From: Agromyces cerinus | Lineage (GTDB): Bacteria > Actinomycetota > Actinomycetes > Actinomycetales > Microbacteriaceae | Length of the DNA: 64,000 nucleotides | Direction of reading: 5' to 3' | Assembly: GCF_016907835.1 (NCBI RefSeq) | Contig: NZ_JAFBCT010000001.1 | Location: 992,001 to 1,056,000 of the forward strand | Shown here: piece after piece, positions 1 to 64,000 of the stretch | Layout: each line of letters starts with the position of its first letter | Numbering within the stretch: position 1 is the stretch's first letter | The notes under the pieces: model-generated | The model's database searches: none | Seen by the model: only the letters and a program-made list of their open reading frames with translations | What the model was told of the DNA's origin: nothing | Program-made: the position numbers and the translations under genes

Positions 1-1
1 C

Positions 2-391
2 GACTGGCAGCAGCCGCTCGTGATCGCCCTCACGAAGGCGAAGGGCGTCTCGATCGTGCACGAGACGGTCTACGAGCAGCGCTTCGGCTTCGTCGACGCG
101 CTCGTCGAGATGGGCGCGTCGATCGAGGTGCACAAGGAGTGCCTCGGCGGTCGTCCGTGCCGGTTCGGGCAGCGCAACTTCAAGCACTCCGCCGTCATCT
201 CGGGCCCGACGAAGCTCACCGGTGCCGACATCGAGGTGCCCGACCTGCGCGGCGGGTTCAGCCACCTCATCGCGGCGCTCACGGCCGACGGCCGTTCGAC
301 CGTCTCGAACGTCGGCATCATCGCTCGCGGTTACGAGAACTTCATCACGAAGCTGGAGCTCCTCGGGGCGGACTTCGAACTCGAAGGATAA
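2..391 (+). CDS. murA: UDP-N-acetylglucosamine 1-carboxyvinyltransferase, C-terminal part (truncated by window edge)
   Basis: The reading frame is open from base 2 and ends at TAA 389-391, so only the last 129 residues are visible. They match the C-terminal lobe of MurA: an opening DWQQPL stretch, then ISGPTKLTGADIEVPDLRG, then the closing RGYENFITKLELLGA, which parallels the RGYERIEDKLRALGA end of the E. coli enzyme. MurA is cytoplasmic and transfers enolpyruvate from PEP to UDP-GlcNAc, the first committed step of peptidoglycan synthesis. The catalytic cysteine loop lies outside the window. It is followed by plsC, gpsA and ddl on the same strand, a common actinobacterial order. Confidence 0.9.
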   Translation, partial: DWQQPLVIALTKAKGVSIVHETVYEQRFGFVDALVEMGASIEVHKECLGGRPCRFGQRNFKHSAVISGPTKLTGADIEVPDLRGGFSHLIAALTADGRSTVSNVGIIARGYENFITKLELLGADFELEG

Positions 392-431
392 TGGGGGAGT
401 GCCACACGACGACACATCCTCGACGAGTTCG

Positions 432-1175
432 ATGAAGCCGCGTTCGGAGACCCGCCGACCGTCGTTCTTCTGGTTGCTCGCGGCCATCGCCCTCCCACCG
501 CTCGGACTCGCGGTCCGCTACCGGTTCCACCACCGTGAACGGCTGCCCCAGTCGGGCGCATTCGTGCTCGCGCCGAACCACTACAGCGAGATCGACCCGC
601 TCGTGATCGGGGCGGCCGTGTGGAAGCTCGGCCGCGCGCCGCGCTTCCTCGCGAAGGCCTCGCTCTTCAAGAACCCCGTGCTGGGTTGGCTCCTGCGCAC
701 CTCCGGGCAGATCCCGGTCGAGCGTGCGGGCAGCAAGAGCCACCGGGCGCTCCGCGCAGCGGAGGAGCTCGTCGAGAAGGGGCGCATGGTCGTCGTCTAC
801 CCCGAGGGCTCGCTCACCCGCGACCCCGACCTGTGGCCGATGCGCGGCAAGACGGGCGCCGTGCGCATCGCACTCGAGCGCGACATCCCGATCATCCCCG
901 CGGCCCACTGGGGCACGCAGGAGCTGATGCCGCGCTACGGCAAGAAGCTCCACCCGTTCCCGCGCAAGACGATCGACGTGATCATCGGCGAACCGCTCGA
1001 CCTCAGCGCCTATCGAGGCCGGCCGCTCACGCAGAGCAGCCTGCTCGAGGCGACGGGGGAGCTCATGGACGCGGTCGCCGAACTGCTCGCAGAGCTGCGC
1101 GGTGAGCCGGCACCGGCCGAGCGTTGGGATCCGACTCAGCACGGCCAGAAGGAGACGGGGCGCCTTGAAGACTAG
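432..1175 (+). CDS. plsC: 1-acyl-sn-glycerol-3-phosphate acyltransferase family protein
   Basis: A 247-residue PlsC-type acyltransferase that acylates lysophosphatidate at the membrane. It begins with a hydrophobic segment (about residues 12-25), then carries the family's HX4D motif in NHYSEID near residue 50 and the second motif YPEGS near residue 123. The ATG at 432 is preferred; a GTG at 399 is in frame, but its purine-rich stretch directly abuts the codon, too close for a normal ribosome binding site. The gene lies 40 bases after murA, and its last 11 bases overlap gpsA, so the two are probably translationally coupled. The exact acyl substrate cannot be read from the sequence. Confidence 0.85.
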   Translation: MKPRSETRRPSFFWLLAAIALPPLGLAVRYRFHHRERLPQSGAFVLAPNHYSEIDPLVIGAAVWKLGRAPRFLAKASLFKNPVLGWLLRTSGQIPVERAGSKSHRALRAAEELVEKGRMVVVYPEGSLTRDPDLWPMRGKTGAVRIALERDIPIIPAAHWGTQELMPRYGKKLHPFPRKTIDVIIGEPLDLSAYRGRPLTQSSLLEATGELMDAVAELLAELRGEPAPAERWDPTQHGQKETGRLED

Positions 1176-2319
1176 AGATCCCGCCAAGAAGTCCGGAGGC
1201 CGCAAGGCCGCAGGCAAGCGCGTCGCCGTCCTCGGCGCCGGCAGCTGGGGCACCACCTTCGCGAAGATCCTCGCCGACGGCGGCGCCGATGTGGTGCTGT
1301 GGGCCCGGCGCCCCGAGCTGGCACGTGAGATCCAGGAGGCCAAGCGCAACAGCGACTACCTCCCGGGCGTGAACCTGCCGCTCGGCCTCCGTGCCACGAG
1401 CCGCCTCGACCTCGCCCTCGCGGGCGCCGAGCAGGTCTACATCTCGGTGCCGAGCCAGTCGCTGCGCGAGAATCTCGCGATCATCGCGCCGCACCTGCAC
1501 GCACAGGCATCCGTGGTCTCGCTCATGAAGGGCGTCGAGAAGTCGACGGGCAAGCGCATGAGCGAGGTCATCGCCGAGGTGCTGCGCCTCGACCCGGCGC
1601 AGATCGCCGTGATCTCGGGGCCGAACCTCGCGCTCGAGATCGCGAAGGAGCAGCCGACGGCCGCCGTCGTGTCGTCGACGAGTCTCGAGACGGCCCAGGC
1701 CGTGGCATCCGTTGCGCGCAACCGCTACTTCCGCACGTTCGTGAACACCGACGTGATCGGCACCGAGTTCGGCGGCGTGCTGAAGAACCTCATCGCCGTC
1801 GCGATCGGCATCGTCGACGGCGTCGGCTACGGCGAGAACACGAAGGCGTCGATCATCACGCGCGGTCTCGTCGAGATGACCGACTTCGCGGTCGCGTACG
1901 GCGCGCACCCCGAGACCCTCGCCGGGCTCGCGGGGCTCGGCGACCTCATCGCGACGAGCCAGTCGCCGCTCTCGCGCAACAACACCGCCGGGCGGCTGCT
2001 CGGCCAGGGCTACCACCTGAACGACGTCGTCAATCAGATGCAGCAGACCACAGAGGGGCTCGCATCGGTCGGGCCGATCCTCGAACTGGCGCGTGCGATG
2101 GGCGTCGACATGCCCATCGTCGAACAGGTCCGACAGGTGCTCGCGGGCACCCTCGACCCGAAGGACATCGCGCCGCACCTCACGACAGACGACGAGCCTC
2201 AGGGCGAAAGGACGATCGATGGACAAGCTCAGAGTGGTTCTGCTGTTCGGAGGGCGTTCCAGCGAGCATTCGATCAGCTGCGCCACGGCGGGCGGGGTGC
2301 TTCGGGCGATCGACCGTAG
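1165..2319 (+). CDS. gpsA: NAD(P)H-dependent glycerol-3-phosphate dehydrogenase
   Basis: Reduces dihydroxyacetone phosphate to sn-glycerol-3-phosphate for phospholipid synthesis. An N-terminal Rossmann motif GAGSWGTTFAKIL (about residues 24-36) follows a short basic extension; the catalytic lysine is in EFGGVLKNLIA near residue 207. The TTG start at 1165 is chosen because AAGGAG sits about 10 bases upstream; it overlaps the plsC stop. The 384-residue product is longer than the usual 330-345, because the frame has no stop until 2319 and so runs 101 bases into ddl. The last 35 or so residues are low-complexity and look like a read-on tail. Confidence 0.92.
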   Translation: MKTRDPAKKSGGRKAAGKRVAVLGAGSWGTTFAKILADGGADVVLWARRPELAREIQEAKRNSDYLPGVNLPLGLRATSRLDLALAGAEQVYISVPSQSLRENLAIIAPHLHAQASVVSLMKGVEKSTGKRMSEVIAEVLRLDPAQIAVISGPNLALEIAKEQPTAAVVSSTSLETAQAVASVARNRYFRTFVNTDVIGTEFGGVLKNLIAVAIGIVDGVGYGENTKASIITRGLVEMTDFAVAYGAHPETLAGLAGLGDLIATSQSPLSRNNTAGRLLGQGYHLNDVVNQMQQTTEGLASVGPILELARAMGVDMPIVEQVRQVLAGTLDPKDIAPHLTTDDEPQGERTIDGQAQSGSAVRRAFQRAFDQLRHGGRGASGDRP

Positions 2320-3307
2320 CCGTTTCGAGGTGATCCCGGTCGGGATCACCCACGACGGCGCGTTCGTGCTCGAGTCCGACGACGCCGACCGCTTCGCCCT
2401 CGACCCGGCGCATCTGCCCGAGGTCGTCGACAACGGCAGTCGGGTGCGCTGGCCGGAGAGCGCGTCGTCGCGCGAGCTGAAGGTGACGGATGCCTCGGGC
2501 GAACGCTCGCTCGGCGACGTCGACGTGGTCTTCCCGATCCTGCACGGCCGCTTCGGCGAAGACGGCACGGTGCAGGGGCTGCTGGAGCTCCTCGGCCTGC
2601 CGTACGTCGGAAACGGCGTGCTCGCCTCGTCGATCGGCATGGACAAGCACTTCACGAAGACGGTGCTCGAGGGCGCCGGCATCGCCGTGGCACCGTGGGT
2701 GACGTTGACCCGCGCCTCGCTCGACGAGAATCGCGAGCTGTGGGAGCGCCGCACCAAGGCGCTCGGCATGCCCGTCTTCGTGAAGCCGGCACGCGCCGGC
2801 TCGTCGGTGGGCGTGACGAAGGTGGCCGACTGGTCGGAGCTCGACGCGGCCCTCGAGACCGCGTTCGCCGAAGACGGCACGGTGCTCGTCGAGGCGGCCG
2901 TGGTCGGCCGCGAGATCGAGTGCGGTGTGCTCGGCGGCTCAGGCACCCCCGTTCGTGTGAGCGTCGCCGGCGAGGTCGTCGTGAGCGGCCGCGAGTTCTA
3001 CGACTTCGAGGCGAAGTACCTCGACGCTCCGGGCGTCGAGCTGATCTGCCCCGCCGAGCTCGGCGACGGCGAGCTCTTCGAGCTGCAGCGCGTCGCGCGC
3101 CACGCGTTCGAGGCGATCGGCGGCGAGGGGCTCGCGCGCGTCGACGTGTTCCTGACCGACGAGGGCTTCGTCGTGAACGAGATCAACACGATGCCGGGCT
3201 TCACGCCGATCTCGATGTTCCCGACCTGCTGGCAGCAGTCGGGGCTGGCCTACCCCGACCTCATCGCCGAACTCATCGACGGCGGGTACGCGCGGGGCAG
3301 CCGCTAG
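2219..3307 (+). CDS. ddl: D-alanine--D-alanine ligase
   Basis: A 362-residue ATP-grasp enzyme that joins two D-alanines for the peptidoglycan stem peptide. It starts VVLLFGGRSSEHSISCA, the typical Ddl N-terminus. The ATP-grasp lysine and glycine-rich loop are in FVKPARAGSSVGVTKV, and the metal and substrate site is in NEINTMPGFTPISMFP. The ATG at 2219 has GAAAGGA just upstream. Its first 101 bases are also the gpsA tail in another frame. It follows murA, plsC and gpsA, so envelope precursor genes are grouped. Transcription meets the oppositely oriented DUF3515 gene over a hairpin-forming spacer. Confidence 0.93.
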   Translation: MDKLRVVLLFGGRSSEHSISCATAGGVLRAIDRSRFEVIPVGITHDGAFVLESDDADRFALDPAHLPEVVDNGSRVRWPESASSRELKVTDASGERSLGDVDVVFPILHGRFGEDGTVQGLLELLGLPYVGNGVLASSIGMDKHFTKTVLEGAGIAVAPWVTLTRASLDENRELWERRTKALGMPVFVKPARAGSSVGVTKVADWSELDAALETAFAEDGTVLVEAAVVGREIECGVLGGSGTPVRVSVAGEVVVSGREFYDFEAKYLDAPGVELICPAELGDGELFELQRVARHAFEAIGGEGLARVDVFLTDEGFVVNEINTMPGFTPISMFPTCWQQSGLAYPDLIAELIDGGYARGSR

Positions 3308-3318
3308 CTTCATCTGCG

Positions 3319-3397
3319 GGTTGAGCCTGCCGAAGCCCGAGCCTGCCGAAGCCCAGGGCCGGCCGAAACCCAGGTCGTGGTTTCGGCAGGCTCAACC
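3319..3397. repeat. Inverted-repeat element between convergent genes
   Basis: Two perfect 16-base arms, GGTTGAGCCTGCCGAA (3319-3334) and its reverse complement (3382-3397), flank a 47-base loop. Inside the left half a 16-base unit GAGCCTGCCGAAGCCC is repeated exactly back to back (3323-3338 and 3339-3354), with a degenerate third copy after it. It separates the ends of ddl and the DUF3515 gene. It could act as a two-way terminator, or be a REP-like dispersed element; the word is of a type often seen between genes in Microbacteriaceae (from memory, not searched). Confidence 0.7.
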
Positions 3398-3414
3398 GGC
3401 AGGATGCGTGGGCC

Positions 3415-3930
3415 TCAGTCCGTCGTCTCGTCGAGCGTCGTGCAGCCGCCGTCGGCCGGGATCACGGAGACCGCGGCCGCGAGCTCGGTGATGACGGTCG
3501 TGCCCGAGACCACGTCGTTGTCGACGAGCACCTCGACGGCCGGCGTGCGCCCGTACGTCGTGAACAGGTAGTTCGGGGCATCCGACTCGTCGATCACCCA
3601 GTCGACTCCGTTGACGCTCACGCACCGATCGGTCGTCGGGCCGGGCGTCTCGGCGCCGCAGCGCAGGATGACGGATGCCGGTTCGCCCCAGGCTCCGGTG
3701 CCCTGCGCGTTGGTCTCGCGCTCGACCTGTTCGGCCTCGGTGTCCTTCGCGAGCGTGTCGGGAAGGCGCACGACGACGGCCGCGCATGCGGGATCGCTCG
3801 CGAGCGGCGCGGTCTCGATCGGAACGGGCTGGCTGCAGCCGGCGAGCACGAGCACCGAGGCGGCGGTGACGGCGGCGGCGAGCAGGCGGCGTCTCGGGCG
3901 AGACCGGGGGGCGACGGAGGAATCGGACAT
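3415..3930 (-). CDS. DUF3515-family lipoprotein
   Basis: A 171-residue exported protein. The N-terminus has a basic stretch (RPRRR), a hydrophobic core, and a lipobox VLAGC with the acylated cysteine at residue 32, so it should be anchored to the outer face of the membrane. The body fits the actinobacterial DUF3515 family, typically found beside ddl or thiL, including paired cysteines (CAA...RCG...RC...GGCTT) that may form disulphides. Its function is unknown. The ATG at 3930 gives a complete signal peptide. It is divergent from thiL, whose promoter lies in the 72-base gap. Confidence 0.8.
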   Translation of the reverse strand: MSDSSVAPRSRPRRRLLAAAVTAASVLVLAGCSQPVPIETAPLASDPACAAVVVRLPDTLAKDTEAEQVERETNAQGTGAWGEPASVILRCGAETPGPTTDRCVSVNGVDWVIDESDAPNYLFTTYGRTPAVEVLVDNDVVSGTTVITELAAAVSVIPADGGCTTLDETTD

Positions 3931-3985
3931 CCCGTTCAGGCTATCGCGAGCAGCCGGAGCGGAGCTGGACGTCGTCGCCCGCACG

Positions 3986-3997
3986 CACGCTAGCGTG
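3986..3997 (+). promoter_or_regulatory. Candidate thiL promoter on a 12-base palindrome
   Basis: CACGCTAGCGTG is a perfect palindrome that contains a -10-like TAGCGT (3991-3996). The thiL ATG begins 7 bases after it, which places the start of transcription at or beside the start codon and suggests a leaderless message. The -35 region is weak. Confidence 0.4.
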
Positions 3998-4002
3998 AAG
4001 GC

Positions 4003-5013
4003 ATGCACGAGCCCGACCGCGCGGACCCCGCAGCCCTGCCCCGTACCGTCGGCGAACTCGGTGAAGACGCCGCGCTGGCGCGCATCCTGCCGCGGTTGCG
4101 CCCGGCCGACGCGGCGATCCTCGGCCCGGGCGACGATGCGGCGGTGATCGCCGCCGCCGACGGGCGGTTCGTCGTGACCACCGACCTCATGGTGCAGGGC
4201 CCCGACTTCCGGCTCGCCTGGTCGACGCCCTACGAGCTCGGCTGGAAGGCGGCGGCCACGAACCTGACCGACGTCGCCGCCATGGGCGCACGCCCGACCG
4301 CACTCGTGGTGGCGATCGCCGCGCCGCCGTCGCTCGACGCCGTGGTGCTCGAGGGCATCGCCGACGGCCTCCGCGAGGGACTCGCGGCGCTCGCCCCGGG
4401 GGCGGGCGTCGTCGGCGGCGACCTCACGGCCTCCGCGGTGCTGACGATCGCGGTGACCGCCTTCGGAGACCTCGAGGGCCGGTCGCCGGTGACCCGGAGC
4501 GGCGCCCGCCCCGGCGACGTCGTCGCGCACGCCGGCGTTCGCGGCGACGCCGCCCTCGGTCTCGCCCTGCTCTTCGACGAGGCGACGGATGCCGCGGGCG
4601 AACCCGACGCCGCCGCGGCCGTGGCGTTGCGCGCCAGGCATCCCGAACTCGTCGCGGCCCAGTTGGCGCCGTCGCCGCCGGTCGCCGCCGGGGTCGCTGC
4701 GGCGATCGGAGGGGCGACGGCGATGCTCGACGTCTCCGACGGGCTCGCGCGGGACGCCCGCCGCATCGCCCAGGCGAGCGGCGTCGGCATCGACTTCTCG
4801 GCGAGCGCGCTCGGGCCGGATGTGCGTCTCGCCCTCGCGGGAGGCGAGGACCACGGTCTGCTCGCGACCTTCCCGGCCGATGTCCCGCTGCCCGAACCGT
4901 TCGCGCGCATCGGCGTCGTGACCGGCGCGGCGGGCCGGCTCTTCGTCGACGGCGTCGCGATCGATTCGGCGGGGTGGGATCCCTACTCGGGCTGGGACGG
5001 CAGGTCGGGCTGA
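4003..5013 (+). CDS. thiL: Thiamine-monophosphate kinase
   Basis: A 336-residue AIR-synthase-fold kinase that phosphorylates thiamine monophosphate to the cofactor thiamine diphosphate. Visible family motifs are the magnesium-binding GPGDDAAVI near residue 42, TTDLMVQGPDF, the AATNLTDVAAMGA loop, VGGDL, and the SDGLARD segment. The ATG at 4003 is just downstream of a TAGCGT -10 and no ribosome binding site is evident, which fits leaderless translation. The last 31 bases overlap the 3' end of the convergent rsmD gene. Confidence 0.9.
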   Translation: MHEPDRADPAALPRTVGELGEDAALARILPRLRPADAAILGPGDDAAVIAAADGRFVVTTDLMVQGPDFRLAWSTPYELGWKAAATNLTDVAAMGARPTALVVAIAAPPSLDAVVLEGIADGLREGLAALAPGAGVVGGDLTASAVLTIAVTAFGDLEGRSPVTRSGARPGDVVAHAGVRGDAALGLALLFDEATDAAGEPDAAAAVALRARHPELVAAQLAPSPPVAAGVAAAIGGATAMLDVSDGLARDARRIAQASGVGIDFSASALGPDVRLALAGGEDHGLLATFPADVPLPEPFARIGVVTGAAGRLFVDGVAIDSAGWDPYSGWDGRSG

Positions 5014-5576
5014 GCCGTGGTCGCCCACCACAGGGTCGTCTCGCCGTAGTCGCGGCGGCGTTCGGGTTCGATGCCGGCGGGCCACGCGGGTTCGGGAGAG
5101 CGGGAGCTCCGTTCGACCATCACGACGGCGTCGGGTGCGAGCAGGGGCGCGAGCAGCTCGAGGTCGCGTGCGAGGGCGACCTCGTCGAGGTCGTACGGCG
5201 GGTCGATGAACGCGAGGTCGACGCCTGCGGCAGCCGTCTCGAGATACGCCGCCACGGGGCGCACGGCCACGCGGAGGTGCGGTCGACGCCCGCCCTTCGC
5301 CGCCTTCAGCAGGGCATCGGCATTGGCGCGGCACACTTCGGCTGCGGGCTTGGCGCGTTCGACGAGCACGACGTCGGTGGCGCCGCGGCTCGCAGCCTCG
5401 AGGCCGAGTGCGCCGGAGCCGGCGTAGAGATCGAGCACGCGGGCGCCGTCGAGGGCGTCTCGCGCCTCGAGAGCGGAGAAGATCGCCTCGCGCACGCGGT
5501 CGCTCGTGGGACGGGTGCCGGAGCGCGGCACCCGGAGGGTGAGTGAGCCGGCGTATCCGGCGATGATGCGGGTCAT
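4983..5576 (-). CDS. rsmD: 16S rRNA (guanine(966)-N(2))-methyltransferase
   Basis: A 197-residue SAM-dependent methyltransferase that modifies G966 of 16S rRNA. It starts MTRIIAGYAGS, has the conserved TRPTSDRVREAIFSAL segment, the SAM motif DLYAGSGALGLEA, and the catalytic IDPPY motif. The ATG at 5576 matches the normal RsmD N-terminus; the open frame continues upstream only because the adjacent 47-bp repeats lack stops. It converges on thiL with a 31-base overlap. In many bacteria rsmD adjoins coaD; here coaD is separated from it by the repeat array, a TPR-like gene and recG. Confidence 0.92.
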   Translation of the reverse strand: MTRIIAGYAGSLTLRVPRSGTRPTSDRVREAIFSALEARDALDGARVLDLYAGSGALGLEAASRGATDVVLVERAKPAAEVCRANADALLKAAKGGRRPHLRVAVRPVAAYLETAAAGVDLAFIDPPYDLDEVALARDLELLAPLLAPDAVVMVERSSRSPEPAWPAGIEPERRRDYGETTLWWATTAQPDLPSQPE

Positions 5577-5593
5577 GCTCAGGCGAGCATAAC

Positions 5594-5855
5594 GGCCGAC
5601 CTCCGGGCGCTGCCATGATGCGTGGATGCGCGGCATGCTCGGCCGACCTCCGGGCGCTGCCATGATGCGTGGATGCGCGGCATGCTCGGGCGACCTCCGG
5701 GCGCTGCCATGATGCGTGGATGCGCGGCATGCTCGGCCGACCTCCGGGCGCTGCCATGATGCGTGGATGCGCGGCATGCTCGGGCGACCTCCGGGCGCTG
5801 CCATGATGCGTGGATGCGCGGCATGCTCGGCCGACCTCCGGGCGCTGCCATGATG
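5594..5855. repeat. 47-bp tandem repeat array, five full copies plus one partial
   Basis: Units begin at 5594, 5641, 5688, 5735 and 5782, each 47 bases, with a 27-base partial at 5829-5855. Copies are identical apart from position 3, which is C in copies 1, 2, 4 and 6 and G in copies 3 and 5. The unit runs from GGCCGACCTCCGGGCGCTGC to CGGCATGCTC. Because 47 is not a multiple of 3, it is not a protein repeat. The partial copy runs into the start of the following gene, where CATGATG is followed by GGAGGGTGG instead of CGTGG. Such a perfect array may vary in copy number between strains. Confidence 0.95.
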
Positions 5856-5860
5856 GGAGG

Positions 5861-6667
5861 GTGGATGACTCGACCGACCAGGTGCCCGCCGAACCGTCCC
5901 GACACCGCGGCGCCGAACAGCAGATGATCGACCGACTCTGGGATTTCGGGAACCCTGCGGCCAGTGAGGAGCGGTTCAGGGAGGCCGCAGACGACGACGG
6001 CAACTCCGCGCACCTGCGCGCCGTGATGACGACGCAGCTCGCTCGGGCCGTCGGCATCCAGGGCCGTGTCGACGAGGCGCTCGCGGCGCTCGAGGGCGTT
6101 GCGGCAGGCGTTCCCGCCGCTGATCGCGGAAAGGACGCCGCAGAGCTCCGGGCTCGTGTGGCGATCGAGCGGGGCCGGCTCGCGGCATCCGCCGGTCGCC
6201 CGGCCGACGCCGTGCCCGAACTCACCCGTGGCGTGCGCGAGGCCGCGCTCGCCGGATCGACGTTCCTCGTGCTCGACGCGCTGCACATGCTCGCGCTGAA
6301 CGACGCCGGGCATGAAGAGGAGTGGGCCGCCGAGGGGTTCGACGTGCTCGACGGGGTGCGCGACGCACGGTTGCTGCGCTGGGGCGTCGCCCTGCACAAC
6401 AACCTCGGCTGGACGATGCACGACGGCGGCAGGGCCGACGGAGCCCTCACCCACTTCGAGCAGGCCGTCGACGCCGCTGACCGCTACGGCACGGCCGAGC
6501 AGCGCCACGTCGCCCGCTGGTCGGTCGCCCGGTGCCTGCGCACCCTCGGCCGCACCGACGAGGCGCTCGCGCTGCAGCGCGAGCTCTCGGAGGCACGCCC
6601 CGACGACCCGTACGTGCAGGCGGAGCTCGCCGCGCTGACGGAGGCGGAGCCTACGATCGAGCCATGA
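5861..6667 (+). CDS. Hypothetical tetratricopeptide-like protein
   Basis: A 268-residue soluble protein rich in alanine-containing helices. It has repeated TPR-like pairs, for example a helix around RLAASAGRPADAVPEL, a second around NNLGWTMHDGGRADGALTHF and a third around RCLRTLGRTDEALAL, so a superhelical scaffold for protein contacts is likely. I do not recognise a specific function. Start choice is uncertain: GTG 5861 directly follows GGGAGG, and the only other upstream in-frame start (GTG 5810) lies inside the tandem array. Its stop overlaps the recG ATG (ATGA), so expression is probably coupled to recG. Confidence 0.7.
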   Translation: MDDSTDQVPAEPSRHRGAEQQMIDRLWDFGNPAASEERFREAADDDGNSAHLRAVMTTQLARAVGIQGRVDEALAALEGVAAGVPAADRGKDAAELRARVAIERGRLAASAGRPADAVPELTRGVREAALAGSTFLVLDALHMLALNDAGHEEEWAAEGFDVLDGVRDARLLRWGVALHNNLGWTMHDGGRADGALTHFEQAVDAADRYGTAEQRHVARWSVARCLRTLGRTDEALALQRELSEARPDDPYVQAELAALTEAEPTIEP

Positions 6668-8916
6668 CCGATGGGCGCGACACCGAGGGGCGCGACGCGA
6701 CGACCGGCGGCGAGATCGCGCCCGGCTCGTTCACCCTCGACTCCCGGCTGTCGGGTGCACTCGGCGGTCGCACGGCCCAGGCGTTCGAGCGCGGGTTCGG
6801 GCACCGCACCGTCGGCGACCTGCTCGCGCACTACCCGCGGCGCTACGCCATGCGCGGCGAACTCACCGCGCTCGCGACCCTGCCGCTCGACGAGAACATC
6901 ACGATCATCGCCGAGGTGATCGAGGTCGGCGAACGGTCGATGCGCGCTCGCCGCGGCTCGATCGTCGAGGCGAAGATCACCGACGGCACGGGCGTGCTGA
7001 CGCTCACGTTCTTCAACCAGCGCTGGCGCGCCGCCGACCTCCGGCCGGGGCGTCGCGGCATCTTCGCCGGCAAGGTGAGCGACTACAAGGGGCAGCGCCA
7101 GCTCGCGCACCCCGACTACGAGCTGTTCGACGACGCCACGCCGCTCGAGGCCGGTGATGCGGCCGCCAAGCGCTGGGCTGAGGCGCCGATCCCGATCTAC
7201 CCCGCGACGAGCACGCTCGCCAGCTGGCAGATCGCGAAGGCGATCGAGCTCGTGCTCGACGGGCTCGCCCCGCTCGACGACCCCCTGCCCGCGTCGGTGC
7301 GCGCCGCGAAGTCGCTCCTGGCGCACCGTGAGGCGCTCGAACTCGTGCACCGGCCCGAGCGCGACGGCGACTGGAAGCGTGCACGCGGCACGCTGCGCTT
7401 CACCGAGGCGTTCGTGCTGCAGACGGCGCTGCTCGAGCGCCGTGCCGAGCTGCGCACGCACACGACCGCCGCGCGGCAGCCCGTGCCCGGTGGCCTCCTC
7501 GAGCGGTTCGACGCGGCACTGCCGTTCACGCTCACGGGCGACCAGCTCGAGGTCGGCGGCGAGATCGCGCACGACCTCGGCGAGCCGGTGCCGATGAACC
7601 GGCTCGTGCAGGGCGAGGTGGGCTCGGGCAAGACGGTCGTGGCGCTCCGCGCGATGCTGGCCGTCGCCGACTCCGGCGGCCAGTCGGCGCTGCTGGCTCC
7701 GACCGAGGTGCTCGCCGGCCAGCACCTGCGATCGATCGCCAAGATGCTCGGCCCCGATCTGGCGGCAGAACTCATGCCGACCCTGCTCACGGGCCAACTC
7801 CCGCTCGCCGAGCGCAAGAAGGCGCTCCTGCGAGCGGCAGCGGGCCAGTCCCGCATCGTCGTCGGCACGCATGCGCTGCTCGGCGACAACGTCTCGTTCG
7901 CCGACCTCGGTCTCGTCGTCGTCGACGAGCAGCACCGCTTCGGCGTCGAGCAGCGCGAGGCCCTGCGCCTGAAGGGGCAGAGCCCCCCGCACGTGCTCGT
8001 GCTGACGGCCACGCCGATTCCGCGCACCGTCGCGATGACGGTGTTCGGCGACCTCGACGTGTCGACCATCCGCGAGCTGCCGGCGGGCCGCGCCGGCATC
8101 ACCTCCCAGGTCGTGCCGCTCGCGATCCGGCCGACCTGGCGTCCGCGCATCTGGGAGCGGCTCGCCGAAGAGCTCGCGCTCGGGCGGCAGGCGTTCGTCG
8201 TCTGTCCCGCCATCGAGGCGAAGGTCGTCGAAGACGAGGGTCCCGGGGGCGCGGCCGGAGTCGTGTCCGCAGACGGCGAGGGTCAAGCGGATGCCGCGGC
8301 GCCCGTGGCATCCGTCGTCGCCGTGCTGGCAGAGCTGCGCGCCCATCCCCGCTTCGCCGAGACGCGCATCGCACCCCTGCACGGCCGCATGACGGCCGAC
8401 GAGAAAGACGCGACGATGCGCGCGTTCTCGGCCGGTGAGATCGACGTGCTCGTCGCGACCACGGTCATCGAGGTCGGCGTCGACGTTCCGAACGCGAGCG
8501 CCATGGTCGTCGTCGACGCCGACCGGTTCGGCGTCTCGCAGCTGCACCAGCTGCGCGGCCGGGTCGGCCGTGGCTCGGTGCCCGGCCTCTGCCTGCTCGT
8601 GACGTCGGCCGTGCCCGGGTCGCTCGCCCTGCAGCGCGTCGAGGCCGTCGCCGCGACACTCGACGGCTTCGAACTCGCCCAGGCCGATCTCGAGCTGCGG
8701 CAGGAGGGCGACGTGCTCGGTGCCGTGCAATCCGGCGGGCGCTCGTCGCTGAAGCTCCTGAAGGTCGCACGCGACGGCGACCTCATCGCCGAGGCGCGCG
8801 AGATGGCGCAGGAGGTGCTCGACGGCGGCGACGGGCTCGCTGCGCACCCGGCGCTCGCTGCTGCCGTGCGCCGCCGGCTCGACGAGGAGACCAGCGGATA
8901 CCTGAGCAAGGGCTGA
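6664..8916 (+). CDS. recG: ATP-dependent DNA helicase RecG
   Basis: A 750-residue helicase that remodels stalled replication forks and Holliday junctions. The N-terminal wedge/OB region contains GHRTVGDLLAHYPRRY. The motor has Walker A GEVGSGKT at about residues 317-324, the RecG-type Walker B DEQH near residue 420, TATPIPRT and, at the C-terminal half, VATTVIEVGVDVPNA and QLRGRVGRG. An alanine- and glycine-rich insert sits between the two RecA-like lobes (around residues 525-545). A TACGAT -10-like hexamer (6652-6657) lies 6 bases before the ATG, so an additional leaderless promoter inside the upstream gene is possible. Confidence 0.95.
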   Translation: MTDGRDTEGRDATTGGEIAPGSFTLDSRLSGALGGRTAQAFERGFGHRTVGDLLAHYPRRYAMRGELTALATLPLDENITIIAEVIEVGERSMRARRGSIVEAKITDGTGVLTLTFFNQRWRAADLRPGRRGIFAGKVSDYKGQRQLAHPDYELFDDATPLEAGDAAAKRWAEAPIPIYPATSTLASWQIAKAIELVLDGLAPLDDPLPASVRAAKSLLAHREALELVHRPERDGDWKRARGTLRFTEAFVLQTALLERRAELRTHTTAARQPVPGGLLERFDAALPFTLTGDQLEVGGEIAHDLGEPVPMNRLVQGEVGSGKTVVALRAMLAVADSGGQSALLAPTEVLAGQHLRSIAKMLGPDLAAELMPTLLTGQLPLAERKKALLRAAAGQSRIVVGTHALLGDNVSFADLGLVVVDEQHRFGVEQREALRLKGQSPPHVLVLTATPIPRTVAMTVFGDLDVSTIRELPAGRAGITSQVVPLAIRPTWRPRIWERLAEELALGRQAFVVCPAIEAKVVEDEGPGGAAGVVSADGEGQADAAAPVASVVAVLAELRAHPRFAETRIAPLHGRMTADEKDATMRAFSAGEIDVLVATTVIEVGVDVPNASAMVVVDADRFGVSQLHQLRGRVGRGSVPGLCLLVTSAVPGSLALQRVEAVAATLDGFELAQADLELRQEGDVLGAVQSGGRSSLKLLKVARDGDLIAEAREMAQEVLDGGDGLAAHPALAAAVRRRLDEETSGYLSKG

Positions 8917-8954
8917 GACTCTCCACAGCCCCTCGCGCGAGGCTGCGCGGGCAG

Positions 8955-8960
8955 TACGCT
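8955..8960 (+). promoter_or_regulatory. Candidate -10 element for coaD
   Basis: TACGCT lies 7 bases before the coaD ATG. No ribosome binding site is seen in the gap, so this resembles the leaderless arrangement at thiL, ftsY and ffh. No convincing -35 hexamer is visible. Confidence 0.35.
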
Positions 8961-8967
8961 GGTGCGT

Positions 8968-9459
8968 ATGCAGCGGATCGCCGTCGTCCCAGGATCGTTC
9001 GACCCCGTCACGCGCGGCCACCTCGACGTCATCGAACGGGCCGCCGGGCTCTACGACGAGCTGCACGTCGTCGTCGTGCACAACCCCGACAAGTCGGCGC
9101 TGCTGCCGATCGCGCAGCGGGTCTCGCTCATCGAGCGATCGATCGCCGAGGCCGGTATCCGGGGCCGCATCGTCGTGGCGTCGTGGAGCATGGGCCTCCT
9201 CGTCGACTACTGCACCGATGTCGGCGCCTCCGTGCTCGTGAAGGGCGTGCGATCGCAGCTCGACGTCGCCTACGAGACGCCCATGGCGATCGTCAACCGC
9301 CACCTCGCAGGGGTCGAGACGGTGTTCCTCCTGCCCGACCCGGCGAACGCGCACGTGTCGAGTTCGCTCGTGCGTCAGGTGTCCGCGCTCGGCGGCGACG
9401 TCGCTCCGTACGTGCCGCCGGCGGTGGCCGAGTACCTCCAGGCGGCGATGACGCCATGA
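8968..9459 (+). CDS. coaD: Pantetheine-phosphate adenylyltransferase
   Basis: A 163-residue nucleotidyltransferase that converts 4'-phosphopantetheine and ATP to dephospho-CoA, the penultimate step of coenzyme A synthesis. The signature [14 protein letters not shown] holds the (T/H)xGH motif near residue 16, and the C-terminal SSSLVRQ corresponds to the ISSTxxR phosphate-binding motif. Length is normal for the family. The start at 8968 gives the canonical [12 protein letters not shown]-terminus; GTG 8962 is less likely. Its TGA overlaps the start of the following MoxR gene. Confidence 0.95.
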
Positions 9460-10460
9460 CCGAGACGACGGCCGTCGCGGCGAAGATGGGCATCGACGAG
9501 GTCGGTGCGCGGGCGGCCGCGATCGTGCAGAACGTCGAGGCGGTCATCGCCGGCAAGCGCGAGGCCGTCACGAGCGCGCTCACGGTGCTGCTCGCCGAGG
9601 GTCACCTGCTCATCGAAGACGTGCCCGGTGTGGGCAAGACGATGCTCGCCAAGACCCTCGCCCGCTCGGTCGACGCGACGGTCAGCCGCATCCAGTTCAC
9701 GCCCGACCTGCTGCCGAGCGATGTCACCGGCGTCTCGGTGTTCGACCAGGCGAGCCGGCGCTTCGAGTTCAAGCACGGGCCGGTGTTCGCCAACATCGTG
9801 ATCGGCGACGAGATCAACCGTGCGAGCCCGAAGACGCAGTCGGCGCTGCTCGAGTGCATGGAGGAGCGCCAGGTCACCGCCGATGGCACGACCTATCGGC
9901 TCGAGCCGCCGTTCACGGTCATCGCGACGCAGAACCCGGTCGAGATGGAGGGCACGTACCCGTTGCCCGAGGCGCAGCGCGACCGCTTCATGGCCCGCAT
10001 CTCCATGGGCTACCCCTCGTCGACCGACGAGTTGGCGATGCTCTCGACCCGTGAGACGTCGAGCCCGCTCGACACACTGCAGCCGGTCGTCGACCTCGAC
10101 GAGCTCCGCGGCATGATCGAGGCCGTGCAGCACGTCTTCACGTCGCAGCCGGTCAAGGAGTACGCCGTCGAGCTCGCGCGGGCCACGCGTGAAGACCGGC
10201 AGCTGCGACTCGGCGCGAGCCCGCGAGCCACGCTGCAGCTCATCCGCGCAGCGAAGGCGCACGCGGCCATGCACGGCCGTGACTTCGTGCTGCCCGACGA
10301 CGTCGACGCCCTCGCCGTGCCGGTGCTGGCGCACCGTCTCGTGCCGACGAGCCGTGCGGTCGGCGCGCACGACCGCGACAGCGGGCCGCTCATCGACGCC
10401 ATCGTGCGCCGAATCGTGGGGGAGACGCCGGTTCCGGTCGGCAGCGCGCGAAGGAACTGA
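9456..10460 (+). CDS. MoxR-family AAA+ ATPase
   Basis: A 334-residue MoxR-type AAA+ protein, a chaperone-like ATPase usually paired with DUF58/VWA proteins. Walker A GVGKT is near residue 62 ([11 protein letters not shown]), Walker B is GDEINRA, the sensor region is [22 protein letters not shown], and the C-terminal lid contains [10 protein letters not shown]. It starts with ATGA overlapping the coaD stop, and it is followed immediately by a DUF58 protein and a transglutaminase. This triplet is a conserved bacterial cassette; its client process, perhaps envelope-related, is not established. Confidence 0.9.
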
Positions 10461-10461
10461 C

Positions 10462-11844
10462 ATGTGGCGCCCCCGCTCCGCTCGAATCGCGACCTGGCCG
10501 CGGCTCACTCGCCGGGGTGCCACGCTCGTCATCGTCGGGGTGCTGCTGCTCGCGGTGTCGCTCTGGTTCGACTCGCGCGATGTGCTCGTGCTCGCCTTCG
10601 TCGGCATCGCCATGCCGGCCGTGGCCGCCCTCTTCGTCGCCATGCGCAAGCCGAGTCTCGGGGTCACCCGCAGATTCTCCCCGCCGGTCGTCGACGCCGG
10701 CACCTCGACCCGGGTGGCGCTCGTCATCAAGAACCGTTCGCGTCGAACCTTCGACGGGGCGCACTGGCGCGACGGAGTGCCGTCGACGCTCACGGCCGCG
10801 CCCGAGGCCATCCTGCCCGCGATGGGGCCCTACGAGTCGATGCTGCCCTCGGGTGACGACACGGTGCGCGTGGAGTACCGGCTGCGAACCCCTCGCCGAG
10901 GGGTCTACCCGATCGGCCCGCTGCGGGTCGGCATCGCCGATCCATTCGGCCTCGCCCGCGTCGATCGCGACATCGGTGGCGCCCACGAGATCGTGGTCAC
11001 GCCGCGGGTGACGCCGCTCGACACTGCGCTCGGTTCGGCGGCGAGCGTCGACGGCGTGCTCAACGGCCTGCAGTTGCGCACCCACCCGAACTCCGACGAG
11101 CTCATCGCACGCGAGTACCGCTACGGCGACCCGCTGCGGCGGGTGAACTGGGCGGCGACCGCCCGGCGAGGCGAGCTCATGGTGCGCGAAGAGGAGCAGC
11201 GCGGCGACCCCGAGGCGCGGATCATCCTCGACACGACCCTGGCGGGGCGTGCGAAGCCGGCGGGTCACCGTCGCGACGGCGACGACGGGCCGCATTTCGG
11301 CTTCGAACTCGGCGTCGAGGTCGCGGCGTCGATCGGCATGCACCTGCTCGAGCACGGCTACCGGGTGCGGTGCGACCGCCTCGACGACACCGAGCGGGGA
11401 CTCGCCTCCGGCGATTCGGGTGCCGGCTATCGCATGCCCGGCGGCGATCGACTGATGCTCGAAGACCTCGCCCGTCTCGACGGACCCACCGGCTCCGCTG
11501 GGGTGCGTGCCGCGTCGAACGCGCGGGCGCACACCGCGGGCTCGCGCGGCCGCGATGCCCGCATGCCGGGGTTCGCCGTGCTCGTCGACCCCGACGAACA
11601 CGACGCCCGCTCGCTCATCGCATTGCGATCGAGCATCGAGCCGGCCGTGGTCTTCGCGACGGAAGCGGTGTCCGGCGGCATCGTCGATCTGCTCGAGAAG
11701 GCCGACTGGCGCGTCGTGCGCGTGCGCCGGGCGGCCGACATCCCTGCGGCGTGGTCGGGCACGACCCGCGTCCAGCCCGCTGCTCCGCGCAGCCCCGCCG
11801 CCGGTCGCGGCCCTGTCGCACCCGGAGCGCCCGATGCGTCCTGA
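10462..11844 (+). CDS. DUF58 domain-containing membrane protein
   Basis: A 460-residue protein with two closely spaced hydrophobic segments near the N-terminus (about residues 18-55), then a large cytoplasmic or extracytoplasmic part carrying the DUF58 hallmark REYRYGDPLRRVNW near residue 215, followed by a VWA-like fold region. DUF58 proteins are partners of MoxR ATPases. The ATG at 10462 follows AAGGA by 6 bases. Its stop overlaps the transglutaminase start by 11 bases, confirming an operon with moxR and the next gene. The C-terminal 30 residues are proline- and arginine-rich. Confidence 0.88.
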   Translation: MWRPRSARIATWPRLTRRGATLVIVGVLLLAVSLWFDSRDVLVLAFVGIAMPAVAALFVAMRKPSLGVTRRFSPPVVDAGTSTRVALVIKNRSRRTFDGAHWRDGVPSTLTAAPEAILPAMGPYESMLPSGDDTVRVEYRLRTPRRGVYPIGPLRVGIADPFGLARVDRDIGGAHEIVVTPRVTPLDTALGSAASVDGVLNGLQLRTHPNSDELIAREYRYGDPLRRVNWAATARRGELMVREEEQRGDPEARIILDTTLAGRAKPAGHRRDGDDGPHFGFELGVEVAASIGMHLLEHGYRVRCDRLDDTERGLASGDSGAGYRMPGGDRLMLEDLARLDGPTGSAGVRAASNARAHTAGSRGRDARMPGFAVLVDPDEHDARSLIALRSSIEPAVVFATEAVSGGIVDLLEKADWRVVRVRRAADIPAAWSGTTRVQPAAPRSPAAGRGPVAPGAPDAS

Positions 11845-14161
11845 TCCGGTTCCCCTGTCGCGCGCTCAGCGGCTCGCCCTGACCGCCGCGTCCTTCCTGC
11901 TGCTCGCCACCGCGGCGATGGCGCTCGGCCCGCTCATCGCCGGCAGCGGATGGTGGTGGCTCTGCGCCTTCATCGCCGGGGGCGTGCTGTTCGCCGGCAC
12001 CGGCCTGCGCGCGCTGCGCACCCCCGCCTCGCTCGTGCCCGTGCTCGAACTCGTGGTGCTCCTCGCCCTCCTGACCCTCGTGTTCGGCGGGGCGACGAGC
12101 ATCGCCCTCGTCATCCCGACCCAGGGCACCTTCGAGGCCTTCGGCGACCTCATGGCGGGGGCCCAGCGCACGATCGAGCAGCAGTCGGTGCCCGCCATCC
12201 CCGTTCCGCCGCTGCTGTTCGCCCTCGCGCTCGGCACGGGGCTGCTCGCCTTCGTCGTCGACGTGCTCGTGCAGACCCTCAGGGTGCCGGCGCTCGCCGC
12301 GGTGCCGGCGCTCGTGCCCGTGGTCGTGCCGGGCTTCATCATCGAGGCGGGCGCAGAGGCCCCGGCCCTCGTGCTGACCGCGGCGGCATACCTGCTGCTG
12401 CTCCGGGTCGATGTGCGGGTGCGGCGACGGGCGAGACTCGCCGCCGGGGCCGAGGGCGATGACGCCGCGACGATCGTGCCGCCGAACCGGGTGCCCATCG
12501 TCTCGACGCTCGGCGCATCGCTCGGCCTCGCCGCGGTCGGCCTCCTCACCGCATCGATCCTGGCCGCATCGACGCCGAGCATCTCGTCGAGCCTGCTGCT
12601 CGGGTCGCAGAGCCCGGGCACACTGTTCGGCCGCGGAGTGAGCCCGTTCATCGACCTGGGGCGGGATCTGCGGCGTCCCGAGGCACGCCCGGCCTTCCAC
12701 TACTTCGCTCGCGACGCCGACCGTCCGTACTTCACCCTGCTCACGCTCGACGAGTTCGAGGGCGAGGTGTGGGGCGCCAGCAAGGAGGCCGTCGACGGCG
12801 ACAACACCGTCGATGCGATGCCGAGGCCCGAGGGCCTCTCCGATGAGGTCGAGACCTCGGAGCATCCGATCGAGGTGATCGTCGACGAGGTGCGCACGAC
12901 ATGGCTCCCCGTGCCGTATCCGACCTCGCGCATCGAGGGTCTCAACGGTTCCTGGTTCTGGGACGAGGGGTCGCTCTCGGTGCGCAGCGTCGACACGAAC
13001 ACCGGTGGGCAGCACTACACGGCCACCCGTGTCGAGGTGGAGCCCACGGTTGCACAGCTTCGCCAGGCGAGCACCGAGGTGCCGGCAGAGCTCGAGGGCA
13101 ACCTCGCGCTCCCCGATGAGATGCCGCCGATCATCGCCGACACGGCGGCGACGGTGACCGCGGGCACCGCCTCCCGCTACGACGCGGCGGTGGCGATCCA
13201 GTCCTTCCTCCGCTCCTCCCAGTTCGACTACTCGACCGAGGCGCCGGTCGCCGAGGGCTACGACGGCGGCGGCTTCGACGTGATCGCCAAGTTCCTCGAG
13301 ACCAAGTCGGGTTACTGCGTGCACTTCGCGTCGACGATGGCGGTGCTCGCGCGCGAGATCGGCATCCCGTCGCGCATCTCGCTCGGGTACACGCAAGGGT
13401 CCCCGACGCAGGAGCGCGTCGACGGCGTGCAGCGCATCGAGGTCGACTCGCACGACCTGCACTCGTGGCCCGAGCTCTACTTCGAAGGCGTCGGGTGGGT
13501 GCCGTTCGAGCCGACGCCGGGGCGCGGCAGCGTGCCCGATTACTCCCGGCCAGGTGCGGGCGACGGCACCGGAGCGGCGGCGCCGAGCACGGCACCCGTC
13601 ACCCCGGGTGCGAGCGGCCGCCCCGAACTCGACCCCGATCGCGGGCTCGCCGGGCAGGCCGGTGGCGACGCCGCGGCGAACGCGTGGTGGCAGCGCGGTG
13701 TGCCGGTGGCAGTCATCGTGCTGCTCGTGCTCCTCCTCCCGGCGATGCTGCGTCTCGGGCAGCGCTGGACGCGCCGCCGACGCATCGCGAAGGGCGAACG
13801 GCCCGCGGATGCCGCGTGGGACGAGGTCATCGCGACGGCTCGCGATCTCTGGGCGGGCGGCGACGACGCCGAGACGGCCCGAGCGTTCGCCGCGTCGGTC
13901 GCCGAGCGCGAGGCGTTCGGCGGCGCCGAGGCGAGGGCTGCCCTGTTCGAACTCCGCGATGCCGTCGAACGCGAACGGTACGGCCCAGACGCCGCATCGA
14001 TTGCGGCGGCACCCGCCCTGCTCGGCGATCTCGCGACGGTGCGCGCTGCCCTGCTCGCCGATGCCGCACCGGCGGTGCGCGCGCGTGCCGTGCTCGCGCC
14101 GCGTTCGCTCATCGACGTCGCGCGACGGGCGTTCGGCGAACGCCCATCCCTCGGCGCGTAG
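11834..14161 (+). CDS. Transglutaminase-like membrane protein (TgpA type)
   Basis: A 775-residue protein with at least five hydrophobic segments in the first 240 residues (beginning ALTAASFLLLATAAMALG), a long extracytoplasmic region with the transglutaminase core, and a further membrane segment (VIVLLVLLLPAMLRL) before a charged C-terminal tail. The core has Cys495 in SGYCVHFASTMAVLAR and His543 in HDLHSWPELYF; the third position is Glu in VPFEPTPG rather than the more usual Asp. It completes the moxR-DUF58-transglutaminase cassette. Substrate is unknown; cell-envelope protein or peptide processing is the usual guess. The start at 11834 overlaps the DUF58 gene. Confidence 0.88.
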   Translation: MRPDPVPLSRAQRLALTAASFLLLATAAMALGPLIAGSGWWWLCAFIAGGVLFAGTGLRALRTPASLVPVLELVVLLALLTLVFGGATSIALVIPTQGTFEAFGDLMAGAQRTIEQQSVPAIPVPPLLFALALGTGLLAFVVDVLVQTLRVPALAAVPALVPVVVPGFIIEAGAEAPALVLTAAAYLLLLRVDVRVRRRARLAAGAEGDDAATIVPPNRVPIVSTLGASLGLAAVGLLTASILAASTPSISSSLLLGSQSPGTLFGRGVSPFIDLGRDLRRPEARPAFHYFARDADRPYFTLLTLDEFEGEVWGASKEAVDGDNTVDAMPRPEGLSDEVETSEHPIEVIVDEVRTTWLPVPYPTSRIEGLNGSWFWDEGSLSVRSVDTNTGGQHYTATRVEVEPTVAQLRQASTEVPAELEGNLALPDEMPPIIADTAATVTAGTASRYDAAVAIQSFLRSSQFDYSTEAPVAEGYDGGGFDVIAKFLETKSGYCVHFASTMAVLAREIGIPSRISLGYTQGSPTQERVDGVQRIEVDSHDLHSWPELYFEGVGWVPFEPTPGRGSVPDYSRPGAGDGTGAAAPSTAPVTPGASGRPELDPDRGLAGQAGGDAAANAWWQRGVPVAVIVLLVLLLPAMLRLGQRWTRRRRIAKGERPADAAWDEVIATARDLWAGGDDAETARAFAASVAEREAFGGAEARAALFELRDAVERERYGPDAASIAAAPALLGDLATVRAALLADAAPAVRARAVLAPRSLIDVARRAFGERPSLGA

Positions 14162-14164
14162 ACT
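14159..14164 (+). promoter_or_regulatory. Candidate -10 element for the DUF177-rpmF unit
   Basis: TAGACT spans the transglutaminase stop codon and lies 8 bases before the GTG of the DUF177 gene, with no clear ribosome binding site between them. This again resembles a leaderless promoter. Confidence 0.35.
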
Positions 14165-14172
14165 CGTCGATC

Positions 14173-14742
14173 GTGGCCATCAAGTATTCCCCGTTCCGTG
14201 TGAACGTCCGCGACCTCGTCAACCGTCCCGGCGAGATGCGCGAGCACCCCTTCTCCGTCGCCGCCGGCGACCAGATGGGCGAGGGACTCGTCGCCGTTCG
14301 CGCCGGATCCGAGCTCGACATCGACGTCCGACTCGAGTCGGTGCATGAGGGCATCCTCGTCACCGCAGAGGTCGACGCGGTCGCCGAGGGGGAGTGCGGC
14401 CGATGCCTCATCGACATCGCCCTGCCCGTCGAAGTCGAGTTCCAAGAACTCTTCGGGTATCATTCTGGGGAAGCCATCGAGTATGAGGTTCAAGACGACC
14501 ACGTGGATCTTGAACCACTCATCCGAGATGCGGTAGTGCTGGCACTGCCGTTCCAGCCGGTGTGCCGACCGGATTGCCCGGGACTCGACCTCGAGACCGG
14601 GCTCCGACTGGCCGATCATCCGGAACTCGTCACCCCTGAGCACAGCGATCCACGATGGTCCGCGCTCGCAGGGTTCCAGGCTTCCGAAGACAGCGGCCCG
14701 GATGACGCATCCGGCGCCGACCAGCAGAGAGAAGAGAGATAG
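14173..14742 (+). CDS. DUF177 (YceD-family) protein
   Basis: A 189-residue protein of the DUF177/YceD family, which is almost always encoded immediately before rpmF and is linked to rRNA or ribosome assembly. It carries the pattern GECGRCL near residue 75 and CRPDCPGL near residue 135, four cysteines that could hold a metal, and an acidic C-terminal tail. GTG 14173 is chosen because VAIKYSPFRVNVRDL matches the usual N-terminus. It ends 2 bases before rpmF. The precise biochemical role is not known. Confidence 0.85.
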   Translation: MAIKYSPFRVNVRDLVNRPGEMREHPFSVAAGDQMGEGLVAVRAGSELDIDVRLESVHEGILVTAEVDAVAEGECGRCLIDIALPVEVEFQELFGYHSGEAIEYEVQDDHVDLEPLIRDAVVLALPFQPVCRPDCPGLDLETGLRLADHPELVTPEHSDPRWSALAGFQASEDSGPDDASGADQQREER

Positions 14743-14744
14743 TC

Positions 14745-14948
14745 ATGGCTGTTCCGAAGCGGAAGAAGTCACGCGCCCGAACCCACATGCGCCGTGCGCA
14801 GTGGAAGGCCGAGGTCCCCACCCTGGTCAAGACGGTCGAGAACGGCAAGGTCACCTACAGCCTTCCTCACCGCGCCAAGGTCGTCGAGGACTCGGCGGGC
14901 ACCCCGCTCTTCCTCGAGTACAAGGGCCGCAAGGTCGCCGACGTCTAG
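14745..14948 (+). CDS. rpmF: 50S ribosomal protein L32
   Basis: A 67-residue ribosomal protein, complete, beginning MAVPKRKKSRARTHMRRAQW, the diagnostic L32 start. A strong purine stretch (GAGAGAAGAGAG) precedes the ATG. The cysteines of the zinc-binding form are absent, so this is the zinc-independent version. It is in the standard position between DUF177 and rnc. Confidence 0.97.
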   Translation: MAVPKRKKSRARTHMRRAQWKAEVPTLVKTVENGKVTYSLPHRAKVVEDSAGTPLFLEYKGRKVADV

Positions 14949-14976
14949 TCGGCCCCAGACACCCGAACGACCGGTC

Positions 14977-15687
14977 GTGACGCGAACGGAGCTCAACGGG
15001 GCAGTGGATCACGCGCTCGAAGAGCTGCAGCAACGCCTGCAGATCTCGATCGATCCCGCCCTGCTCCAGCTCGCGCTCACGCACCGGTCATTCGCGTACG
15101 AGAACGGCGGCATCCCGACCAACGAGCGCCTGGAGTTCCTGGGCGATTCGATCCTCGGGCAGGCCGTGACGGTCAAGCTGTTCCGTGATCACCCCGATCT
15201 CGACGAAGGCGAACTCGCGAAGCGGCGGGCGAGTCTCGTCTCGAGTGTCGCGCTGGCAGAGGTCGGTCGCACCATCGGCGTCGGTCGGTTCATCCGGCTC
15301 GGTCGTGGCGAGACCATGACCGGCGGCGCCGACAAGCCGTCGATCCTCGCCGACACGGTCGAGGCGATCATCGGCGCGGTGTACCTCGACGCCGGTGGCG
15401 ACACCGCCACGGAGCTCGTGATGCGCCTCGTCGCGCCGCTCATGAAGGACCCCGCGCGCTTCGGCGCGGCGATGGACCCGAAGACGAGCCTGCAGGAGAT
15501 CGCAGCTCGCCGTGGATCCACGGCACCGGCCTACACGGTCGCCGAGAGCGGACCCGACCACAACAAGCACTTCGTCGCCACGGTGACCGTCGGCGACCTC
15601 GTCGAGGCTTCGGGCGAGGGCTCGAGCAAGAAGCAGGCCGAGATGGCCGCCGCGCTCGAGGCCTGGACCCTGCTGAACCCAGCCTGA
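14977..15687 (+). CDS. rnc: Ribonuclease III
   Basis: A 236-residue double-strand-specific endoribonuclease that processes rRNA precursors and some mRNAs. The catalytic signature NERLEFLGDSILG is near residue 49, the second acidic cluster is ADTVEAIIGAVYLD, and the C-terminal third is a dsRNA-binding domain ending with GSSKKQAEMAAALEA. GTG 14977 is taken as start; GTG 15004 is an in-frame alternative that would also keep the full nuclease domain. It ends one base before mutM. Confidence 0.93.
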   Translation: MTRTELNGAVDHALEELQQRLQISIDPALLQLALTHRSFAYENGGIPTNERLEFLGDSILGQAVTVKLFRDHPDLDEGELAKRRASLVSSVALAEVGRTIGVGRFIRLGRGETMTGGADKPSILADTVEAIIGAVYLDAGGDTATELVMRLVAPLMKDPARFGAAMDPKTSLQEIAARRGSTAPAYTVAESGPDHNKHFVATVTVGDLVEASGEGSSKKQAEMAAALEAWTLLNPA

Positions 15688-15688
15688 C

Positions 15689-16612
15689 GTGCCCGAACTG
15701 CCCGAGGTCGAGATGGTGCGCGCCGGGCTCGCGCCCGCCGTCACCGGCGCCATGGTCTCGGCGGTCGAGGTGCTCGAGCCGCGCTCGCTGAAACGGCACG
15801 ACGCGGCATCCGGCGATTTCGAGACCCTGCTGACGGGCGCCCGCATCGACGCGGCCGTGCGCCGCGGCAAGTTCCTCTGGCTGCCCCTCTCGGGTGATGA
15901 GCGGCGCGACGGGCGAGCTGTCGTCGGCCACCTCGGCATGAGCGGGCAGATGCTGCTGCGCACGCCCGATCATCCGGGCGACGACGCGCATGCCCGCGTG
16001 CGAGTGCACCTCGAGCATCCGGAGCACGGTGAGCTTCGCGTCGACTTCGTCGATCAGCGCATCTTCGGCTCCCTCGCGATCGACCGCCTCGTGCCGACGG
16101 CCGACGGCGAGATCGGCGGTTTCTCCGACGGCGTCACGGGGGAGTGGGCGCGGCAGGTGCCGGCGCAGGTCGCCCATATCGCGCGGGATCCCCTCGACCC
16201 GGCGTTCTCCGAGCGCGCGTTCGTCGCAGCACTGGCGAAACGCGGCACGGCGATCAAGCGCGTGCTGCTCGACCAGGGCGTCGTCAGCGGCATCGGCAAC
16301 ATCTACGCCGACGAGTCCCTGTGGGCTGTGCGGCTGCACGGTGAGCAGCCCGCGTCGTCGCTCTCGAGCCGGCGTGCCCGCGAGCTCCTCGGCGCCGTGC
16401 GCGAGGTGCTCGGCAAGGCACTCGCCGAGGGCGGTACGAGCTTCGACGCCCAGTACGTGAACGTCAACGGGGCATCCGGGTACTTCGAGCACTCGCTGAA
16501 CGCCTACGGGCGCGCCGGAAAGCCCTGCCCTCGCTGCGGCACCGCGATGGTGCGCGAGCAGTTCATGAACCGCGGTTCGCACTTCTGCCCCAGGTGCCAG
16601 CGGTTGCGGTGA
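15689..16612 (+). CDS. mutM: Formamidopyrimidine-DNA glycosylase
   Basis: A 307-residue Fpg/Nei-family base-excision enzyme that removes 8-oxoguanine and other oxidised purines and nicks the strand. It starts with the catalytic PELPEVE, contains the lysine region HLGMSGQML, the helix-two-turn-helix GIGNIYADESLW, and ends in a zinc finger CPRCG...HFCPRCQ. The GTG start at 15689 leaves the essential Pro at position 2. It follows rnc by one base, the arrangement common in actinobacteria where rnc-mutM precedes smc. Confidence 0.95.
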   Translation: MPELPEVEMVRAGLAPAVTGAMVSAVEVLEPRSLKRHDAASGDFETLLTGARIDAAVRRGKFLWLPLSGDERRDGRAVVGHLGMSGQMLLRTPDHPGDDAHARVRVHLEHPEHGELRVDFVDQRIFGSLAIDRLVPTADGEIGGFSDGVTGEWARQVPAQVAHIARDPLDPAFSERAFVAALAKRGTAIKRVLLDQGVVSGIGNIYADESLWAVRLHGEQPASSLSSRRARELLGAVREVLGKALAEGGTSFDAQYVNVNGASGYFEHSLNAYGRAGKPCPRCGTAMVREQFMNRGSHFCPRCQRLR

Positions 16613-16642
16613 TGCGGTGAGGGTCGCCGCGCAACCCGAAGA

Positions 16643-17200
16643 TCAACGGGCGCGGTAGCCCGCATAGATCAGTCCGTTGTCGAAGGCTCGCTGCGCGAAC
16701 AGATCGAGATCCAGACGCACGCCGTCGGGGAAGAATCGGGTACCGCCACCGACCACGCTCGAGGTGATGAAGAGGTGGTATTCGTCCACGAGTCCGGCCG
16801 CGATCGCCTGGGCAGCGAGATTCGGCCCGTCGACGCTGAGGTCGTGGTCGGACTCCGCCTTCAGTCTGCGGATCGCATCGGGGTCGAAGGTGCGCTCGAT
16901 TCTGGTCTTCGCGCTCGATACCGTCTCCAGCGTCGTGGAGTAAACGATCTTCTCCGCCGCCTTCCATCCGTCGGCGTACTGCACGATGTACGGCGGCACG
17001 TCGGTCTGGGCGTCGACGGTCTCCCAGAAGACCATCGTCTCGTACATGCGCCTGCCGTAGAGGAAGGTGCCGACGTTGCGAAAGGCGTCGCCGATGAACG
17101 TGTGCACTTCTTCGTCTTCGGCACCGTTGCCGAGGTCCCCCTCGGCCGCCTTGGCGTACCCGTCGAGCGAGGTGATCATCGAATAGATGAGCTTGCCCAT
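16643..17200 (-). CDS. Dihydrofolate reductase / RibD C-terminal-domain family protein
   Basis: A 185-residue protein with the RibD-C/DHFR-like fold found in many small reductases of unknown substrate: MGKLIYSMITSLDGYAK at the start, GTFLYGRRMYETM near residue 45, DGPNLAAQAIAAGLVDEYH near residue 123 and GGGTRFFPDG near residue 152. It is divergently transcribed from a TetR gene, and two matching 14-base palindromic words lie between them, so it is the likely target of that regulator. It is not the housekeeping folA. Confidence 0.85.
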   Translation of the reverse strand: MGKLIYSMITSLDGYAKAAEGDLGNGAEDEEVHTFIGDAFRNVGTFLYGRRMYETMVFWETVDAQTDVPPYIVQYADGWKAAEKIVYSTTLETVSSAKTRIERTFDPDAIRRLKAESDHDLSVDGPNLAAQAIAAGLVDEYHLFITSSVVGGGTRFFPDGVRLDLDLFAQRAFDNGLIYAGYRAR

Positions 17201-17219
17201 TTCAGCTCCTTTGCTTGAG

Positions 17220-17237
17220 GTGAGTCGCTTGGCTCAC
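17220..17237. promoter_or_regulatory. Candidate TetR operator 1
   Basis: GTGAGTCGCTTGGCTCAC, an imperfect palindrome with half-site GAGTC/GGCTC, 19 bases upstream of the reductase start. The core GAGTCGCTTGgCTC recurs, inverted, in operator 2. Confidence 0.55.
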
Positions 17238-17266
17238 CACTGGCAAGGTAACAACCGCCGAGCCAT

Positions 17267-17280
17267 GAGTCAAGCGACTC
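17267..17280. promoter_or_regulatory. Candidate TetR operator 2
   Basis: GAGTCAAGCGACTC, which read on the minus strand is GAGTCGCTTGACTC and differs from operator 1 at one base. It lies 22 bases before the TetR ATG, in a position to support autoregulation. A CATACT hexamer (17291-17296) follows, 6 bases before the start codon. Confidence 0.55.
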
Positions 17281-17302
17281 GCCTCTCTGGCATACTGGCT
17301 GC

Positions 17303-17968
17303 ATGCCCCGCGAACTCTCCGCGTATCACCGCCGGATCGCCGCCACGAACCGCGCGGCGATCGTCGACGCGGCCACCGCTCTGTTCCTCGAGCACGGGTA
17401 CGACCGCACCTCGCTCACGCGCGTGGCCGAGCACGCGGGGGTCTCCAAGGCGACGCTGTTCAAGCAGTTCCCGACGAAAGCCGAGCTCTTCGAGGCGATG
17501 GTCCTCGAGGCCGGCGGTGCGCCGGCCGGAGCCGTCGTCGACCCGCCGACCGGCGATCTCGGCGCGGGTCTGACCGCCCTGGGCTCCGCATACGTGGAGC
17601 TGCTGAACCGCCCCCGCATGGAGCAGTTGATTCGCACCCTGATCGGCGAGTCGCAACGGTTCCCCGAGTTGCGGGAACGCACCTTCGACTTCGGCACGCT
17701 GCCCGTGTTCGCGGCACTGGGGCGCTACCTCCGAGCCGAGGACGCCGCCGGATCGGCGCGCATCGACGATCCGGATGCCGCGGCAGCGCAGTTCCTCGGC
17801 ATGATCTCCACCGTCGTCTTCTGGCCCCGCCTCATCCATGGCGGTTGGTCGCTCAGCGAAGACGAGACGCGCAACGTGGTGGACGAAGCCGTGCGGACGA
17901 TCGTCGCGCGGCATGCCGTACCTCCGGTCAGGGCCGCTGCCACTCCGCGCTCATCCCGCGAACCGTGA
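17303..17968 (+). CDS. TetR-family transcriptional regulator
   Basis: A 221-residue repressor with an N-terminal TetR helix-turn-helix: AAIVDAATALFLEHGYDRTS (residues 19-38) followed by VAEHAGVSKATLFKQFPTK (about 42-60). The rest is the helical ligand-binding and dimer domain typical of the AcrR-like branch. It is divergent from the DHFR-like gene, with two copies of the same palindromic word in the 102-base gap, so it probably represses that gene and itself. Its ligand is unknown. The last 41 bases overlap the end of the convergent acetyltransferase gene. Confidence 0.9.
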   Translation: MPRELSAYHRRIAATNRAAIVDAATALFLEHGYDRTSLTRVAEHAGVSKATLFKQFPTKAELFEAMVLEAGGAPAGAVVDPPTGDLGAGLTALGSAYVELLNRPRMEQLIRTLIGESQRFPELRERTFDFGTLPVFAALGRYLRAEDAAGSARIDDPDAAAAQFLGMISTVVFWPRLIHGGWSLSEDETRNVVDEAVRTIVARHAVPPVRAAATPRSSREP

Positions 17969-19010
17969 AGCCGAGCGCGATGTTGATCGCGAGCATGTGG
18001 TCGTTCTCGTCGGCGTTCCAGGTGTAGACGTCGGTGCGCTCGGGCGCGGTCTCGCCGAGTCGCACGAGGTTGGCGAGTTTCAGCAGCATGCCGAGGCGGT
18101 GGCCGCGGTGGGGGCCGAGCACGATGGTGTCCCACTGGAACACGGCCATCGAGTCGGCGGGCAGCGAGAGTTCCGTGAACCCGGCGACCGCACCGTCGGG
18201 AGCGATGGCGGCCTGCGCGAGCGTCGTGCGGCCGCCCGCGAGGGCCAGGGTCTCCTCGGCCCGCACCCGATCGGCGTCCCACGCCTCCTCGTCGTAGGAG
18301 ATGCCGCCGGCTGGCGCGTCCGTCGCCATCGAGGCGTGGGCCACGGCGAGGGAGGCGAGCAGTTCCTCCGGGGCCCGGTCGATCCAGCCGACGAGTCGGT
18401 AGCTCGCGGCGATCTCGTCGCGTGCGGCGAGGTGATCGACGAGCATCGACCGGAACTTCGCCGACCTGCCTGTCACGGTGAGCCCGCTCATGCGTTCGAG
18501 CTGGCCGAGGCGATAGCCGTGGCGGGTCGCGAACGAGGCCCCGGGATCGGCCGCCGGAATCGATCCGGTGCCGTCGGGTGCCTCGAGACGGGTGCCCGGG
18601 AGGTCGAGGCCGGCGACGGGCACATCCGAGCGGCCCACGAGCACCTCGCGTCCGATCGACCGTGCGTGGGCTTCGGCATGGCGCAGCAGCTCGCTGCCGA
18701 TGCCGCGTCGTCGCTGGTCGGTGGCGACCCCGACCGTGATCTCCGCGGCGCGGGCGCCGTCGCTCCGCTCCCAGGTCACGTCGGCGCGGCCGACGCAGCG
18801 CCCTCCGTCCCATGCGGCGAAGGCGCGTCGGCCGGTGTACCGGTCATCGAGGAACTCGGGCAGCAGTTCGGGTGCGTCGTACGAGAAGCGACGGTGGCCC
18901 CAGACCGACTCGTCGGCCACCGCCGTTGCCTCGACGTACGCCTCGAACTCCTCGGCCTCGGGCGTGCCGAGGCGTTCCGGAATCGCAACCGGTCGAATGT
19001 CGAGTGTCAT
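17928..19010 (-). CDS. GNAT-family N-acetyltransferase with two GNAT domains
   Basis: A 360-residue protein made of two GNAT-like halves. The first has the acetyl-CoA loop in VATDQRRRGIGSELL (around residue 97) and the second has VLGPHRGHRLGMLLK (around residue 301). The C-terminal segment YTWNADENDHMLAINIALGF is characteristic of this tandem family. The substrate is not known. It begins at ATG 19010 with GGAGG 8 bases upstream and runs toward the TetR gene, overlapping its end by 41 bases. It sits between mutM and smc, where many actinobacteria carry an unrelated insert. Confidence 0.85.
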   Translation of the reverse strand: MTLDIRPVAIPERLGTPEAEEFEAYVEATAVADESVWGHRRFSYDAPELLPEFLDDRYTGRRAFAAWDGGRCVGRADVTWERSDGARAAEITVGVATDQRRRGIGSELLRHAEAHARSIGREVLVGRSDVPVAGLDLPGTRLEAPDGTGSIPAADPGASFATRHGYRLGQLERMSGLTVTGRSAKFRSMLVDHLAARDEIAASYRLVGWIDRAPEELLASLAVAHASMATDAPAGGISYDEEAWDADRVRAEETLALAGGRTTLAQAAIAPDGAVAGFTELSLPADSMAVFQWDTIVLGPHRGHRLGMLLKLANLVRLGETAPERTDVYTWNADENDHMLAINIALGFTVRGMSAEWQRP

Positions 19011-19171
19011 TCCGAGCCTCCTCGCCGCCCGGTGGGCAGCCGATCAGGATATCGGCAGCGCGCGGCGGCGACAAGATCGGATCGCACGGCGGACGGCGCG
19101 CGTGCGCGGCGCGGGCCCGAACCTCGGATACCGTAGACCCCAGCGTTCTCGCGACCAGGAGAGGGTGGGAC

Positions 19172-22100
19172 GTGTACCTGAAGAGCCTGACGCTCAAGGG
19201 CTTCAAGTCCTTCGCACAGCCGACGACGTTCGCGTTCGAACCGGGCGTCACCTGCATCGTCGGACCCAACGGCTCCGGCAAGTCCAACGTCGTCGACGCC
19301 CTCGCCTGGGTGATGGGCGAGCAGGGTGCGAAGACCCTCCGCGGCGGCAAGATGGAGGACGTCATCTTCGCGGGCACCTCGACCCGCGGTCCGCTCGGGC
19401 GCGCCGAGGTGAGCCTCACGATCGACAACAGCGACGGCGCGCTGCCGATCGAGTACACCGAGGTCACGATCTCGCGCACCCTGTTCCGCAACGGCACGAG
19501 CGAGTACGCGATCAACGGCGACAACTGCCGCCTGCTCGACGTGCAGGAACTGCTGAGCGACTCGGGTCTCGGCCGCGAGATGCACGTCATCGTCGGCCAG
19601 GGTCAGCTCGACCAGGTGCTGCGGGCGACGCCCGAAGACCGCCGCGGCTTCATCGAGGAGGCGGCGGGCATCCTGAAGCACCGTCGGCGTAAGGAGAAGA
19701 CGCTCCGCAAGCTCGACGCCATGCAGGCGAACCTCACCCGCCTCTCCGACCTCGCTGGCGAGATCCGGCGGCAGCTGAAGCCGCTCGGGCGCCAGGCCGA
19801 GGTCGCTCGCGAGGCGGCGACGATCGCCGCGGTCATGCGTGACGCTAAGGCGCGACTGCTCGCCGACGAGGTCGTCGGCCTCCGCCGCGCCCTCGACGAG
19901 CACGGCAAGAGCGAACACGAACGCCACGCCGAACGCCTCGTGCTGCAAGACCAGCTCGAGCAGCATCAGGCCAAGGTCACCCGGCTCGAACAGGCGCAGG
20001 TCGGCGACGCCGTCGACCGGGCGCGATCGACGACCTTCGCGCTCGAGCAGGCGCAGGGGAGCCTGCGCTCACTCGATTCCCTCGCCCGCCAGCGCATCGC
20101 CCTGCTCGGCAGTGCGGCGGAGCAGACGGATGTCTCGCCCAGCGTGACCCGCGCGATGATCGACGGGGCGGTGACCGAGCTCACCGGCATCCGTGACGGC
20201 GTCGGCACCGCGGCATCCGCGCTCGACGACGCGCACGAGGCGACCATGCGCCGCCGCGCCGAACTCGACACCGTCGACGAGGGCATCGCCCGTCAGAGTG
20301 CGCTCGTCTCGGCTTACGACCTCGAACTCTCCAAGCTCACCGGCCAGGCCGACACTGCGGCCTCGAAGCTCGCCGCCGTGCGCGGCGAGGTGCTGCGTCA
20401 TGAGAACGCGCTCGAGGCGTCGGCCGAGCGTCGCGCCTCGGCGGCCACCGCGCTCGCCGCTGCGGAGGCCGAGGCCGACAACGGCGACACCGCCGAGACC
20501 GACCTCGACGAGGCGTACGAGCTCGCCCAGGGCGCGGTGTTCGAGGCCGAGGCCGAGATCGAACGCATCCGCGAGGAGCTGCACGGCCGCGAACGCGAGC
20601 ACGGCGCGCTCGGCGCTCGCACCCAGGCGCTCTCGCTCGCCCTCGACCAGAAGGACGGTTCGGCGGCGCTCGCCAAGGCCGGCGTCAGCGGCGTGCGCGG
20701 CCTTCTCGCCGAGGCGCTGCAGGTCGAACCGGGCTACGAACCGGCGATCGCCGCGGCCCTCGGCTCGCTGAGCGACGCGGTGCTCGTCGACGACCGCGCC
20801 GCCGCCTTCCGCGCCCTCGAGCACGCCGAACGCGGCGAACTCGGCCGCGTTGCACTGGCGCTGGCCCACGCGGGTACTGCTCCGGCGGCGGCCGCTCCGG
20901 TCGCGGGGCTCACCGCGGCATCCGAGGTCGTCACGGCGCCCGCCGGCGTGCTGGGCCTCCTCGCCGAGGTGCTCATCGCCGACGACCTCGCAGTCGCGCG
21001 CGACGCGGAGGCTGCGCTCGCGAAGCGCTCGACGCCCGCCACGGTCATCACGAAGGACGGCACCGTCGTCGGCCGCTACGTGCTGCGCGGCGGCTCGGGC
21101 CGCAAGCAGAGCCGTATCGAGCTCATCGCCGAACGCGATCGCGCTGCCGCCCGCCTCGAGGAGGTGCGCGCCGAGATCGAGCGCGCCCGCTTCGAGCTCA
21201 CCGAGCAGCGCCAGATCGTCGAGCAGTCGAAGGAGCAGTCGAAGCGCGCGCTCGCGGCGCTGCGCGAGTTCGACGCGCAACTCGCCCAGCGCACCGAGCG
21301 ACTGAACCGCGCACGCGTGCAGGCCGAGGCGGCCGACGCCGACTCCGAGCGTCTGCGGCAGGCGGCCGCGCTCGCCGAGGAGCGCGTCGCCGAGGCCGAG
21401 CAACTCGCGACCGCAGCCAAGGCCGCCCTCGAGGCCGCCCGCGCCGAGCCGCGACCGGTGCTCGAGACGGCCGCCCGCGACGGAGCGCTCGCCGCGCTCG
21501 AGGCGGCCCGCGAGGCCGAGGTCGAGGCGAAGCTGCGACTCGAGACCGCGAAGGAGCGCGTGCGCGCCGAAGAGGCCCGCATCCGCGCGATGGAGGCCCA
21601 GTTCGAGGCGGAGCGGCAAGCTGCAGCGGATGCCGCGCGGCGCGCCGTGATCCGTCGCGCCCAGCTCGAGGCGGCCACCCGGGTCGCCGACGTGCTGCCC
21701 GAGGCGCTCGCCTCCGTCGATGCCTCCGTCGCTGAAGCGAGAGTCGCGCTGGGGCGTGCGGAGGCCGAACGGGCGAGCCGCAACGAGGAGTTGCAGGCGG
21801 TGCGCCGCGAGGAGGCCGCCGTGCGGGAGCGACTGCAGTCGGTCACCGAAGACGTGCACGGCCTCGAACTGCGCATCTACGAGAAGAAGCTGCACGTCGG
21901 AGGCCTCGTCGAGCGTGCGGAGTCGGAGCTCGGCCTGACCGAAGACGTGCTCGTCGACGAGTACGGGCCCGAGCAGCTCATCCCCGTCGAAGACGAAGAC
22001 GGCGAACCCCGCCCCTTCCGGCGCGAGGAGCAGCAGCGGCGGCTCGCGCAGGCCGAGCGCAAGTTCACCCAGCTCGGTCGGGTCAACCCGCTCGCGCTCG

Positions 22101-22690
22101 AGGAGTTCGCGGCGCTCGAGCAGCGCCACCTCTTCCTCACCGAGCAGCTCACCGACCTCGCGAACACCCGCAAGGACCTGCTGACGATCATCGAGGAGAT
22201 CGACGGCAAGATGGAGTCGATCTTCCGCAGCGCGTTCGACGACACGCAGGCGGCGTTCGCCGAGGTCTTCCCCGTGCTCTTCCCCGGCGGCGTCGGCAGC
22301 ATCACGCTCACCGACCCCGAGAACATGCTCACGACGGGCATCGAGGTGAGCGTGAAGCCCGCGGGCAAGAAGATCGAGCGGCTCTCGCTGCTCTCGGGCG
22401 GTGAGCGCTCGCTCGCCGCGGTCGCCCTGCTCATCGCGATCTTCAAGGCCCGCCCAAGCCCGTTCTACATCATGGACGAGGTCGAGGCGGCGCTCGACGA
22501 CGCGAACCTCGGTCGTCTGCTGACGACCATGGAGTCCCTGCGCGACGACTCGCAGCTCATCGTGATCACGCACCAGAAGCGCACGATGGAGATCGCCGAC
22601 GCGCTCTACGGCGTCTCGATGCGGCAGGACGGAGTGTCGGCCGTCGTCGGACAGCGGGTGCGCGAGGAGCGCGAGGCGAAGGCGAGCTGA
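19172..22690 (+). CDS. smc: Chromosome segregation protein SMC
   Basis: A 1172-residue condensin ATPase that compacts and resolves sister chromosomes. Walker A GPNGSGKS is at residues 31-38, followed by a long coiled coil, a hinge domain around residues 495-650 (beginning SGVRGLLAEALQVEPGYE), a second coiled coil, then the signature LSGGERSLAA at about 1074 and Walker B with IMDEVEAALDD around 1099-1107. GTG 19172 is preceded by AGGAGAGG, a good ribosome binding site. It is followed by the oppositely oriented glycosidase gene after a 38-base gap that holds a 14-base palindrome (22692-22705). Confidence 0.96.
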   Translation: MYLKSLTLKGFKSFAQPTTFAFEPGVTCIVGPNGSGKSNVVDALAWVMGEQGAKTLRGGKMEDVIFAGTSTRGPLGRAEVSLTIDNSDGALPIEYTEVTISRTLFRNGTSEYAINGDNCRLLDVQELLSDSGLGREMHVIVGQGQLDQVLRATPEDRRGFIEEAAGILKHRRRKEKTLRKLDAMQANLTRLSDLAGEIRRQLKPLGRQAEVAREAATIAAVMRDAKARLLADEVVGLRRALDEHGKSEHERHAERLVLQDQLEQHQAKVTRLEQAQVGDAVDRARSTTFALEQAQGSLRSLDSLARQRIALLGSAAEQTDVSPSVTRAMIDGAVTELTGIRDGVGTAASALDDAHEATMRRRAELDTVDEGIARQSALVSAYDLELSKLTGQADTAASKLAAVRGEVLRHENALEASAERRASAATALAAAEAEADNGDTAETDLDEAYELAQGAVFEAEAEIERIREELHGREREHGALGARTQALSLALDQKDGSAALAKAGVSGVRGLLAEALQVEPGYEPAIAAALGSLSDAVLVDDRAAAFRALEHAERGELGRVALALAHAGTAPAAAAPVAGLTAASEVVTAPAGVLGLLAEVLIADDLAVARDAEAALAKRSTPATVITKDGTVVGRYVLRGGSGRKQSRIELIAERDRAAARLEEVRAEIERARFELTEQRQIVEQSKEQSKRALAALREFDAQLAQRTERLNRARVQAEAADADSERLRQAAALAEERVAEAEQLATAAKAALEAARAEPRPVLETAARDGALAALEAAREAEVEAKLRLETAKERVRAEEARIRAMEAQFEAERQAAADAARRAVIRRAQLEAATRVADVLPEALASVDASVAEARVALGRAEAERASRNEELQAVRREEAAVRERLQSVTEDVHGLELRIYEKKLHVGGLVERAESELGLTEDVLVDEYGPEQLIPVEDEDGEPRPFRREEQQRRLAQAERKFTQLGRVNPLALEEFAALEQRHLFLTEQLTDLANTRKDLLTIIEEIDGKMESIFRSAFDDTQAAFAEVFPVLFPGGVGSITLTDPENMLTTGIEVSVKPAGKKIERLSLLSGGERSLAAVALLIAIFKARPSPFYIMDEVEAALDDANLGRLLTTMESLRDDSQLIVITHQKRTMEIADALYGVSMRQDGVSAVVGQRVREEREAKAS

Positions 22691-22728
22691 CGATGCCGCG
22701 GCATCCGCTCTGCGACGGTGTCGCAAGC

Positions 22729-24393
22729 TCACGTGAGACGGCGGTCGTCGGGTTCGACGATGCGGAACCAGCGGTACCCGTAGGCGTCGAGGTGCACGTC
22801 GATGCGGCCGCGCTCGTCGAGCTCGAACGCGTCGACGGCGAACAGGTCCGAGAGCACCGAATCGGGCGGCACCGGGCCCAGCTCGAGTGCCACGACCGTC
22901 GGGGTCGGCGCGAAGTTGTGCACCGCCACGAATCGCCCGACATCCGCGGTGATGCGATGCGCGAGCACCGCGTCCTGTCCGCTGGGCAGCACCTCAGGGC
23001 GACCCCAGCCGATCTCGGGGGAGCTGCGGTAGCGCGCCGCGAAGCTCCGGATGACGCCGAGCAGTGAGTCGGGGTCGTGCATCTGCGATTCGACGTTCAC
23101 GTGCTCGGGCGAGTAGCCGTCCGTGGGCGGCGCCGCAGGGAGCCGGCGCGGCACGGCACGGGAGAAGCCGCCGTTCTTGCCGGAGGTCCACTGCATCGGC
23201 GTGCGCACGGTCATCCGTCCGCCTTCTTCGCGGTTCTCGCCCATGCCGATCTCCTCGCCGTAGAACAGCACCGGCGTTCCCGGCAGCGAGAAGAGCAGGC
23301 TGTAGATCATGCGGATGCGGCGGGGGTCGCCGTCGAGCATGGGCGGCAGCCGTCGGGCGATTCCGCGGTCGTAGACGCGCATCCACTCCTCGGGCGCGAA
23401 CGCATCGAACACCTCCTGGCGCTCCGCATCGCTCAGCTTGTCGAGGGTGAGCTCGTCGTGGTTCCGCACGAAATTCGCCCACTGCGCCTCGGGCTCGAGC
23501 ACGGGCCGCTTGGCGAGGGACTCCGCGAGGGGCCGAGCGTCCTCGCGGGCGAGCGACAGGTAGAGGGCCTGCATGCCGAGGAAGTCGAACTGCATCGTGA
23601 GTTCGGGCGGGTCGCCGGGCCGGCCGAAGAACTCGAGCTGCTGGTCGTACGGCAGGTTGACCTCGCCGAGCAGCACGGCCTCGCTCGAACGGCGCTGCAG
23701 GAACCGGCGGATGTCGCGGAGGAACTCGTGTGGGTCGCCGATGTCGACGCCGGCAGGCGGCTCGATCAGGAACGGCACCGCATCGACCCGGAACCCCGAG
23801 ATCCCGAGCTCGAGCCAGTAGCCGAGGGTCTTCGCGATCTCGTCGCGGACCGCGCTGTTGGCGATGTTCAGGTCGGGCTGATGCCGGTAGAAGCTGTGCA
23901 GGTAGTACTGGCCGCTGCGCTCGTCGAGCTCCCAGACGCTGTCCTCCTCGCCCGGGAACACGGTCGCGGCCTGCTGCTCCGGAGGTTCATCACGCCACAC
24001 GTAGTAGTCGCGGTAGGGCGAGTTGCGGCTGCGTCGTGCCGCCGTGAACCACGGATGCCGGTCGGAGGTGTGGTTCATGACGAAGTCGATGATGACGCGC
24101 ATGCCCCGATCGCGTGCCGTGCGAGTGAACTCTCCGACATCGCCGAGCGAGCCGAGCCGGGGGTCGACGCCGGTGAAGTCGGTGATGTCGTACCCGTCGT
24201 CCCGGTCGGGAGTCGGCTGGAAGGGCATGAGCCAGATGCACGTGACCCCGAGCTCGGCGAGGTGGTCGAGCCGGTGCGCGAGGCCCTCGAAGTCGCCGAA
24301 GCCGTCGTCGTTCCAGTCCATGTAGGTCTCGACGTCGAGGCAGTACACGACCGCGGTCTTCCACCACAGATCGCTCCGGTCGGTGATCCTCAT
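22729..24393 (-). CDS. GH13 alpha-amylase-family glycosidase, trehalose-synthase-like
   Basis: A 554-residue TIM-barrel glycosidase without a signal peptide, so cytoplasmic. The four GH13 regions are visible: FVMNHTSDRHPWF, GFRVDAV with nucleophile Asp204, GEVNL with acid/base Glu244 and VRNHDE with Asp313. The N-terminus (WKTAVVYCLDVETYMDWNDDG) and RDDGYDI resemble trehalose synthase (maltose to trehalose isomerase), but several positions differ, so hydrolase or transferase activity on another short alpha-glucan is possible. ATG 24393 overlaps the stop of the upstream flavin-oxidoreductase gene (ATGA), so the two are co-translated. Confidence 0.85.
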   Translation of the reverse strand: MRITDRSDLWWKTAVVYCLDVETYMDWNDDGFGDFEGLAHRLDHLAELGVTCIWLMPFQPTPDRDDGYDITDFTGVDPRLGSLGDVGEFTRTARDRGMRVIIDFVMNHTSDRHPWFTAARRSRNSPYRDYYVWRDEPPEQQAATVFPGEEDSVWELDERSGQYYLHSFYRHQPDLNIANSAVRDEIAKTLGYWLELGISGFRVDAVPFLIEPPAGVDIGDPHEFLRDIRRFLQRRSSEAVLLGEVNLPYDQQLEFFGRPGDPPELTMQFDFLGMQALYLSLAREDARPLAESLAKRPVLEPEAQWANFVRNHDELTLDKLSDAERQEVFDAFAPEEWMRVYDRGIARRLPPMLDGDPRRIRMIYSLLFSLPGTPVLFYGEEIGMGENREEGGRMTVRTPMQWTSGKNGGFSRAVPRRLPAAPPTDGYSPEHVNVESQMHDPDSLLGVIRSFAARYRSSPEIGWGRPEVLPSGQDAVLAHRITADVGRFVAVHNFAPTPTVVALELGPVPPDSVLSDLFAVDAFELDERGRIDVHLDAYGYRWFRIVEPDDRRLT

Positions 24394-25358
24394 CGGTCGA
24401 CCTCCTTGAGCGCCGGCAGTACGTGCTCGCCGAACGCGTCGATGAATGCGGCCTGCTCGGTGCCGACGTGGTGGAGGTAGATGCGGTCGACCCCGAGTTC
24501 GGCGATGGCCATCAGGTGCTCGAGGTGCCGTGCCGTGTCGGCGAAGACCGGCAGGGTCTCGGCCACCTGCTCGGCAGACACCTCCGCGGTGCGCTCGTCG
24601 AACGCCTCCGGAGTCTCGAGTTCCCAGGCGAGGTGCGCCGGTACGAGGCTCTGGCGCCACTGATCGTGCGCGATCGACCGCGCCTCGTCGTCGGTCGGCG
24701 CCCAGCTCAGGTGGACCTGCACCGAGACCGGCCCGCGCCCGCCCGCATCGCGATAGGCGTCGATGAAGGCGCGAAGTTCGTCGCGCGACTGGTCGATCGT
24801 GATGACACCGTCGGCCCACGCGGCCGCCTCGCGCGCCGTCTCGGTGCTCACCGCCGCCGCGAACAGGGGAGCCGGTGCCTCGGGGAGGCTCCAGATGCGC
24901 GCGCGGTCGACCCGGATGCGGCCGTTGGCGGAGACCTGTTCACCCGCGAGCAGGCGACGCATGACGTCGACGGTCTCGACGAGCCGCGCGTCGCGCTCGC
25001 CCTTCTCGGGCCACGGGTCGCCGGTGACGTGCTCGTTGATGGCTTCGCCGCTGCCGATCGCCGCCCAGAAACGCCCCGGGTACATCTCGGCGAGGGTCGC
25101 GATCTTCTGCGCGGCGATCGCCGGGTGGTAGCGCTGACCAGGGGCCGTGACGACGCCGAGCGAGAAGCGAGTGGCCTCGAGCGCTGCGGCGAGCCAGCTC
25201 CACGCGTAGCCGGAGTGACCTTGGCGCACGCTCCAGGGCTCGAAGTGGTCGCTGCACATCGCGGCATCGAAGCCGGCCTGTTCGGCGTGCCGCACCGCCT
25301 CGAGCAGGCGGCTCGGCGGGAGTTGTTCGTGCGAGGCGTGGAATCCCACGATCGTCAT
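24390..25358 (-). CDS. LLM-class flavin-dependent oxidoreductase
   Basis: A 322-residue luciferase-like monooxygenase family protein, a TIM barrel that normally uses FMN or F420. It begins TIVGFHASHEQLPPS, has AMCSDHFEPWSVRQGHSG, VTAPGQRYHPA and GRFWAAIGSGEAINEHVTGDPW, which resemble the subgroup annotated as probable non-F420 flavin oxidoreductases (TIGR03885, from memory). ATG 25358 is chosen over ATG 25364 because GGAAGGA is 6 bases upstream of the former and touches the latter. It forms a two-gene operon with the GH13 gene. The substrate is unknown. Confidence 0.82.
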   Translation of the reverse strand: MTIVGFHASHEQLPPSRLLEAVRHAEQAGFDAAMCSDHFEPWSVRQGHSGYAWSWLAAALEATRFSLGVVTAPGQRYHPAIAAQKIATLAEMYPGRFWAAIGSGEAINEHVTGDPWPEKGERDARLVETVDVMRRLLAGEQVSANGRIRVDRARIWSLPEAPAPLFAAAVSTETAREAAAWADGVITIDQSRDELRAFIDAYRDAGGRGPVSVQVHLSWAPTDDEARSIAHDQWRQSLVPAHLAWELETPEAFDERTAEVSAEQVAETLPVFADTARHLEHLMAIAELGVDRIYLHHVGTEQAAFIDAFGEHVLPALKEVDR

Positions 25359-25453
25359 CCGCATTCCTTCCGTCGCTCCGAGACTCCCGTGCCCGCGCAC
25401 GACCGGCAACCCCTTGCGGTGCTCCGCTGGATCGGTGTAGCCGGCATGCGCTC

Positions 25454-25459
25454 TAGGCT
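25454..25459 (+). promoter_or_regulatory. Candidate -10 element for ftsY
   Basis: TAGGCT lies 6 bases before the ftsY ATG; the intervening GGAGAC touches the codon too closely for normal ribosome binding. A leaderless message is likely. No strong -35 is evident. Confidence 0.4.
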
Positions 25460-25465
25460 GGAGAC

Positions 25466-26341
<876 letters not shown>

Positions 26342-26354
26342 GAAGGAGAACGAC

Positions 26355-26837
26355 ATGGCGATCGAACACGACTACTTCGGCCTCATCGGCGACTACTGGG
26401 CCGAGCGCAAGGAGTACGGCGATCAAGACGTCGAGGTGGTGCTCGACGCCGACTCCGACGAGGTCTCGACCGCGTCGCTCGACGCCGCGGCGACGATGGT
26501 CGGCGAACTCGAACTCATCGACGACGAGTTGCGCGGCGTCTTCGTCGGCCAGCTCGACTCGGGCAGCAGCCCTGTCTCGCTGTTCCTCCGCTCCGTGCTG
26601 GGCGGCGACGAAGCGGATGCCGCGGCCGCCGCGATCACCCGCGACTCCGGCGACCGCGACATCGATGCACTCCGCTCGCTGAGCCTCGTGCGCGTCGACC
26701 TCCGGCCCGACGCCGACGGCGACGGCGAGCACTTCGCCGAGTTCGAGTTCGGGCTCGCGCCCGAAGACATCGACTCGCGGCTCGTGGCGTCGATCGACAT
26801 CCAGCGCGACATGGTCGACCTCCGCTTCGACGCCTGA
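26355..26837 (+). CDS. DUF2004-like conserved hypothetical protein
   Basis: A 160-residue acidic soluble protein starting MAIEHDYFGLIGDYW. Two halves are visible: an N-terminal segment with SLDAAATMVGELELIDDELR and a C-terminal segment with VRVDLRPDADGDGEHFAEFEF and RLVASIDIQRDMVDLRFD. It resembles the DUF2004 family, which is common beside SRP genes in Microbacteriaceae. There is no catalytic motif I can name. It begins 13 bases after ftsY with GAAGGAG before the ATG, so it is in the ftsY transcription unit. Confidence 0.75.
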   Translation: MAIEHDYFGLIGDYWAERKEYGDQDVEVVLDADSDEVSTASLDAAATMVGELELIDDELRGVFVGQLDSGSSPVSLFLRSVLGGDEADAAAAAITRDSGDRDIDALRSLSLVRVDLRPDADGDGEHFAEFEFGLAPEDIDSRLVASIDIQRDMVDLRFDA

Positions 26838-26918
26838 GCGCACGAGGCGGGCGTCGGCATCTGTCGCGGGCCGGCGGTTCGCGGCGAGCTTGCGGCAGAG
26901 GCGGCATCCGACCTCAAT

Positions 26919-26924
26919 TAGACT
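26919..26924 (+). promoter_or_regulatory. Candidate -10 element for ffh
   Basis: TAGACT, 9 bases before the ffh ATG, in a 96-base gap after the DUF2004 gene. The spacer lacks a ribosome binding site, so transcription probably starts at or just before the start codon. Confidence 0.4.
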
Positions 26925-26933
26925 TGGCGAACC

Positions 26934-28511
26934 ATGGCTACCTTCGGAAACCTGTCTGACCGCCTCGCCGAGACCTTCAAGAATCTCCGCACCAAGGGCA
27001 AGCTCTCCGCGTCCGACGTCGACGGCACCGTTCGCGAGATCCGTCGCGCACTGCTCGACGCCGACGTCTCGCTCGACGTCGTCAAGGAGTTCACGGCGCA
27101 CGTGCGCGAGCGCGCGCTCGGCGACGAGGTCAACAAGGCGCTGAACCCGGCGCAGCAGGTCGTGCAGATCGTCAACGAGGAGCTCGTCCGCATCCTCGGC
27201 GGCGAGCAGCGTCGCCTGCAGTTCGCGAAGAACCCGCCCACGGTCATCATGCTCGCGGGCCTCCAGGGTGCCGGCAAGACCACCCTCGCGGGCAAGCTCG
27301 CGAAGTGGCTCGCGAAGGAGGGGCACACGCCACTGCTCGTCGCGGCCGACCTCCAGCGCCCGAACGCCGTGAACCAGCTGCAGGTCGTCGGCGGCCAGGC
27401 CGGCGTGCCGGTCTTCGCCCCCGAGCCCGGCAACGGCACGGGCGACCCCGTGAAGGTCGCGAAGGACGCGGTGAAGCACGCCGAGCGCGCGCTGCACGAC
27501 GTCGTCATCATCGACACCGCCGGTCGCCTCGGCGTCGACGCCGAGCTCATGAAGCAGGCCTCGAACATCCGCAAGGCGACGAACCCCGACGAGGTGCTCT
27601 TCGTCATCGACGCGATGATCGGCCAAGACGCCGTCAACACCGCGAAGGCCTTCCAGGAGGGCGTCGACTTCACGGGCGTCGTGCTCACCAAGCTCGACGG
27701 CGACGCGCGCGGTGGTGCCGCGCTCAGCGTGGCATCCGTCACCGGTCGCCCCATCATCTTCGCGTCGACCGGTGAGGGCCTCGACGACTTCGAGCCGTTC
27801 CACCCCGATCGCATGGCGAGCCGCATCCTCGACCTCGGTGACATCCTCACCCTGATCGAGCAGGCGCAGTCGGCGTTCGACGAAGAAGAGGCGATGAAGG
27901 TCGCCGAGAAGTTCGCGACCGACTCGTTCACGCTGAACGACTTCCTCGGCCAGATGCAGCAGCTGCGCGGCGCCGGCTCGATCAAGAAGATGCTCGGCAT
28001 GCTGCCGGGCGCGGGCGGCATGAAGCAGCAGCTCGAGAACTTCGACGAGCGCGAGATCGTGCGCACCGAGGCGATCATCCAGTCGATGACCCCCGCCGAG
28101 CGCGAGAACACGAAGCTCCTGAACGGCTCGCGACGCCTGCGCATCGCCAAGGGTTCGGGCATGACCGTCACCGACGTGAACCAGCTCGTCGCGCGCTTCG
28201 AGCAGGCCGCGAAGATGATGAAGACCGTCGCTCGCGGCGGCGTGCCGCAGATCCCCGGCATGGGTCCGCTGCCCGGCGGCGGCAGCCACGGCGGCGGCAA
28301 GCGCCAGGGCGGCAAGGGCAAGAAGTCGAGCTCGTCGCGGTCGGGCAACCCCGCGAAGCGCGCCGCCGAGAACGCGGCGATCGCGTCGGGTGCGACGCCT
28401 GGTGCAGCGACTGCACCGGCCGGCTCGGGCTTCGGCCTGGGCGGCGGCGGGGCGAAGGCCGCGCCGAGCGAAGAAGAGCTCGCGGCCCTGCAGAAGATGC
28501 TGCGCCGCTAG
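26934..28511 (+). CDS. ffh: Signal recognition particle protein Ffh
   Basis: A 525-residue SRP54 GTPase that binds signal sequences and 4.5S RNA. The N domain begins FGNLSDRLAETFKNLR; the G domain has P-loop GLQGAGKTT at residues 109-117, DTAGR, and TKLDGDARGGAA; the M domain has the methionine-rich LGMLPGAGGMKQQ and the RNA-binding ERENTKLLNGSRRLRIAKGSG. The C-terminus extends into a glycine-, lysine- and serine-rich tail of about 90 residues, longer than in E. coli but usual in actinobacteria. The accessory 31-kb region begins after it. Confidence 0.96.
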   Translation: MATFGNLSDRLAETFKNLRTKGKLSASDVDGTVREIRRALLDADVSLDVVKEFTAHVRERALGDEVNKALNPAQQVVQIVNEELVRILGGEQRRLQFAKNPPTVIMLAGLQGAGKTTLAGKLAKWLAKEGHTPLLVAADLQRPNAVNQLQVVGGQAGVPVFAPEPGNGTGDPVKVAKDAVKHAERALHDVVIIDTAGRLGVDAELMKQASNIRKATNPDEVLFVIDAMIGQDAVNTAKAFQEGVDFTGVVLTKLDGDARGGAALSVASVTGRPIIFASTGEGLDDFEPFHPDRMASRILDLGDILTLIEQAQSAFDEEEAMKVAEKFATDSFTLNDFLGQMQQLRGAGSIKKMLGMLPGAGGMKQQLENFDEREIVRTEAIIQSMTPAERENTKLLNGSRRLRIAKGSGMTVTDVNQLVARFEQAAKMMKTVARGGVPQIPGMGPLPGGGSHGGGKRQGGKGKKSSSSRSGNPAKRAAENAAIASGATPGAATAPAGSGFGLGGGGAKAAPSEEELAALQKMLRR

Positions 28512-28521
28512 CGTCGGCTCG

Positions 28522-29082
28522 ATGGTCCAGGAGAAGCTCTTCCCCGAGCGGCAGCGCTGCAGGAAGTGCGCGCAGAAACTCGGCGGACCCGGGGTTCCGG
28601 TCTATCAGGGGCTGTACTGCACGCCTCGGTGCGCAGGCTTGGCAGAGCTGGTGCTCGACGCTGCGAACGCACCCCGCGAGTGCAAGACCGAGCGGGGCGG
28701 CCGGTGGGAGTTCAAGCGCCGGTATCGGAGCGAGATCGAGATTCCGGGCAAGCTCCGCGAAGACCCGTCGACGAGCTGGTACACCTGCCAGCACTGCGGC
28801 CACCTCCACATCGGCCACAGTCGCATCGACCTCGCGACCGAGACGCATCGCGTCCTCGGCGACCGGGCGGCGCTGGCGGACTTCCTCGTCAAGAGCCGCG
28901 GCAATGCGACGCACAAGCAGGTCGCCGAGCTCGCGAAGATCCGTCCGATCCGGCTCAAGGAGCTCGAGGATCCGACCTCAGAGAAGGTCGACCTGAACGC
29001 GTTCTTCGCGGTGCTCGCGGTCTACCGGATCAAGCTCGCAGCCGTGCTCCGCGAGGATCGGTCAAGGCGCCCAACCCGCTGA
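28522..29082 (+). CDS. Zinc-ribbon protein with a C-terminal helical region, unknown function
   Basis: A 186-residue protein starting 10 bases after ffh. Its N-terminal third has two cysteine pairs, RCRKCAQKL and YCTPRCAG, and a further zinc-like knuckle YTCQHCGHLHIGH around residue 93. The C-terminal third (KQVAELAKIRPIRLKELEDPTS followed by VDLNAFFAVLAVYRI) looks like a helix-turn-helix, so DNA or RNA binding is possible. The frame, codon use and start are consistent with a real gene. I do not recognise the family. It lies on the edge of the less GC-rich patch. Confidence 0.65.
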   Translation: MVQEKLFPERQRCRKCAQKLGGPGVPVYQGLYCTPRCAGLAELVLDAANAPRECKTERGGRWEFKRRYRSEIEIPGKLREDPSTSWYTCQHCGHLHIGHSRIDLATETHRVLGDRAALADFLVKSRGNATHKQVAELAKIRPIRLKELEDPTSEKVDLNAFFAVLAVYRIKLAAVLREDRSRRPTR

Positions 29083-29172
29083 CCGAGCGAAGGTCTCTTG
29101 GCGGAGAAAGACTGCTCGCGGCGGCGTTATTCGCGCCCTCACGCGTTGCCCGAGACGGCTACAAAGCACCCG

Positions 29173-29442
29173 TTAGGCAATCTGGGGACACAAGGACAGC
29201 GCGGCTGGAACACGTTCGCCCATTCCGAGCATGCGGTTCAGCGCGAGGAGATCATTGCGTTCATCGTCGCGGAGCACTACTTCATCCTCCGAAAGGACGT
29301 CGGCGATCTGCTCTAGGGCGGTTCCCCATTCACTCACGTCGATCAACTCAAGGATGAACGTGGCCTGATGGGACGGGAGGCGATCCCCGAGCCGAGTGAG
29401 CACGCCGAATAGCTGGCCACGGACCTCGCCTCGATGCTCCAC
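29173..29442 (-). CDS. Small MafI-like immunity-type protein
   Basis: An 89-residue protein: LGDRLPSHQATFILELIDVS, then EWGTALEQIADVLSEDEVVLRDDE and LLALNRMLGMGERV. This helical pattern (WG.ALE.iaD.L.E..v...DE...llaL...mgm) is typical of the MafI-like immunity families that neutralise polymorphic toxins; I place it there by pattern memory only. The start is GTG 29442 with GAGGG about 9 bases upstream. No toxin gene is adjacent. It is the last of a run of minus-strand small genes (31.66 to 29.17 kb). Confidence 0.55.
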   Translation of the reverse strand: MEHRGEVRGQLFGVLTRLGDRLPSHQATFILELIDVSEWGTALEQIADVLSEDEVVLRDDERNDLLALNRMLGMGERVPAALSLCPQIA

Positions 29443-29734
29443 GAAACGATGCCCTCACGCATGGGCCCGAGCCTGACCAAGCGGAATGACGCGCCCGAGT
29501 CATCTCGAGTGTCAATCATCGCCAACGCGCAGAAATGCGAACACCGAGGCGCCTTCGCTAGGTGGACTAATCAGCGCTCGCATGGCTGTTGCATGAGACC
29601 TCTCCACGATGTACGCGTTGGAAGAGCAACCACCAGAGCCCAGGAAATGCCACGGCAAGGAGCCGGACCCCTGCGCCTCAAGCTCCATCGGGGACACTCT
29701 CCGAAGTGCGGCGATAGCGCAGCCATTGGCGGCG
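29443..29734 (-). other. Gap in the small-gene patch with one doubtful 61-residue frame
   Basis: This 292-base stretch holds an open frame at 29697-29512 (minus strand, GTG start, GGAGAG upstream) encoding 61 residues with SLPWHFLGSGGCSSNAYIVE in the middle. I cannot decide whether it is a real gene or a remnant. Nothing else convincing is seen here. Confidence 0.25.
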
Positions 29735-30175
29735 TTATTCCCGCACGAACATCAGATCGTCAGGCGAGGGGTCCACATCCGCGCGGACTGCAAGTCCGAG
29801 TGCGAAGGGTGTCCTCGCGGAATGGAGGCTGAATCCGGAGCCATCTTCACGTACCACGATCAGTTTGTTTGCCGTCCCACTGACTTGCCAGTTCGCAGCC
29901 TCGGACTCGATGCGGAGATCGTCGGTTCCCGTCTGCCCCTGAGGGATGACGAAGTTCCTCATGTCCACGGTGCCGTCGTCGTGAAATGTGAGAGTGCCCT
30001 GGGTTGATTCGTCTTCCCATGTTCCGATGACCTCCGTGCGCGCGATCGGAACATTATGCAGCGCAACAACGCCCCACCATGTTCCGATGTAGGCGACGAG
30101 CACCAGACCGAGAGTGCAGAGAATTGCTGTCGTCCACGCTCGCTGAGAGCCGGGCACCGACCACGCTCGAGCCAT
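29735..30175 (-). CDS. Hypothetical membrane-anchored protein
   Basis: A 146-residue protein with one N-terminal transmembrane helix (about residues 17-38, ILCTLGLVLVAYIGTWWG), then an extracytoplasmic domain that begins GTWEDESTQGTLTFHDDGTVDM, a beta-strand pattern like small lipocalin-like or META-like domains. The ATG at 30175 has GGAGG about 12 bases upstream, slightly far. It is in the low-GC patch with other immunity-like genes; a membrane-anchored immunity protein or a simple surface protein are both possible. The function is unknown. Confidence 0.6.
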   Translation of the reverse strand: MARAWSVPGSQRAWTTAILCTLGLVLVAYIGTWWGVVALHNVPIARTEVIGTWEDESTQGTLTFHDDGTVDMRNFVIPQGQTGTDDLRIESEAANWQVSGTANKLIVVREDGSGFSLHSARTPFALGLAVRADVDPSPDDLMFVRE

Positions 30176-30315
30176 GTCAGTAACGCACCTCCGTCGTAAT
30201 GTGAGCTGTGGCGCTAGTTCGCCGAGTAGCCGAGTTCCCTCGCGTCAGCTCACTGTGGATCGTCTGACAGCATGCTGTTCTCATCGTGCGTACCTCCAAG
30301 CGGATCGCCATGCGA

Positions 30316-30551
30316 TCACTCGCTGCGGGGTGGAATACCGGCTCGGACCTTGGCGACGGACGCGAGCCAGTCATCCCAGGCGGCAGGATCCGTTGGCCAC
30401 CATCTGCCTCGATTCCGGTATCACCGATCAGCGTCAGCAGGTCGTCACCGGCACGCTGCGCGAACTGCCAGATGAAGTCAGACATCGCGAGGAAGGCTTC
30501 CCTTGTCGTCATCACGTCTGTGTCTGGTTCGCGGCTATCGGGGGATGACAT
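30316..30551 (-). pseudogene. Frameshifted small immunity-like protein gene
   Basis: ATG 30551 has GGAGG 6 bases upstream and opens MSSPDSREPDTDVMTTREAF then LAMSDFIWQFAQRAGDDLLT and LIGDTGIEADG. In that frame the downstream residues become nonsense, but shifting the frame near 30393-30396 gives TDPAAWDDWLASVAKVRAG and a stop at 30316-30318. The joined product (about 78 residues) fits a common small helical family of the form TREEAF.AM..Fl...-LL.D......TDPAAW.DWL. So either the gene carries a one-base deletion (or two-base insertion) or the assembly has an error there. Confidence 0.7.
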
Positions 30552-30647
30552 CGAGGCCTCCATTCGTGATCCGATCATCGCGCATGTCTGCGCCCATCTT
30601 GGTCCCGGTCGATAGCGGCCGTGAAGCACGTGGCGAGCGAAATCGTC

Positions 30648-31265
30648 TCACACCCCGCTGCCCCATCCGCGCTCCCGAATGTTGCGGAGGAACTCGGACC
30701 TTTCAGTGTCGGGCAGAGGGCGCTTGAAATCCGGCATCGTGAAGTCGGCCAATGCTGCCTCGACGGGCACGAACGGAACCCCGCAAGTGAGCCAGGGCCC
30801 ACCGTCGATCTGTGACAGTACGATCGCGAGGTCCCAGGACCGTTCTCCCCAAACCGACCACTGTCCCGAGCTTCCGACGATGGCGACAACATCCGCGGTG
30901 TAGATCACGGCGCCGGTTGGGTCATCTTCCGGCTCATGTGCGACGAGATCCCAGTACGCATCGGAGAGTCCAGATCCAGGTACACGAAACGCAGGAAACG
31001 AGCCGTAGCCACGACGGTAATACTGCGGGCTAGGGTCCAGGACGACCAAACTCACGCTTGAGTCCCCGTGAGAGTCCACAAGGCTTTGGAGCACGGGTCC
31101 GAATGAGCCCTCGATCGCGTTGCTGTACTGGCAGATATCCAGCACGCCGGTCGGCGCCCGAAATGGCAAGGCCGGCAACCGGGTGTCCGGGTCTACTGCT
31201 TGCTGAACCTCATCCAAGATCCGGCGGAAGCCTCTCGAATCAGACGGATAGCGATCCGTACTCAT
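30648..31265 (-). CDS. Hypothetical protein of an immunity-like family
   Basis: A 205-residue soluble protein starting MSTDRYPSDSRGFRRILDEV. Its central part has GSSGQWSVWGERSWDLAIV, a WGER pattern that recurs in small actinobacterial proteins of immunity type, and ends with DFKRPLPDTERSEFLRNIRE. ATG 31265 is chosen because it overlaps the stop of the upstream gene as ATGA; the open frame extends 18 codons further upstream with a lipobox-like LAVAGC, but that extension lacks a basic N-region and lies inside the preceding gene. The function is not known. Confidence 0.6.
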   Translation of the reverse strand: MSTDRYPSDSRGFRRILDEVQQAVDPDTRLPALPFRAPTGVLDICQYSNAIEGSFGPVLQSLVDSHGDSSVSLVVLDPSPQYYRRGYGSFPAFRVPGSGLSDAYWDLVAHEPEDDPTGAVIYTADVVAIVGSSGQWSVWGERSWDLAIVLSQIDGGPWLTCGVPFVPVEAALADFTMPDFKRPLPDTERSEFLRNIRERGWGSGV

Positions 31266-31627
31266 CGTGCCCGCCCGGGTCCCTGGTCCGCTGGACGCGC
31301 ATCCAGCCACTGCCAGCATTTCCGTCTCATCTCATTCGCATCGACGACGAACGGGAGATCGTCGGCGGTAACTCCTGGATGCACTTCCCTCCCCGCATCG
31401 TCGCGCACGATATCGAGGCCGTGGATCGTCTGCGCGCCGGTGCGGGCCCGCGTCGAAGCGGGGAGATCTCCTTCCACCCATGGAGCTACGAAGCGGCAGG
31501 CTACCGGGCGTTGGATCTCTCCGGCGATCAGAAGTTCCATCACGAAAGCGACGACCTCTTCTGTGAGGAACGGTTGCGGTCGCGGCAACTCGTTCGCGGT
31601 GCCGTCATGCGCGGAGGGTGGTCTCAT
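31262..31627 (-). CDS. Hypothetical protein, first gene of the small-gene patch
   Basis: A 121-residue protein with FLTEEVVAFVMELLIAGEIQ near the start, WVEGDLP in the middle, and a C-terminal RRKCWQWLDARP. No family is recognised. ATG 31627 is preferred; ATG 31657 is in frame and overlaps the end of the upstream methyltransferase-like gene by 14 bases. Its TGA overlaps the next gene's ATG, so the two are translationally coupled. Base composition is less GC-rich than the flanking operons. Confidence 0.5.
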   Translation of the reverse strand: MRPPSAHDGTANELPRPQPFLTEEVVAFVMELLIAGEIQRPVACRFVAPWVEGDLPASTRARTGAQTIHGLDIVRDDAGREVHPGVTADDLPFVVDANEMRRKCWQWLDARPADQGPGRAR

Positions 31628-31643
31628 GCCACTCGTCGGGTTC

Positions 31644-32447
31644 CTATCGGGCGTCATGACGCACGGTGCCTGCGAGCTCTTCGAGGGCCGGGCCGTCGAC
31701 GACGGTCGCTCCGGTGGCCACCGAGAGCGGGTCGGTCGAGAGCCACTGCGCGACCGATTCAGGGTCGAGCGGATGCCGCGACGCCACGATGATCGTGTTG
31801 CCGGGCGCCACTCGTCTGAGCACGGCCTCCGATCCGATCACGAGCACGTCGGGCAGCAGTTCGAGCACGGCGGCGAGGGTGTCGCCGGTCACCTGCGGCT
31901 CGGCGCCGTTCAGGCAGTTGACGATGAGCACGCCGCCGGGCGCCAGGAGCGTGACGAGCTCGGTGAAGAACTCGATCGTCGTGACGTGGCGCGGCACGGC
32001 GCCGCCCGAGAAGACGTCGACGAGCACGAGGTCCCACTGGTCGTCGCCGTCGCCGGCGAGCCGCTGCACCTCGGTGCGGGCGTCGCCGATCGCGAGCTCG
32101 ATCGGCGCGTCGGCGGGCAGCGGCACGTGCTGCGTGACGAACTCGAGCAACTCGGGGTACAGCTCGACGACGCGCTGACGGCTCGAGGGGTGCAGGGCGT
32201 GCACGTAGCGGGGGAGTGTGAGGGCGCCCGCGCCGAGGTGCAGCACGGCAGGCTCCTCGCCCGGAACGGTGGCGAGCACCGCGGCGATGCGACGCACGTA
32301 CGGCAGCTGCAGATCGCGCGGATCGTTCGGGTTCACGTGCGACTGGGTGACGTCGTCGATGACGAGCGAGTAGCCGCCGTTGGTGCCCCGATCGGGCTGG
32401 AGCTCGGCTCGGAAGGCTGCGGTCTCGAGGATCGGCGGAGTCTCCAT
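31644..32447 (-). CDS. Spermidine-synthase-like methyltransferase-fold protein
   Basis: A 267-residue protein with the Rossmann-like fold of spermidine synthases and SAM methyltransferases: VTQSHVNPNDPRDLQLPYVR near the N-terminus, the nucleotide motif VLHLGAGALTLPRY around residue 68, an acidic loop VVELYPELLEFV, IGDARTE, and LVLVDVFSGG. The family is widespread in actinobacteria and usually annotated spermidine synthase-like without proof; polyamine substrates are uncertain. The ATG at 32447 is followed 13 bases upstream by purines only. It stands alone upstream of the small-gene patch. Confidence 0.8.
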   Translation of the reverse strand: METPPILETAAFRAELQPDRGTNGGYSLVIDDVTQSHVNPNDPRDLQLPYVRRIAAVLATVPGEEPAVLHLGAGALTLPRYVHALHPSSRQRVVELYPELLEFVTQHVPLPADAPIELAIGDARTEVQRLAGDGDDQWDLVLVDVFSGGAVPRHVTTIEFFTELVTLLAPGGVLIVNCLNGAEPQVTGDTLAAVLELLPDVLVIGSEAVLRRVAPGNTIIVASRHPLDPESVAQWLSTDPLSVATGATVVDGPALEELAGTVRHDAR

Positions 32448-32510
32448 TCCTCGACCCTAGGCGATGTCGGAGCAGCCTCGACGCGGACGTCGTGCCACGG
32501 ACGACTCGCT

Positions 32511-32528
32511 ACTTACAGACCTGTAAGT
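32511..32528. promoter_or_regulatory. Perfect palindromic operator candidate upstream of the GH1 gene
   Basis: ACTTACAG AC CTGTAAGT: two exact 8-base arms around a 2-base centre, 58 bases upstream of the beta-glucosidase ATG. It overlaps a possible -35 (TTACAG 32513-32518) with a TACAGT -10-like hexamer at 32538-32543. The form suits a TetR- or MarR-type repressor, but no regulator gene is adjacent. Confidence 0.55.
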
Positions 32529-32586
32529 GGAGCGCGGTACAGTGAGATCCGCGGCGCACTCGCCGCTGAGATTGGAGCACTCGACG

Positions 32587-34020
32587 ATGGCGATCGGCAC
32601 CCCCGACTACCGAGACACCGGCCTCGAGTTCGGCGAGGACTTCCTCTTCGGTTCGGCCACGGCCTCGTACCAGATCGAGGGTGCAGTGCACGAAGACGGA
32701 CGGGGTCCGTCGATCTGGGACACCTTCAGCCACACCCCCGGAAAGGTCTGGAACGGCGACACCGGCGACACCGCCTGCGACCACTACCACCGCCTCGATG
32801 AAGACCTCGACCTCATGGTTCGACTCGGCCTCGAGGCGTACCGGTTCTCGATCGCCTGGCCGCGAATCCAGCCCACCGGGCGCGGCGAGGCCAACGAGGC
32901 CGGCCTCGCGTTCTACGAGCGCCTCGTCGACGGGCTCATCGCCCGCGGCATCCGACCGATCGCGACGCTCTACCACTGGGACCTGCCGCAGGCCCTCGAA
33001 GACGAGGGCGGCTGGGCGAACCGCGAGACCGCGTACGCCTTCGCCGACTACGCCCGAATCGTCGGCGAGCGACTCGGCGACCGGGTGGCCGTGTGGACGA
33101 CGCTCAACGAGCCGTGGTGCAGCGCGTACCTCGGCTACGGCTCGGGCGCGCACGCACCCGGGCTCATGGACGGCGCGAAGGCGCTCGCCGCGGTGCACCA
33201 CCTGAACCTCGCGCACGGCCTCGCGATCGCCGCCCTGCGCGGGGTCGTGACGAACGACCCCGGCTACTCGATCACGCTGAACCTCCACGTGATCCGCCCC
33301 TCGGGCGACGGCGGCGCCGAAGCCGCCCGCCGCATCGACGGCCTCGCGAACCGCGTGTTCCTCGAACCCCTCCTCGGCGAGGGGTACCCGGCCGACGTCA
33401 TCGCCGACACGGCCGCGGTCACCGACTGGTCGTTCGTGCTGCCGGGCGACACCGAGCTCATCGCCGAGCCCATCGACCTGCTCGGCGTGAACTACTACTC
33501 GACCGTGACGGTCGACATGTGGGACGGCGTCTCGCCGCGCGTGAACGCCGACGGCCATAAGGACATGGGCGGCACGCCGTGGCCGGGATCGGAGCACGTC
33601 GAGTTCCTCGTGCAGCCCGGCCCGTACACCGACATGGGCTGGAACATCGACCCCTCGGGCCTCGAAGACCTGCTCGTCTCGCTCAGCGAGCGCTACCCCG
33701 AACTGCCGCTCATGGTCACCGAGAACGGCGCCGCCTTCCCCGACGTCGTGGTCGACGAGCCCGACGGGCCCGCTGTGCACGACGTCGAGCGCACCGACTA
33801 CCTGCGCCGTCATTTCACCGCGGCGCACCGGGCGATGGCGCGCGGCGTCGACCTGCGCGGCTACCAGGTCTGGTCGCTCATGGACAACTTCGAGTGGGGC
33901 TACGGCTACTCCAAGCGCTTCGGCATCGTGCGCGTCGACTACGACACCTTCGAGCGCCTGCCGAAAGACAGCGCGCTCTGGTACGCCGAGCTGATCCGCA
34001 CGCGCCGCCTGCCGGGCTAG
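32587..34020 (+). CDS. GH1 family beta-glucosidase
   Basis: A 477-residue cytoplasmic glycoside hydrolase family 1 enzyme. The N-terminal [15 protein letters not shown] is the family signature; acid/base Glu175 is in TLNEPW and nucleophile Glu379 in VTENGA, and [19 protein letters not shown] forms the C-terminal substrate wall. It should release glucose or galactose from imported beta-linked disaccharides. No sugar transporter adjoins it, so its substrate must enter by another system. The ATG at 32587 is the one matching other GH1 N-termini. A palindromic operator lies upstream. Confidence 0.93.
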
Positions 34021-34025
34021 CCGCT

Positions 34026-35195
34026 TCAGAGGGCGACGGATGCCGCGGGCGGCTCGTTCTCGATGCCGTCGCGCAGCTCGCGGGCGAGATGGGCGACCAC
34101 GGCCCTGAGGTCGCCGCCGGCGGCCTCGGCGACCCGCAGCTGCCGGGCGTAGCTCGCGCCCGAGTCGAGCATGGCGCGCACCTGCTGCAGCTCGACACCG
34201 CAGCCGAGGCGGTCTGCGATCGGCGCCAGGATGGTCAGCAGCTCTCGCAGGTCGTCGGCGACCGGGCGCTCGGTGCCCGCGACATCCGCGATCACCTCGG
34301 CCTCGAGGCCGTAGCGCGCCGCCCGCCATTTGTTCTCGCGCACGTACCAGGGCTGCAGCACGGTGAGGGTGCCGCCCTCGTCGAGCCGGGTGCTCATCCA
34401 CTCCACGAGGCACTGCACGAGCGCGCCGATCGCGGCGATCTCGGCGGCCGTCGAGAGGCCGTCGCAGACGCGCACCTCGATCGTGCCCCACTTCGGCGAC
34501 GGGCGGATGTCCCAGCGCACCTCGCTGTGGTCGTCGATGACGCCGGTGCGCACGAGGTCGTCGACGTAGCGCTCGTAGGCGGGCCAGTCGGCGAGCGGGT
34601 AGGGGAGTCCGGCGGTCGGCAACTGCTGGAACATGAGCGCGCGGTTCGACGCGTAGCCGGTGTCGACGCCCGCCCAGAACGGGCTCGAGGCCGAGAGCGC
34701 CTGCAGGTGCGGCAGGTAGGCGAGCAGCCCGTCGAGGATCGGCAGCGCCTTGTCGCGGTCCTCGATGCCGACGTGCACGTGCACGCCCCAGATCATCATG
34801 TTGCGACCCCACCAGCGCGTGCGCTCGATGAGCTTGTGGTACCTCGGCTTGTCGGTGAGGTGCTGGTCGTACCACTGGCTGAACGGGTGGGAGCCCGCGC
34901 AGATCAGGTCGTACGGGCCGAGTTCGTCGATGACGGCGCGCACCTCGCCGAGCTGGTGCTCGAGGTCGGCGACGGCACCGGCGACGGTCTCGTGCACGTC
35001 GCTCACGAGCTCGACGGTGTTCGTCAGGAGTTCGGAGGTGATGAACGGATGATGCTCGCCCGCGCTGCCCGCATCGAGGGCGTCGAGCACCTGGCCGGCG
35101 ACGGACGCGAGCTCGCCGGTGGTGCGATCGACGATGGCGATCTCCCATTCGAGCCCCACGGTGGACCGTGCCGATCGTGCGAACTCGATCGCCAT
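34026..35195 (-). CDS. Carboxylate-amine ligase, glutamate-cysteine ligase type 2 (YbdK family)
   Basis: A 389-residue protein of the YbdK/GCS2 family: STVGLEWEIAIVD near the N-terminus, ITSELLTNTVELVSD, GSHPFSQWYDQ around residue 106, IWGVHVHVGIEDRDKAL and VRWDIRPSPKWGTIEVR. Members show weak glutamate-cysteine ligase activity in vitro; the physiological substrate is usually unknown, and actinobacteria make mycothiol rather than glutathione. ATG 35195 is used since the upstream open extension is unrelated and GGGGG precedes this start. It is convergent with the beta-glucosidase gene and divergent from the GntR gene. Confidence 0.85.
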   Translation of the reverse strand: MAIEFARSARSTVGLEWEIAIVDRTTGELASVAGQVLDALDAGSAGEHHPFITSELLTNTVELVSDVHETVAGAVADLEHQLGEVRAVIDELGPYDLICAGSHPFSQWYDQHLTDKPRYHKLIERTRWWGRNMMIWGVHVHVGIEDRDKALPILDGLLAYLPHLQALSASSPFWAGVDTGYASNRALMFQQLPTAGLPYPLADWPAYERYVDDLVRTGVIDDHSEVRWDIRPSPKWGTIEVRVCDGLSTAAEIAAIGALVQCLVEWMSTRLDEGGTLTVLQPWYVRENKWRAARYGLEAEVIADVAGTERPVADDLRELLTILAPIADRLGCGVELQQVRAMLDSGASYARQLRVAEAAGGDLRAVVAHLARELRDGIENEPPAASVAL

Positions 35196-35303
35196 GCATG
35201 CACCCCCGTTCCGCGCCTCCCGGTGCATCCACATCATTTCACGAGGGCCTGGTCTGCTGCGGAACACGGGTCACGGAGCGCCATCTGCGGCGTCGCCCCC
35301 GAC

Positions 35304-35346
35304 TACGCTGTGGTGCATGACGTACCAGGGAGCCGGCCATGAATGA
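35304..35346 (+). promoter_or_regulatory. Possible leaderless 9-codon upstream frame before the GntR gene
   Basis: TACGCT (35304-35309) is followed 7 bases later by ATG 35317, which opens a frame of nine codons (MTYQGAGHE) ending at TGA 35344-35346. That stop lies inside the start of the GntR gene (ATG 35339). Termination-reinitiation coupling is possible, or the ATG is coincidental. Confidence 0.3.
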
Positions 35347-36001
35347 CTCGTCGCTGCTGGCGGAGGTCGTGAGCCTGCGCGAGCAGGTGGAGCGCGCGAT
35401 GTCGTCGCGCATCGTGTCGGGCGAATACGAGCCGGGTGCCGTGCTCACCGTGCCCACGATGGCCGCCGAGTTCGGGGTCAGTGCCACGCCCGTGCGCGAG
35501 GCGATGCTGAACCTCGCCCGCCGCGGGTTCCTGTCGCCGATGCGCAATCGCGGCTTCCGCGTGACCGAGGTCTCGCTCGACGAGCTCCGGCAGTTGCGCG
35601 AGGTGCGACTGCTGCTCGAGGTGCCGCCGATGCGCCAGCTCGCCGGCACAATGTCGGAGCAGGATGCCGAGAGGCTTCGCCAGCTCGCCGCAGAGATCGT
35701 GCGCGCCGGCGACGAGGGCCGGTTCCAGGACTACCTCGAGGCCGACACGACCTTCCACCTGACGCTGCTCGGGTTGACCGGCAACCAGTTCCTCGTCTCG
35801 CTGGTGGGTGAGCTGCGTCAGCAGACGCGGTTGACCGGGCTCGTCGAGCTCGCGGAGCAGGGCGCCTTGACCGAATCGGCGCTCGAGCACGCCGAGCTCG
35901 TGCAGCTCCTGCTCGACGGCGAGGGCGATGCGGCGACCGCGTTGATGCGTCGCCACATCGGGCATGTGGGCGGCATCTGGAGCGGCGAGCACGAGGACTG
36001 A
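35339..36001 (+). CDS. GntR-family regulator, FCD subfamily; likely hydroxyproline regulon repressor
   Basis: A 220-residue regulator. The N-terminal winged helix includes GEYEPGAVLTVPTMAAEFGV then SATPVREAMLNLARRGFLS (residues 28-66). The C-terminal FCD domain keeps its metal-binding residues in EADTTFHLTLL, HAEL and RRHIGH, so it should sense a small organic acid or amino acid. It is 181 bases upstream of the liv operon, and near-identical palindromes occur at that promoter and at two further promoters in the locus, so it most likely controls all three. The ligand is inferred to be hydroxyproline or a pathway intermediate; this is not shown by the sequence. Confidence 0.9.
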   Translation: MNDSSLLAEVVSLREQVERAMSSRIVSGEYEPGAVLTVPTMAAEFGVSATPVREAMLNLARRGFLSPMRNRGFRVTEVSLDELRQLREVRLLLEVPPMRQLAGTMSEQDAERLRQLAAEIVRAGDEGRFQDYLEADTTFHLTLLGLTGNQFLVSLVGELRQQTRLTGLVELAEQGALTESALEHAELVQLLLDGEGDAATALMRRHIGHVGGIWSGEHED

Positions 36002-36101
36002 CGCCGCCGCTCGTCCGTCGTCTGCTGGGTCATCCGTCGTGGTGATCGGCGACCCTTCGCGGCCGTGATGCAGTGCTGATGCACCGCTCGCCGTTGCCGG
36101 C

Positions 36102-36141
36102 TTGCGCTGCGCGCCGCTGGCAGTAATATGTCACATATCGC
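36102..36141 (+). promoter_or_regulatory. Promoter with GntR operator, site 1 (liv operon)
   Basis: TTGCGC (36102-36107), 16-base spacer, TAATAT (36124-36129). The -10 is part of GTAATATGTCACATATCGC (36123-36141), whose core ATATGT-C-ACATAT is a perfect palindrome. A bound repressor would cover the -10. The liv start codon is at 36183. Confidence 0.75.
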
Positions 36142-36182
36142 CGCCCGGCGATGAGGCACTGTCGTACTCGAAGGAGAGTCAC

Positions 36183-37364
36183 ATGCAGTTCGGAACTCGG
36201 CGCCGCAAGCGCCTCCTCCACGTCGCCGCCGCAGCCGGCGTGCTCGCGCTGACCGCGGGATGCTCGAGCGGTCTCGCCGGCGGAGGGTCGGAGTCTGCCG
36301 CCGACGGACCCATCAAGATCGGCATGCTCGCGCCGTTCTCGGGCAGCGAGTCCGCGTTCGGCGAGTACATGCAGAACGGCGCGCAGCTCGCGGTGAACGA
36401 GATCAACGCCGACGGCGGCGTGCTCGGTCGCGACCTCGAGCTGCTCGTCGAAGACGATGCGTGCGACGCGACGACCGCGGTCTCGGGCGCCAACAAGCTC
36501 GTCACCGACGGCATCGTCGCCTCGGTCGGCGGCTACTGCTCGGGCGCCACGCTCCCGACGCTGCCGATCTTCGACGAGGCCGGCATCCCGATGGTGATCC
36601 CGGCGGCGAACTCGAACGAACTCGTCGACCAGAGCCTGCCCGGCGTCTTCCTCATCAACGGCACCGGTGACCAGCAGGCCCAAGCGGCCGTGACGTACGC
36701 GAAGCAGATCGGCGCGACGAACGTCGCGGTCGTCGACGACGCCACGAGCTACTCGGCCGACCTCGCCGGCGCATTCACCGAGCAGGCCACCGCCGCCGGG
36801 CTCGACGTCGTCGTGAGCGAGACCATCACCCCCGGTGAGAACGACTACTCCGCCGTCGCGACGACGCTCGCGACCGAGAAGCCGGCGCTTGTCTACTGGA
36901 CCGGCTACTACCAGGAGGGCGGACTCATCGCCCGTCAGTCGCAGGATGCCGGATACGACGGCGTGTTCCTCGTCGCCGACGGCTCGGTCGACGCCAAGTT
37001 CGCCGAGATCGCGGGCGAGGGCTACACCGAGAACGTCGTGGGCACCTTCACGCAGACGCCCGACATGATCGACGGCGCCGACCAGTGGATCGCCGACTAC
37101 GAGGAGCTCGCCGGCGACCCGCCCGGACCCTACTCGACCCAGGCGTACGACGCCGTGCGCGTGATGGCGCAGGCCATCGAAGACGCCGGCGACACCGAGT
37201 TCGACAACGTGGTGGCCGGTCTCGAGGGCCTGAAGGACTTCGACACCTTCGCAGGGCCCCTCACGTTCACCGACACCCACACCCTGTCGGGCGGCGGATT
37301 CGTGATCGTCGCCATCGACCCCGCGACCGGCGCGTTCGTCCTCGAGGACGACCTGCAGGGTTGA
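36183..37364 (+). CDS. Branched-chain amino acid ABC transporter substrate-binding lipoprotein (LivK type)
   Basis: A 393-residue periplasmic-binding-type lipoprotein anchored outside the membrane. The signal peptide has RRRKRLL, a hydrophobic core and lipobox LTAGC with Cys27. The mature part starts IKIGMLAPFSGSESAFGEYM and continues with VNEINADGGVLGRDLELLVEDD, the type I LivJ/LivK fold. Context (all Liv components, then hydroxyproline-degrading enzymes) argues that it binds hydroxyproline or proline rather than leucine; that is inference. ATG 36183 has AAGGAGAG upstream. Confidence 0.88.
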   Translation: MQFGTRRRKRLLHVAAAAGVLALTAGCSSGLAGGGSESAADGPIKIGMLAPFSGSESAFGEYMQNGAQLAVNEINADGGVLGRDLELLVEDDACDATTAVSGANKLVTDGIVASVGGYCSGATLPTLPIFDEAGIPMVIPAANSNELVDQSLPGVFLINGTGDQQAQAAVTYAKQIGATNVAVVDDATSYSADLAGAFTEQATAAGLDVVVSETITPGENDYSAVATTLATEKPALVYWTGYYQEGGLIARQSQDAGYDGVFLVADGSVDAKFAEIAGEGYTENVVGTFTQTPDMIDGADQWIADYEELAGDPPGPYSTQAYDAVRVMAQAIEDAGDTEFDNVVAGLEGLKDFDTFAGPLTFTDTHTLSGGGFVIVAIDPATGAFVLEDDLQG

Positions 37365-37419
37365 CGCAGCGGGGCGGGGCTCAGGCCCCGCCCCGACTCG
37401 TCGGAAGGATTCCTCTGCA

Positions 37420-38310
37420 ATGATGCAGCTCATCTGGAACGGTCTCATCGTCGGATCGTTCTACGCCCTCGTCGCGCTCGGCTACAGCATGGTCTACGGG
37501 ATCATCAAGCTGCTGAACTTCGCGCACGGCGACATCTACATGCTCGGCGCCTTCGTCGGGTTCTTCACGCTCTCGGCGTTCGGCATCTCGAACGAGACCT
37601 CGATCCCGCTCCTGCTCGTGGTGCTCCTGCTGTCGATGGTCACCACCGGCCTCATCGGCGTCGGCATCGAACGCATCGCCTACCGGCCGCTCCGCCGGAG
37701 CCCGCGGCTCGCGGTGCTCATCACGGCGATCGGCGTCTCGTTCACGCTCGAGTACGGTGTGCGCCAGATCTTCGGGCCGAACCCCGAGGCGTTCCCCATC
37801 CGGCTCGAGTCGAGCGGGTTCGACGTGCTCGGCATGCGCGTCACCGCCTCGCAGATCGTGCTCGTCGTCATCGCGGCCGTGCTCATGCTCGTGCTCGCCC
37901 ACATCGTGGAGCGCACACGGCAGGGGCGCGCGATGCGTGCGATCGCCCTCGACCCGACCGGCGCGCAGCTGATGGGCGTCAACGTCGACCGGGTGATCGC
38001 GATGGTGTTCTTCATCGGATCCGCGCTCGCCGGCGCCGCCGGTGTCATGGCCGGCGCCTACTACGGATCGATCGACTTCCTCATGGGCTTCATCATCGGG
38101 TTGAAGGCCTTCACCGCCGCAGTCATCGGCGGCATCGGCAACCTGTACGGCGCCATGCTCGGCGGCGTGCTGCTCGGCATGCTCGAGTCGTTCGGCTCGG
38201 CCTGGTTCGGCGGCGAATGGCGGGATGTGTTCGCCTTCGGGTTCCTCATCCTGTTCCTGACGCTGAAACCCACGGGCCTGCTCGGCGCCCGCGTCGTGGA
38301 GAGGATGTGA
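37420..38310 (+). CDS. Branched-chain amino acid ABC transporter permease LivH type
   Basis: A 296-residue inner-membrane permease with about eight hydrophobic segments. It begins LIWNGLIVGSFYALVALGYS, a hallmark of LivH, followed by MVYGIIKLLNFAHGD. The EAA-like cytoplasmic contact is around RAIALDPTGAQLMGV, and the later segment IIGLKAFTAAVIGG is also typical. It follows the binding protein by 55 bases and precedes LivM by one base. It would form the heterodimeric channel with LivM. Confidence 0.9.
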   Translation: MMQLIWNGLIVGSFYALVALGYSMVYGIIKLLNFAHGDIYMLGAFVGFFTLSAFGISNETSIPLLLVVLLLSMVTTGLIGVGIERIAYRPLRRSPRLAVLITAIGVSFTLEYGVRQIFGPNPEAFPIRLESSGFDVLGMRVTASQIVLVVIAAVLMLVLAHIVERTRQGRAMRAIALDPTGAQLMGVNVDRVIAMVFFIGSALAGAAGVMAGAYYGSIDFLMGFIIGLKAFTAAVIGGIGNLYGAMLGGVLLGMLESFGSAWFGGEWRDVFAFGFLILFLTLKPTGLLGARVVERM

Positions 38311-38311
38311 C

Positions 38312-39487
38312 ATGGTGCGCGATCTGGATCACGCCCTGAAGCACGTGTCGTTGCGTGCCCCCGCGCCCCAGTTCGAGCGGCCTCGGCCGCCGAAGGGCGT
38401 CTTCACCTCCCAGCAGGGCTTCATGCGCGCGCTCGGCCTGCTGGCCGTCGTCCTGGTGGCGGTGCTTCCGTTCATGGATGCCTCGCGCTACACGATGTCG
38501 ATCGCCACGAGTGCGCTCATCTACGTGATGCTCTGCATGGGCCTGAACGTCGTGGTCGGCTATGCCGGCCTCCTCGACCTCGGCTACATCGCCTTCTTCG
38601 CCGTCGGCGCGTACGTCTCTGGCATCTTCACGACGGTGCTCGGCTGGCCCATGTGGGCCGCGCTCATCGCGACGATCGTGGCCTGCATCACGGCGGGCAT
38701 CATCATCGGCGCGCCGACGCTGCGCCTCCGGAGCGACTACCTGGCGATCGTGACCCTCGGGTTCGGCGAGATCATCCGCATCACCGCCAACAACCTGAAG
38801 ATAACCGGCGGCCCGTCGGGCATCCACGGCATCCCGTCCTGGAGCTTCGGGCCGTGGGGCTTCGACGACGGGTTCAACCTGCTCGGCATCGACTTCCCCG
38901 AGCGCGTGGTGTTCTACTACTTCGTCGCAGCCGTGGTGATCGTCGTCGGCGTGATCGGTGCCGGGCGGCTCGCGAAGGGCCGGCTCGGGCGGGCCTGGAA
39001 GGCCGTGCGCGACGACGAGGACGCCGCCGAGGCGATGGGCATCAACACCTACATGGCCAAGATCTCGGCGTACATCATCGGTGCCGTCTGGGCCGGCATG
39101 GCGGGTCAGCTGATGGCGACCCACCTCTCGGCGATCAGCCCGAACAGCTTCCAGTTCCTCTACTCGGCCCTCATCCTGATGGCCGTGGTGCTCGGCGGCA
39201 TGGGCTCGACGCCCGGCGTCATCATCGGCGCGCTGTTCGTGTCGCTCGCACCCGAGCTGCTGCGCGACTTCGCCGAGTGGCGCTACCTCATCTTCGGCGT
39301 GCTGCTCGTCGTCGTCATGCTGTTCCGTCCGTCGGGGCTCTGGCCCGCCACCGCCGTGCTGCCGTGGCTGCGGCGCACCCGTCCGACGCCGCCGGCGTTC
39401 ACCGAGGCGACGGCCGTGCCGGCGAGCGTCATGGAGTCGGTCGACGGCACGCCGACGACCGATGCGCACGAAGGAGATCGCGCATGA
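38312..39487 (+). CDS. Branched-chain amino acid ABC transporter permease LivM type
   Basis: A 391-residue permease. After about 45 polar residues come roughly ten membrane segments, including VMLCMGLNVVVGYAGLLDLG, the LivM signature, and TLRLRSDYLAIVTLGFGEII. The coupling loop is RAWKAVRDDEDAAEAMGIN. The C-terminal 45 residues are soluble. It begins one base after LivH and its TGA overlaps the LivG ATG, so all subunits are made together. Confidence 0.9.
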   Translation: MVRDLDHALKHVSLRAPAPQFERPRPPKGVFTSQQGFMRALGLLAVVLVAVLPFMDASRYTMSIATSALIYVMLCMGLNVVVGYAGLLDLGYIAFFAVGAYVSGIFTTVLGWPMWAALIATIVACITAGIIIGAPTLRLRSDYLAIVTLGFGEIIRITANNLKITGGPSGIHGIPSWSFGPWGFDDGFNLLGIDFPERVVFYYFVAAVVIVVGVIGAGRLAKGRLGRAWKAVRDDEDAAEAMGINTYMAKISAYIIGAVWAGMAGQLMATHLSAISPNSFQFLYSALILMAVVLGGMGSTPGVIIGALFVSLAPELLRDFAEWRYLIFGVLLVVVMLFRPSGLWPATAVLPWLRRTRPTPPAFTEATAVPASVMESVDGTPTTDAHEGDRA

Positions 39488-40322
39488 GCGCCCTGCTCGA
39501 GGTCAGCGACCTCAGACTGCAGTTTGGCGGGGTGACCGCTGTCGACGGCCTCAGCTTCGAGGTGCGCGAGGGCGAGATCCTCGCCGTCATCGGCCCGAAC
39601 GGCGCCGGCAAAACGAGCGCGTTCAACTGCATCTCGGGCTTCTACCTCCCGACAGCGGGTTCGGTGGTCTTCGACGGCAAGGCGATCGTGCGGTCGGTTC
39701 CGGCCATCTGGCGCCGGCTCGGGCTCGTGAACCTCCTGCAGAGCTTCGGCTTCTACCGGGTGCTCCCGTCGCGGGTCACGAAGTGGGGGATGGCGCGCAC
39801 CTTCCAGAACCTCCGGTTGTTCCGAGAGCTCTCGGTGCTCGAGAACGTCACGACCGCGATGCACGCGAACCTCCGCGAGGGCTTCTGGGCGACCCTGCTG
39901 CACACGCCCGGCTACCGCCGGGCCGAGGCGGCGTGCGTCCGCGAGGCGCGGGGCTGGCTCGACTTCGTCGGATTCGAGGACGACGAGCAGCTCTACGTCA
40001 CGCAGCTGCCGTACGGCGAGCAGCGCCGGGTCGAGATCGCACGTGCGCTCGCCACGAGTCCGAAGCTCCTGCTGCTCGACGAACCCGCCGCGGGCCTGAA
40101 CTTCAACGAGAAGCAGGCGCTCATGCGGCTCATCCGCAGGATCAGGGGGCTCGGCGTCGCCGTCGTGCTCATCGAACACGACATGGGGCTCGTCATGGAA
40201 CTCGCGGAGCGAATCGTGGTGCTGAACTACGGCAAGGAGATCGCCGACGGCGCCCCGGAGGATGTGAAGCGGAACCCCGCCGTGATCGAGGCCTACCTCG
40301 GCGTCGACGAGAGCGAGGACGC

Positions 40323-40326
<4 letters not shown>
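39484..40326 (+). CDS. Branched-chain amino acid ABC transporter ATPase LivG type
   Basis: A 280-residue ATP-binding subunit. Walker A GPNGAGKT is near residue 39, Walker B LLLLDEPAAGLN near 200, and the H-loop is in LIEHDMGLVM. The signature segment reads LPYGEQRRVEIARAL instead of the classical LSGGQ. Compared with typical LivG, about 25 extra residues (around WRRLGLVNLLQSFGFYRVLP) are inserted between the Walker A region and GMARTFQNLRLF; related amino acid ATPases have variable loops there. The ATG overlaps the LivM stop. Confidence 0.9.
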
Positions 40327-41039
<713 letters not shown>

Positions 41040-41060
41040 CTGGCGACGAGGAGGTGCATC

Positions 41061-42218
41061 GTGCGCGTCGCGGTGATCGGTTCGGGCGTCGTGGGTGCCG
41101 CATGTGCGCTCGCGCTCATCGAGGGCGGCGCGGAGGTGGTCGTGATCGACCGGGTCGGCGTGGCCGGCGAGACATCCAGTCGCTGCGAGGGCAACCTGCT
41201 CGTCAGCGACAAGGCGCCGGGCGCAGAGGCCGACCTCGCGGTCGCCTCGAACGCGATGTGGCGGGTGCTCGCCGAGCGACTCGACGCCGACCGGCCGTCG
41301 AGCCAGCCGGCGACCGAGTTCGAGGCGAAGGGCGGCATCGTCGTCGCGTTCGGCGAGGGTGAGGCGGCGCTCGAGCGGTTCGCCGCCGCGCAGCGCGCCA
41401 CCGGCATCCGCGCCGAGGCGATGGATGTCGCGGCGCTCGCCGCGGCCGAGCCGTTCCTGTCTCCCGAGGTCGTGCACGCCGTGCACTATCCCGACGACGC
41501 CCAGATCCAGCCGTCGACGGCGACGCAGGCCCTGCTCGACACGGCGGTGCGAGGCGGGGCCCGACTCGTGATCGGCGAGGTGACCGGCCCGCTCGGCCGA
41601 GCGGGTCGCCTCACCGGCGTGGCGACGACGGCCGGGCCGATCGAGGCCGACGTCGTCGTGAACTGCGCGGGCCCGTGGGCCGGCGAGGTCGCGAGGCGGC
41701 TCGGCGCCCGCCTCGACATCCGGCCGCGGCGCGGCGTGATCCTCGTCACGACACCGATGCCGCAGCGCGTCTTCCACAAGGTCTACGACAGCGACTACGT
41801 CGGCGCGGTCGGCTCGGGCGACGCCGCCCTGCAGACCTCCACCGTCGTCGAATCCACCCCTGGTGGCACCGTCCTGATCGGCTCGAGCCGCGAGCGGGTC
41901 GGCTTCGACGACCGGCCCGGTGTCGCGCCGGCGGCGGCGATCGCCGCGAAGGCGGTGCGCCTGTTCCCCTTCCTCGAGCAGACGCTGCTGCTGCGCAGCT
42001 ACTTCGGGTTCCGCCCGTACGCGCCCGACCACCTGCCCGTGATCGGCGCCGACCCCGACGTCGCCGGGCTCGTGCACGCGACCGGCCACGAGGGCGCGGG
42101 CATCGGCCTCGCGCCCGCGACCGCCGAACTCGTCGCGCACGCCGTGCTCGGCGCACCGACCGCCCTCGACCCCACCCCGTTCCTCCCGGGCCGGGCCAGC
42201 CTGCAGGAGACCGCATGA
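41061..42218 (+). CDS. D-hydroxyproline dehydrogenase, FAD-containing beta-type subunit (DAO family)
   Basis: A 385-residue DAO-family flavoprotein. The FAD motif VIGSGVVGAACALALIEGG is at the N-terminus, NCAGPWAGEVARRL is in the middle, and the C-terminus has HATGHEGAGIGLAPATAELV. In heteromeric D-hydroxyproline dehydrogenases (HcnC-like beta subunit) this chain oxidises the C-N bond of cis-4-hydroxy-D-proline. Here it is followed with 4-base overlaps by a small [2Fe-2S] protein and an FAD/NAD-type subunit, the three-chain arrangement known from hydroxyproline and nopaline/octopine oxidases. Assignment to D-hydroxyproline rests on its neighbours. Confidence 0.85.
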   Translation: MRVAVIGSGVVGAACALALIEGGAEVVVIDRVGVAGETSSRCEGNLLVSDKAPGAEADLAVASNAMWRVLAERLDADRPSSQPATEFEAKGGIVVAFGEGEAALERFAAAQRATGIRAEAMDVAALAAAEPFLSPEVVHAVHYPDDAQIQPSTATQALLDTAVRGGARLVIGEVTGPLGRAGRLTGVATTAGPIEADVVVNCAGPWAGEVARRLGARLDIRPRRGVILVTTPMPQRVFHKVYDSDYVGAVGSGDAALQTSTVVESTPGGTVLIGSSRERVGFDDRPGVAPAAAIAAKAVRLFPFLEQTLLLRSYFGFRPYAPDHLPVIGADPDVAGLVHATGHEGAGIGLAPATAELVAHAVLGAPTALDPTPFLPGRASLQETA

Positions 42219-42457
42219 TCCGCATCACCGTCGACGCCGAGCCGCTCGAGGGGCGCGACGGCCAGACCATCGCCGGGGTGCTCATCGGCGCCGGCCGCAC
42301 CGCGTGGCGCACGGCGCAGACCGGCGATCGCGGCGTGTTCTGCGGCATCGGCGTCTGCCACGACTGCCTCGTGACCGTGAACGGCGTCGAAGGGGTGCGG
42401 GCGTGTCAGCGCGAGGCCGTCGACGGCGACCGTGTGGAGCGCGAGGTGCGGGCGTGA
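42215..42457 (+). CDS. Small [2Fe-2S] subunit of the D-hydroxyproline dehydrogenase
   Basis: An 80-residue ferredoxin-like protein. It has the plant-type cluster arrangement CGIGVCHDC followed 12 residues later by another cysteine (C-x4-C-x2-C-x12-C), after a beta-rich N-terminus containing TVDAEPLEG. Such HcnA-like chains pass electrons between the flavin subunits of D-hydroxyproline or amino acid oxidases. ATG 42215 overlaps the preceding stop, and its own stop overlaps the next GTG, so the three subunits are translated in step. Confidence 0.88.
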   Translation: MIRITVDAEPLEGRDGQTIAGVLIGAGRTAWRTAQTGDRGVFCGIGVCHDCLVTVNGVEGVRACQREAVDGDRVEREVRA

Positions 42458-43941
42458 CGGGCATCGGCGTGGGCGTGGGCGCGGGCGCCCGTGGCGCGAG
42501 GCGCGTCGCGATCCTCGGAGGCGGACCCGCCGGCCTCGCTGCGGCCCAGGCCGCCCTCGCCGCCGGAGCCCGCGTCACACTGCTCGACGAGGGCGGCCGG
42601 CTCGGCGGCCAGTACTGGCGGCATCACGAACAGCTCACCGACCGCCGCCTCCAGCACGGCTGGGCGCGGTTCGAGCGGCTCAGGGGAGTGCTCGACCGTG
42701 CCGAGGTGCACAACGGTGCGAGCGTGTGGTCGGCCGAGGCATCCGATGGCACCTTGCGCCTGCGCGCCGTCGTCGGCCCTGCGGATGCCGCGGGGCGCAC
42801 GGCGCTCGAGGTCGAAGCCGACGCCGTGGTCGTCGCGACCGGCGCGCACGATCTCGCCCTCCCGCTGCCGGGCTGGACCCTTCCGGGTGTCACCACCGCC
42901 GGCGCCGCCCAGGCGCTCGCGAAGCGCGACGGCGTCACCGTGGGGCGGCGCACGGTCGTGAGCGGTGCCGGTCCGTTCCTGCTGCCCGTCGCGCAGTCGC
43001 TCGCCGTCGCGGGTTCCGAGGTCGTCGGGGTGCACGAGGCGTCGCGCCTCGGCGGTCTCGCGGCCGGGTGGTTGCCGCGGCCGTGGCAGCTCGCGGGCAA
43101 GGCGGGCGAACTCGTCGAATACGTCGGCGCCCTCGCGCGCCACCGCATCCCGTACCGGGTCGGCAGCGGCGTGGTGCGGGTGCTCGGCACCGACCGGGTG
43201 GAGGGCGTCGTCATCGCTGCACTCGACGCCGACTGGCGGCCGGTTCCCGGCACCGAGCGCGAGGTCGCGTGCGACTCCGTGGCGCTCGGGCACGGCTTCA
43301 CGCCGCGCCTCGAGGTGGCGATCGCCCTCGGTGCGGCGATCGAGGGGGATCGCCGCGGCCGGTTCGTCGTCGTCGACGACGCGCAGCGCACGAGCGCGGC
43401 CGGCGTCTACGCAGCCGGGGAGATCACGGGCATCGGCGGTGCGGATGCCGCGCTCGCCGAGGGTGCCGTGGCGGGCTTCATGGCCGCCGGCGGTTCGCTC
43501 GACGATGACCGCATGCGCGGCCCGCTCGCGGTGCGGCGGCGCATGCGCGCCTTCGCGGCGAGACTCGAGCGTGCCCACGGCATCCGGCCGGGCTGGACAT
43601 CGTGGCTCGCCGACGACACCGTGGTGTGCCGCTGCGAGAACGTCACGCGCCGCACGATCGCCGACCGGGCCGATGCGCCGCTGCGCGCGATGAAGCTCGC
43701 GACACGGGCCGGGCTCGGCGCCTGCCAGGGGCGCACGTGCGGCCGGGCGGTCGAGGCGGTCGTGGCCGCGGCCGGCGGTGCGCCCGAGGGGTTCGACCGC
43801 CGACCGGTGCTCGCGCCGGTGCGGCTCGGCGAGGTGGCGGCGGTCGGGCGGGGGAGCGACAGCGGCGCGGTCGCCGTCGAGACCGCGATCTCGACCGCCG
43901 GCCGTGGCGAATCGGCAGTTGCCGCCGCCGAACCACAGTAG
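42454..43941 (+). CDS. D-hydroxyproline dehydrogenase, FAD/NAD-type alpha subunit
   Basis: A 495-residue flavoprotein (HcnB-like alpha chain). The first nucleotide-binding motif is ILGGGPAGLAAAQAALAAG near residue 20 and the second is VVSGAGPFLLPVAQSLAVAG near residue 169. Residues about 390-430 hold a BFD-like [2Fe-2S] site: CRCENVTRRT and later GACQGRTCG. It would take electrons from the beta chain through the small ferredoxin subunit and pass them to an unidentified acceptor. The GTG start overlaps the ferredoxin stop. The last 50 residues are low-complexity and probably disordered. Confidence 0.85.
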   Translation: MTGIGVGVGAGARGARRVAILGGGPAGLAAAQAALAAGARVTLLDEGGRLGGQYWRHHEQLTDRRLQHGWARFERLRGVLDRAEVHNGASVWSAEASDGTLRLRAVVGPADAAGRTALEVEADAVVVATGAHDLALPLPGWTLPGVTTAGAAQALAKRDGVTVGRRTVVSGAGPFLLPVAQSLAVAGSEVVGVHEASRLGGLAAGWLPRPWQLAGKAGELVEYVGALARHRIPYRVGSGVVRVLGTDRVEGVVIAALDADWRPVPGTEREVACDSVALGHGFTPRLEVAIALGAAIEGDRRGRFVVVDDAQRTSAAGVYAAGEITGIGGADAALAEGAVAGFMAAGGSLDDDRMRGPLAVRRRMRAFAARLERAHGIRPGWTSWLADDTVVCRCENVTRRTIADRADAPLRAMKLATRAGLGACQGRTCGRAVEAVVAAAGGAPEGFDRRPVLAPVRLGEVAAVGRGSDSGAVAVETAISTAGRGESAVAAAEPQ

Positions 43942-43959
43942 TAATATGTCACATACTAC
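43919..43959 (+). promoter_or_regulatory. Promoter with GntR operator, site 2 (catabolic operon)
   Basis: TTGCCG (43919-43924), 17-base spacer, TAATAT (43942-43947). The operator GTAATATGTCACATACTAC (43941-43959) pairs at 8 of 9 positions around the central C. It starts inside the end of the upstream coding region and lies 38 bases before the deaminase ATG. Confidence 0.75.
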
Positions 43960-43996
43960 CGATCCGCGAACAACGGACCAGAGAACGGAAGATCAG

Positions 43997-44911
43997 ATGA
44001 CCAGCACCATGGACCTCGGCGGCGTCGTCGTCGCCACGACGCTCGCCTTCACCGAAGACGACTCGGCGCCCGCCGGGCTCGCGGTGGACTACGACAAGTT
44101 CGCCGAGCACGTCGACTTCCTGATGAGCAACGGATGCCGCGGCGTCGGCCCCAACGGCTCGCTCGGCGAGTATTCATCGCTCACCGACGAGGAGCGGCGC
44201 AAGGTGATCCAGGTCGCCGTCGAGGCCGTCGACGGACGCGGCATCGTCATCGCCGGCGCGCACGGCGTCGGCAGCCACCAGGCCCGCAAGTGGGCCGAAT
44301 GGGCCCGCGAAGACGGCGCCGATGGCGTGCTGCTGCTGCCGCCCACGCTCTACCGCGCCAACGAGGGCGAGGTCATCGCGCACTACGAGGAGGTGGCCAA
44401 GGTCGGGCTGCCGATCATGGCGTACAACAACCCCTTCGACACCAAGGTCGACCTCGTGCCGTCACTCGTGGCGAAGCTCGCCGAGATTCCCGAGGTCGTC
44501 GCGATCAAGGAGTTCTCGGGCGACGTGCGCCGGGTCTACGAGATCAAGGAACTCTGCGACATCGACATCATCGCGGGCGCCGACGACGTGCTGTTCGAGC
44601 TCATGGTGAACGGTGCCGTCGGTTGGTTCGCCGGCTACCCGAACGCCTTCCCGAAGGAGGCCGTCGAGCTCTACAACCTGCTCGTCGAGGGCAAGTGGCA
44701 CGAGGCGCGCGAGCTCTACACGCAGCTCGTGGCCGTCTTCCGCTGGGACTCGCGCACCGAGTTCGTGCAGGCGATCAAGCTCTCGATGGACATCTGCGGC
44801 AACTCCTACGGCGGGCCGACCCGTCCGCCGCGCGGACCGCTGAGCGACGAGCAGCGCGCCCAGGTCACGGTCGACACCGAGCGGGCGCTCGCCGCCCTGG
44901 CGGCCCGCTGA
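43997..44911 (+). CDS. DapA-family lyase, probable 1-pyrroline-4-hydroxy-2-carboxylate deaminase
   Basis: A 304-residue class I aldolase-fold protein. Schiff-base Lys171 is in VVAIKEFSG and the conserved Tyr143 in MAYNNP; the substrate loop is GVGPNGSLGEYSSLTDEER. In hydroxyproline degradation this family converts 1-pyrroline-4-hydroxy-2-carboxylate to 2-oxoglutarate semialdehyde with release of ammonia. The position between D-hydroxyproline dehydrogenase and 2-oxoglutarate semialdehyde dehydrogenase genes strongly favours that role over lysine biosynthesis. ATG 43997 is used; ATG 43946 would lie inside the operator. The stop shares TGATG with the next gene. Confidence 0.87.
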   Translation: MTSTMDLGGVVVATTLAFTEDDSAPAGLAVDYDKFAEHVDFLMSNGCRGVGPNGSLGEYSSLTDEERRKVIQVAVEAVDGRGIVIAGAHGVGSHQARKWAEWAREDGADGVLLLPPTLYRANEGEVIAHYEEVAKVGLPIMAYNNPFDTKVDLVPSLVAKLAEIPEVVAIKEFSGDVRRVYEIKELCDIDIIAGADDVLFELMVNGAVGWFAGYPNAFPKEAVELYNLLVEGKWHEARELYTQLVAVFRWDSRTEFVQAIKLSMDICGNSYGGPTRPPRGPLSDEQRAQVTVDTERALAALAAR

Positions 44912-45912
44912 TGCGGGGGCGCCGGGTCGTCTCGGCCGTCGACTCGCACACCGAGGGCATGCCGACGCGTGTCGTCACCGGCGGCGTCGGCCGGATCCCC
45001 GGCGCCACCATGAACGACCGGCGCCTCTACGCCATGGAGCACCTCGACGGGCTGCGCGGCCTCCTCATGAACGAGCCGCGCGGCCACGCCTCGATGTCGG
45101 GCGCGTTCCTGCAGCCGCCTGCGCGCGATGACGCCGACTGGGGTGTCGTGTTCATCGAGGCGAGCGGGTTCCTGCCGATGTGCGGCCACGGCACAATCGG
45201 CGTCGCGACGGTGCTCGTCGAGACGGGCATGGTCGAGGTCGTCGAACCCGTGACCGAGATCCGGCTCGACGTGCCCGCGGGGCTCGTCATCGCCCGTGTC
45301 GCGGTCGAGGGCGGCCACGCCGTGCACGTCACGATCGAGAACGTGCCGAGCTTCGTCGAGCGATTGGATGCCTCGATCGAGGTGCCGGGCTACGGCGCCG
45401 TGCCCTACTCCGTCGCCTTCGGCGGCAACTTCTACGCGCTCGTGGATCTCGACGACGTCGGCCTGCCGTTCGATCGCACCCGGAAGGACGATATCGTCGC
45501 CGCAGGCCTCGCGATCATGGAGGCGATCAACACCCAGGCGCCGCCGCGGCATCCTGAGCTCGACGGCGCGAACCACGTGCATCACGTCGAGTTCATCGCG
45601 CCCGGCTCCGACGCCGTGCGGTCGCGGCACGCGATGGCGATCCATCCGGGCTGGTTCGATCGCTCGCCGTGCGGCACCGGCACGTCGGCGCGCATGGCCG
45701 AGCTGCACGCCCGCGGCGAACTCGCCCTCGACACCGACTTCGTGAACGAGTCGTTCATCGGCACCGAGTTCACCGGGCGGCTGCTGCGGGAGACGACCGT
45801 CGGCGGCGTGCCCGCGGTGGTGCCCACCATCACCGGGCGGGCGTGGGTGACCGGGCTCGGCCAATACTTCCTCGACGACGACGACCCGTTCCCCGAGGGG
45901 TTCGTCTTCTGA
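44911..45912 (+). CDS. Proline racemase family, probable 4-hydroxyproline 2-epimerase
   Basis: A 333-residue proline-racemase-fold enzyme. Both catalytic cysteines are present: Cys91 in MCGHGTIG and Cys254 in SPCGTGTS, so it should be a two-base racemase or epimerase rather than a dehydratase. VDSHTEGMPTR near the N-terminus and GNFYALVDLDD in the centre fit 4-hydroxyproline epimerases. It would convert trans-4-hydroxy-L-proline to cis-4-hydroxy-D-proline, the substrate for the dehydrogenase encoded just upstream. It overlaps the deaminase gene by one base. Confidence 0.87.
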   Translation: MRGRRVVSAVDSHTEGMPTRVVTGGVGRIPGATMNDRRLYAMEHLDGLRGLLMNEPRGHASMSGAFLQPPARDDADWGVVFIEASGFLPMCGHGTIGVATVLVETGMVEVVEPVTEIRLDVPAGLVIARVAVEGGHAVHVTIENVPSFVERLDASIEVPGYGAVPYSVAFGGNFYALVDLDDVGLPFDRTRKDDIVAAGLAIMEAINTQAPPRHPELDGANHVHHVEFIAPGSDAVRSRHAMAIHPGWFDRSPCGTGTSARMAELHARGELALDTDFVNESFIGTEFTGRLLRETTVGGVPAVVPTITGRAWVTGLGQYFLDDDDPFPEGFVF

Positions 45913-45950
45913 CCCCCCAGACCGACCCCCAGCACAGAGCGGATCGACCC

Positions 45951-47444
45951 ATGACGACCTCAACCGAACCCGACCTCGACCGCGTCGCCGAACGGGCCGC
46001 CGCCGTCGCGCGCGCCTTCGCCGCGACCGAACCGCGCGCCCGAGCCGCGGCACTGGTCGCCGTGGCCGACGCTCTCGACCGCAACGCCGCCGAGCTCATC
46101 GCGATCGCGATGCGCGAGACCGGCCTCACCGCGCCGCGTCTCATCGGCGAGGTGCGCCGCACCTCGAACCAGCTCAGGCTCTTCGCCGAGGCGATCGTCG
46201 ACGGCGCCTACCTCGACGCCCGCATCGACGCGGCCGACCCCGAGTACGTCATCGGTCCGCGTCCCGACGTGCGCCGCGTGCTCGAGCCGGTCGGCCCCGT
46301 GCTGAACTTCGCGGCGTCGAACTTCCCGTTCGCGTTCTCGGTCGCGGGCGGCGACTCGGCCGCGGCGCTCGCGGCAGGATGCCCCGTCGTCGTGAAGGCG
46401 CACTCGGGGCATCTCGAGCTCTCGCGCCGCACCGCGGAGGTCGTCATCGAGGCGCTCGCCGGTGCGGGCATGCCCGACGGCGTCTTCCAGCTCATCGAGG
46501 GGCAGCAGAACGGCGTCGCCCTGCTGAAGGACGACCGCATCCGTGCGGGCGCCTTCACCGGCTCGACGCACGTCGGCCGGCTGCTCGCCGACATCGCAGC
46601 GACCCGTCCGCGGCCGATCCCGTTCTACGGTGAGCTCGGCAGCGTGAACCCCGTCTACGCGACGCCGGGTGCCGTCGTCGCCGAACCCGAGCTGCTCCAG
46701 GGCTTCCTCGCCTCCGTCGCCGGGTCGGCGGGCCAGCTCTGCACGAAGCCGGGCTTCCTCTTCGTGCCGACGGGCGCTGAGCTCGGCGAGCTGGCGGAGG
46801 CCGCCGCCGCGGTCGGCGAGCATCGCCTGCTGAACCCGGGCATCGGCCGGGCGTTCGAAGAGCGCCGCAGCGCCGTGCTCGGCGCCGACGGCGTCGCCGT
46901 GCTCGCCGAGGGCGAGGTGCGAGTCGACGACGACGGGCAGCGCTTCGTGACGCCCACGGTCGTCGAGGTCTCGGTCGAGCAGCTGCGGGCGCAGCCCGAT
47001 GCACTCCTCGAGGAGTCGTTCGGGCCGCTGTCGGTGATCGTGCGGTATTCGGATGCCGCGGCGCTGCCCGACCTCCACCGCGAGCTGTTCCCCGGCAACC
47101 TGACCTCGACCGTGCACGCCACCGACGCCGAGGCGGGCGAGCTCGGAGACCTCGTGGAGGCACTCGCCGAAACGAGCGGTCGCGTGCTCTTCGGCGGATG
47201 GCCGACCGGCGTCTCCGTGACCGCCGCGATGCAGCACGGCGGGCCGTTCCCGGCCACGACCACCGATGCCACGAGCGTCGGCACGGCGGCGATCACGCGG
47301 TTCCTCCGCGGCGTCGCGTACCAGAACGCGCCGGCGGCCCTGCTGCCCGACGCGCTGCGCGACGACAACCCATGGGGTGTTCCGCAGCGTCGCAGCGAGG
47401 CGGGGCGGTCGAGCGAGTGGGGAAGCCTCACTGGCATCCACTGA
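45951..47444 (+). CDS. Aldehyde dehydrogenase, probable 2-oxoglutarate semialdehyde dehydrogenase
   Basis: A 497-residue NAD(P)-dependent aldehyde dehydrogenase with catalytic Cys264 in GQLCTKPG, the coenzyme region FAASNFPFAFSVAGGDSAAA and GAFTGSTHVGRLL. The N-terminal half resembles the hydroxyproline-linked class of 2-oxoglutarate semialdehyde dehydrogenases. It would make 2-oxoglutarate, so hydroxyproline carbon enters the citric acid cycle. It lies 38 bases after the epimerase and is the last gene of the plus-strand catabolic operon, followed by a strong hairpin. Confidence 0.88.
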   Translation: MTTSTEPDLDRVAERAAAVARAFAATEPRARAAALVAVADALDRNAAELIAIAMRETGLTAPRLIGEVRRTSNQLRLFAEAIVDGAYLDARIDAADPEYVIGPRPDVRRVLEPVGPVLNFAASNFPFAFSVAGGDSAAALAAGCPVVVKAHSGHLELSRRTAEVVIEALAGAGMPDGVFQLIEGQQNGVALLKDDRIRAGAFTGSTHVGRLLADIAATRPRPIPFYGELGSVNPVYATPGAVVAEPELLQGFLASVAGSAGQLCTKPGFLFVPTGAELGELAEAAAAVGEHRLLNPGIGRAFEERRSAVLGADGVAVLAEGEVRVDDDGQRFVTPTVVEVSVEQLRAQPDALLEESFGPLSVIVRYSDAAALPDLHRELFPGNLTSTVHATDAEAGELGDLVEALAETSGRVLFGGWPTGVSVTAAMQHGGPFPATTTDATSVGTAAITRFLRGVAYQNAPAALLPDALRDDNPWGVPQRRSEAGRSSEWGSLTGIH

Positions 47445-47457
47445 CGAGACGGGTACG

Positions 47458-47491
47458 CGAATGGCCCGGGCGCACACGCCCGGGCCATTCG
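47458..47491. terminator. Hairpin between convergent operons
   Basis: A perfect 15-base stem (47458-47472 with 47477-47491; arm CGAATGGCCCGGGCG) closes a 4-base loop CACA. It separates the ends of the aldehyde dehydrogenase and amidohydrolase genes, and would stop transcription from both sides. There is no T-run, which is usual for GC-rich actinobacteria. Confidence 0.8.
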
Positions 47492-47519
47492 TCGTCCCGG
47501 CCGGCCGGGGCGTCCTTGC

Positions 47520-48710
47520 TCAGACCACGCGACGGCCGGCCTGCACGATGTGCCGACGCGCATCGGCCTCCCACAACGCGGCAGGCTCCGCGATCGGGTT
47601 CGCGGCCAGCACGACCGCATCGCCGTACGCCCCGGCATCCAGATGGCCGAGTCGTCGATCGCCGATCAGCGCGGCATTCGTCTCGGTCAGTGAGCGCAGG
47701 GTCTCGGTTGCGCCGCTCGCCTCGACCTGCAGGCGCACGCCGCAGAGCTGATCGTCCTCGAGGTCTCCCATGAGATCGCTGCCGAAGCCGACCGGCACGC
47801 CCGCGGCCAGTGCGAGCTGCACGGCCTCCTGCCCCTTCGAGAGCACCTCTGCGTTCTTGGCCAGGGAGATCTCGTTCAAGCCGAGCTCCGCGCCACGGCG
47901 ATCCATGGCGTCGTAGGCGGCGAGCGTCGGAACCAGGATCGCTCCGAGTTCGGCCATGCGTCGCGCGGTCGGCGAATCGATGAGATTGCCGTGCTCGATC
48001 GAGCGAACACCGTTCTCGATGGAATGCACCACGGCTTCGGGCGAGTAGGCGTGAGCGGCGACGTAGGTGCCGCGGCGCTCGGCCTCCTCGACGACCGCGC
48101 GCAGCTCGTCGGGGGAGTACTGCGGAATCCGGATGGGATCGGTGAGGGAGAACACCCCGCCCGAGGTCATCACCTTGATGGCATGGGCGCCGGTGCGCAG
48201 GCGGCGGCGCACCGCCAGGCGCAGCTCGTCGACCCCGTCGACCACCTCGCACATGTGGCCCTCGGTGAAGCAGATGTCGACGTGTGCGGAGCGAGGATCG
48301 CCGTGCCCGCCGGTCTGGCTGAGCGCTGGCCCCGTGAAGTGATAGCGCGGCGACCGGAAGAGATCGGTCTCGACGGCGCGGGCCAGCCCGATGTCGCCTC
48401 CGGCCACATCCCGAACGGTGGTGAACCCGCGCCGCAGGGCGCTGCCGAGGCGACGGGCACCGTTGATCGCGGCGTAGCTCAGCGGCCCCCGCTCGTTCTC
48501 GAACCCGTCCATGCTCGTGGCGTAGGCGTGGAAGTGCGCGTCGATCAGTCCGGGGACGATCCATCCGCCGGCGGCGTCGAGCACCTCGGCCGAGGCATCC
48601 GCTCGCTCGGTGACGATTCCGTCGACGATGCAGAGATCGCGGTCGACGAAGCCCTGCACTGTTCGATCCCAGACATGGGCGCCGGTGATCCTCAGCGATG
48701 CCGATTCCAT
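47520..48710 (-). CDS. Amidohydrolase-family protein, candidate Xaa-Pro dipeptidase
   Basis: A 396-residue amidohydrolase with an imidazolonepropionase-like barrel. The metal ligands are HxH in IDAHFHAYA around residue 54, a carboxylatable lysine in HAIKVMTSGG around residue 175 and later histidines in YVAAHAYSPEAV and SIEHGNL; the last Asp is in VGFGSDLMG. Members of this branch include prolidases and Xaa-Arg dipeptidases, and the neighbourhood of proline enzymes makes a proline- or hydroxyproline-containing dipeptide the likely substrate. AAGGAG is 8 bases before ATG 48710. It is last in the minus-strand operon. Confidence 0.8.
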   Translation of the reverse strand: MESASLRITGAHVWDRTVQGFVDRDLCIVDGIVTERADASAEVLDAAGGWIVPGLIDAHFHAYATSMDGFENERGPLSYAAINGARRLGSALRRGFTTVRDVAGGDIGLARAVETDLFRSPRYHFTGPALSQTGGHGDPRSAHVDICFTEGHMCEVVDGVDELRLAVRRRLRTGAHAIKVMTSGGVFSLTDPIRIPQYSPDELRAVVEEAERRGTYVAAHAYSPEAVVHSIENGVRSIEHGNLIDSPTARRMAELGAILVPTLAAYDAMDRRGAELGLNEISLAKNAEVLSKGQEAVQLALAAGVPVGFGSDLMGDLEDDQLCGVRLQVEASGATETLRSLTETNAALIGDRRLGHLDAGAYGDAVVLAANPIAEPAALWEADARRHIVQAGRRVV

Positions 48711-48762
48711 CTTCGTTCTCCTTCTCGACGTTGTGCGGCTGACCCTCGTGGTTCTGCGGCCG

Positions 48763-49749
48763 TCAGCGCAGGCTGAAGCCCTCGGCGAGCGGGTCGGCCG
48801 GGTCGAGCTCGAACTCGCACGTGCCCACACGGTACGCCTGGCCGGTGACTTCGGGCACCACGGCGCCATCCGTGCGCTCGGCCACCCGTGCGAGGAAGCG
48901 CGTGCCGATGATCGAGTCGTGGGTGAGCACCTCGCCGTCGGCGAGCTCGCCCGTGTGCGCGAGCAGCGCCACGCGAGAGGCAGTGCCCGAGCCGCACGGG
49001 CTGCGGTCGACCTCGCCGTCGGCGAAGACGGTGACGTTGCGCTGCCACGGGCCGTCGGCGGTGCGGCCCAGGTCGTCGACGAGGATCGTGCCGTACACAC
49101 CCGACAGGCGGTCGTCGGCGACCTGTGCTGCCGGGTGGTCGTTCAGCGCCCACTTGATCTCGCGACCGAGGCGGATGAGCTCGGTGGTGTCGGCGGGCGT
49201 CACGGTGAGACCGAGGGAGGCTGCCGGCAGGGTCGCGTAGACCGCGCCGCCGAAGACGAGGTCGACGACGACGTCGCCCCGACTGGTCGAGAGCGGAATC
49301 CCGGTCGCCAGCACGCGCGATGACACGTTCCGGAACACGACACCCGTCGTGACGCCGCCGCTGCGCTGCACGCGCGCCTGCACCCGCCCGCTCGGCACGT
49401 CGATCGTGACGATCGCCTCGCCGTCGTCGGGTGCGGCGACCCGGCCCGTGTGCACCGCCCAGGCGCCGAGCGCCATGGTGCCGTGCCCGCACGCGGTCGA
49501 GAAGCCGTCCTTGTGCCAGAACAGCACGCCGAAGTCGGCGCCGTCGTCGTCGGGCGGGGTGATGAAGCCGCCGTACATGTCGTCGTGCCCGCGCGGCTCG
49601 AGGCAGAGGAACCGGCGCACGGCGTCGGCCTCGCCGGTCATGGCCTCGACCCGGCGGGCGGCGACGGTGTCGCCCGAGGTCGGGACGTCGAGCACGATGC
49701 GGAACGGTTCGCCCGCGGTGTGCCAGTCTTCGGTCTTCCAGTGCATCAT
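48763..49749 (-). CDS. Proline racemase family protein, second paralogue
   Basis: A 328-residue protein of the same fold as the upstream epimerase, but divergent in sequence. Both active cysteines are kept: Cys87 in TACGHGTMALG and Cys252 in SPCGSGTAS. Trans-3-hydroxy-L-proline dehydratases of this family typically have Thr at the second position, so the residues favour epimerase or racemase activity, while the adjacent ornithine-cyclodeaminase-family gene (often a pyrroline-2-carboxylate reductase) would favour the dehydratase. Which one is right is open. ATG 49749 overlaps the preceding stop (ATGA). Confidence 0.82.
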   Translation of the reverse strand: MMHWKTEDWHTAGEPFRIVLDVPTSGDTVAARRVEAMTGEADAVRRFLCLEPRGHDDMYGGFITPPDDDGADFGVLFWHKDGFSTACGHGTMALGAWAVHTGRVAAPDDGEAIVTIDVPSGRVQARVQRSGGVTTGVVFRNVSSRVLATGIPLSTSRGDVVVDLVFGGAVYATLPAASLGLTVTPADTTELIRLGREIKWALNDHPAAQVADDRLSGVYGTILVDDLGRTADGPWQRNVTVFADGEVDRSPCGSGTASRVALLAHTGELADGEVLTHDSIIGTRFLARVAERTDGAVVPEVTGQAYRVGTCEFELDPADPLAEGFSLR

Positions 49750-50693
49750 GCGTTCCGTTCGTTCGTCAGTGCGAGTTGTGCGACGGCGAGGTCCTGCCAG
49801 CCCATGCCGCAGGTCTTGATCACGACGGGCCGAGCGGATGCCTCGGGGCCGTCGTCGCCGAACAGCTGCGCCATGGGGGTCAGTGCGTCGGGGGAGAGGT
49901 GGCCCTCGGCGATGGCGAGGATGACGTCGCCGGCCTCGGCGAGCGCCACCCGCTGCGACTCGACGATCACGCGGGCGCGCCCGAGGAGCTCGCCCGGCAG
50001 TTCGCGGGCGTCGGGTTCGTGCGAGCCGACGGCGACGATCGCGGCGTGGTCACGCACGAGTGCGGCGTCGAAGAGCGGCTCGCGGGCGGTGGTGGCGCAG
50101 ACGACGAGGTCGGCCTCCACGACATCCGCTGCCGTGCCGACGGCCACGTCGAGACCGCTCGCGCCGACGAGGCTCGCTGCGTGCTCGGCCTTCGCCCGGT
50201 CGCGGCCGACGAACCGCACCCGTTCGACGGGGCGGATGGCCTGCATGGCCTCGACGTGTCGCACGCCCTGCGGGCCGGTGCCGAAGACGACGAGCGACGA
50301 GGCATCCTGAGCCGCGACGACGTCCACCGCGGCTGCCGACACGGCCGGGGTGCGCAGGCTCGTGAGCTCCGTGCCGTCGAGCAGGGCGAGCGGTGCGAGG
50401 GTCTCGGCGTCGAGCACGATGTAGATCGCCTGGATGCGCTCGAGGCCGCGTGCCGGGTTCGCCGGGGCCACGGTCGCGAGCTTCTGACCGGTGTAGGGGC
50501 CGAGGTCCGACGGCATGAGCAGGAGCTGGCCGTGCCGCACGTCGACGATCGCCCGCGCGGGGTCGGCGTCGGGGTCGAACCCGTCGCGGAGTGCCCGCTG
50601 CAGGGCGTCGATGGCCTGGCGCATGGTGATGCGCTCGGCGATGGCGGGGCCGTCGATGAGGCGGAGCGAGTCGAAGATGCCGGGCATGGACAC
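49746..50693 (-). CDS. Ornithine cyclodeaminase family, probable 1-pyrroline-2-carboxylate reductase
   Basis: A 315-residue NAD(P)-binding protein of the OCD/mu-crystallin family. It shows MPSDLGPYTGQKLATVAPAN near residue 60, a Rossmann motif VVFGTGPQGVRHVEAMQ around residue 135, and VAVGSHEPDARELPGEL. In hydroxyproline and D-proline routes this family reduces 1-pyrroline-2-carboxylate to L-proline. The first codon may be GTG 50693 or ATG 50687. It heads the minus-strand operon, whose promoter shares the third GntR site with the divergent peptide-transporter operon. Confidence 0.82.
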   Translation of the reverse strand: MSMPGIFDSLRLIDGPAIAERITMRQAIDALQRALRDGFDPDADPARAIVDVRHGQLLLMPSDLGPYTGQKLATVAPANPARGLERIQAIYIVLDAETLAPLALLDGTELTSLRTPAVSAAAVDVVAAQDASSLVVFGTGPQGVRHVEAMQAIRPVERVRFVGRDRAKAEHAASLVGASGLDVAVGTAADVVEADLVVCATTAREPLFDAALVRDHAAIVAVGSHEPDARELPGELLGRARVIVESQRVALAEAGDVILAIAEGHLSPDALTPMAQLFGDDGPEASARPVVIKTCGMGWQDLAVAQLALTNERNA

Positions 50694-50740
50694 ATCGTAC
50701 GGGTAATGCGTAATATGTCACATATCGCCGACGGCTCGAA
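50687..50740. promoter_or_regulatory. Divergent promoters over GntR operator, site 3
   Basis: Operator GTAATATGTCACATATCGC (50710-50728) is identical to site 1 over 19 bases. Plus strand: TGGACA (50687-50692), 18-base spacer, TAATAT (50711-50716), driving the peptide-binding protein. Minus strand: TTCGAG (50740-50735), 17-base spacer, CATATT (50717-50712), driving the cyclodeaminase-family gene. One bound dimer would block both. Confidence 0.7.
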
Positions 50741-50747
50741 GCTTCGA
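50736..50747. repeat. 12-base palindrome in the peptide-operon leader
   Basis: TCGAAGCTTCGA, perfect, 8 bases downstream of the GntR operator. The leader between the inferred start of transcription and ATG 50870 is about 145 bases; apart from this palindrome nothing structured was recognised in it. Confidence 0.4.
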
Positions 50748-50869
50748 TCCGACGAGCTGCCATCCGGATACGGCCGCCACGAGCGCCGGAACCCCGAGCA
50801 GCGCTCGCTCGAGCACGGTGACCCGCTTGTCGTCCGACTTGCGGACAGCGAATGACTCAAAGGTGAATC

Positions 50870-52633
50870 ATGGCTCGAACCACTCTGCGCGCGGCCGCAG
50901 TGCTCGCCGTTTCGACGGCGCTCATGCTGACCGCGTGCACGACCACGCCCGGCGCCGACTCGGGCGACGGCGAACCGCAGACCGGCGGCACCCTCAAGGT
51001 GCTCGCGAACGGCGACGTCGACCACCTCGACCCGCAGCTCGTCGCGTACGTGCCGACCTACAGCGTGATGCGCTCGGTGTCGCGCTCGCTGCTGAGCTAT
51101 GCGGCGAGCGACGACGCCGCCGAGCGCATCGTGCTCCAGCCCGACCTCGTCGAGGAGGTGCCGACCCCGAGCACCGACGGACTCACCTACACCGTGACCC
51201 TCCGCGACGGCGTCACCTGGGGCGCACCCGACGGCGCCCGGCCCATCGTCGCGAGCGACGTCGCCCGCGGCATCGAGCGTCTCTGCAACCCGCACATCTC
51301 GGGCGCCCTCGCCGGCTACTTCCAGGGCCTCATCGCCGGCATGGACGAGTTCTGCACCGGCTTCGCCGCCGTCGCCCCCGAGGTCGGCCCGATCAAGGAC
51401 TACATCGAGGGCAACGAGATCGCGGGCATCCGGACACCCGACGACCGCACGATCGAGTTCACCCTCGTCGAGCCCGCGAGCGACTTCCCGTTCATGCTCT
51501 CGCTCGACGCGGCCGACCCGGCACCCATCGAGGCGCTCGACGCGCTGCCCGACTCGCCCGAGTACCGGCGCGGCTTCGTGTCATCCGGTCCCTACCAGGT
51601 GGCCGAGTACACCCCCGACGCGAAGCTCGTGCTCGAGCGCAACCCCGCATGGGACCCCGAGAGCGACCCGCTCCGCAAGGCCTACGTCGACGGCATCGAG
51701 ATGACGATGGGCGTCGAGGGCGACGCCGCGATGCAGCAGCTGCAGGCCGGATCGGCCGACCTGCTCTTCGACCTCTCCCCGAGCCCCGCGAACATCCAGC
51801 AGCTCAAGGCCGCGAACGACGAGAAGTTCTCCACCATGGAGAACGGCGGCGTCGACCAGTTCATGTGGATGAACACGGCGTCGACGAACAACGGCGGCGC
51901 GCTCACCAAGCTCGAGGTGCGCCAGGCGCTGCAGTACGCGGTCGACAAGTCGGCCGTCGTGCAGACCATGGGCGGCGCCGACCTCGCCGGCGTCACGAAC
52001 GGCATCTTCGGCCCCGGCATCCTCGGCTACCAGGAGTCCGACGAGTACGCGACCGAAGGCGGCAAGGGCGACCCCGAGAAGGCGAAGGAGCTCCTCGCCG
52101 CGGCGGGCTACCCCGACGGCCTCACCCTGAAGATGCCGTACCGCAACGTCGGCACGCAGCCCGACATCGCCCAGACCGTGCAGGCGAGCCTCGAGCGCGC
52201 CGGCATCACCGTCGAGCTGACGCCCGTGCCGCCGACCGACTACTACGCGAACTTCATGACGAACCCCGACAACGCGAGCTCGGGCGCCTGGGACATCGCG
52301 CTCGTCGGCTGGTCGCCCGACTGGCAGGGCGGTGCCGCGCGCAGCGTGTTCCAGCCGCAGTTCCGTTTCGACGGCACGCCGCAGACCTACAACTACGTGG
52401 ACTTCAACAGCGACGCCGCCAACCAGCTCGCCGCCGAGGCCCTCGCCGCGGCGACGCCCGACGAGGCGGCCGACCTCTGGCACCAGGTCGACGAGGCCGT
52501 CATGGCCGACGCGCCGATCGTCAGCATCGCGTACCGACTGAAGCCGAACTACCACTCGGCCCGCGTCGGCGGGTTCGAGCCGTACGCCCAGAGCCAGAAC
52601 GGCGACTGGACGAACGTCTGGCTCACGAAGTAG
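50870..52633 (+). CDS. Peptide ABC transporter substrate-binding lipoprotein (family 5)
   Basis: A 587-residue oligopeptide/dipeptide-binding lipoprotein. Signal peptide with lipobox LMLTAC and Cys23; the mature part starts TGGTLKVLANGDVDHLDPQL, the family-5 opening, and has GVTWGAPDGARPIVASDVARG and, near the C-terminus, DAPIVSIAYRLKPNYHSARV. It should capture peptides outside the cell for the permeases encoded downstream. With two proline-specific peptidases in the same operon, proline- or hydroxyproline-rich peptides are the likely cargo. AAGGTG precedes the ATG. Confidence 0.9.
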   Translation: MARTTLRAAAVLAVSTALMLTACTTTPGADSGDGEPQTGGTLKVLANGDVDHLDPQLVAYVPTYSVMRSVSRSLLSYAASDDAAERIVLQPDLVEEVPTPSTDGLTYTVTLRDGVTWGAPDGARPIVASDVARGIERLCNPHISGALAGYFQGLIAGMDEFCTGFAAVAPEVGPIKDYIEGNEIAGIRTPDDRTIEFTLVEPASDFPFMLSLDAADPAPIEALDALPDSPEYRRGFVSSGPYQVAEYTPDAKLVLERNPAWDPESDPLRKAYVDGIEMTMGVEGDAAMQQLQAGSADLLFDLSPSPANIQQLKAANDEKFSTMENGGVDQFMWMNTASTNNGGALTKLEVRQALQYAVDKSAVVQTMGGADLAGVTNGIFGPGILGYQESDEYATEGGKGDPEKAKELLAAAGYPDGLTLKMPYRNVGTQPDIAQTVQASLERAGITVELTPVPPTDYYANFMTNPDNASSGAWDIALVGWSPDWQGGAARSVFQPQFRFDGTPQTYNYVDFNSDAANQLAAEALAAATPDEAADLWHQVDEAVMADAPIVSIAYRLKPNYHSARVGGFEPYAQSQNGDWTNVWLTK

Positions 52634-52709
52634 CCGTCCGCACCATTCGCAAATCACGTACTCGGCGGCCGGTCCCGGCCGGCCGCCGGGTCAGATCGAG
52701 GGACCCCCA

Positions 52710-54575
52710 ATGACGATCCTCCTCGACGTGCGCGACCTCGCCGTCGACATCCCCACCGAGGACGGCACCGTGCATGCGGTGCAACACGTCTCGTTCACCG
52801 TCAACGAGGGCGAGTTCTTCGGGGTCGTCGGCGAGTCCGGCTCCGGCAAGTCCGTGATGGTGCAGTCGATCATGGGCCTCGTGCCCGGCGCGCGCACCAG
52901 CGGTTCCGTGCTGTTCCGCGACCGCGACCTGCTCTCGCTCGCCCCCGAGCAGCTGCGCTCGGTGCGCGGGCGGGAGATCAGCATGATCTTCCAGGACCCG
53001 CTCTCGAGCCTGCACCCCCAGTACACGGTGGGCTGGCAGATCGTCGAGCAGATCCAGGCGCACGAGAAGGTCAGTGCGAAAGCGGCGAAGGCGCGCGCGA
53101 TCGACCTGCTGGACCGGGTGCGCATTCCGGATGCCGCGGCGCGCTTCGACGCCTACCCGCACCAGTTCTCGGGGGGCATGCGACAGCGTGTGATGATCGC
53201 GATGGGCCTCTCGCTCGGCCCGGCGCTCATCATCGCCGACGAGCCGACCACCGCGCTCGACTCCACCGTGCAGGCGCAGATCCTCGACCTGCTCGGCGAG
53301 ATGCGCAGCGAGTTCGGCACGACCGTGCTCATGATCAGCCACGACCTCGGCGTGCTCTCGCGCGTCGCCGACCGGGTCATGGTCATGTACGGCGGTCGTC
53401 GCATGGAACTCGGGGCCGCCGATGCGGTGCTCTGCGGCCCCGCCCACCCCTACACCGCGGGGCTCCTGCGGTCATCGTCGTTCAACCGGGAGCCGGGCAC
53501 GCCGCTCGTGCCCATCGGCGGGCGACCGCCGAGCCTGCTCGCACCGCCCGAGGGCTGCGCGTTCCGCGACCGCTGCCCGGATGCGATGTCGATCTGCGGC
53601 TCGAAGCCGCCGGTGCGTCACTACGACGACGGCACCGAGGTGGCGTGCTGGCTCGAGACGACGCCGGTCGAGCCGGAGCCGCCGGTGCTCCCGCCGCCGA
53701 GCCTGCTCGCGAACCCCGACGACCCCATCGTGAAGGTCGACGGACTGCGCCTGACCTTTCCGCAGCGCCGCGGCGAGCCGCGCGTCGTGCTCGACGACAT
53801 CTCGCTCGAGGTGCGGCGGGGCGAGACGCTCGGCCTCGTCGGCGAGAGCGGCTGCGGCAAGACCACCCTCGCGCGTGCGATCGCCGGGCTCGTCGCGCCG
53901 ACGGCCGGCACCGTCGAGTTCGACGGCGCCCCGACGACGAACCTCGACCGCGCCCAGTGGCGCGACCTCCGGCGTCGCGTGCAGCTCGTCTTCCAGGACC
54001 CGTTCGGCTCGCTGAACCCCCGTCGCCGCGTCGGTTCGATCATCGGCGACCCGTTCCGCATCCACGGCCTCGCGAAGGGCGCCGAGCGACAGGCGAAGGT
54101 GCAGGAGCTCATGGAGCTCGTCGGGCTGAACCCCGAGCACTACAACCGCTTCCCGTCGCAGTTCTCGGGCGGGCAGCGGCAGCGCATCGGCATCGCCCGG
54201 GCGCTCGCGCTGAACCCCGAGCTCGTGATCCTCGACGAGCCGGTCTCGGCGCTCGACGTGTCGATCCAGGCTCAGGTGCTGAACCTGCTCGACGAGCTGC
54301 AGCGCCGGCTCGGCCTCACCTACCTGTTCATCTCGCACGACCTCGCCGTCGTGCGCCACGTCTGCGATCGCATCGCCGTGATGGAGGGCGGGCGCATCGT
54401 CGAGCTCGGCACCGCCGACGAGGTCTGGAACGACCCGCAGCAGCCGTTCACCCGGCGCCTGCTCGCCGCCGCGGCGCCCGAGATCCCGCGGGAGCCGCGC
54501 GATCGACTGCTGCTGCCCATGGCGGGCTCCGCCGGCGCATCCGTCGACCGCATCGTCATGGAGGTCGCCTCGTGA
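52710..54575 (+). CDS. Fused dipeptide/oligopeptide ABC transporter ATPase (DppD-DppF type)
   Basis: A 621-residue double ATPase. The first half has Walker A GESGSGKS at residues 41-48, signature FSGGMRQRVMIAMGL and the cysteine-rich C-terminal motif CAFRDRCPDAM that binds an iron-sulphur cluster in DppD-like proteins. The second half has Walker A GESGCGKT at 378-385, signature FSGGQRQRIGIARAL and Walker B VILDEPVSALDVS. So both peptide-transporter ATPases are one chain, a fusion seen in actinobacteria. It is 76 bases after the binding protein and overlaps the next gene. Confidence 0.93.
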   Translation: MTILLDVRDLAVDIPTEDGTVHAVQHVSFTVNEGEFFGVVGESGSGKSVMVQSIMGLVPGARTSGSVLFRDRDLLSLAPEQLRSVRGREISMIFQDPLSSLHPQYTVGWQIVEQIQAHEKVSAKAAKARAIDLLDRVRIPDAAARFDAYPHQFSGGMRQRVMIAMGLSLGPALIIADEPTTALDSTVQAQILDLLGEMRSEFGTTVLMISHDLGVLSRVADRVMVMYGGRRMELGAADAVLCGPAHPYTAGLLRSSSFNREPGTPLVPIGGRPPSLLAPPEGCAFRDRCPDAMSICGSKPPVRHYDDGTEVACWLETTPVEPEPPVLPPPSLLANPDDPIVKVDGLRLTFPQRRGEPRVVLDDISLEVRRGETLGLVGESGCGKTTLARAIAGLVAPTAGTVEFDGAPTTNLDRAQWRDLRRRVQLVFQDPFGSLNPRRRVGSIIGDPFRIHGLAKGAERQAKVQELMELVGLNPEHYNRFPSQFSGGQRQRIGIARALALNPELVILDEPVSALDVSIQAQVLNLLDELQRRLGLTYLFISHDLAVVRHVCDRIAVMEGGRIVELGTADEVWNDPQQPFTRRLLAAAAPEIPREPRDRLLLPMAGSAGASVDRIVMEVAS

Positions 54576-55519
54576 GCCTCATGCCCAAGACCCCCGCTGC
54601 GGCGGCGCGCGCCTCGACCGAAGTGCAGGCGCGGGGCTCCGGCCGGCTCACGCTCAGCCGGCTCCTCCGCGACCCCGCGAGCATCGCCTCGATGATCGCC
54701 ATCCTCCTGATCATCGCCTTCGCGCTCTGCGCCCCGCTCATCGCGGCGTGGACCGGTCACGGCCCGACCGAGCAGTTCCGCGAGACCGGCCTCACCCCGG
54801 AGGGCATCCCCGTGGGCCCGAACGCCGAGTTCCTGTTCGGCACCGACCAGCTCGGCCGCGACGTGCTCGTGCGCCTCGCCTACGGCGCGCAGGTCTCGCT
54901 CCTCGTCGGCGTGCTCGCTTCGATCGTGGCGTCGGTGATCGGCATCGCGATCGGCACGATCGCCGGGTTCTCGGGCGGGGTCGTCGACACGGTGCTCAGC
55001 CGCACGATGGACCTCGTGATGAGCGTGCCGTTCCTGCTCTGCGCGATCGCGCTCGTTTCGGTGCTCGGCCCGAGCCTCAGCCTGTCGATCGCCGTGATCG
55101 TGTTCTTCAGCTGGACCGGCCTCGCCCGAGTCATCCGCGGTCAGGTGCTGGCGCTCCGTCACCGCGAGTTCGTCGAGGCGGCCCGTTCGCTCGGCGCCTC
55201 GCGCACGTCGATCATGTTCCGCGACATCCTGCCCAACCTGGTCGTGCCGATCATCGTCTACACGACCCTCATGATCCCGGCGGCGATCGTGTTCGAGGCG
55301 ACGCTCTCGTTCCTCGGACTCGGCATCGTGCCGCCGACCCCCAGCTGGGGCAACATGCTGGCGGATGCCGCGAACGGGTCGCTCTACCTCGTGGCGTGGT
55401 GGATGGTCGTCGTGCCCGGCGGCGCCCTGCTCGCCCTGACCCTCGCGTTCAACCTGCTCGGCGACGGCCTTCGCGACGCACTCGATCCCGCCGCCGTCTC
55501 GAAGGGCAAGCGCGCATGA
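54572..55519 (+). CDS. Peptide ABC transporter permease, DppC type
   Basis: A 315-residue inner-membrane permease with an N-terminal cytoplasmic extension, a first hydrophobic segment (SMIAILLIIAFALCAPLIAAW), a soluble periplasmic part with FGTDQLGRDVLVRLAYGA, and a further block of five membrane segments. The EAA motif is in EFVEAARSLGASRTSIMFRD. GTG 54572 overlaps the ATPase stop (GTGA). The C-type subunit precedes the B-type here, the reverse of the usual dppBCDF order. Confidence 0.9.
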   Translation: MSLMPKTPAAAARASTEVQARGSGRLTLSRLLRDPASIASMIAILLIIAFALCAPLIAAWTGHGPTEQFRETGLTPEGIPVGPNAEFLFGTDQLGRDVLVRLAYGAQVSLLVGVLASIVASVIGIAIGTIAGFSGGVVDTVLSRTMDLVMSVPFLLCAIALVSVLGPSLSLSIAVIVFFSWTGLARVIRGQVLALRHREFVEAARSLGASRTSIMFRDILPNLVVPIIVYTTLMIPAAIVFEATLSFLGLGIVPPTPSWGNMLADAANGSLYLVAWWMVVVPGGALLALTLAFNLLGDGLRDALDPAAVSKGKRA

Positions 55520-56481
55520 CCCGGTTCATCCTCTCCCGCATCGCGTTCGGCGTGCTCGTGCTGTTCCTCCTCAGCGTCTTCGTGTTCATGCTCTTCTACG
55601 TCTCGCCGTCGGACCCGGCCCGCATCATCGCGGGCGACAAGGCGACCGAGGAGCTCATGGCGCAGATCCGCACGAACCTGGGGCTCGACCGCCCGATCAC
55701 CGAGCAGTACGTGACCTTCATCGGCAACCTGCTGCACGGCGACCTCGGCTACTCGTACCGCTCGAGCATGCCCGTCTCCGAACTCGTGGTCTCCCGCATC
55801 CCGGTGACGATGTCGCTCGTCTTCGGCGGCATGGTGTTCTGGCTCGCGATCGGCATCCCCATCGGCATCGTCTCGGCGAAGCATCCGGGCTCGGCGCGCG
55901 ACCGCCTCGGGCAGGGGTTCGCGATCGTCGGCATCAGCTTCCCGACCTTCGTGCTCGGCATGCTCGCGCTGTACCTGCTCTACTTCGTGCCGACGAAGCT
56001 CGGGTTCATGCTCTTCCCGCCGAGCGGCTACGTGCCGTTCACGGAGAGCCCCCTGCAGTGGGCCTGGCACCTGCTGCTGCCCTGGCTGACGCTCGCGCTC
56101 GTCGTGGCGGCCGTGTACGCGCGGCTCACGCGCGGGCAGATGCTCGAGGTGCTCGGCCAGGACTACATCCGCACCGCGCGGGCCAAGGGCGTGGACGAGC
56201 GTCGGGTCACGTACGTGCACGCGTTCCGCAGCGCCATGCCGCCGCTCGTGACCCAGCTCGGCATCGACATCGGGCTCATGCTCGGCGGCGTCATCGTGAT
56301 CGAGCAGGTCTTCGGCCTGCTCGGCGTCGGCAGCCTCGCGGTGACCGCGGTCGCCATGCAGGATAGACCCGTGGTGATCGCGATCGTACTGCTCGGCGGC
56401 GTCTTCGTCGTCGTCTCCAACCTCGTCGTCGACACGACGTACGCGCTGCTCGACTCTCGGGTGCGGACGGCCACCCGATGA
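55516..56481 (+). CDS. Peptide ABC transporter permease, DppB type
   Basis: A 321-residue permease with six hydrophobic segments. It begins FILSRIAFGVLVLFLLSVFV, carries LGLDRPITEQYVTFIGNLLH and the EAA loop DYIRTARAKGVDERRVTYVH, all typical of DppB/OppB. ATG 55516 overlaps the DppC stop, and its own stop overlaps the ATG of the aminopeptidase. It forms the membrane pore with the DppC-type subunit. Confidence 0.9.
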   Translation: MTRFILSRIAFGVLVLFLLSVFVFMLFYVSPSDPARIIAGDKATEELMAQIRTNLGLDRPITEQYVTFIGNLLHGDLGYSYRSSMPVSELVVSRIPVTMSLVFGGMVFWLAIGIPIGIVSAKHPGSARDRLGQGFAIVGISFPTFVLGMLALYLLYFVPTKLGFMLFPPSGYVPFTESPLQWAWHLLLPWLTLALVVAAVYARLTRGQMLEVLGQDYIRTARAKGVDERRVTYVHAFRSAMPPLVTQLGIDIGLMLGGVIVIEQVFGLLGVGSLAVTAVAMQDRPVVIAIVLLGGVFVVVSNLVVDTTYALLDSRVRTATR

Positions 56482-57779
56482 GCGCCGACTGGTATCCCAT
56501 CGGGAAGGATGTCGCCGCCCGCGAGCTGTGGCTCGACGTGCCGCTCGACTGGGCCGAACCCGACGGGCCGACCATCCGCGTGTTCGCGCGCGAACTCGTC
56601 GACGCAGCCCGCCGCGATGAGGACCTGCCGGTGCTCGTCTACCTGCAGGGCGGGCCCGGCGGCAAGTCGCCGCGACCGCTCGGCCGCGACGGGTTCCTCG
56701 ACGAGGCGCTCGCCCGGTTCCGGGTGGTGCTGCCCGACCAGCGGGGCACCGGCCGCTCGACCCCGCTCGAGGGGCGGCAGCTCGAGGGGCTCAGCGCCGA
56801 CGAATCGGCGAAGATCCTCGCCCTGCACCGTGCCGACTCCATCGTGCGCGACCTCGAGGCGCTCCGGCGTGCCCACTACGGCGGCCGGCCGTGGTGGACG
56901 CTCGGGCAGAGCTACGGCGGCTTCCTGACGCTGCACTACCTCTCGGTCGCGCCCGAGGCGATCGTCGCCTCGGCGATCACCGGGGGACTGCCGAGCCTCG
57001 ATCCGTCGGCCGACGACGTCTACGCCCGTACCTTCCCGCGCGTGCGGGCGAAGAACCGCCGGTTCGCCGAGCGGCTGCCGCATCTGACCGAGCGCATCGC
57101 GCGGGTCGCCGACCTGCTCGACGCCGGCGACGTGCGCCTGCCCGACGGCGACCGGCTCACCGTGCGCCGCTTGCAGACGCTCGGCTTCGACTTCGGCATG
57201 GCCCCGGGCTTCGACCGGGTGCACTGGGTGTTCGACGAGGCGTTCGCCGACGCCGGCGAGACCGTCATCGGCGAGACGTTCCTGTCGACCGTCGGCGCCC
57301 TCACCGCGTTCGATCGCAATCCGCTCTTCATCGCCCTGCAGGAGAGCATCTACGGGCCCGGCCCCACCGCCTGGGCGGCCGAACGGGCCCGGGCCGGCAA
57401 TCCCGACTTCGACCCCGACGCCCGGCCGCTGCTCTTCACCGGCGAGATGGTCTTCCCATGGATGTTCGAGGAGGTGCGGGCACTCCGCGGCTTCCGCGCG
57501 GGCGTCGAGCGGCTCGCCGAGACCGATCGCCCGATCGAGCTGTACGACCGGGCGCGACTCGCGGCGAACGCCGTGCCCGTCGAGGCGGTCGTCTACCTCG
57601 ACGACATGTACGTCGACGCCGCGTTCTCGCTCGACACCGTCGAGCGGGTCGGCGGCCTCGAAGCCTGGACCACCAACGAGTTCGAGCACGACGGACTGCA
57701 CACCGGGAAGGTCGCCGGACGACTGTTCGACGCCCTCGACCGGCGCGTCGCCGGCTCGGCCCACGCTCCGCGCGCGTGA
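56478..57779 (+). CDS. Alpha/beta-hydrolase, probable prolyl iminopeptidase
   Basis: A 433-residue alpha/beta hydrolase of family S33. The oxyanion region is VYLQGGPGGKSPRPL, DQRGTGRSTPLEG follows, and the nucleophile Ser145 is in GQSYGG; the catalytic Asp/His region lies in the last 60 residues (YLDDMYVD, FEHDGLHTG). It would remove N-terminal proline or hydroxyproline from imported peptides. It has no signal peptide, so it acts in the cytoplasm. The ATGA overlap with the permease gene ties it to transport. The lid region is large, as in the longer PIP subgroup. Confidence 0.85.
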   Translation: MSADWYPIGKDVAARELWLDVPLDWAEPDGPTIRVFARELVDAARRDEDLPVLVYLQGGPGGKSPRPLGRDGFLDEALARFRVVLPDQRGTGRSTPLEGRQLEGLSADESAKILALHRADSIVRDLEALRRAHYGGRPWWTLGQSYGGFLTLHYLSVAPEAIVASAITGGLPSLDPSADDVYARTFPRVRAKNRRFAERLPHLTERIARVADLLDAGDVRLPDGDRLTVRRLQTLGFDFGMAPGFDRVHWVFDEAFADAGETVIGETFLSTVGALTAFDRNPLFIALQESIYGPGPTAWAAERARAGNPDFDPDARPLLFTGEMVFPWMFEEVRALRGFRAGVERLAETDRPIELYDRARLAANAVPVEAVVYLDDMYVDAAFSLDTVERVGGLEAWTTNEFEHDGLHTGKVAGRLFDALDRRVAGSAHAPRA

Positions 57780-57802
57780 CCGCGCACCTGAAAGGACCCG
57801 GA

Positions 57803-59329
57803 ATGACCGAACAGACCCACGCCCACACCCACGCGCATCAGGGCGAGCGCGGCGGGGGAGCGGCATCCTCCATGCCGGCTCCGGCCGAGCGGGACCCGCG
57901 GATGCCGCGACTCACGCAGTCGCCGGGGTTCAACGAGTCCATGCGGAGCGGCTGGGGCACGCCCGTGCGCACGCCGGTGATCCCGTCGGGTGCCGCGCTC
58001 GCCGCGCACCACCACCGCGCCCGGCTCGCCGAGGCGCTGCCCGGCCGCACCATCGCCGTCTCGGCCGGTCGGGCACCCGTGCGCGCCAATGACACGAGCT
58101 TCGAGTTCCGCGCCGACAGCGACTTCCTCTGGCTCCTCGGCTGCGGCATCGAGGACGCGGTGCTCGTGATCGAGTCGGTGCCCGGCGGCCACGACGCCAC
58201 GCTCTACCTGCCCGCGCCCTTCCGGCCCGGCGACGACGGCTTCCACGCCGACCCGCTCCGGGGCGAGCTCTGGGTCGGGCCGATGCCCGGCCTCGCCGAG
58301 TACGCCGAGGCGCTCGACGTGCGCACGCGCCGCATCGAGGAGCTCGCGCTGAGCCGCGACACCCTCGTCGCCGGTGCGCCGACGCCGGTCGGGCCGGCGG
58401 CCGCCGCGCTCGCCGCGAACCCCCGCTCGGCCGACCTCAAGCGCGTGCTCGCGGAGCTCCGCATGATCAAGGACGAGTGGGAGCTCGCTGAGCTCGCGGC
58501 CGCGGTCGCCTCGACCGAGCAAGGGTTCGCCGCGATGGCGCGCGAGCTCTCCTCGGCCATCGAGTGGGGCGGCGAGCGCTGGCTGCAGGGCACCTTCGAC
58601 CGCTACGCGCGCACGGTCGGCAACGGCCCGGGCTACGCGTCGATCGTCGGCTCCGGCGCCCACGCGCCGATCCTGCACTGGGTGCGCGCCGACGGCGAGA
58701 TCAGTCCTGCAGAGCTGCTGCTGCTCGACGTCGGCGTCGAGCGACGGTCGGGCTACACGGCCGACGTCACGCGCACCATCCCGGCCGGCGGCACGTTCAC
58801 CTCGGCGCAGCGCGCCGTGCACGACCTCGTCGAGGCCTCGCACCGTGCCGGGCTGGCGGCCGTCGGGCCGGGCCGCCAGTGGTCCGACTTCCACGTCGCG
58901 AGCATGGAGGTCATCGCTCGGGGCCTGCACGACTGGGGGATGCTGCCGGTCTCGGTCGACGAGGCGCTCGCCCCCGACGGGCAGCAGCACCGCCGCTACC
59001 TCGTGTGCGGCGTGGGGCACCACCTCGGCATCGACGTGCACGACTGCGCGGGCTCGAGCTACGCCGCCTACCAGGGGGCCGTGATGCAGCCGGGCATGGT
59101 GCTCACGGTCGAACCCGGGCTCTACTTCCACGCGTTCGACGAGACGGTGCCGCCCGAGCTCCGCGGCCTCGGCGTGCGCATCGAGGACGACCTCGTGGTG
59201 ACGTCGACGGGCCACGACGTGCTCTCCAGCGGACTCCCGATCGACGCTGCCGGCCTCGAGGCCTGGCTGGCGGCGGCGCGTTCGGGCGAACGGAACGCAT
59301 CTGCCCCCGAGGTCGTCTCCGGTCGCTGA
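57803..59329 (+). CDS. Xaa-Pro aminopeptidase (M24B)
   Basis: A 508-residue creatinase-fold metallopeptidase. The N-terminal AMP-N domain contains SFEFRADSDFLWLLGC; the catalytic domain shows the metal ligands in LLLDVGVERRSGYTADVTRT, GVGHHLGIDVHD, LTVEPGLYFH and GLGVRIEDDLVV. The first 55 residues are an extension rich in histidine (HAHTHAHQ) that could bind metal. It removes the residue preceding proline, complementing the prolyl iminopeptidase, and together they would degrade proline-rich peptides. AAAGGA precedes ATG 57803. A hairpin follows. Confidence 0.92.
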   Translation: MTEQTHAHTHAHQGERGGGAASSMPAPAERDPRMPRLTQSPGFNESMRSGWGTPVRTPVIPSGAALAAHHHRARLAEALPGRTIAVSAGRAPVRANDTSFEFRADSDFLWLLGCGIEDAVLVIESVPGGHDATLYLPAPFRPGDDGFHADPLRGELWVGPMPGLAEYAEALDVRTRRIEELALSRDTLVAGAPTPVGPAAAALAANPRSADLKRVLAELRMIKDEWELAELAAAVASTEQGFAAMARELSSAIEWGGERWLQGTFDRYARTVGNGPGYASIVGSGAHAPILHWVRADGEISPAELLLLDVGVERRSGYTADVTRTIPAGGTFTSAQRAVHDLVEASHRAGLAAVGPGRQWSDFHVASMEVIARGLHDWGMLPVSVDEALAPDGQQHRRYLVCGVGHHLGIDVHDCAGSSYAAYQGAVMQPGMVLTVEPGLYFHAFDETVPPELRGLGVRIEDDLVVTSTGHDVLSSGLPIDAAGLEAWLAAARSGERNASAPEVVSGR

Positions 59330-59337
59330 TTCCCGCG

Positions 59338-59375
59338 TGCCGCGCGTCCCGATGCAGGCTTCGGGACGCGCGGCA
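59338..59375 (+). terminator. Hairpin terminator after the peptide-utilisation operon
   Basis: Perfect 15-base arms TGCCGCGCGTCCCGA (59338-59352) and its complement (59361-59375) around an 8-base loop, 8 bases after the Xaa-Pro aminopeptidase stop. No T-run follows. Confidence 0.8.
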
Positions 59376-59538
59376 TGGTCCGATTCTCGTTTCGGCGCGG
59401 AATCTGCAAGAATGATCAGTCGAGTTCTGTATCGCCCGACCCTCTATCAGGCGCGCAGAACCCCTTTGAGCTTCCGCCGAGTGTGCACCCCACGCTCACG
59501 GCTGTCAGTTCGCCAACTCACAACATTTCAGGAGAATT
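59376..59538 (+). promoter_or_regulatory. rpsP leader and promoter region
   Basis: A 163-base leader before rpsP. An AAGAAT hexamer, preceded by TGC as in an extended -10, lies near 59409 with a TTTCGG candidate -35 about 17 bases upstream; assignment is weak. The ribosome binding site AGGAGA (59530-59535) is clear. No riboswitch-like structure was recognised. Confidence 0.4.
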
Positions 59539-59946
59539 GTGGCTGTCAAGATTCGTCTCAAGCGTCTCGGCAAGATCCGTGCGCCGTACTACCGCATCGT
59601 CGTCGCCGACTCGCGCACCAAGCGCGACGGTCGCGTGATCGAGGAGATCGGCAAGTACCACCCCACCCAGAACCCGTCCTTCATCGAGGTCGACTCCGAC
59701 CGCGCGCAGTACTGGCTCTCCGTCGGCGCGCAGCCGACCGAGCAGGTCGCGGCGATCCTCAAGCTCACGGGCGACTGGGGCAAGTTCAAGGGCGACAAGA
59801 ACGCCGTCTCGACCGTTCAGGTCGCGGAGCCGAAGGCCGCCTTCGTCGCCGACGAGAAGAAGAAGCCGGTGCTGAAGCCCAAGGCCGAGAAGCCTGCGGC
59901 CAAGGTCGAAGAGGCACCCGCCGAGACCGCGACGGACGAGGCGTAA
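59539..59946 (+). CDS. rpsP: 30S ribosomal protein S16
   Basis: A 135-residue ribosomal protein. The first 80 residues are canonical S16 ([42 protein letters not shown]). An additional 45-residue tail rich in lysine, alanine and glutamate follows, a common feature of actinobacterial S16. The GTG start at 59539 is fixed by the AGGAGA just upstream and by the conserved N-terminus. It heads the rpsP-KH-rimM-trmD unit. Confidence 0.96.
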
Positions 59947-59950
59947 AGCC

Positions 59951-60187
59951 TTGCTCCAGTCCGCGCTCGAACACCTCGTCAAGGGGATCGTCGATCACCC
60001 TGACGAAGTGAAGGTCGTCTCCGCGTCGAGCGCACGTGGCGAGGTCCTCGAGGTTCATGTGAACCCCGAGGACCTCGGTCGCGTGATCGGCCGTGCCGGC
60101 CGCACCGCGAAGGCGCTCCGCACGCTCGTCACCGCTCTCGCCGACGGCCGCCGCGTTCGCGTCGACGTCGTCGACACCGACGACTGA
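59951..60187 (+). CDS. khpA: KH-domain RNA-binding protein KhpA
   Basis: A 78-residue single KH domain: LVKGIVDHPDEVKV, EVHVNPEDLGRVIGRAGRTA with the GxxG RNA-binding loop (GRAG), and RTLVTALADG. KhpA proteins bind many RNAs and affect cell division and ribosome biogenesis in Gram-positives. The start is TTG 59951, five bases after the rpsP stop; its stop precedes the rimM GTG by one base. The position between rpsP and rimM is standard. Confidence 0.92.
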   Translation: MLQSALEHLVKGIVDHPDEVKVVSASSARGEVLEVHVNPEDLGRVIGRAGRTAKALRTLVTALADGRRVRVDVVDTDD

Positions 60188-60188
60188 C

Positions 60189-60824
60189 GTGGCCGACACC
60201 TCAGGAACACAGCTCCGGGTCGGGCGCCTGCTGAAGGCGCACGGCCTGAAGGGCGCCATCAAGATCGAGCTCTACACCGACGACCCCGACCGGCGATTCG
60301 TGCCGGGGGCGGAGTTCTCGCTGCAGGTTCCCGGCGATTCGCCGTGGCACGGCAAGAGCCTGAAGCTCCGCGAGCTCCGCTGGTACAACGGGCACGCCGT
60401 CGGGTTCTTCGAGGGCGTCGACGACCGCACCGAGGCCGAGGGCCTCGCGAAGGCGATCCTCTGGGTCTCCCACGTCGAAGAAGAGGCTCAGGAAGACGAC
60501 GCCTGGTACGACCACCAGCTCATCGGCCTCGCGGTCATTCGCGACGGCGAGCGGGTGGGCGAGGTCTCGCACGTCGAGCACTTCCCCGCACAGGACCTGC
60601 TGATCGTCAAGACCGGCAGCGGCGAGGTCATGGTGCCGTTCGTCGCGGCCATCGTGCCCGAGGTCGATCTCGCGGCGGGCACGGTCACCGTGACGCCGCC
60701 CCCGGGGCTCTTCGAAGAGCTTCCCGAGGCCGAGCCGGCCGTCGAGACGGCTCCGGCAGTCACCCCCGTCGAGACCGCCGAGACGGATGCCGCGGCGCCC
60801 GCCGAGGCCGATCGCGACGAGTAG
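60189..60824 (+). CDS. rimM: Ribosome maturation factor RimM
   Basis: A 211-residue 30S assembly factor that binds S19. The N-terminal barrel has [24 protein letters not shown], and the PRC-barrel half has [21 protein letters not shown] and [13 protein letters not shown]. The last 40 residues are an acidic, alanine- and proline-rich tail not needed for the fold. GTG 60189 is chosen for the conserved N-terminus. It is followed by trmD after 7 bases. Confidence 0.94.
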
Positions 60825-60831
60825 TCCGCCG

Positions 60832-61521
60832 ATGCGCGTCGACATCGTCACGATCTTCCCCGAGTTTTTCTCGGTGCTCGACCTGTCACTGCTCGGCAAG
60901 GCGCGGCAGACGGGCCTCATCGAGGTGACGGCGCACGACCTGCGCGACGCCACCCACGACCGCCATCGCACGGTCGACGACACCCCCTACGGGGGCGGCG
61001 CCGGCATGGTCATGAAGCCCGAGCCATGGGGCGAGGCGATCGACGGCATCGTGGGCGACGGGGCATCCGATGCCCTGCTCATCGTGCCGTCGCCCGCCGG
61101 CGAGCCGTTCACCCAGCAGATCGCGCGCGAGCTCGCCGCAGAGCAGCACCTGGTGTTCGCCTGCGGCCGCTACGAGGGCATCGACCAGCGCGTCGTCGAC
61201 CACTACGCGACCCGCATGCGCGTGCGGCTCATCAGCCTCGGCGACTACGTGCTGAACGGCGGCGAGGTCGCCGTGATGGCGATGATCGAGGCCGCCGGCC
61301 GCCTCGTGCCGGGCGTCGTCGGCAACCCCGAGAGCCTCGTCGAGGAGTCGCACGAAGACGGCCTGCTCGAATACCCGAGCTACACGAAGCCCTCGTCGTG
61401 GCGCGGGCTCGACGTGCCGCCGGTGCTGCTGTCGGGCAATCACGGGGCCATCGCCGCGTGGCGCCGCGAGCAGCAGATCGAGCGCACGCGGCGCGTCCGC
61501 CCCGAACTGCTCGGCGAGTAG
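60832..61521 (+). CDS. trmD: tRNA (guanine(37)-N(1))-methyltransferase
   Basis: A 229-residue SPOUT methyltransferase that methylates G37 next to the anticodon and prevents frameshifting. It begins [20 protein letters not shown], has the trefoil-knot SAM site [28 protein letters not shown] and [11 protein letters not shown], and ends in the helical DNA-binding-like domain with [15 protein letters not shown]. Length is normal. It ends the rpsP cluster; L19 (rplS) does not follow directly, as it does in many bacteria. Confidence 0.96.
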
Positions 61522-61562
61522 CAGCACCGCGGCTCGCCGGGGCCATCCGGCGTGAGCCGTTC

Positions 61563-61600
61563 TTCACCTGCCCGAAACACACGGGTGCGGTGCGTGAAAC
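61563..61600 (+). promoter_or_regulatory. GlnR-type operator upstream of the cobalamin/siroheme-molybdenum cluster
   Basis: The arrangement TTCAC-n6-GAAAC-n6-GTGCG-n6-GAAAC (61563-61567, 61574-61578, 61585-61589, 61596-61600) matches the actinobacterial GlnR box of a- and b-sites with 11-base phasing. Both GAAAC half-sites are exact and 22 bases apart. A TAGCGT -10-like element follows at 61611-61616. A second palindrome GGGAACGGTTCCC (61630-61642) lies in the leader. Confidence 0.65.
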
Positions 61601-61664
61601 ACGCCCTCCCTAGCGTCGAATCGGCGGGTGGGAACGGTTCCCGCCGGAGAGCGCGGGTCAGCAC

Positions 61665-62441
61665 ATGGTCGGGTCGAGAGGTGCCGGCGCCCCGGCGGAA
61701 CACGTCGAAGCGCATCCGCTCAGACTCGTCGCGGTCACCCACGGGGCGCCGTCGAGCGCCAACCGCGAGGCGGTGATCCGCCTCGTCGACGGCGTGGCCT
61801 CGGCGCGACCGGACCTCGACGTCTCCATCAGCTTCGTCGACGCCAGCCGGTCTGATGTCGCGGCGGCGCTCGGCCCCGACGACGACGGCGCCGTCATCGT
61901 GCCGCTCGTGCTCTCCGCGGGATTCCACGTGCGCACCGGGCTCTCGCTCGGGCTCGACGGGCGAGGCTCCGACGCCGGTGCCCTCGCGGGCACGCGACTC
62001 GCGGCGGAGCTCGGCCCCGACGATCGCATCGTCGAGGTGCTCGCCGAGCGACTGGGCCGGCTCCGGCTCTCCGACACCGACGCCGTGGTGCTCGCGGCGG
62101 CGGGCTCCAACGATCCACGCGCGGTGCGCGAGTGCTTCGAGACGGCGCGCCGGCTCGGGCACCGTCTCGGCCGATCGGTGACGGTCGGGTTCATCGCCGC
62201 GGCGATTCCGCGGCTGCACGACGCCATCGAGATGATCCGCGAGGTGCACCCGGGGGTGCGGGTGGTCGTCGGCAGCTACCTGCTGGCGCCGGGCACCTTC
62301 TACGACGCCGCGGCATCCGCCGGCGCCGACGCGATCGCGTCCCCCCTGCTGCTGCCCGACGAAGCGGCCCCCGGCCTGCTCGTCGACCTCGTGCTCGACC
62401 GGTATCGCGACATCGCCGGGGCGCGCCTGGAGCGGGCGTGA
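61665..62441 (+). CDS. CbiX/SirB-family chelatase-like protein
   Basis: A 258-residue protein of the sirohydrochlorin cobalt/ferrochelatase family. It has two related halves: VAVTHGAPSSANREAVIRLV and VPLVLSAGFHVRTGL in the first, VVLAAAGSNDPRAVREC and VVVGSYLLAPGTFYDAA in the second; the histidine of THGAP and His in GFHVR are the presumed metal ligands. Siroheme is the cofactor of nitrite reductase, which fits a GlnR box upstream and molybdenum-cofactor genes downstream. It overlaps the mobA GTG by four bases. Confidence 0.82.
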   Translation: MVGSRGAGAPAEHVEAHPLRLVAVTHGAPSSANREAVIRLVDGVASARPDLDVSISFVDASRSDVAAALGPDDDGAVIVPLVLSAGFHVRTGLSLGLDGRGSDAGALAGTRLAAELGPDDRIVEVLAERLGRLRLSDTDAVVLAAAGSNDPRAVRECFETARRLGHRLGRSVTVGFIAAAIPRLHDAIEMIREVHPGVRVVVGSYLLAPGTFYDAAASAGADAIASPLLLPDEAAPGLLVDLVLDRYRDIAGARLERA

Positions 62442-63109
62442 CCACGGCTGCCGGGGCTCCCGGCATCGGCGCGTACGACGCGATCGTCCTGGCCGGCGGC
62501 CGGGCCGCACGGCTCGGCGGCATCGACAAGACGGCGCTCACGATCGAGGGCACGAGCCTTGCGGCACGTGCCGTCGGCGCGGTGAGCGGCGCCCGCGCGG
62601 TCGCGTACGTGTCGAGTGCGCCGGCGCCCCGATGGGTGCTCGCCGAGCGGCGCATCCGCGTCGCCGCCGAAGATCCGCCCTGGAGCGGCCCGGTCGCGGC
62701 GATCGCGGCGGGACTCGAGGGGCTCGCCGACCGTCCGCAGCCCTTCACGGTCGTGCTCGCGGGCGACCTGGTCGGCGCGGCACCGGCGGTGGCGCTCCTG
62801 CTCGCCCGCGTCGCCCACACGGTCGACGGCGTGGTCGGGGTGGATCCCGACGGTTTCTCGCAGCCCCTGCTCGCCGTCTATCGGACGGCGGCGCTCCGCG
62901 CCGCGGTCGTCGACGTGCTCGCGTCGACGCAAGACGCTCAGCGTGCAGGCGGCAGGGGCGCGTCGATGGGTGCAGTGCTCGCGCAGCTGCACCTGCGAGG
63001 TGTCGCGCTTCGCGGGAGCTGGTGCGCCGACGTCGACACGCCTGCCGACGCCGAACGGCACGGCATCGCCCTGCCGACAGGGGAGGTGCGCCGTGTCCGC
63101 GTCGCGTGA
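62438..63109 (+). CDS. mobA: Molybdenum cofactor guanylyltransferase (MobA-like)
   Basis: A 223-residue NTP-transferase. The nucleotide-binding motif is VLAGGRAARLGGIDKTAL (about residues 17-34), EDPPWSGPVAAIAAGLEGL follows, and LAGDLVGAAP corresponds to the metal-binding segment. It would attach GMP (or CMP) to molybdopterin for nitrate reductase. GTG 62438 overlaps the chelatase stop. It continues past the following gene start by 17 bases of overlap. Length is somewhat over the usual 200. Confidence 0.85.
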   Translation: MTTAAGAPGIGAYDAIVLAGGRAARLGGIDKTALTIEGTSLAARAVGAVSGARAVAYVSSAPAPRWVLAERRIRVAAEDPPWSGPVAAIAAGLEGLADRPQPFTVVLAGDLVGAAPAVALLLARVAHTVDGVVGVDPDGFSQPLLAVYRTAALRAAVVDVLASTQDAQRAGGRGASMGAVLAQLHLRGVALRGSWCADVDTPADAERHGIALPTGEVRRVRVA

Positions 63110-63329
63110 CGTCGAGAGCTGGTCGCGGGAGCTCGTGGCCGAACTCGGGCTCGACACCCTGCCCGATGTCGCGGCGGTGCTCGATCTCGCCCGCATCGCG
63201 GCGCACGGCGTCGCCCGCCCGGCCGCGCCGTTGACGACCTACCTCGCCGGCTACGCCGCAGCCCGGGGCATCCCGCTCGACGTCGTCGTCGTCGCCGTCG
63301 AGCGCCGGCTCGCCGAGGACGCGCCGTGA
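63093..63329 (+). CDS. DUF6457-like small protein
   Basis: A 78-residue helical protein: SWSRELVAELGLDTLPDVAA, VLDLARIAAHGVARPAAPLT, TYLAGYAAARG. This DUF6457 type is regularly encoded between mobA and moeA in actinobacteria, sometimes fused to MobA. The GTG at 63093 has GGGGAGG 6 bases upstream and overlaps the end of mobA; its stop overlaps the moeA GTG. The role is unknown, presumably in molybdenum cofactor handling. Confidence 0.75.
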   Translation: MSASRDVESWSRELVAELGLDTLPDVAAVLDLARIAAHGVARPAAPLTTYLAGYAAARGIPLDVVVVAVERRLAEDAP

Positions 63330-64000
63330 CCTCGATGTCGTGGGACTCGGCGAGGGCCTTCATCCGGCAGGCGGGCGCCGCTCGGCCGCTTCGCTCCGTG
63401 TCGGTGCCGATCGACCGGGCCGACAGCCGAACGCTCGCAGCCGCCGTGCACGCGCTCGTCGACCTGCCCTCCGTCGACGTGAGCGCGATGGACGGCTGGG
63501 CGGTCGCGGGCGACGGCCCGTGGCAGCTGGACGGCACGGTGACGATGGGCGCCCCACCGGCGCACCGGCTGCTGGCGGGCAGGGCCCGCGTCGTCACGAC
63601 CGGGGCAGCCGTGCCGCCCGGCACGGTCGGGGTGCTGCGGGCCGAGCACGGGGGCCTCCTCCCTGACGACCCCGAGTGGCTCCGACCCATCGCTCCGGCA
63701 CCGCTCGCGGGGCGCGACATCCGCCGTCGCGGCGAAGAACTGCGCCGCGGCGAGCCGCTCATCCGACCCGGCGCCAGGATGACCCCGCCACGACTCGCCC
63801 TCGCCGCTGCAGCCGGCCACGACGCGCTCGACGTGCTCGCGGTTCCACGCGTCGAGCTGATCGTCACGGGCGACGAGCTGGTCGGAGCGGGCCGGCCGGC
63901 GCCCGGGGCGGTGCGCGACGCCTTCGGGCCCTCGTTGCCCGCGCTGTTCGAACGGCTCGGCGCGGCGGCGTCGACCCGGCGCATCCGCGACCGGCTCGAC
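63326..64000 (+). CDS. moeA: Molybdopterin molybdenumtransferase, N-terminal part (truncated by window edge)
   Basis: The frame is open from GTG 63326 (overlapping the previous stop) to the last base, giving 225 residues of the MoeA family, which inserts molybdenum into molybdopterin. The diagnostic SAMDGWAV is near residue 52, and VVTTGAAVPPGTVGVL and DIRRRGEELRRGEPL follow; the MPT-binding domain begins at VELIVTGDELVGAG. ATG 63335 is an alternative start. The order chelatase-mobA-DUF6457-moeA suggests nitrate assimilation genes lie beyond the edge. Confidence 0.88.
   Translation, partial: MTSMSWDSARAFIRQAGAARPLRSVSVPIDRADSRTLAAAVHALVDLPSVDVSAMDGWAVAGDGPWQLDGTVTMGAPPAHRLLAGRARVVTTGAAVPPGTVGVLRAEHGGLLPDDPEWLRPIAPAPLAGRDIRRRGEELRRGEPLIRPGARMTPPRLALAAAAGHDALDVLAVPRVELIVTGDELVGAGRPAPGAVRDAFGPSLPALFERLGAAASTRRIRDRLD

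Follow-up and report, generated by a model that had tools for sequence, protein, structure and literature searches.

A HypR-type GntR repressor predicted to link peptide import, proline-specific peptidases and hydroxyproline catabolism in Agromyces cerinus

One question that is raised by this locus of Agromyces cerinus is why several hydroxyproline and peptide operons carry nearly the same word in their promoters, and which protein would read it. In the window, the whole 64-kb stretch of DNA that was analysed, GTAATATGTCACATA is found exactly at 36123, 43941 and 50710, as the preliminary description had it. With up to three mismatches there are six matches in the window, which are these same three palindromic places read on both strands (mean of 100 shuffles, 0.02). 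Two of the copies had been described as identical over 19 bases; the identity stands but its length does not, as operators 1 and 3 match over 21. The absence of further copies in the window holds even genome-wide for the exact core: a search of the 3.98-Mb genome, which had been called for earlier, places ATATGTCACATA only at the three promoters (three copies; control 0). The 13-bp palindrome at up to three mismatches occurs at 33 places in the genome (control 6), namely the three operators at 0, 0 and 1 mismatch and 30 places at 3 mismatches; no place was found at 2, and nothing beyond the three operators at 2 or fewer. The operators and the promoter on the minus strand are as follows.

36123..36143, operator 1; palindrome 36126-36138; overlaps the -10 TAATAT at 36124-36129
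43941..43959, operator 2; palindrome 43944-43956 with 1 mismatch; overlaps the -10 TAATAT at 43942-43947
50710..50730, operator 3; palindrome 50713-50725; lies over the plus-strand opp -10 and the minus-strand -35
50694..50721, minus strand, promoter of the minus-strand operon; GTGACA (within operator 3)-16-TACGAT

Read by eye, the plus-strand promoters have the hexamers and spacings first proposed for them: TTGCGC-16-TAATAT at operator 1 (36102-36129), TTGCCG-17-TAATAT at operator 2 (43919-43947) and TGGACA-18-TAATAT on the opp side of operator 3 (50687-50716), of which a consensus scanner lists only the last. Every site thus holds a TAATAT placed as a -10, and one could argue that the sites are only similar -10 elements, preserved through promoter constraint or a recent duplication, with no regulator involved. 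This is hardly credible: the conserved word is palindromic and runs past the -10, for the minus-strand promoter it is a -35-like element that operator 3 covers, and the sites recur by the same genes, in either orientation, in distant Actinobacteria. Chance similarity of -10 elements is ruled out by rarity and conservation.

The genes of the locus are listed below.

35339..36001, plus strand, gntR, FCD-type GntR regulator, HypR-like, 220 aa; Pfam GntR (N-terminal HTH) and FCD both over cut-off
36183..41039, plus strand, livKHMGF, branched-chain-type amino acid ABC transporter, from ORFs; starts livK 36183 (Peripla_BP_6), livH 37420, livM 38312, livG 39484 (ABC_tran and BCA_ABC_TP_C), livF 40326; livK and livG by Pfam, livH, livM and livF named from sequence
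41061..43941, plus strand, D-hydroxyproline dehydrogenase, three subunits: DAO 41061, Fer2_4 42215, Pyr_redox/Fer2_BFD 42454 (Pfam DAO, Fer2_4, Pyr_redox_2, Fer2_BFD)
43997..44911, plus strand, dapA-type, by context pyrroline-4-hydroxy-2-carboxylate deaminase; Pfam DHDPS
44911..45912, plus strand, by context 4-hydroxyproline epimerase, Cys-Cys type (motifs MCGHG / DRSPCGTG); Pro_racemase, 418 bits
45954..47444 (start codon tentative), plus strand, aldehyde dehydrogenase, by context 2-oxoglutarate semialdehyde dehydrogenase; Pfam Aldedh
47520..48710, minus strand, amidohydrolase, Xaa-Pro dipeptidase-like (prolidase-like); Amidohydro_1
48763..49749, minus strand, proline-racemase-family enzyme, trans-3-hydroxyproline dehydratase-like, with Cys-Cys active-site motifs nonetheless
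49746..50687, minus strand, OCD/mu-crystallin family, by context pyrroline-2-carboxylate reductase
50870..52633, plus strand, oppA, peptide-binding protein; SBP_bac_5
52710..54575, plus strand, oppDF, fused double ATPase; oligo_HPY
54580..56481, plus strand, permeases oppC (start near 54580, tentative) and oppB (from about 55519); ORFs and matches in relatives, where the oppC query was partly out of frame
56478..57779, plus strand, alpha/beta hydrolase of proline iminopeptidase type; Abhydrolase_1, iminopeptidase name from context
57803..59329, plus strand, Xaa-Pro aminopeptidase, aminopeptidase P type; Peptidase_M24 and AMP_N

The three fronted units of the preliminary description stand, except that the first was incomplete: it comprises livKHMGF together with the three D-hydroxyproline dehydrogenase subunits. 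Operator 2 fronts the dapA-epimerase-aldehyde dehydrogenase operon, and operator 3 lies between divergent operons, the peptide importer with two peptidases on one side and the reductase, racemase-family enzyme and amidohydrolase on the other. Enzyme specificities are inferred and the names rest on context. The deaminase, the epimerase and the aldehyde dehydrogenase stay below the NCBIfam cut-offs of the models listed; in one family-membership check the best NCBIfam model is the proposed family (275 bits against a cut-off of 540), and for the amidohydrolase it is Xaa-Pro dipeptidase (194 against 500). The Cys-Cys motifs are shared by the window protein and 39 of 42 matches, some genomes being counted twice; in the other three one motif is unreadable. 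The OCD-family gene, first called a cyclodeaminase, stands beside a proline-racemase-family enzyme, a context that favours a pyrroline-2-carboxylate reductase, and the pair probably forms a trans-3-hydroxyproline branch. Its start at ATG 50687 is likely leaderless; in relatives a -10-like hexamer lies 6-7 bases ahead of the ATG.

The next question is which protein would bind the operators. In Streptomyces coelicolor, HypR (SCO6294) represses the hyp operon and an M9 collagenase gene outside it, and L-Hyp induces; further targets in the accessible part of that study include SCO5281 (2-oxoglutarate dehydrogenase) and SCO6295 (PMC6608401). The window GntR has 13 of the 14 residues cited for HypR, 11 of which (DNA-contact and metal-site, PMC6608401) were mapped from the published residue numbers by a constant offset of 2. 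Ser50, Thr52, Arg55, Arg71 and Asn72 of the DNA contact correspond to S48, T50, R53, R69 and N70, and the metal-site histidines, their helpers and the CitO-like ligand residues can be read from the sequence as H140, H184, H206, E94, D136, E183, R90 and F139; the sole mismatch is HypR Leu209, here Ile207. The word ATGTCAC is common to the Agromyces operators and the published HypR site. Given these residues and the shared word, the kind of regulator is already known.

As far as the accessible account of S. coelicolor goes, the two systems also share the length of the FCD-type protein, an operator over the -10 at one promoter, a DapA-type deaminase, an epimerase and a three-subunit D-Hyp dehydrogenase with a domain set similar to SCO6289-6291 (PMC6608401). 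In contrast, the Agromyces operator is a clear palindrome, gntR itself lacks a strong site, and operators also front an aldehyde dehydrogenase, liv-type and opp-type importers, two peptidases, an amidohydrolase and the second racemase-family/reductase pair. The repressor type is thus already published, and the Agromyces regulon appears wider than the published one.

The mechanism that fits these data is that a GntR dimer would sit on the palindromic operators and block RNA polymerase, over the -10 at operators 1 and 2 and on the opp side of operator 3, and over the -35 on its minus-strand side. Once hydroxyproline is taken up, one of its metabolic products would free the promoters; hydroxyproline as such is an unlikely effector in view of S. 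coelicolor, where L-Hyp, D-Hyp and L-Pro left HypR binding in vitro unchanged in the experiments accessible (PMC6608401). Import of amino acids and of peptides, the proline-specific peptidases and the trans-4-hydroxyproline route to 2-oxoglutarate would then be induced together, along with the second branch, probably for trans-3-hydroxyproline. The proposal that a single FCD-type GntR links these functions has good support from the genome comparison and from the likeness to HypR. Judged from sequence, we put the probability of a HypR-type GntR controlling the three linked operons at about 0.85, the assignment of the gntR product to the actinobacterial HypR type included. Counting against it are the uneven occurrence of sites at orthologous promoters, the lack of enrichment at oppA in the wider loci, the 3-mismatch site at the own gntR and enzyme names taken from context (details below and above).

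The comparative evidence comes from 60 genomes, the own one included, of which 22 have gntR (one match, G050 with 34% identity, may be no orthologue) and 38 do not. Degenerate GTRRTATGTSACRYA occurs at 28 distinct places in the 60 genomes, the own three included, and 27 of them are at hyp or opp genes (control 0). The GntR query gave 34 first-look candidates in the A. cerinus genome, and another DNA-binding protein of this genome could in principle read the three sites, with gntR merely a neighbour. We consider this improbable, since the site is present in 16/22 genomes with gntR against 1/38 without (Fisher p 7e-9, treating genomes as independent although they are related), the five DNA-contact residues are invariant across 11 aligned GntR proteins, and TACAATGTCAC, the HypR footprint core, lies directly upstream of gntR in 25 of 80 orthologue loci, each of them from Streptomyces or Kitasatospora. 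The racemase-family/reductase pair of genome G015 is on a different contig from gntR and has kept the site.

The combination of peptide uptake with both peptidases had been thought unusual. It is not unique: in Streptomyces, Kribbella and further Agromyces loci, pip or pepP is likewise immediately preceded by a site. Across the 80 wider loci oppA shows no enrichment for sites (2/27 against 0-3 in controls), which leaves peptide import under the operator unsupported as a general actinobacterial rule. These counts cover loci whose gene start was included with at least 250 bases upstream, and the controls have flaws: TCACATG partly coincides with the extended real motif (16/60 at dhB; 5/12 at livK against 4 for the real word), ACATCTG reaches 12/58 at hypE and GTCATCA 8/20 at oppDF. 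The real word also precedes livM in 7/11 wider loci, probably as coding sequence.

Another question is whether collagen cleavage belongs to the same programme. An M9 collagenase gene lies 2.2 Mb from the locus (Peptidase_M9 394.8 bits, Peptidase_M9_N 227.3, both over cut-off), and in its promoter lies a second, rare form of the operator, 3 mismatches from the compact one; two of the 30 loose genomic places overlap there, and at five others, viewed by eye, no gene of evident relevance was seen. We suggest that the collagenase gene probably belongs to the regulon, the second form placing collagen cleavage under the same repressor. The second-form pattern has seven distinct places in the 60 genomes, three at collagenase promoters and, in relatives, two at gntR and two at dapA-operon promoters (control 0); the pattern was written after seeing its sites and its specificity is therefore partly circular. 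It is rather unlikely that only the three linked operons are regulated and that the palindrome at the collagenase gene is unrelated or due to chance. In favour of that reading are the 3 mismatches, the post hoc pattern, the G058 collagenase site at 3 mismatches from either form, and an alignment of five collagenase upstream regions that shows another conserved stretch in the leader, closer to the start codon, so that conservation is not peculiar to the site and the site is wrongly taken as the best-conserved block. Yet all second-form places fall at regulon promoters, the G013 and G029 collagenase promoters have the form with 1 mismatch, all six of the 60 genomes with M9 also have gntR (p 0.0015, Fisher, related genomes treated as independent), and the collagenase gene of S. 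coelicolor is a HypR target.

One tentative suggestion, on which we would not insist, is that one regulator reads two geometries in which identical half-sites, RTGT...ACAY, are spaced by 1 or 8 bases. In closer Agromyces relatives the compact form is at liv and the long form at gntR and collagenase, and the geometry at the dapA and OCD promoters switches between species. Among orthologous promoters, livK has the compact form in 6/9, OCD a site in 9/11, and dapA either form within 260 bp, at no more than 2 mismatches, in only 7/18, the long form lying within 130 bp at 1-2 mismatches in G013, G029, G011 and G004. Several relatives lacking the dapA site have one ahead of dhB instead. Two further genomes, G019 and G033, have a perfect long form, not directly before dapA but 1.4 kb upstream of it; the one in G033 precedes an ORF judged by eye to encode an MFS-type transporter. 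The odds stay as they are, given the nearer forms in G013, G029, G011 and G004. If true, two geometries would allow scavenging, catabolism and collagenase secretion to be switched at different thresholds by one repressor.

Compared with other known systems, the proteobacterial HypR regulons of the S. meliloti type share a GntR repressor of hydroxyproline genes and at times an ornithine cyclodeaminase-family gene, whereas a peptide importer with peptidases is not described in the accessible part of PMC5343134; the comparison is at the level of gene content. In the neighbourhoods of the proline racemase superfamily a racemase-family enzyme likewise stands beside an OCD-family pyrroline-2-carboxylate reductase, and transporters and peptidases are reported near one cluster in Bacilli, but a shared operator or regulator is not described in the accessible part of PMC4113996. 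In Agromyces, a small published repressor circuit would widen into a near-complete predicted collagen-to-2-oxoglutarate programme of a soil bacterium, with secreted collagenase, peptide uptake, proline-specific peptidases and hydroxyproline catabolism under one protein, and the two operator forms and the effector identity are directly testable there.

The remaining promoter is that of gntR itself. HypR of Proteobacteria is autoregulated in 32/46 genomes according to the accessible data of PMC5343134, and the best site at the own gntR promoter is the following.

35308..35323, possible weak autoregulatory operator, second form CTGTGGTGCATGACGT with 3 mismatches; adjoins a -10-like TACGCT at 35304-35309

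Across orthologous gntR promoters the long form at up to 3 mismatches is present in 9/21, and no site was found at G001 or at the second gntR copy of G004. The block at this promoter aligns in 12 Agromyces genomes, the own one included; its second form is poor in G004, has the same 16 bases as the window in G021 and G018 (3 mismatches), and is perfect in G014 and G034.

Three operators in front of genes for hydroxyproline and peptide use were predicted for the FCD-type regulator gene gntR (35339..36001, plus strand). The preliminary description had placed a 15-base word at 36123, 43941 and 50710; it is matched exactly at all three positions, and the promoter hexamers and spacings reported with it agree with the sequence. 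The genes behind the operators are:

36123, site 1: livKHMGF, then three D-hydroxyproline dehydrogenase subunits (named from their DAO, Fer2_4 and Pyr_redox/Fer2_BFD domains)
43941, site 2: DapA-family protein, Cys-Cys proline-racemase-family epimerase, aldehyde dehydrogenase
50710, site 3, one side: oppA-oppDF-oppC-oppB-pip-pepP
50710, site 3, other side (minus strand): OCD-family protein, second racemase-family protein, amidohydrolase

Ten window proteins were compared with NCBIfam and none of the models listed was over its cut-off, so that the exact enzyme substrates rest on context and established pathway knowledge. By exact search the core ATATGTCACATA has only three copies in the whole genome of 3,977,730 bases. 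When the 13-bp palindrome was allowed up to three mismatches, 33 places were found in the genome vs 6 for the control; the three sites have 0, 0 and 1 mismatches, no place has 2 and the other 30 have 3.

A relative of the GntR protein (E <= 1e-20) is found in 22 of the 60 genomes, our own included, and the closest, in G021, is 96% identical. The degenerate pattern GTRRTATGTSACRYA occurs at 28 distinct places in 17 of the 60 genomes, own three included (32 rows, as four places match on both strands), while its reversed control has no match in the 60 genomes. All but one of these places (27/28) adjoin hyp or opp genes. The exception, L102 (G041:C11:543282), lies in a genome without gntR, no window protein matches the surrounding 3 kb, and the site is probably there by chance. 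A site is present in 16/22 genomes with gntR vs 1/38 without it (Fisher p 7e-9, which is optimistic since the genomes are related). The pattern was broadened after some of its sites had been seen, and therefore the exact TATGTSACATA, found in 6 of 36 genomes, all six with gntR, is the cleaner evidence. In G015 the site accompanies the racemase-family/reductase pair even though gntR lies on another contig.

Two operator forms were distinguished, a compact form, which is the 13-bp palindrome, and a long form with the same half-sites (RTGT and ACAY) separated by eight bases vs one. The promoters were surveyed over the 260 bp before the start inferred from each match, and mismatches were scored against each form. 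With up to two mismatches, either form is found at 7/18 dapA and 9/11 OCD promoters, and the compact form at 6/9 livK promoters; with up to three, the long form is found at 9/21 gntR promoters (9/11 among closer relatives). Random 280-base stretches from the same regions, real sites included, gave 4/400 for the compact and 8/400 for the long form at up to three mismatches. The promoters missed include dapA of G010, OCD of G034 and all those tested in G001, and a second, more distant G004 locus has no site at oppA, pip, pepP or gntR. Among closer relatives the form is compact at livK and long at gntR, and at the OCD and dapA promoters it varies with the species. The long form may be a single wide site or a pair of overlapping compact sites offset by 7 bp. 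Its pattern RTGTNATRYATNACAY was found at seven distinct places in the 60 genomes (control 0). Three are at the collagenase promoters of G000 (our own genome), G018 and G021, two are at gntR promoters (G014 and G034) and two follow dhA (G019 and G033). As the pattern was drawn up from such sites, the informative part is the absence of other matches. In G019 and G033 dapA starts 1.4 kb beyond this site; in G033 the intervening ORF (L053:17733-19091) was identified by eye as an MFS-type transporter.

The collagenase promoters also carry the long form. Peptidase_M9 has one match in the genome, and GTGTGATATATGACAC lies at 3269591-3269606, ~120 bp upstream of its ATG (~C1:3269726). In five Agromyces genomes this site sits in a conserved block, and the leader contains another conserved block. 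At this promoter G000, G018 and G021 match the long form perfectly, G013 and G029 with one mismatch, and G058, a genome of another family in which the M9 domain lies ~12 kb from gntR, with three. M9 was found in 6/60 genomes, all with gntR (p 0.0015). A diverged M9-type protein (~25% to the Agromyces collagenase) adjoins the hyp operon in several Streptomyces loci (L177, L141, L174 and L185); the L177 protein, the only one scanned, is above the Pfam M9 cut-off.

In the sections available of PMC6608401, S. coelicolor HypR is described as an FCD-type GntR repressor of SCO6289-6293 and of an M9 collagenase gene; the footprint of HypR in its own promoter contains TACAATGTCAC and covers a -10. L-Hyp acts as an inducer in vivo, yet it does not release HypR in vitro. 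Some HypR-bound promoters show no response: three did not change in the mutant, and a further two were inactive (PMC6608401). The window GntR matches 13 of the 14 HypR residues cited in those sections with a constant offset of 2; the fourteenth is Leu in HypR and Ile in the window protein. TACAATGTCAC was found exactly near the gntR start in 25/80 orthologue loci, a set without S. coelicolor HypR, and all 25 are from Streptomyces or Kitasatospora. From the sequence comparison, the Agromyces system is most likely a HypR-type regulon, of a known kind, with a wider predicted extent, and most of the initial reading of one GntR regulon for collagen-type peptides and hydroxyproline was correct. No description of the wider Agromyces regulon or of the second operator form was found in the freely accessible literature searched. 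HypR also serves as a control in a 2026 paper, in which actinorhodin is reported to keep it from binding DNA (PMC13170358).

For the importer and peptidase genes, a site lies 50-57 bp 5' of the pepP match start in both G008 and G026, ATGTCAC is found a short way upstream of pip in L157, L162 and L170 (Streptomyces) and L159 (Kribbella), and oppA has ATGTCAC or a site upstream in L142 and L160. In the wider orthologue loci the pip count (4/15, controls 0-1) is suggestive of enrichment, and those of oppA (2/27, controls 0-3) and pepP (0/13) are not. For comparison, the counts were 37/80 for gntR (controls 0-1), 24/62 for dapA (controls 0-4) and 29/60 for dhB (controls 0-16, the highest control overlapping the motif).

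Operator 3 overlaps the -10 of the opp promoter and also holds the -35 of a minus-strand promoter, GTGACA-16-TACGAT (two found in the stretch by promoter scan, 0.5 expected), so that this single predicted site could close both directions. In the relatives inspected, the OCD ATG is preceded at 6-7 bases by TACGAT or a similar hexamer. This suggests that the OCD transcript is leaderless and begins at the ATG at 50687; a start at the GTG at 50693 is probably too far upstream.

Behind it, the best family for the 48763-49749 (minus strand) protein among the NCBIfam models listed is trans-3-hydroxyproline dehydratase, below cut-off. Its active-site motifs are Cys-Cys instead of Cys-Thr and are kept in relatives (39/42 matches; in the remaining three one motif is unreadable). 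Since the dehydratases with residues given in the available parts of PMC4364671 and PMC4113996 have Cys-Thr or Ser-Thr, the protein may be a dehydratase of Cys-Cys type or else an epimerase. The prolidase-like amidohydrolase next to it (47520-48710, minus strand) was found in G000 and G021, with no match in G018, where the gene order is otherwise the same.
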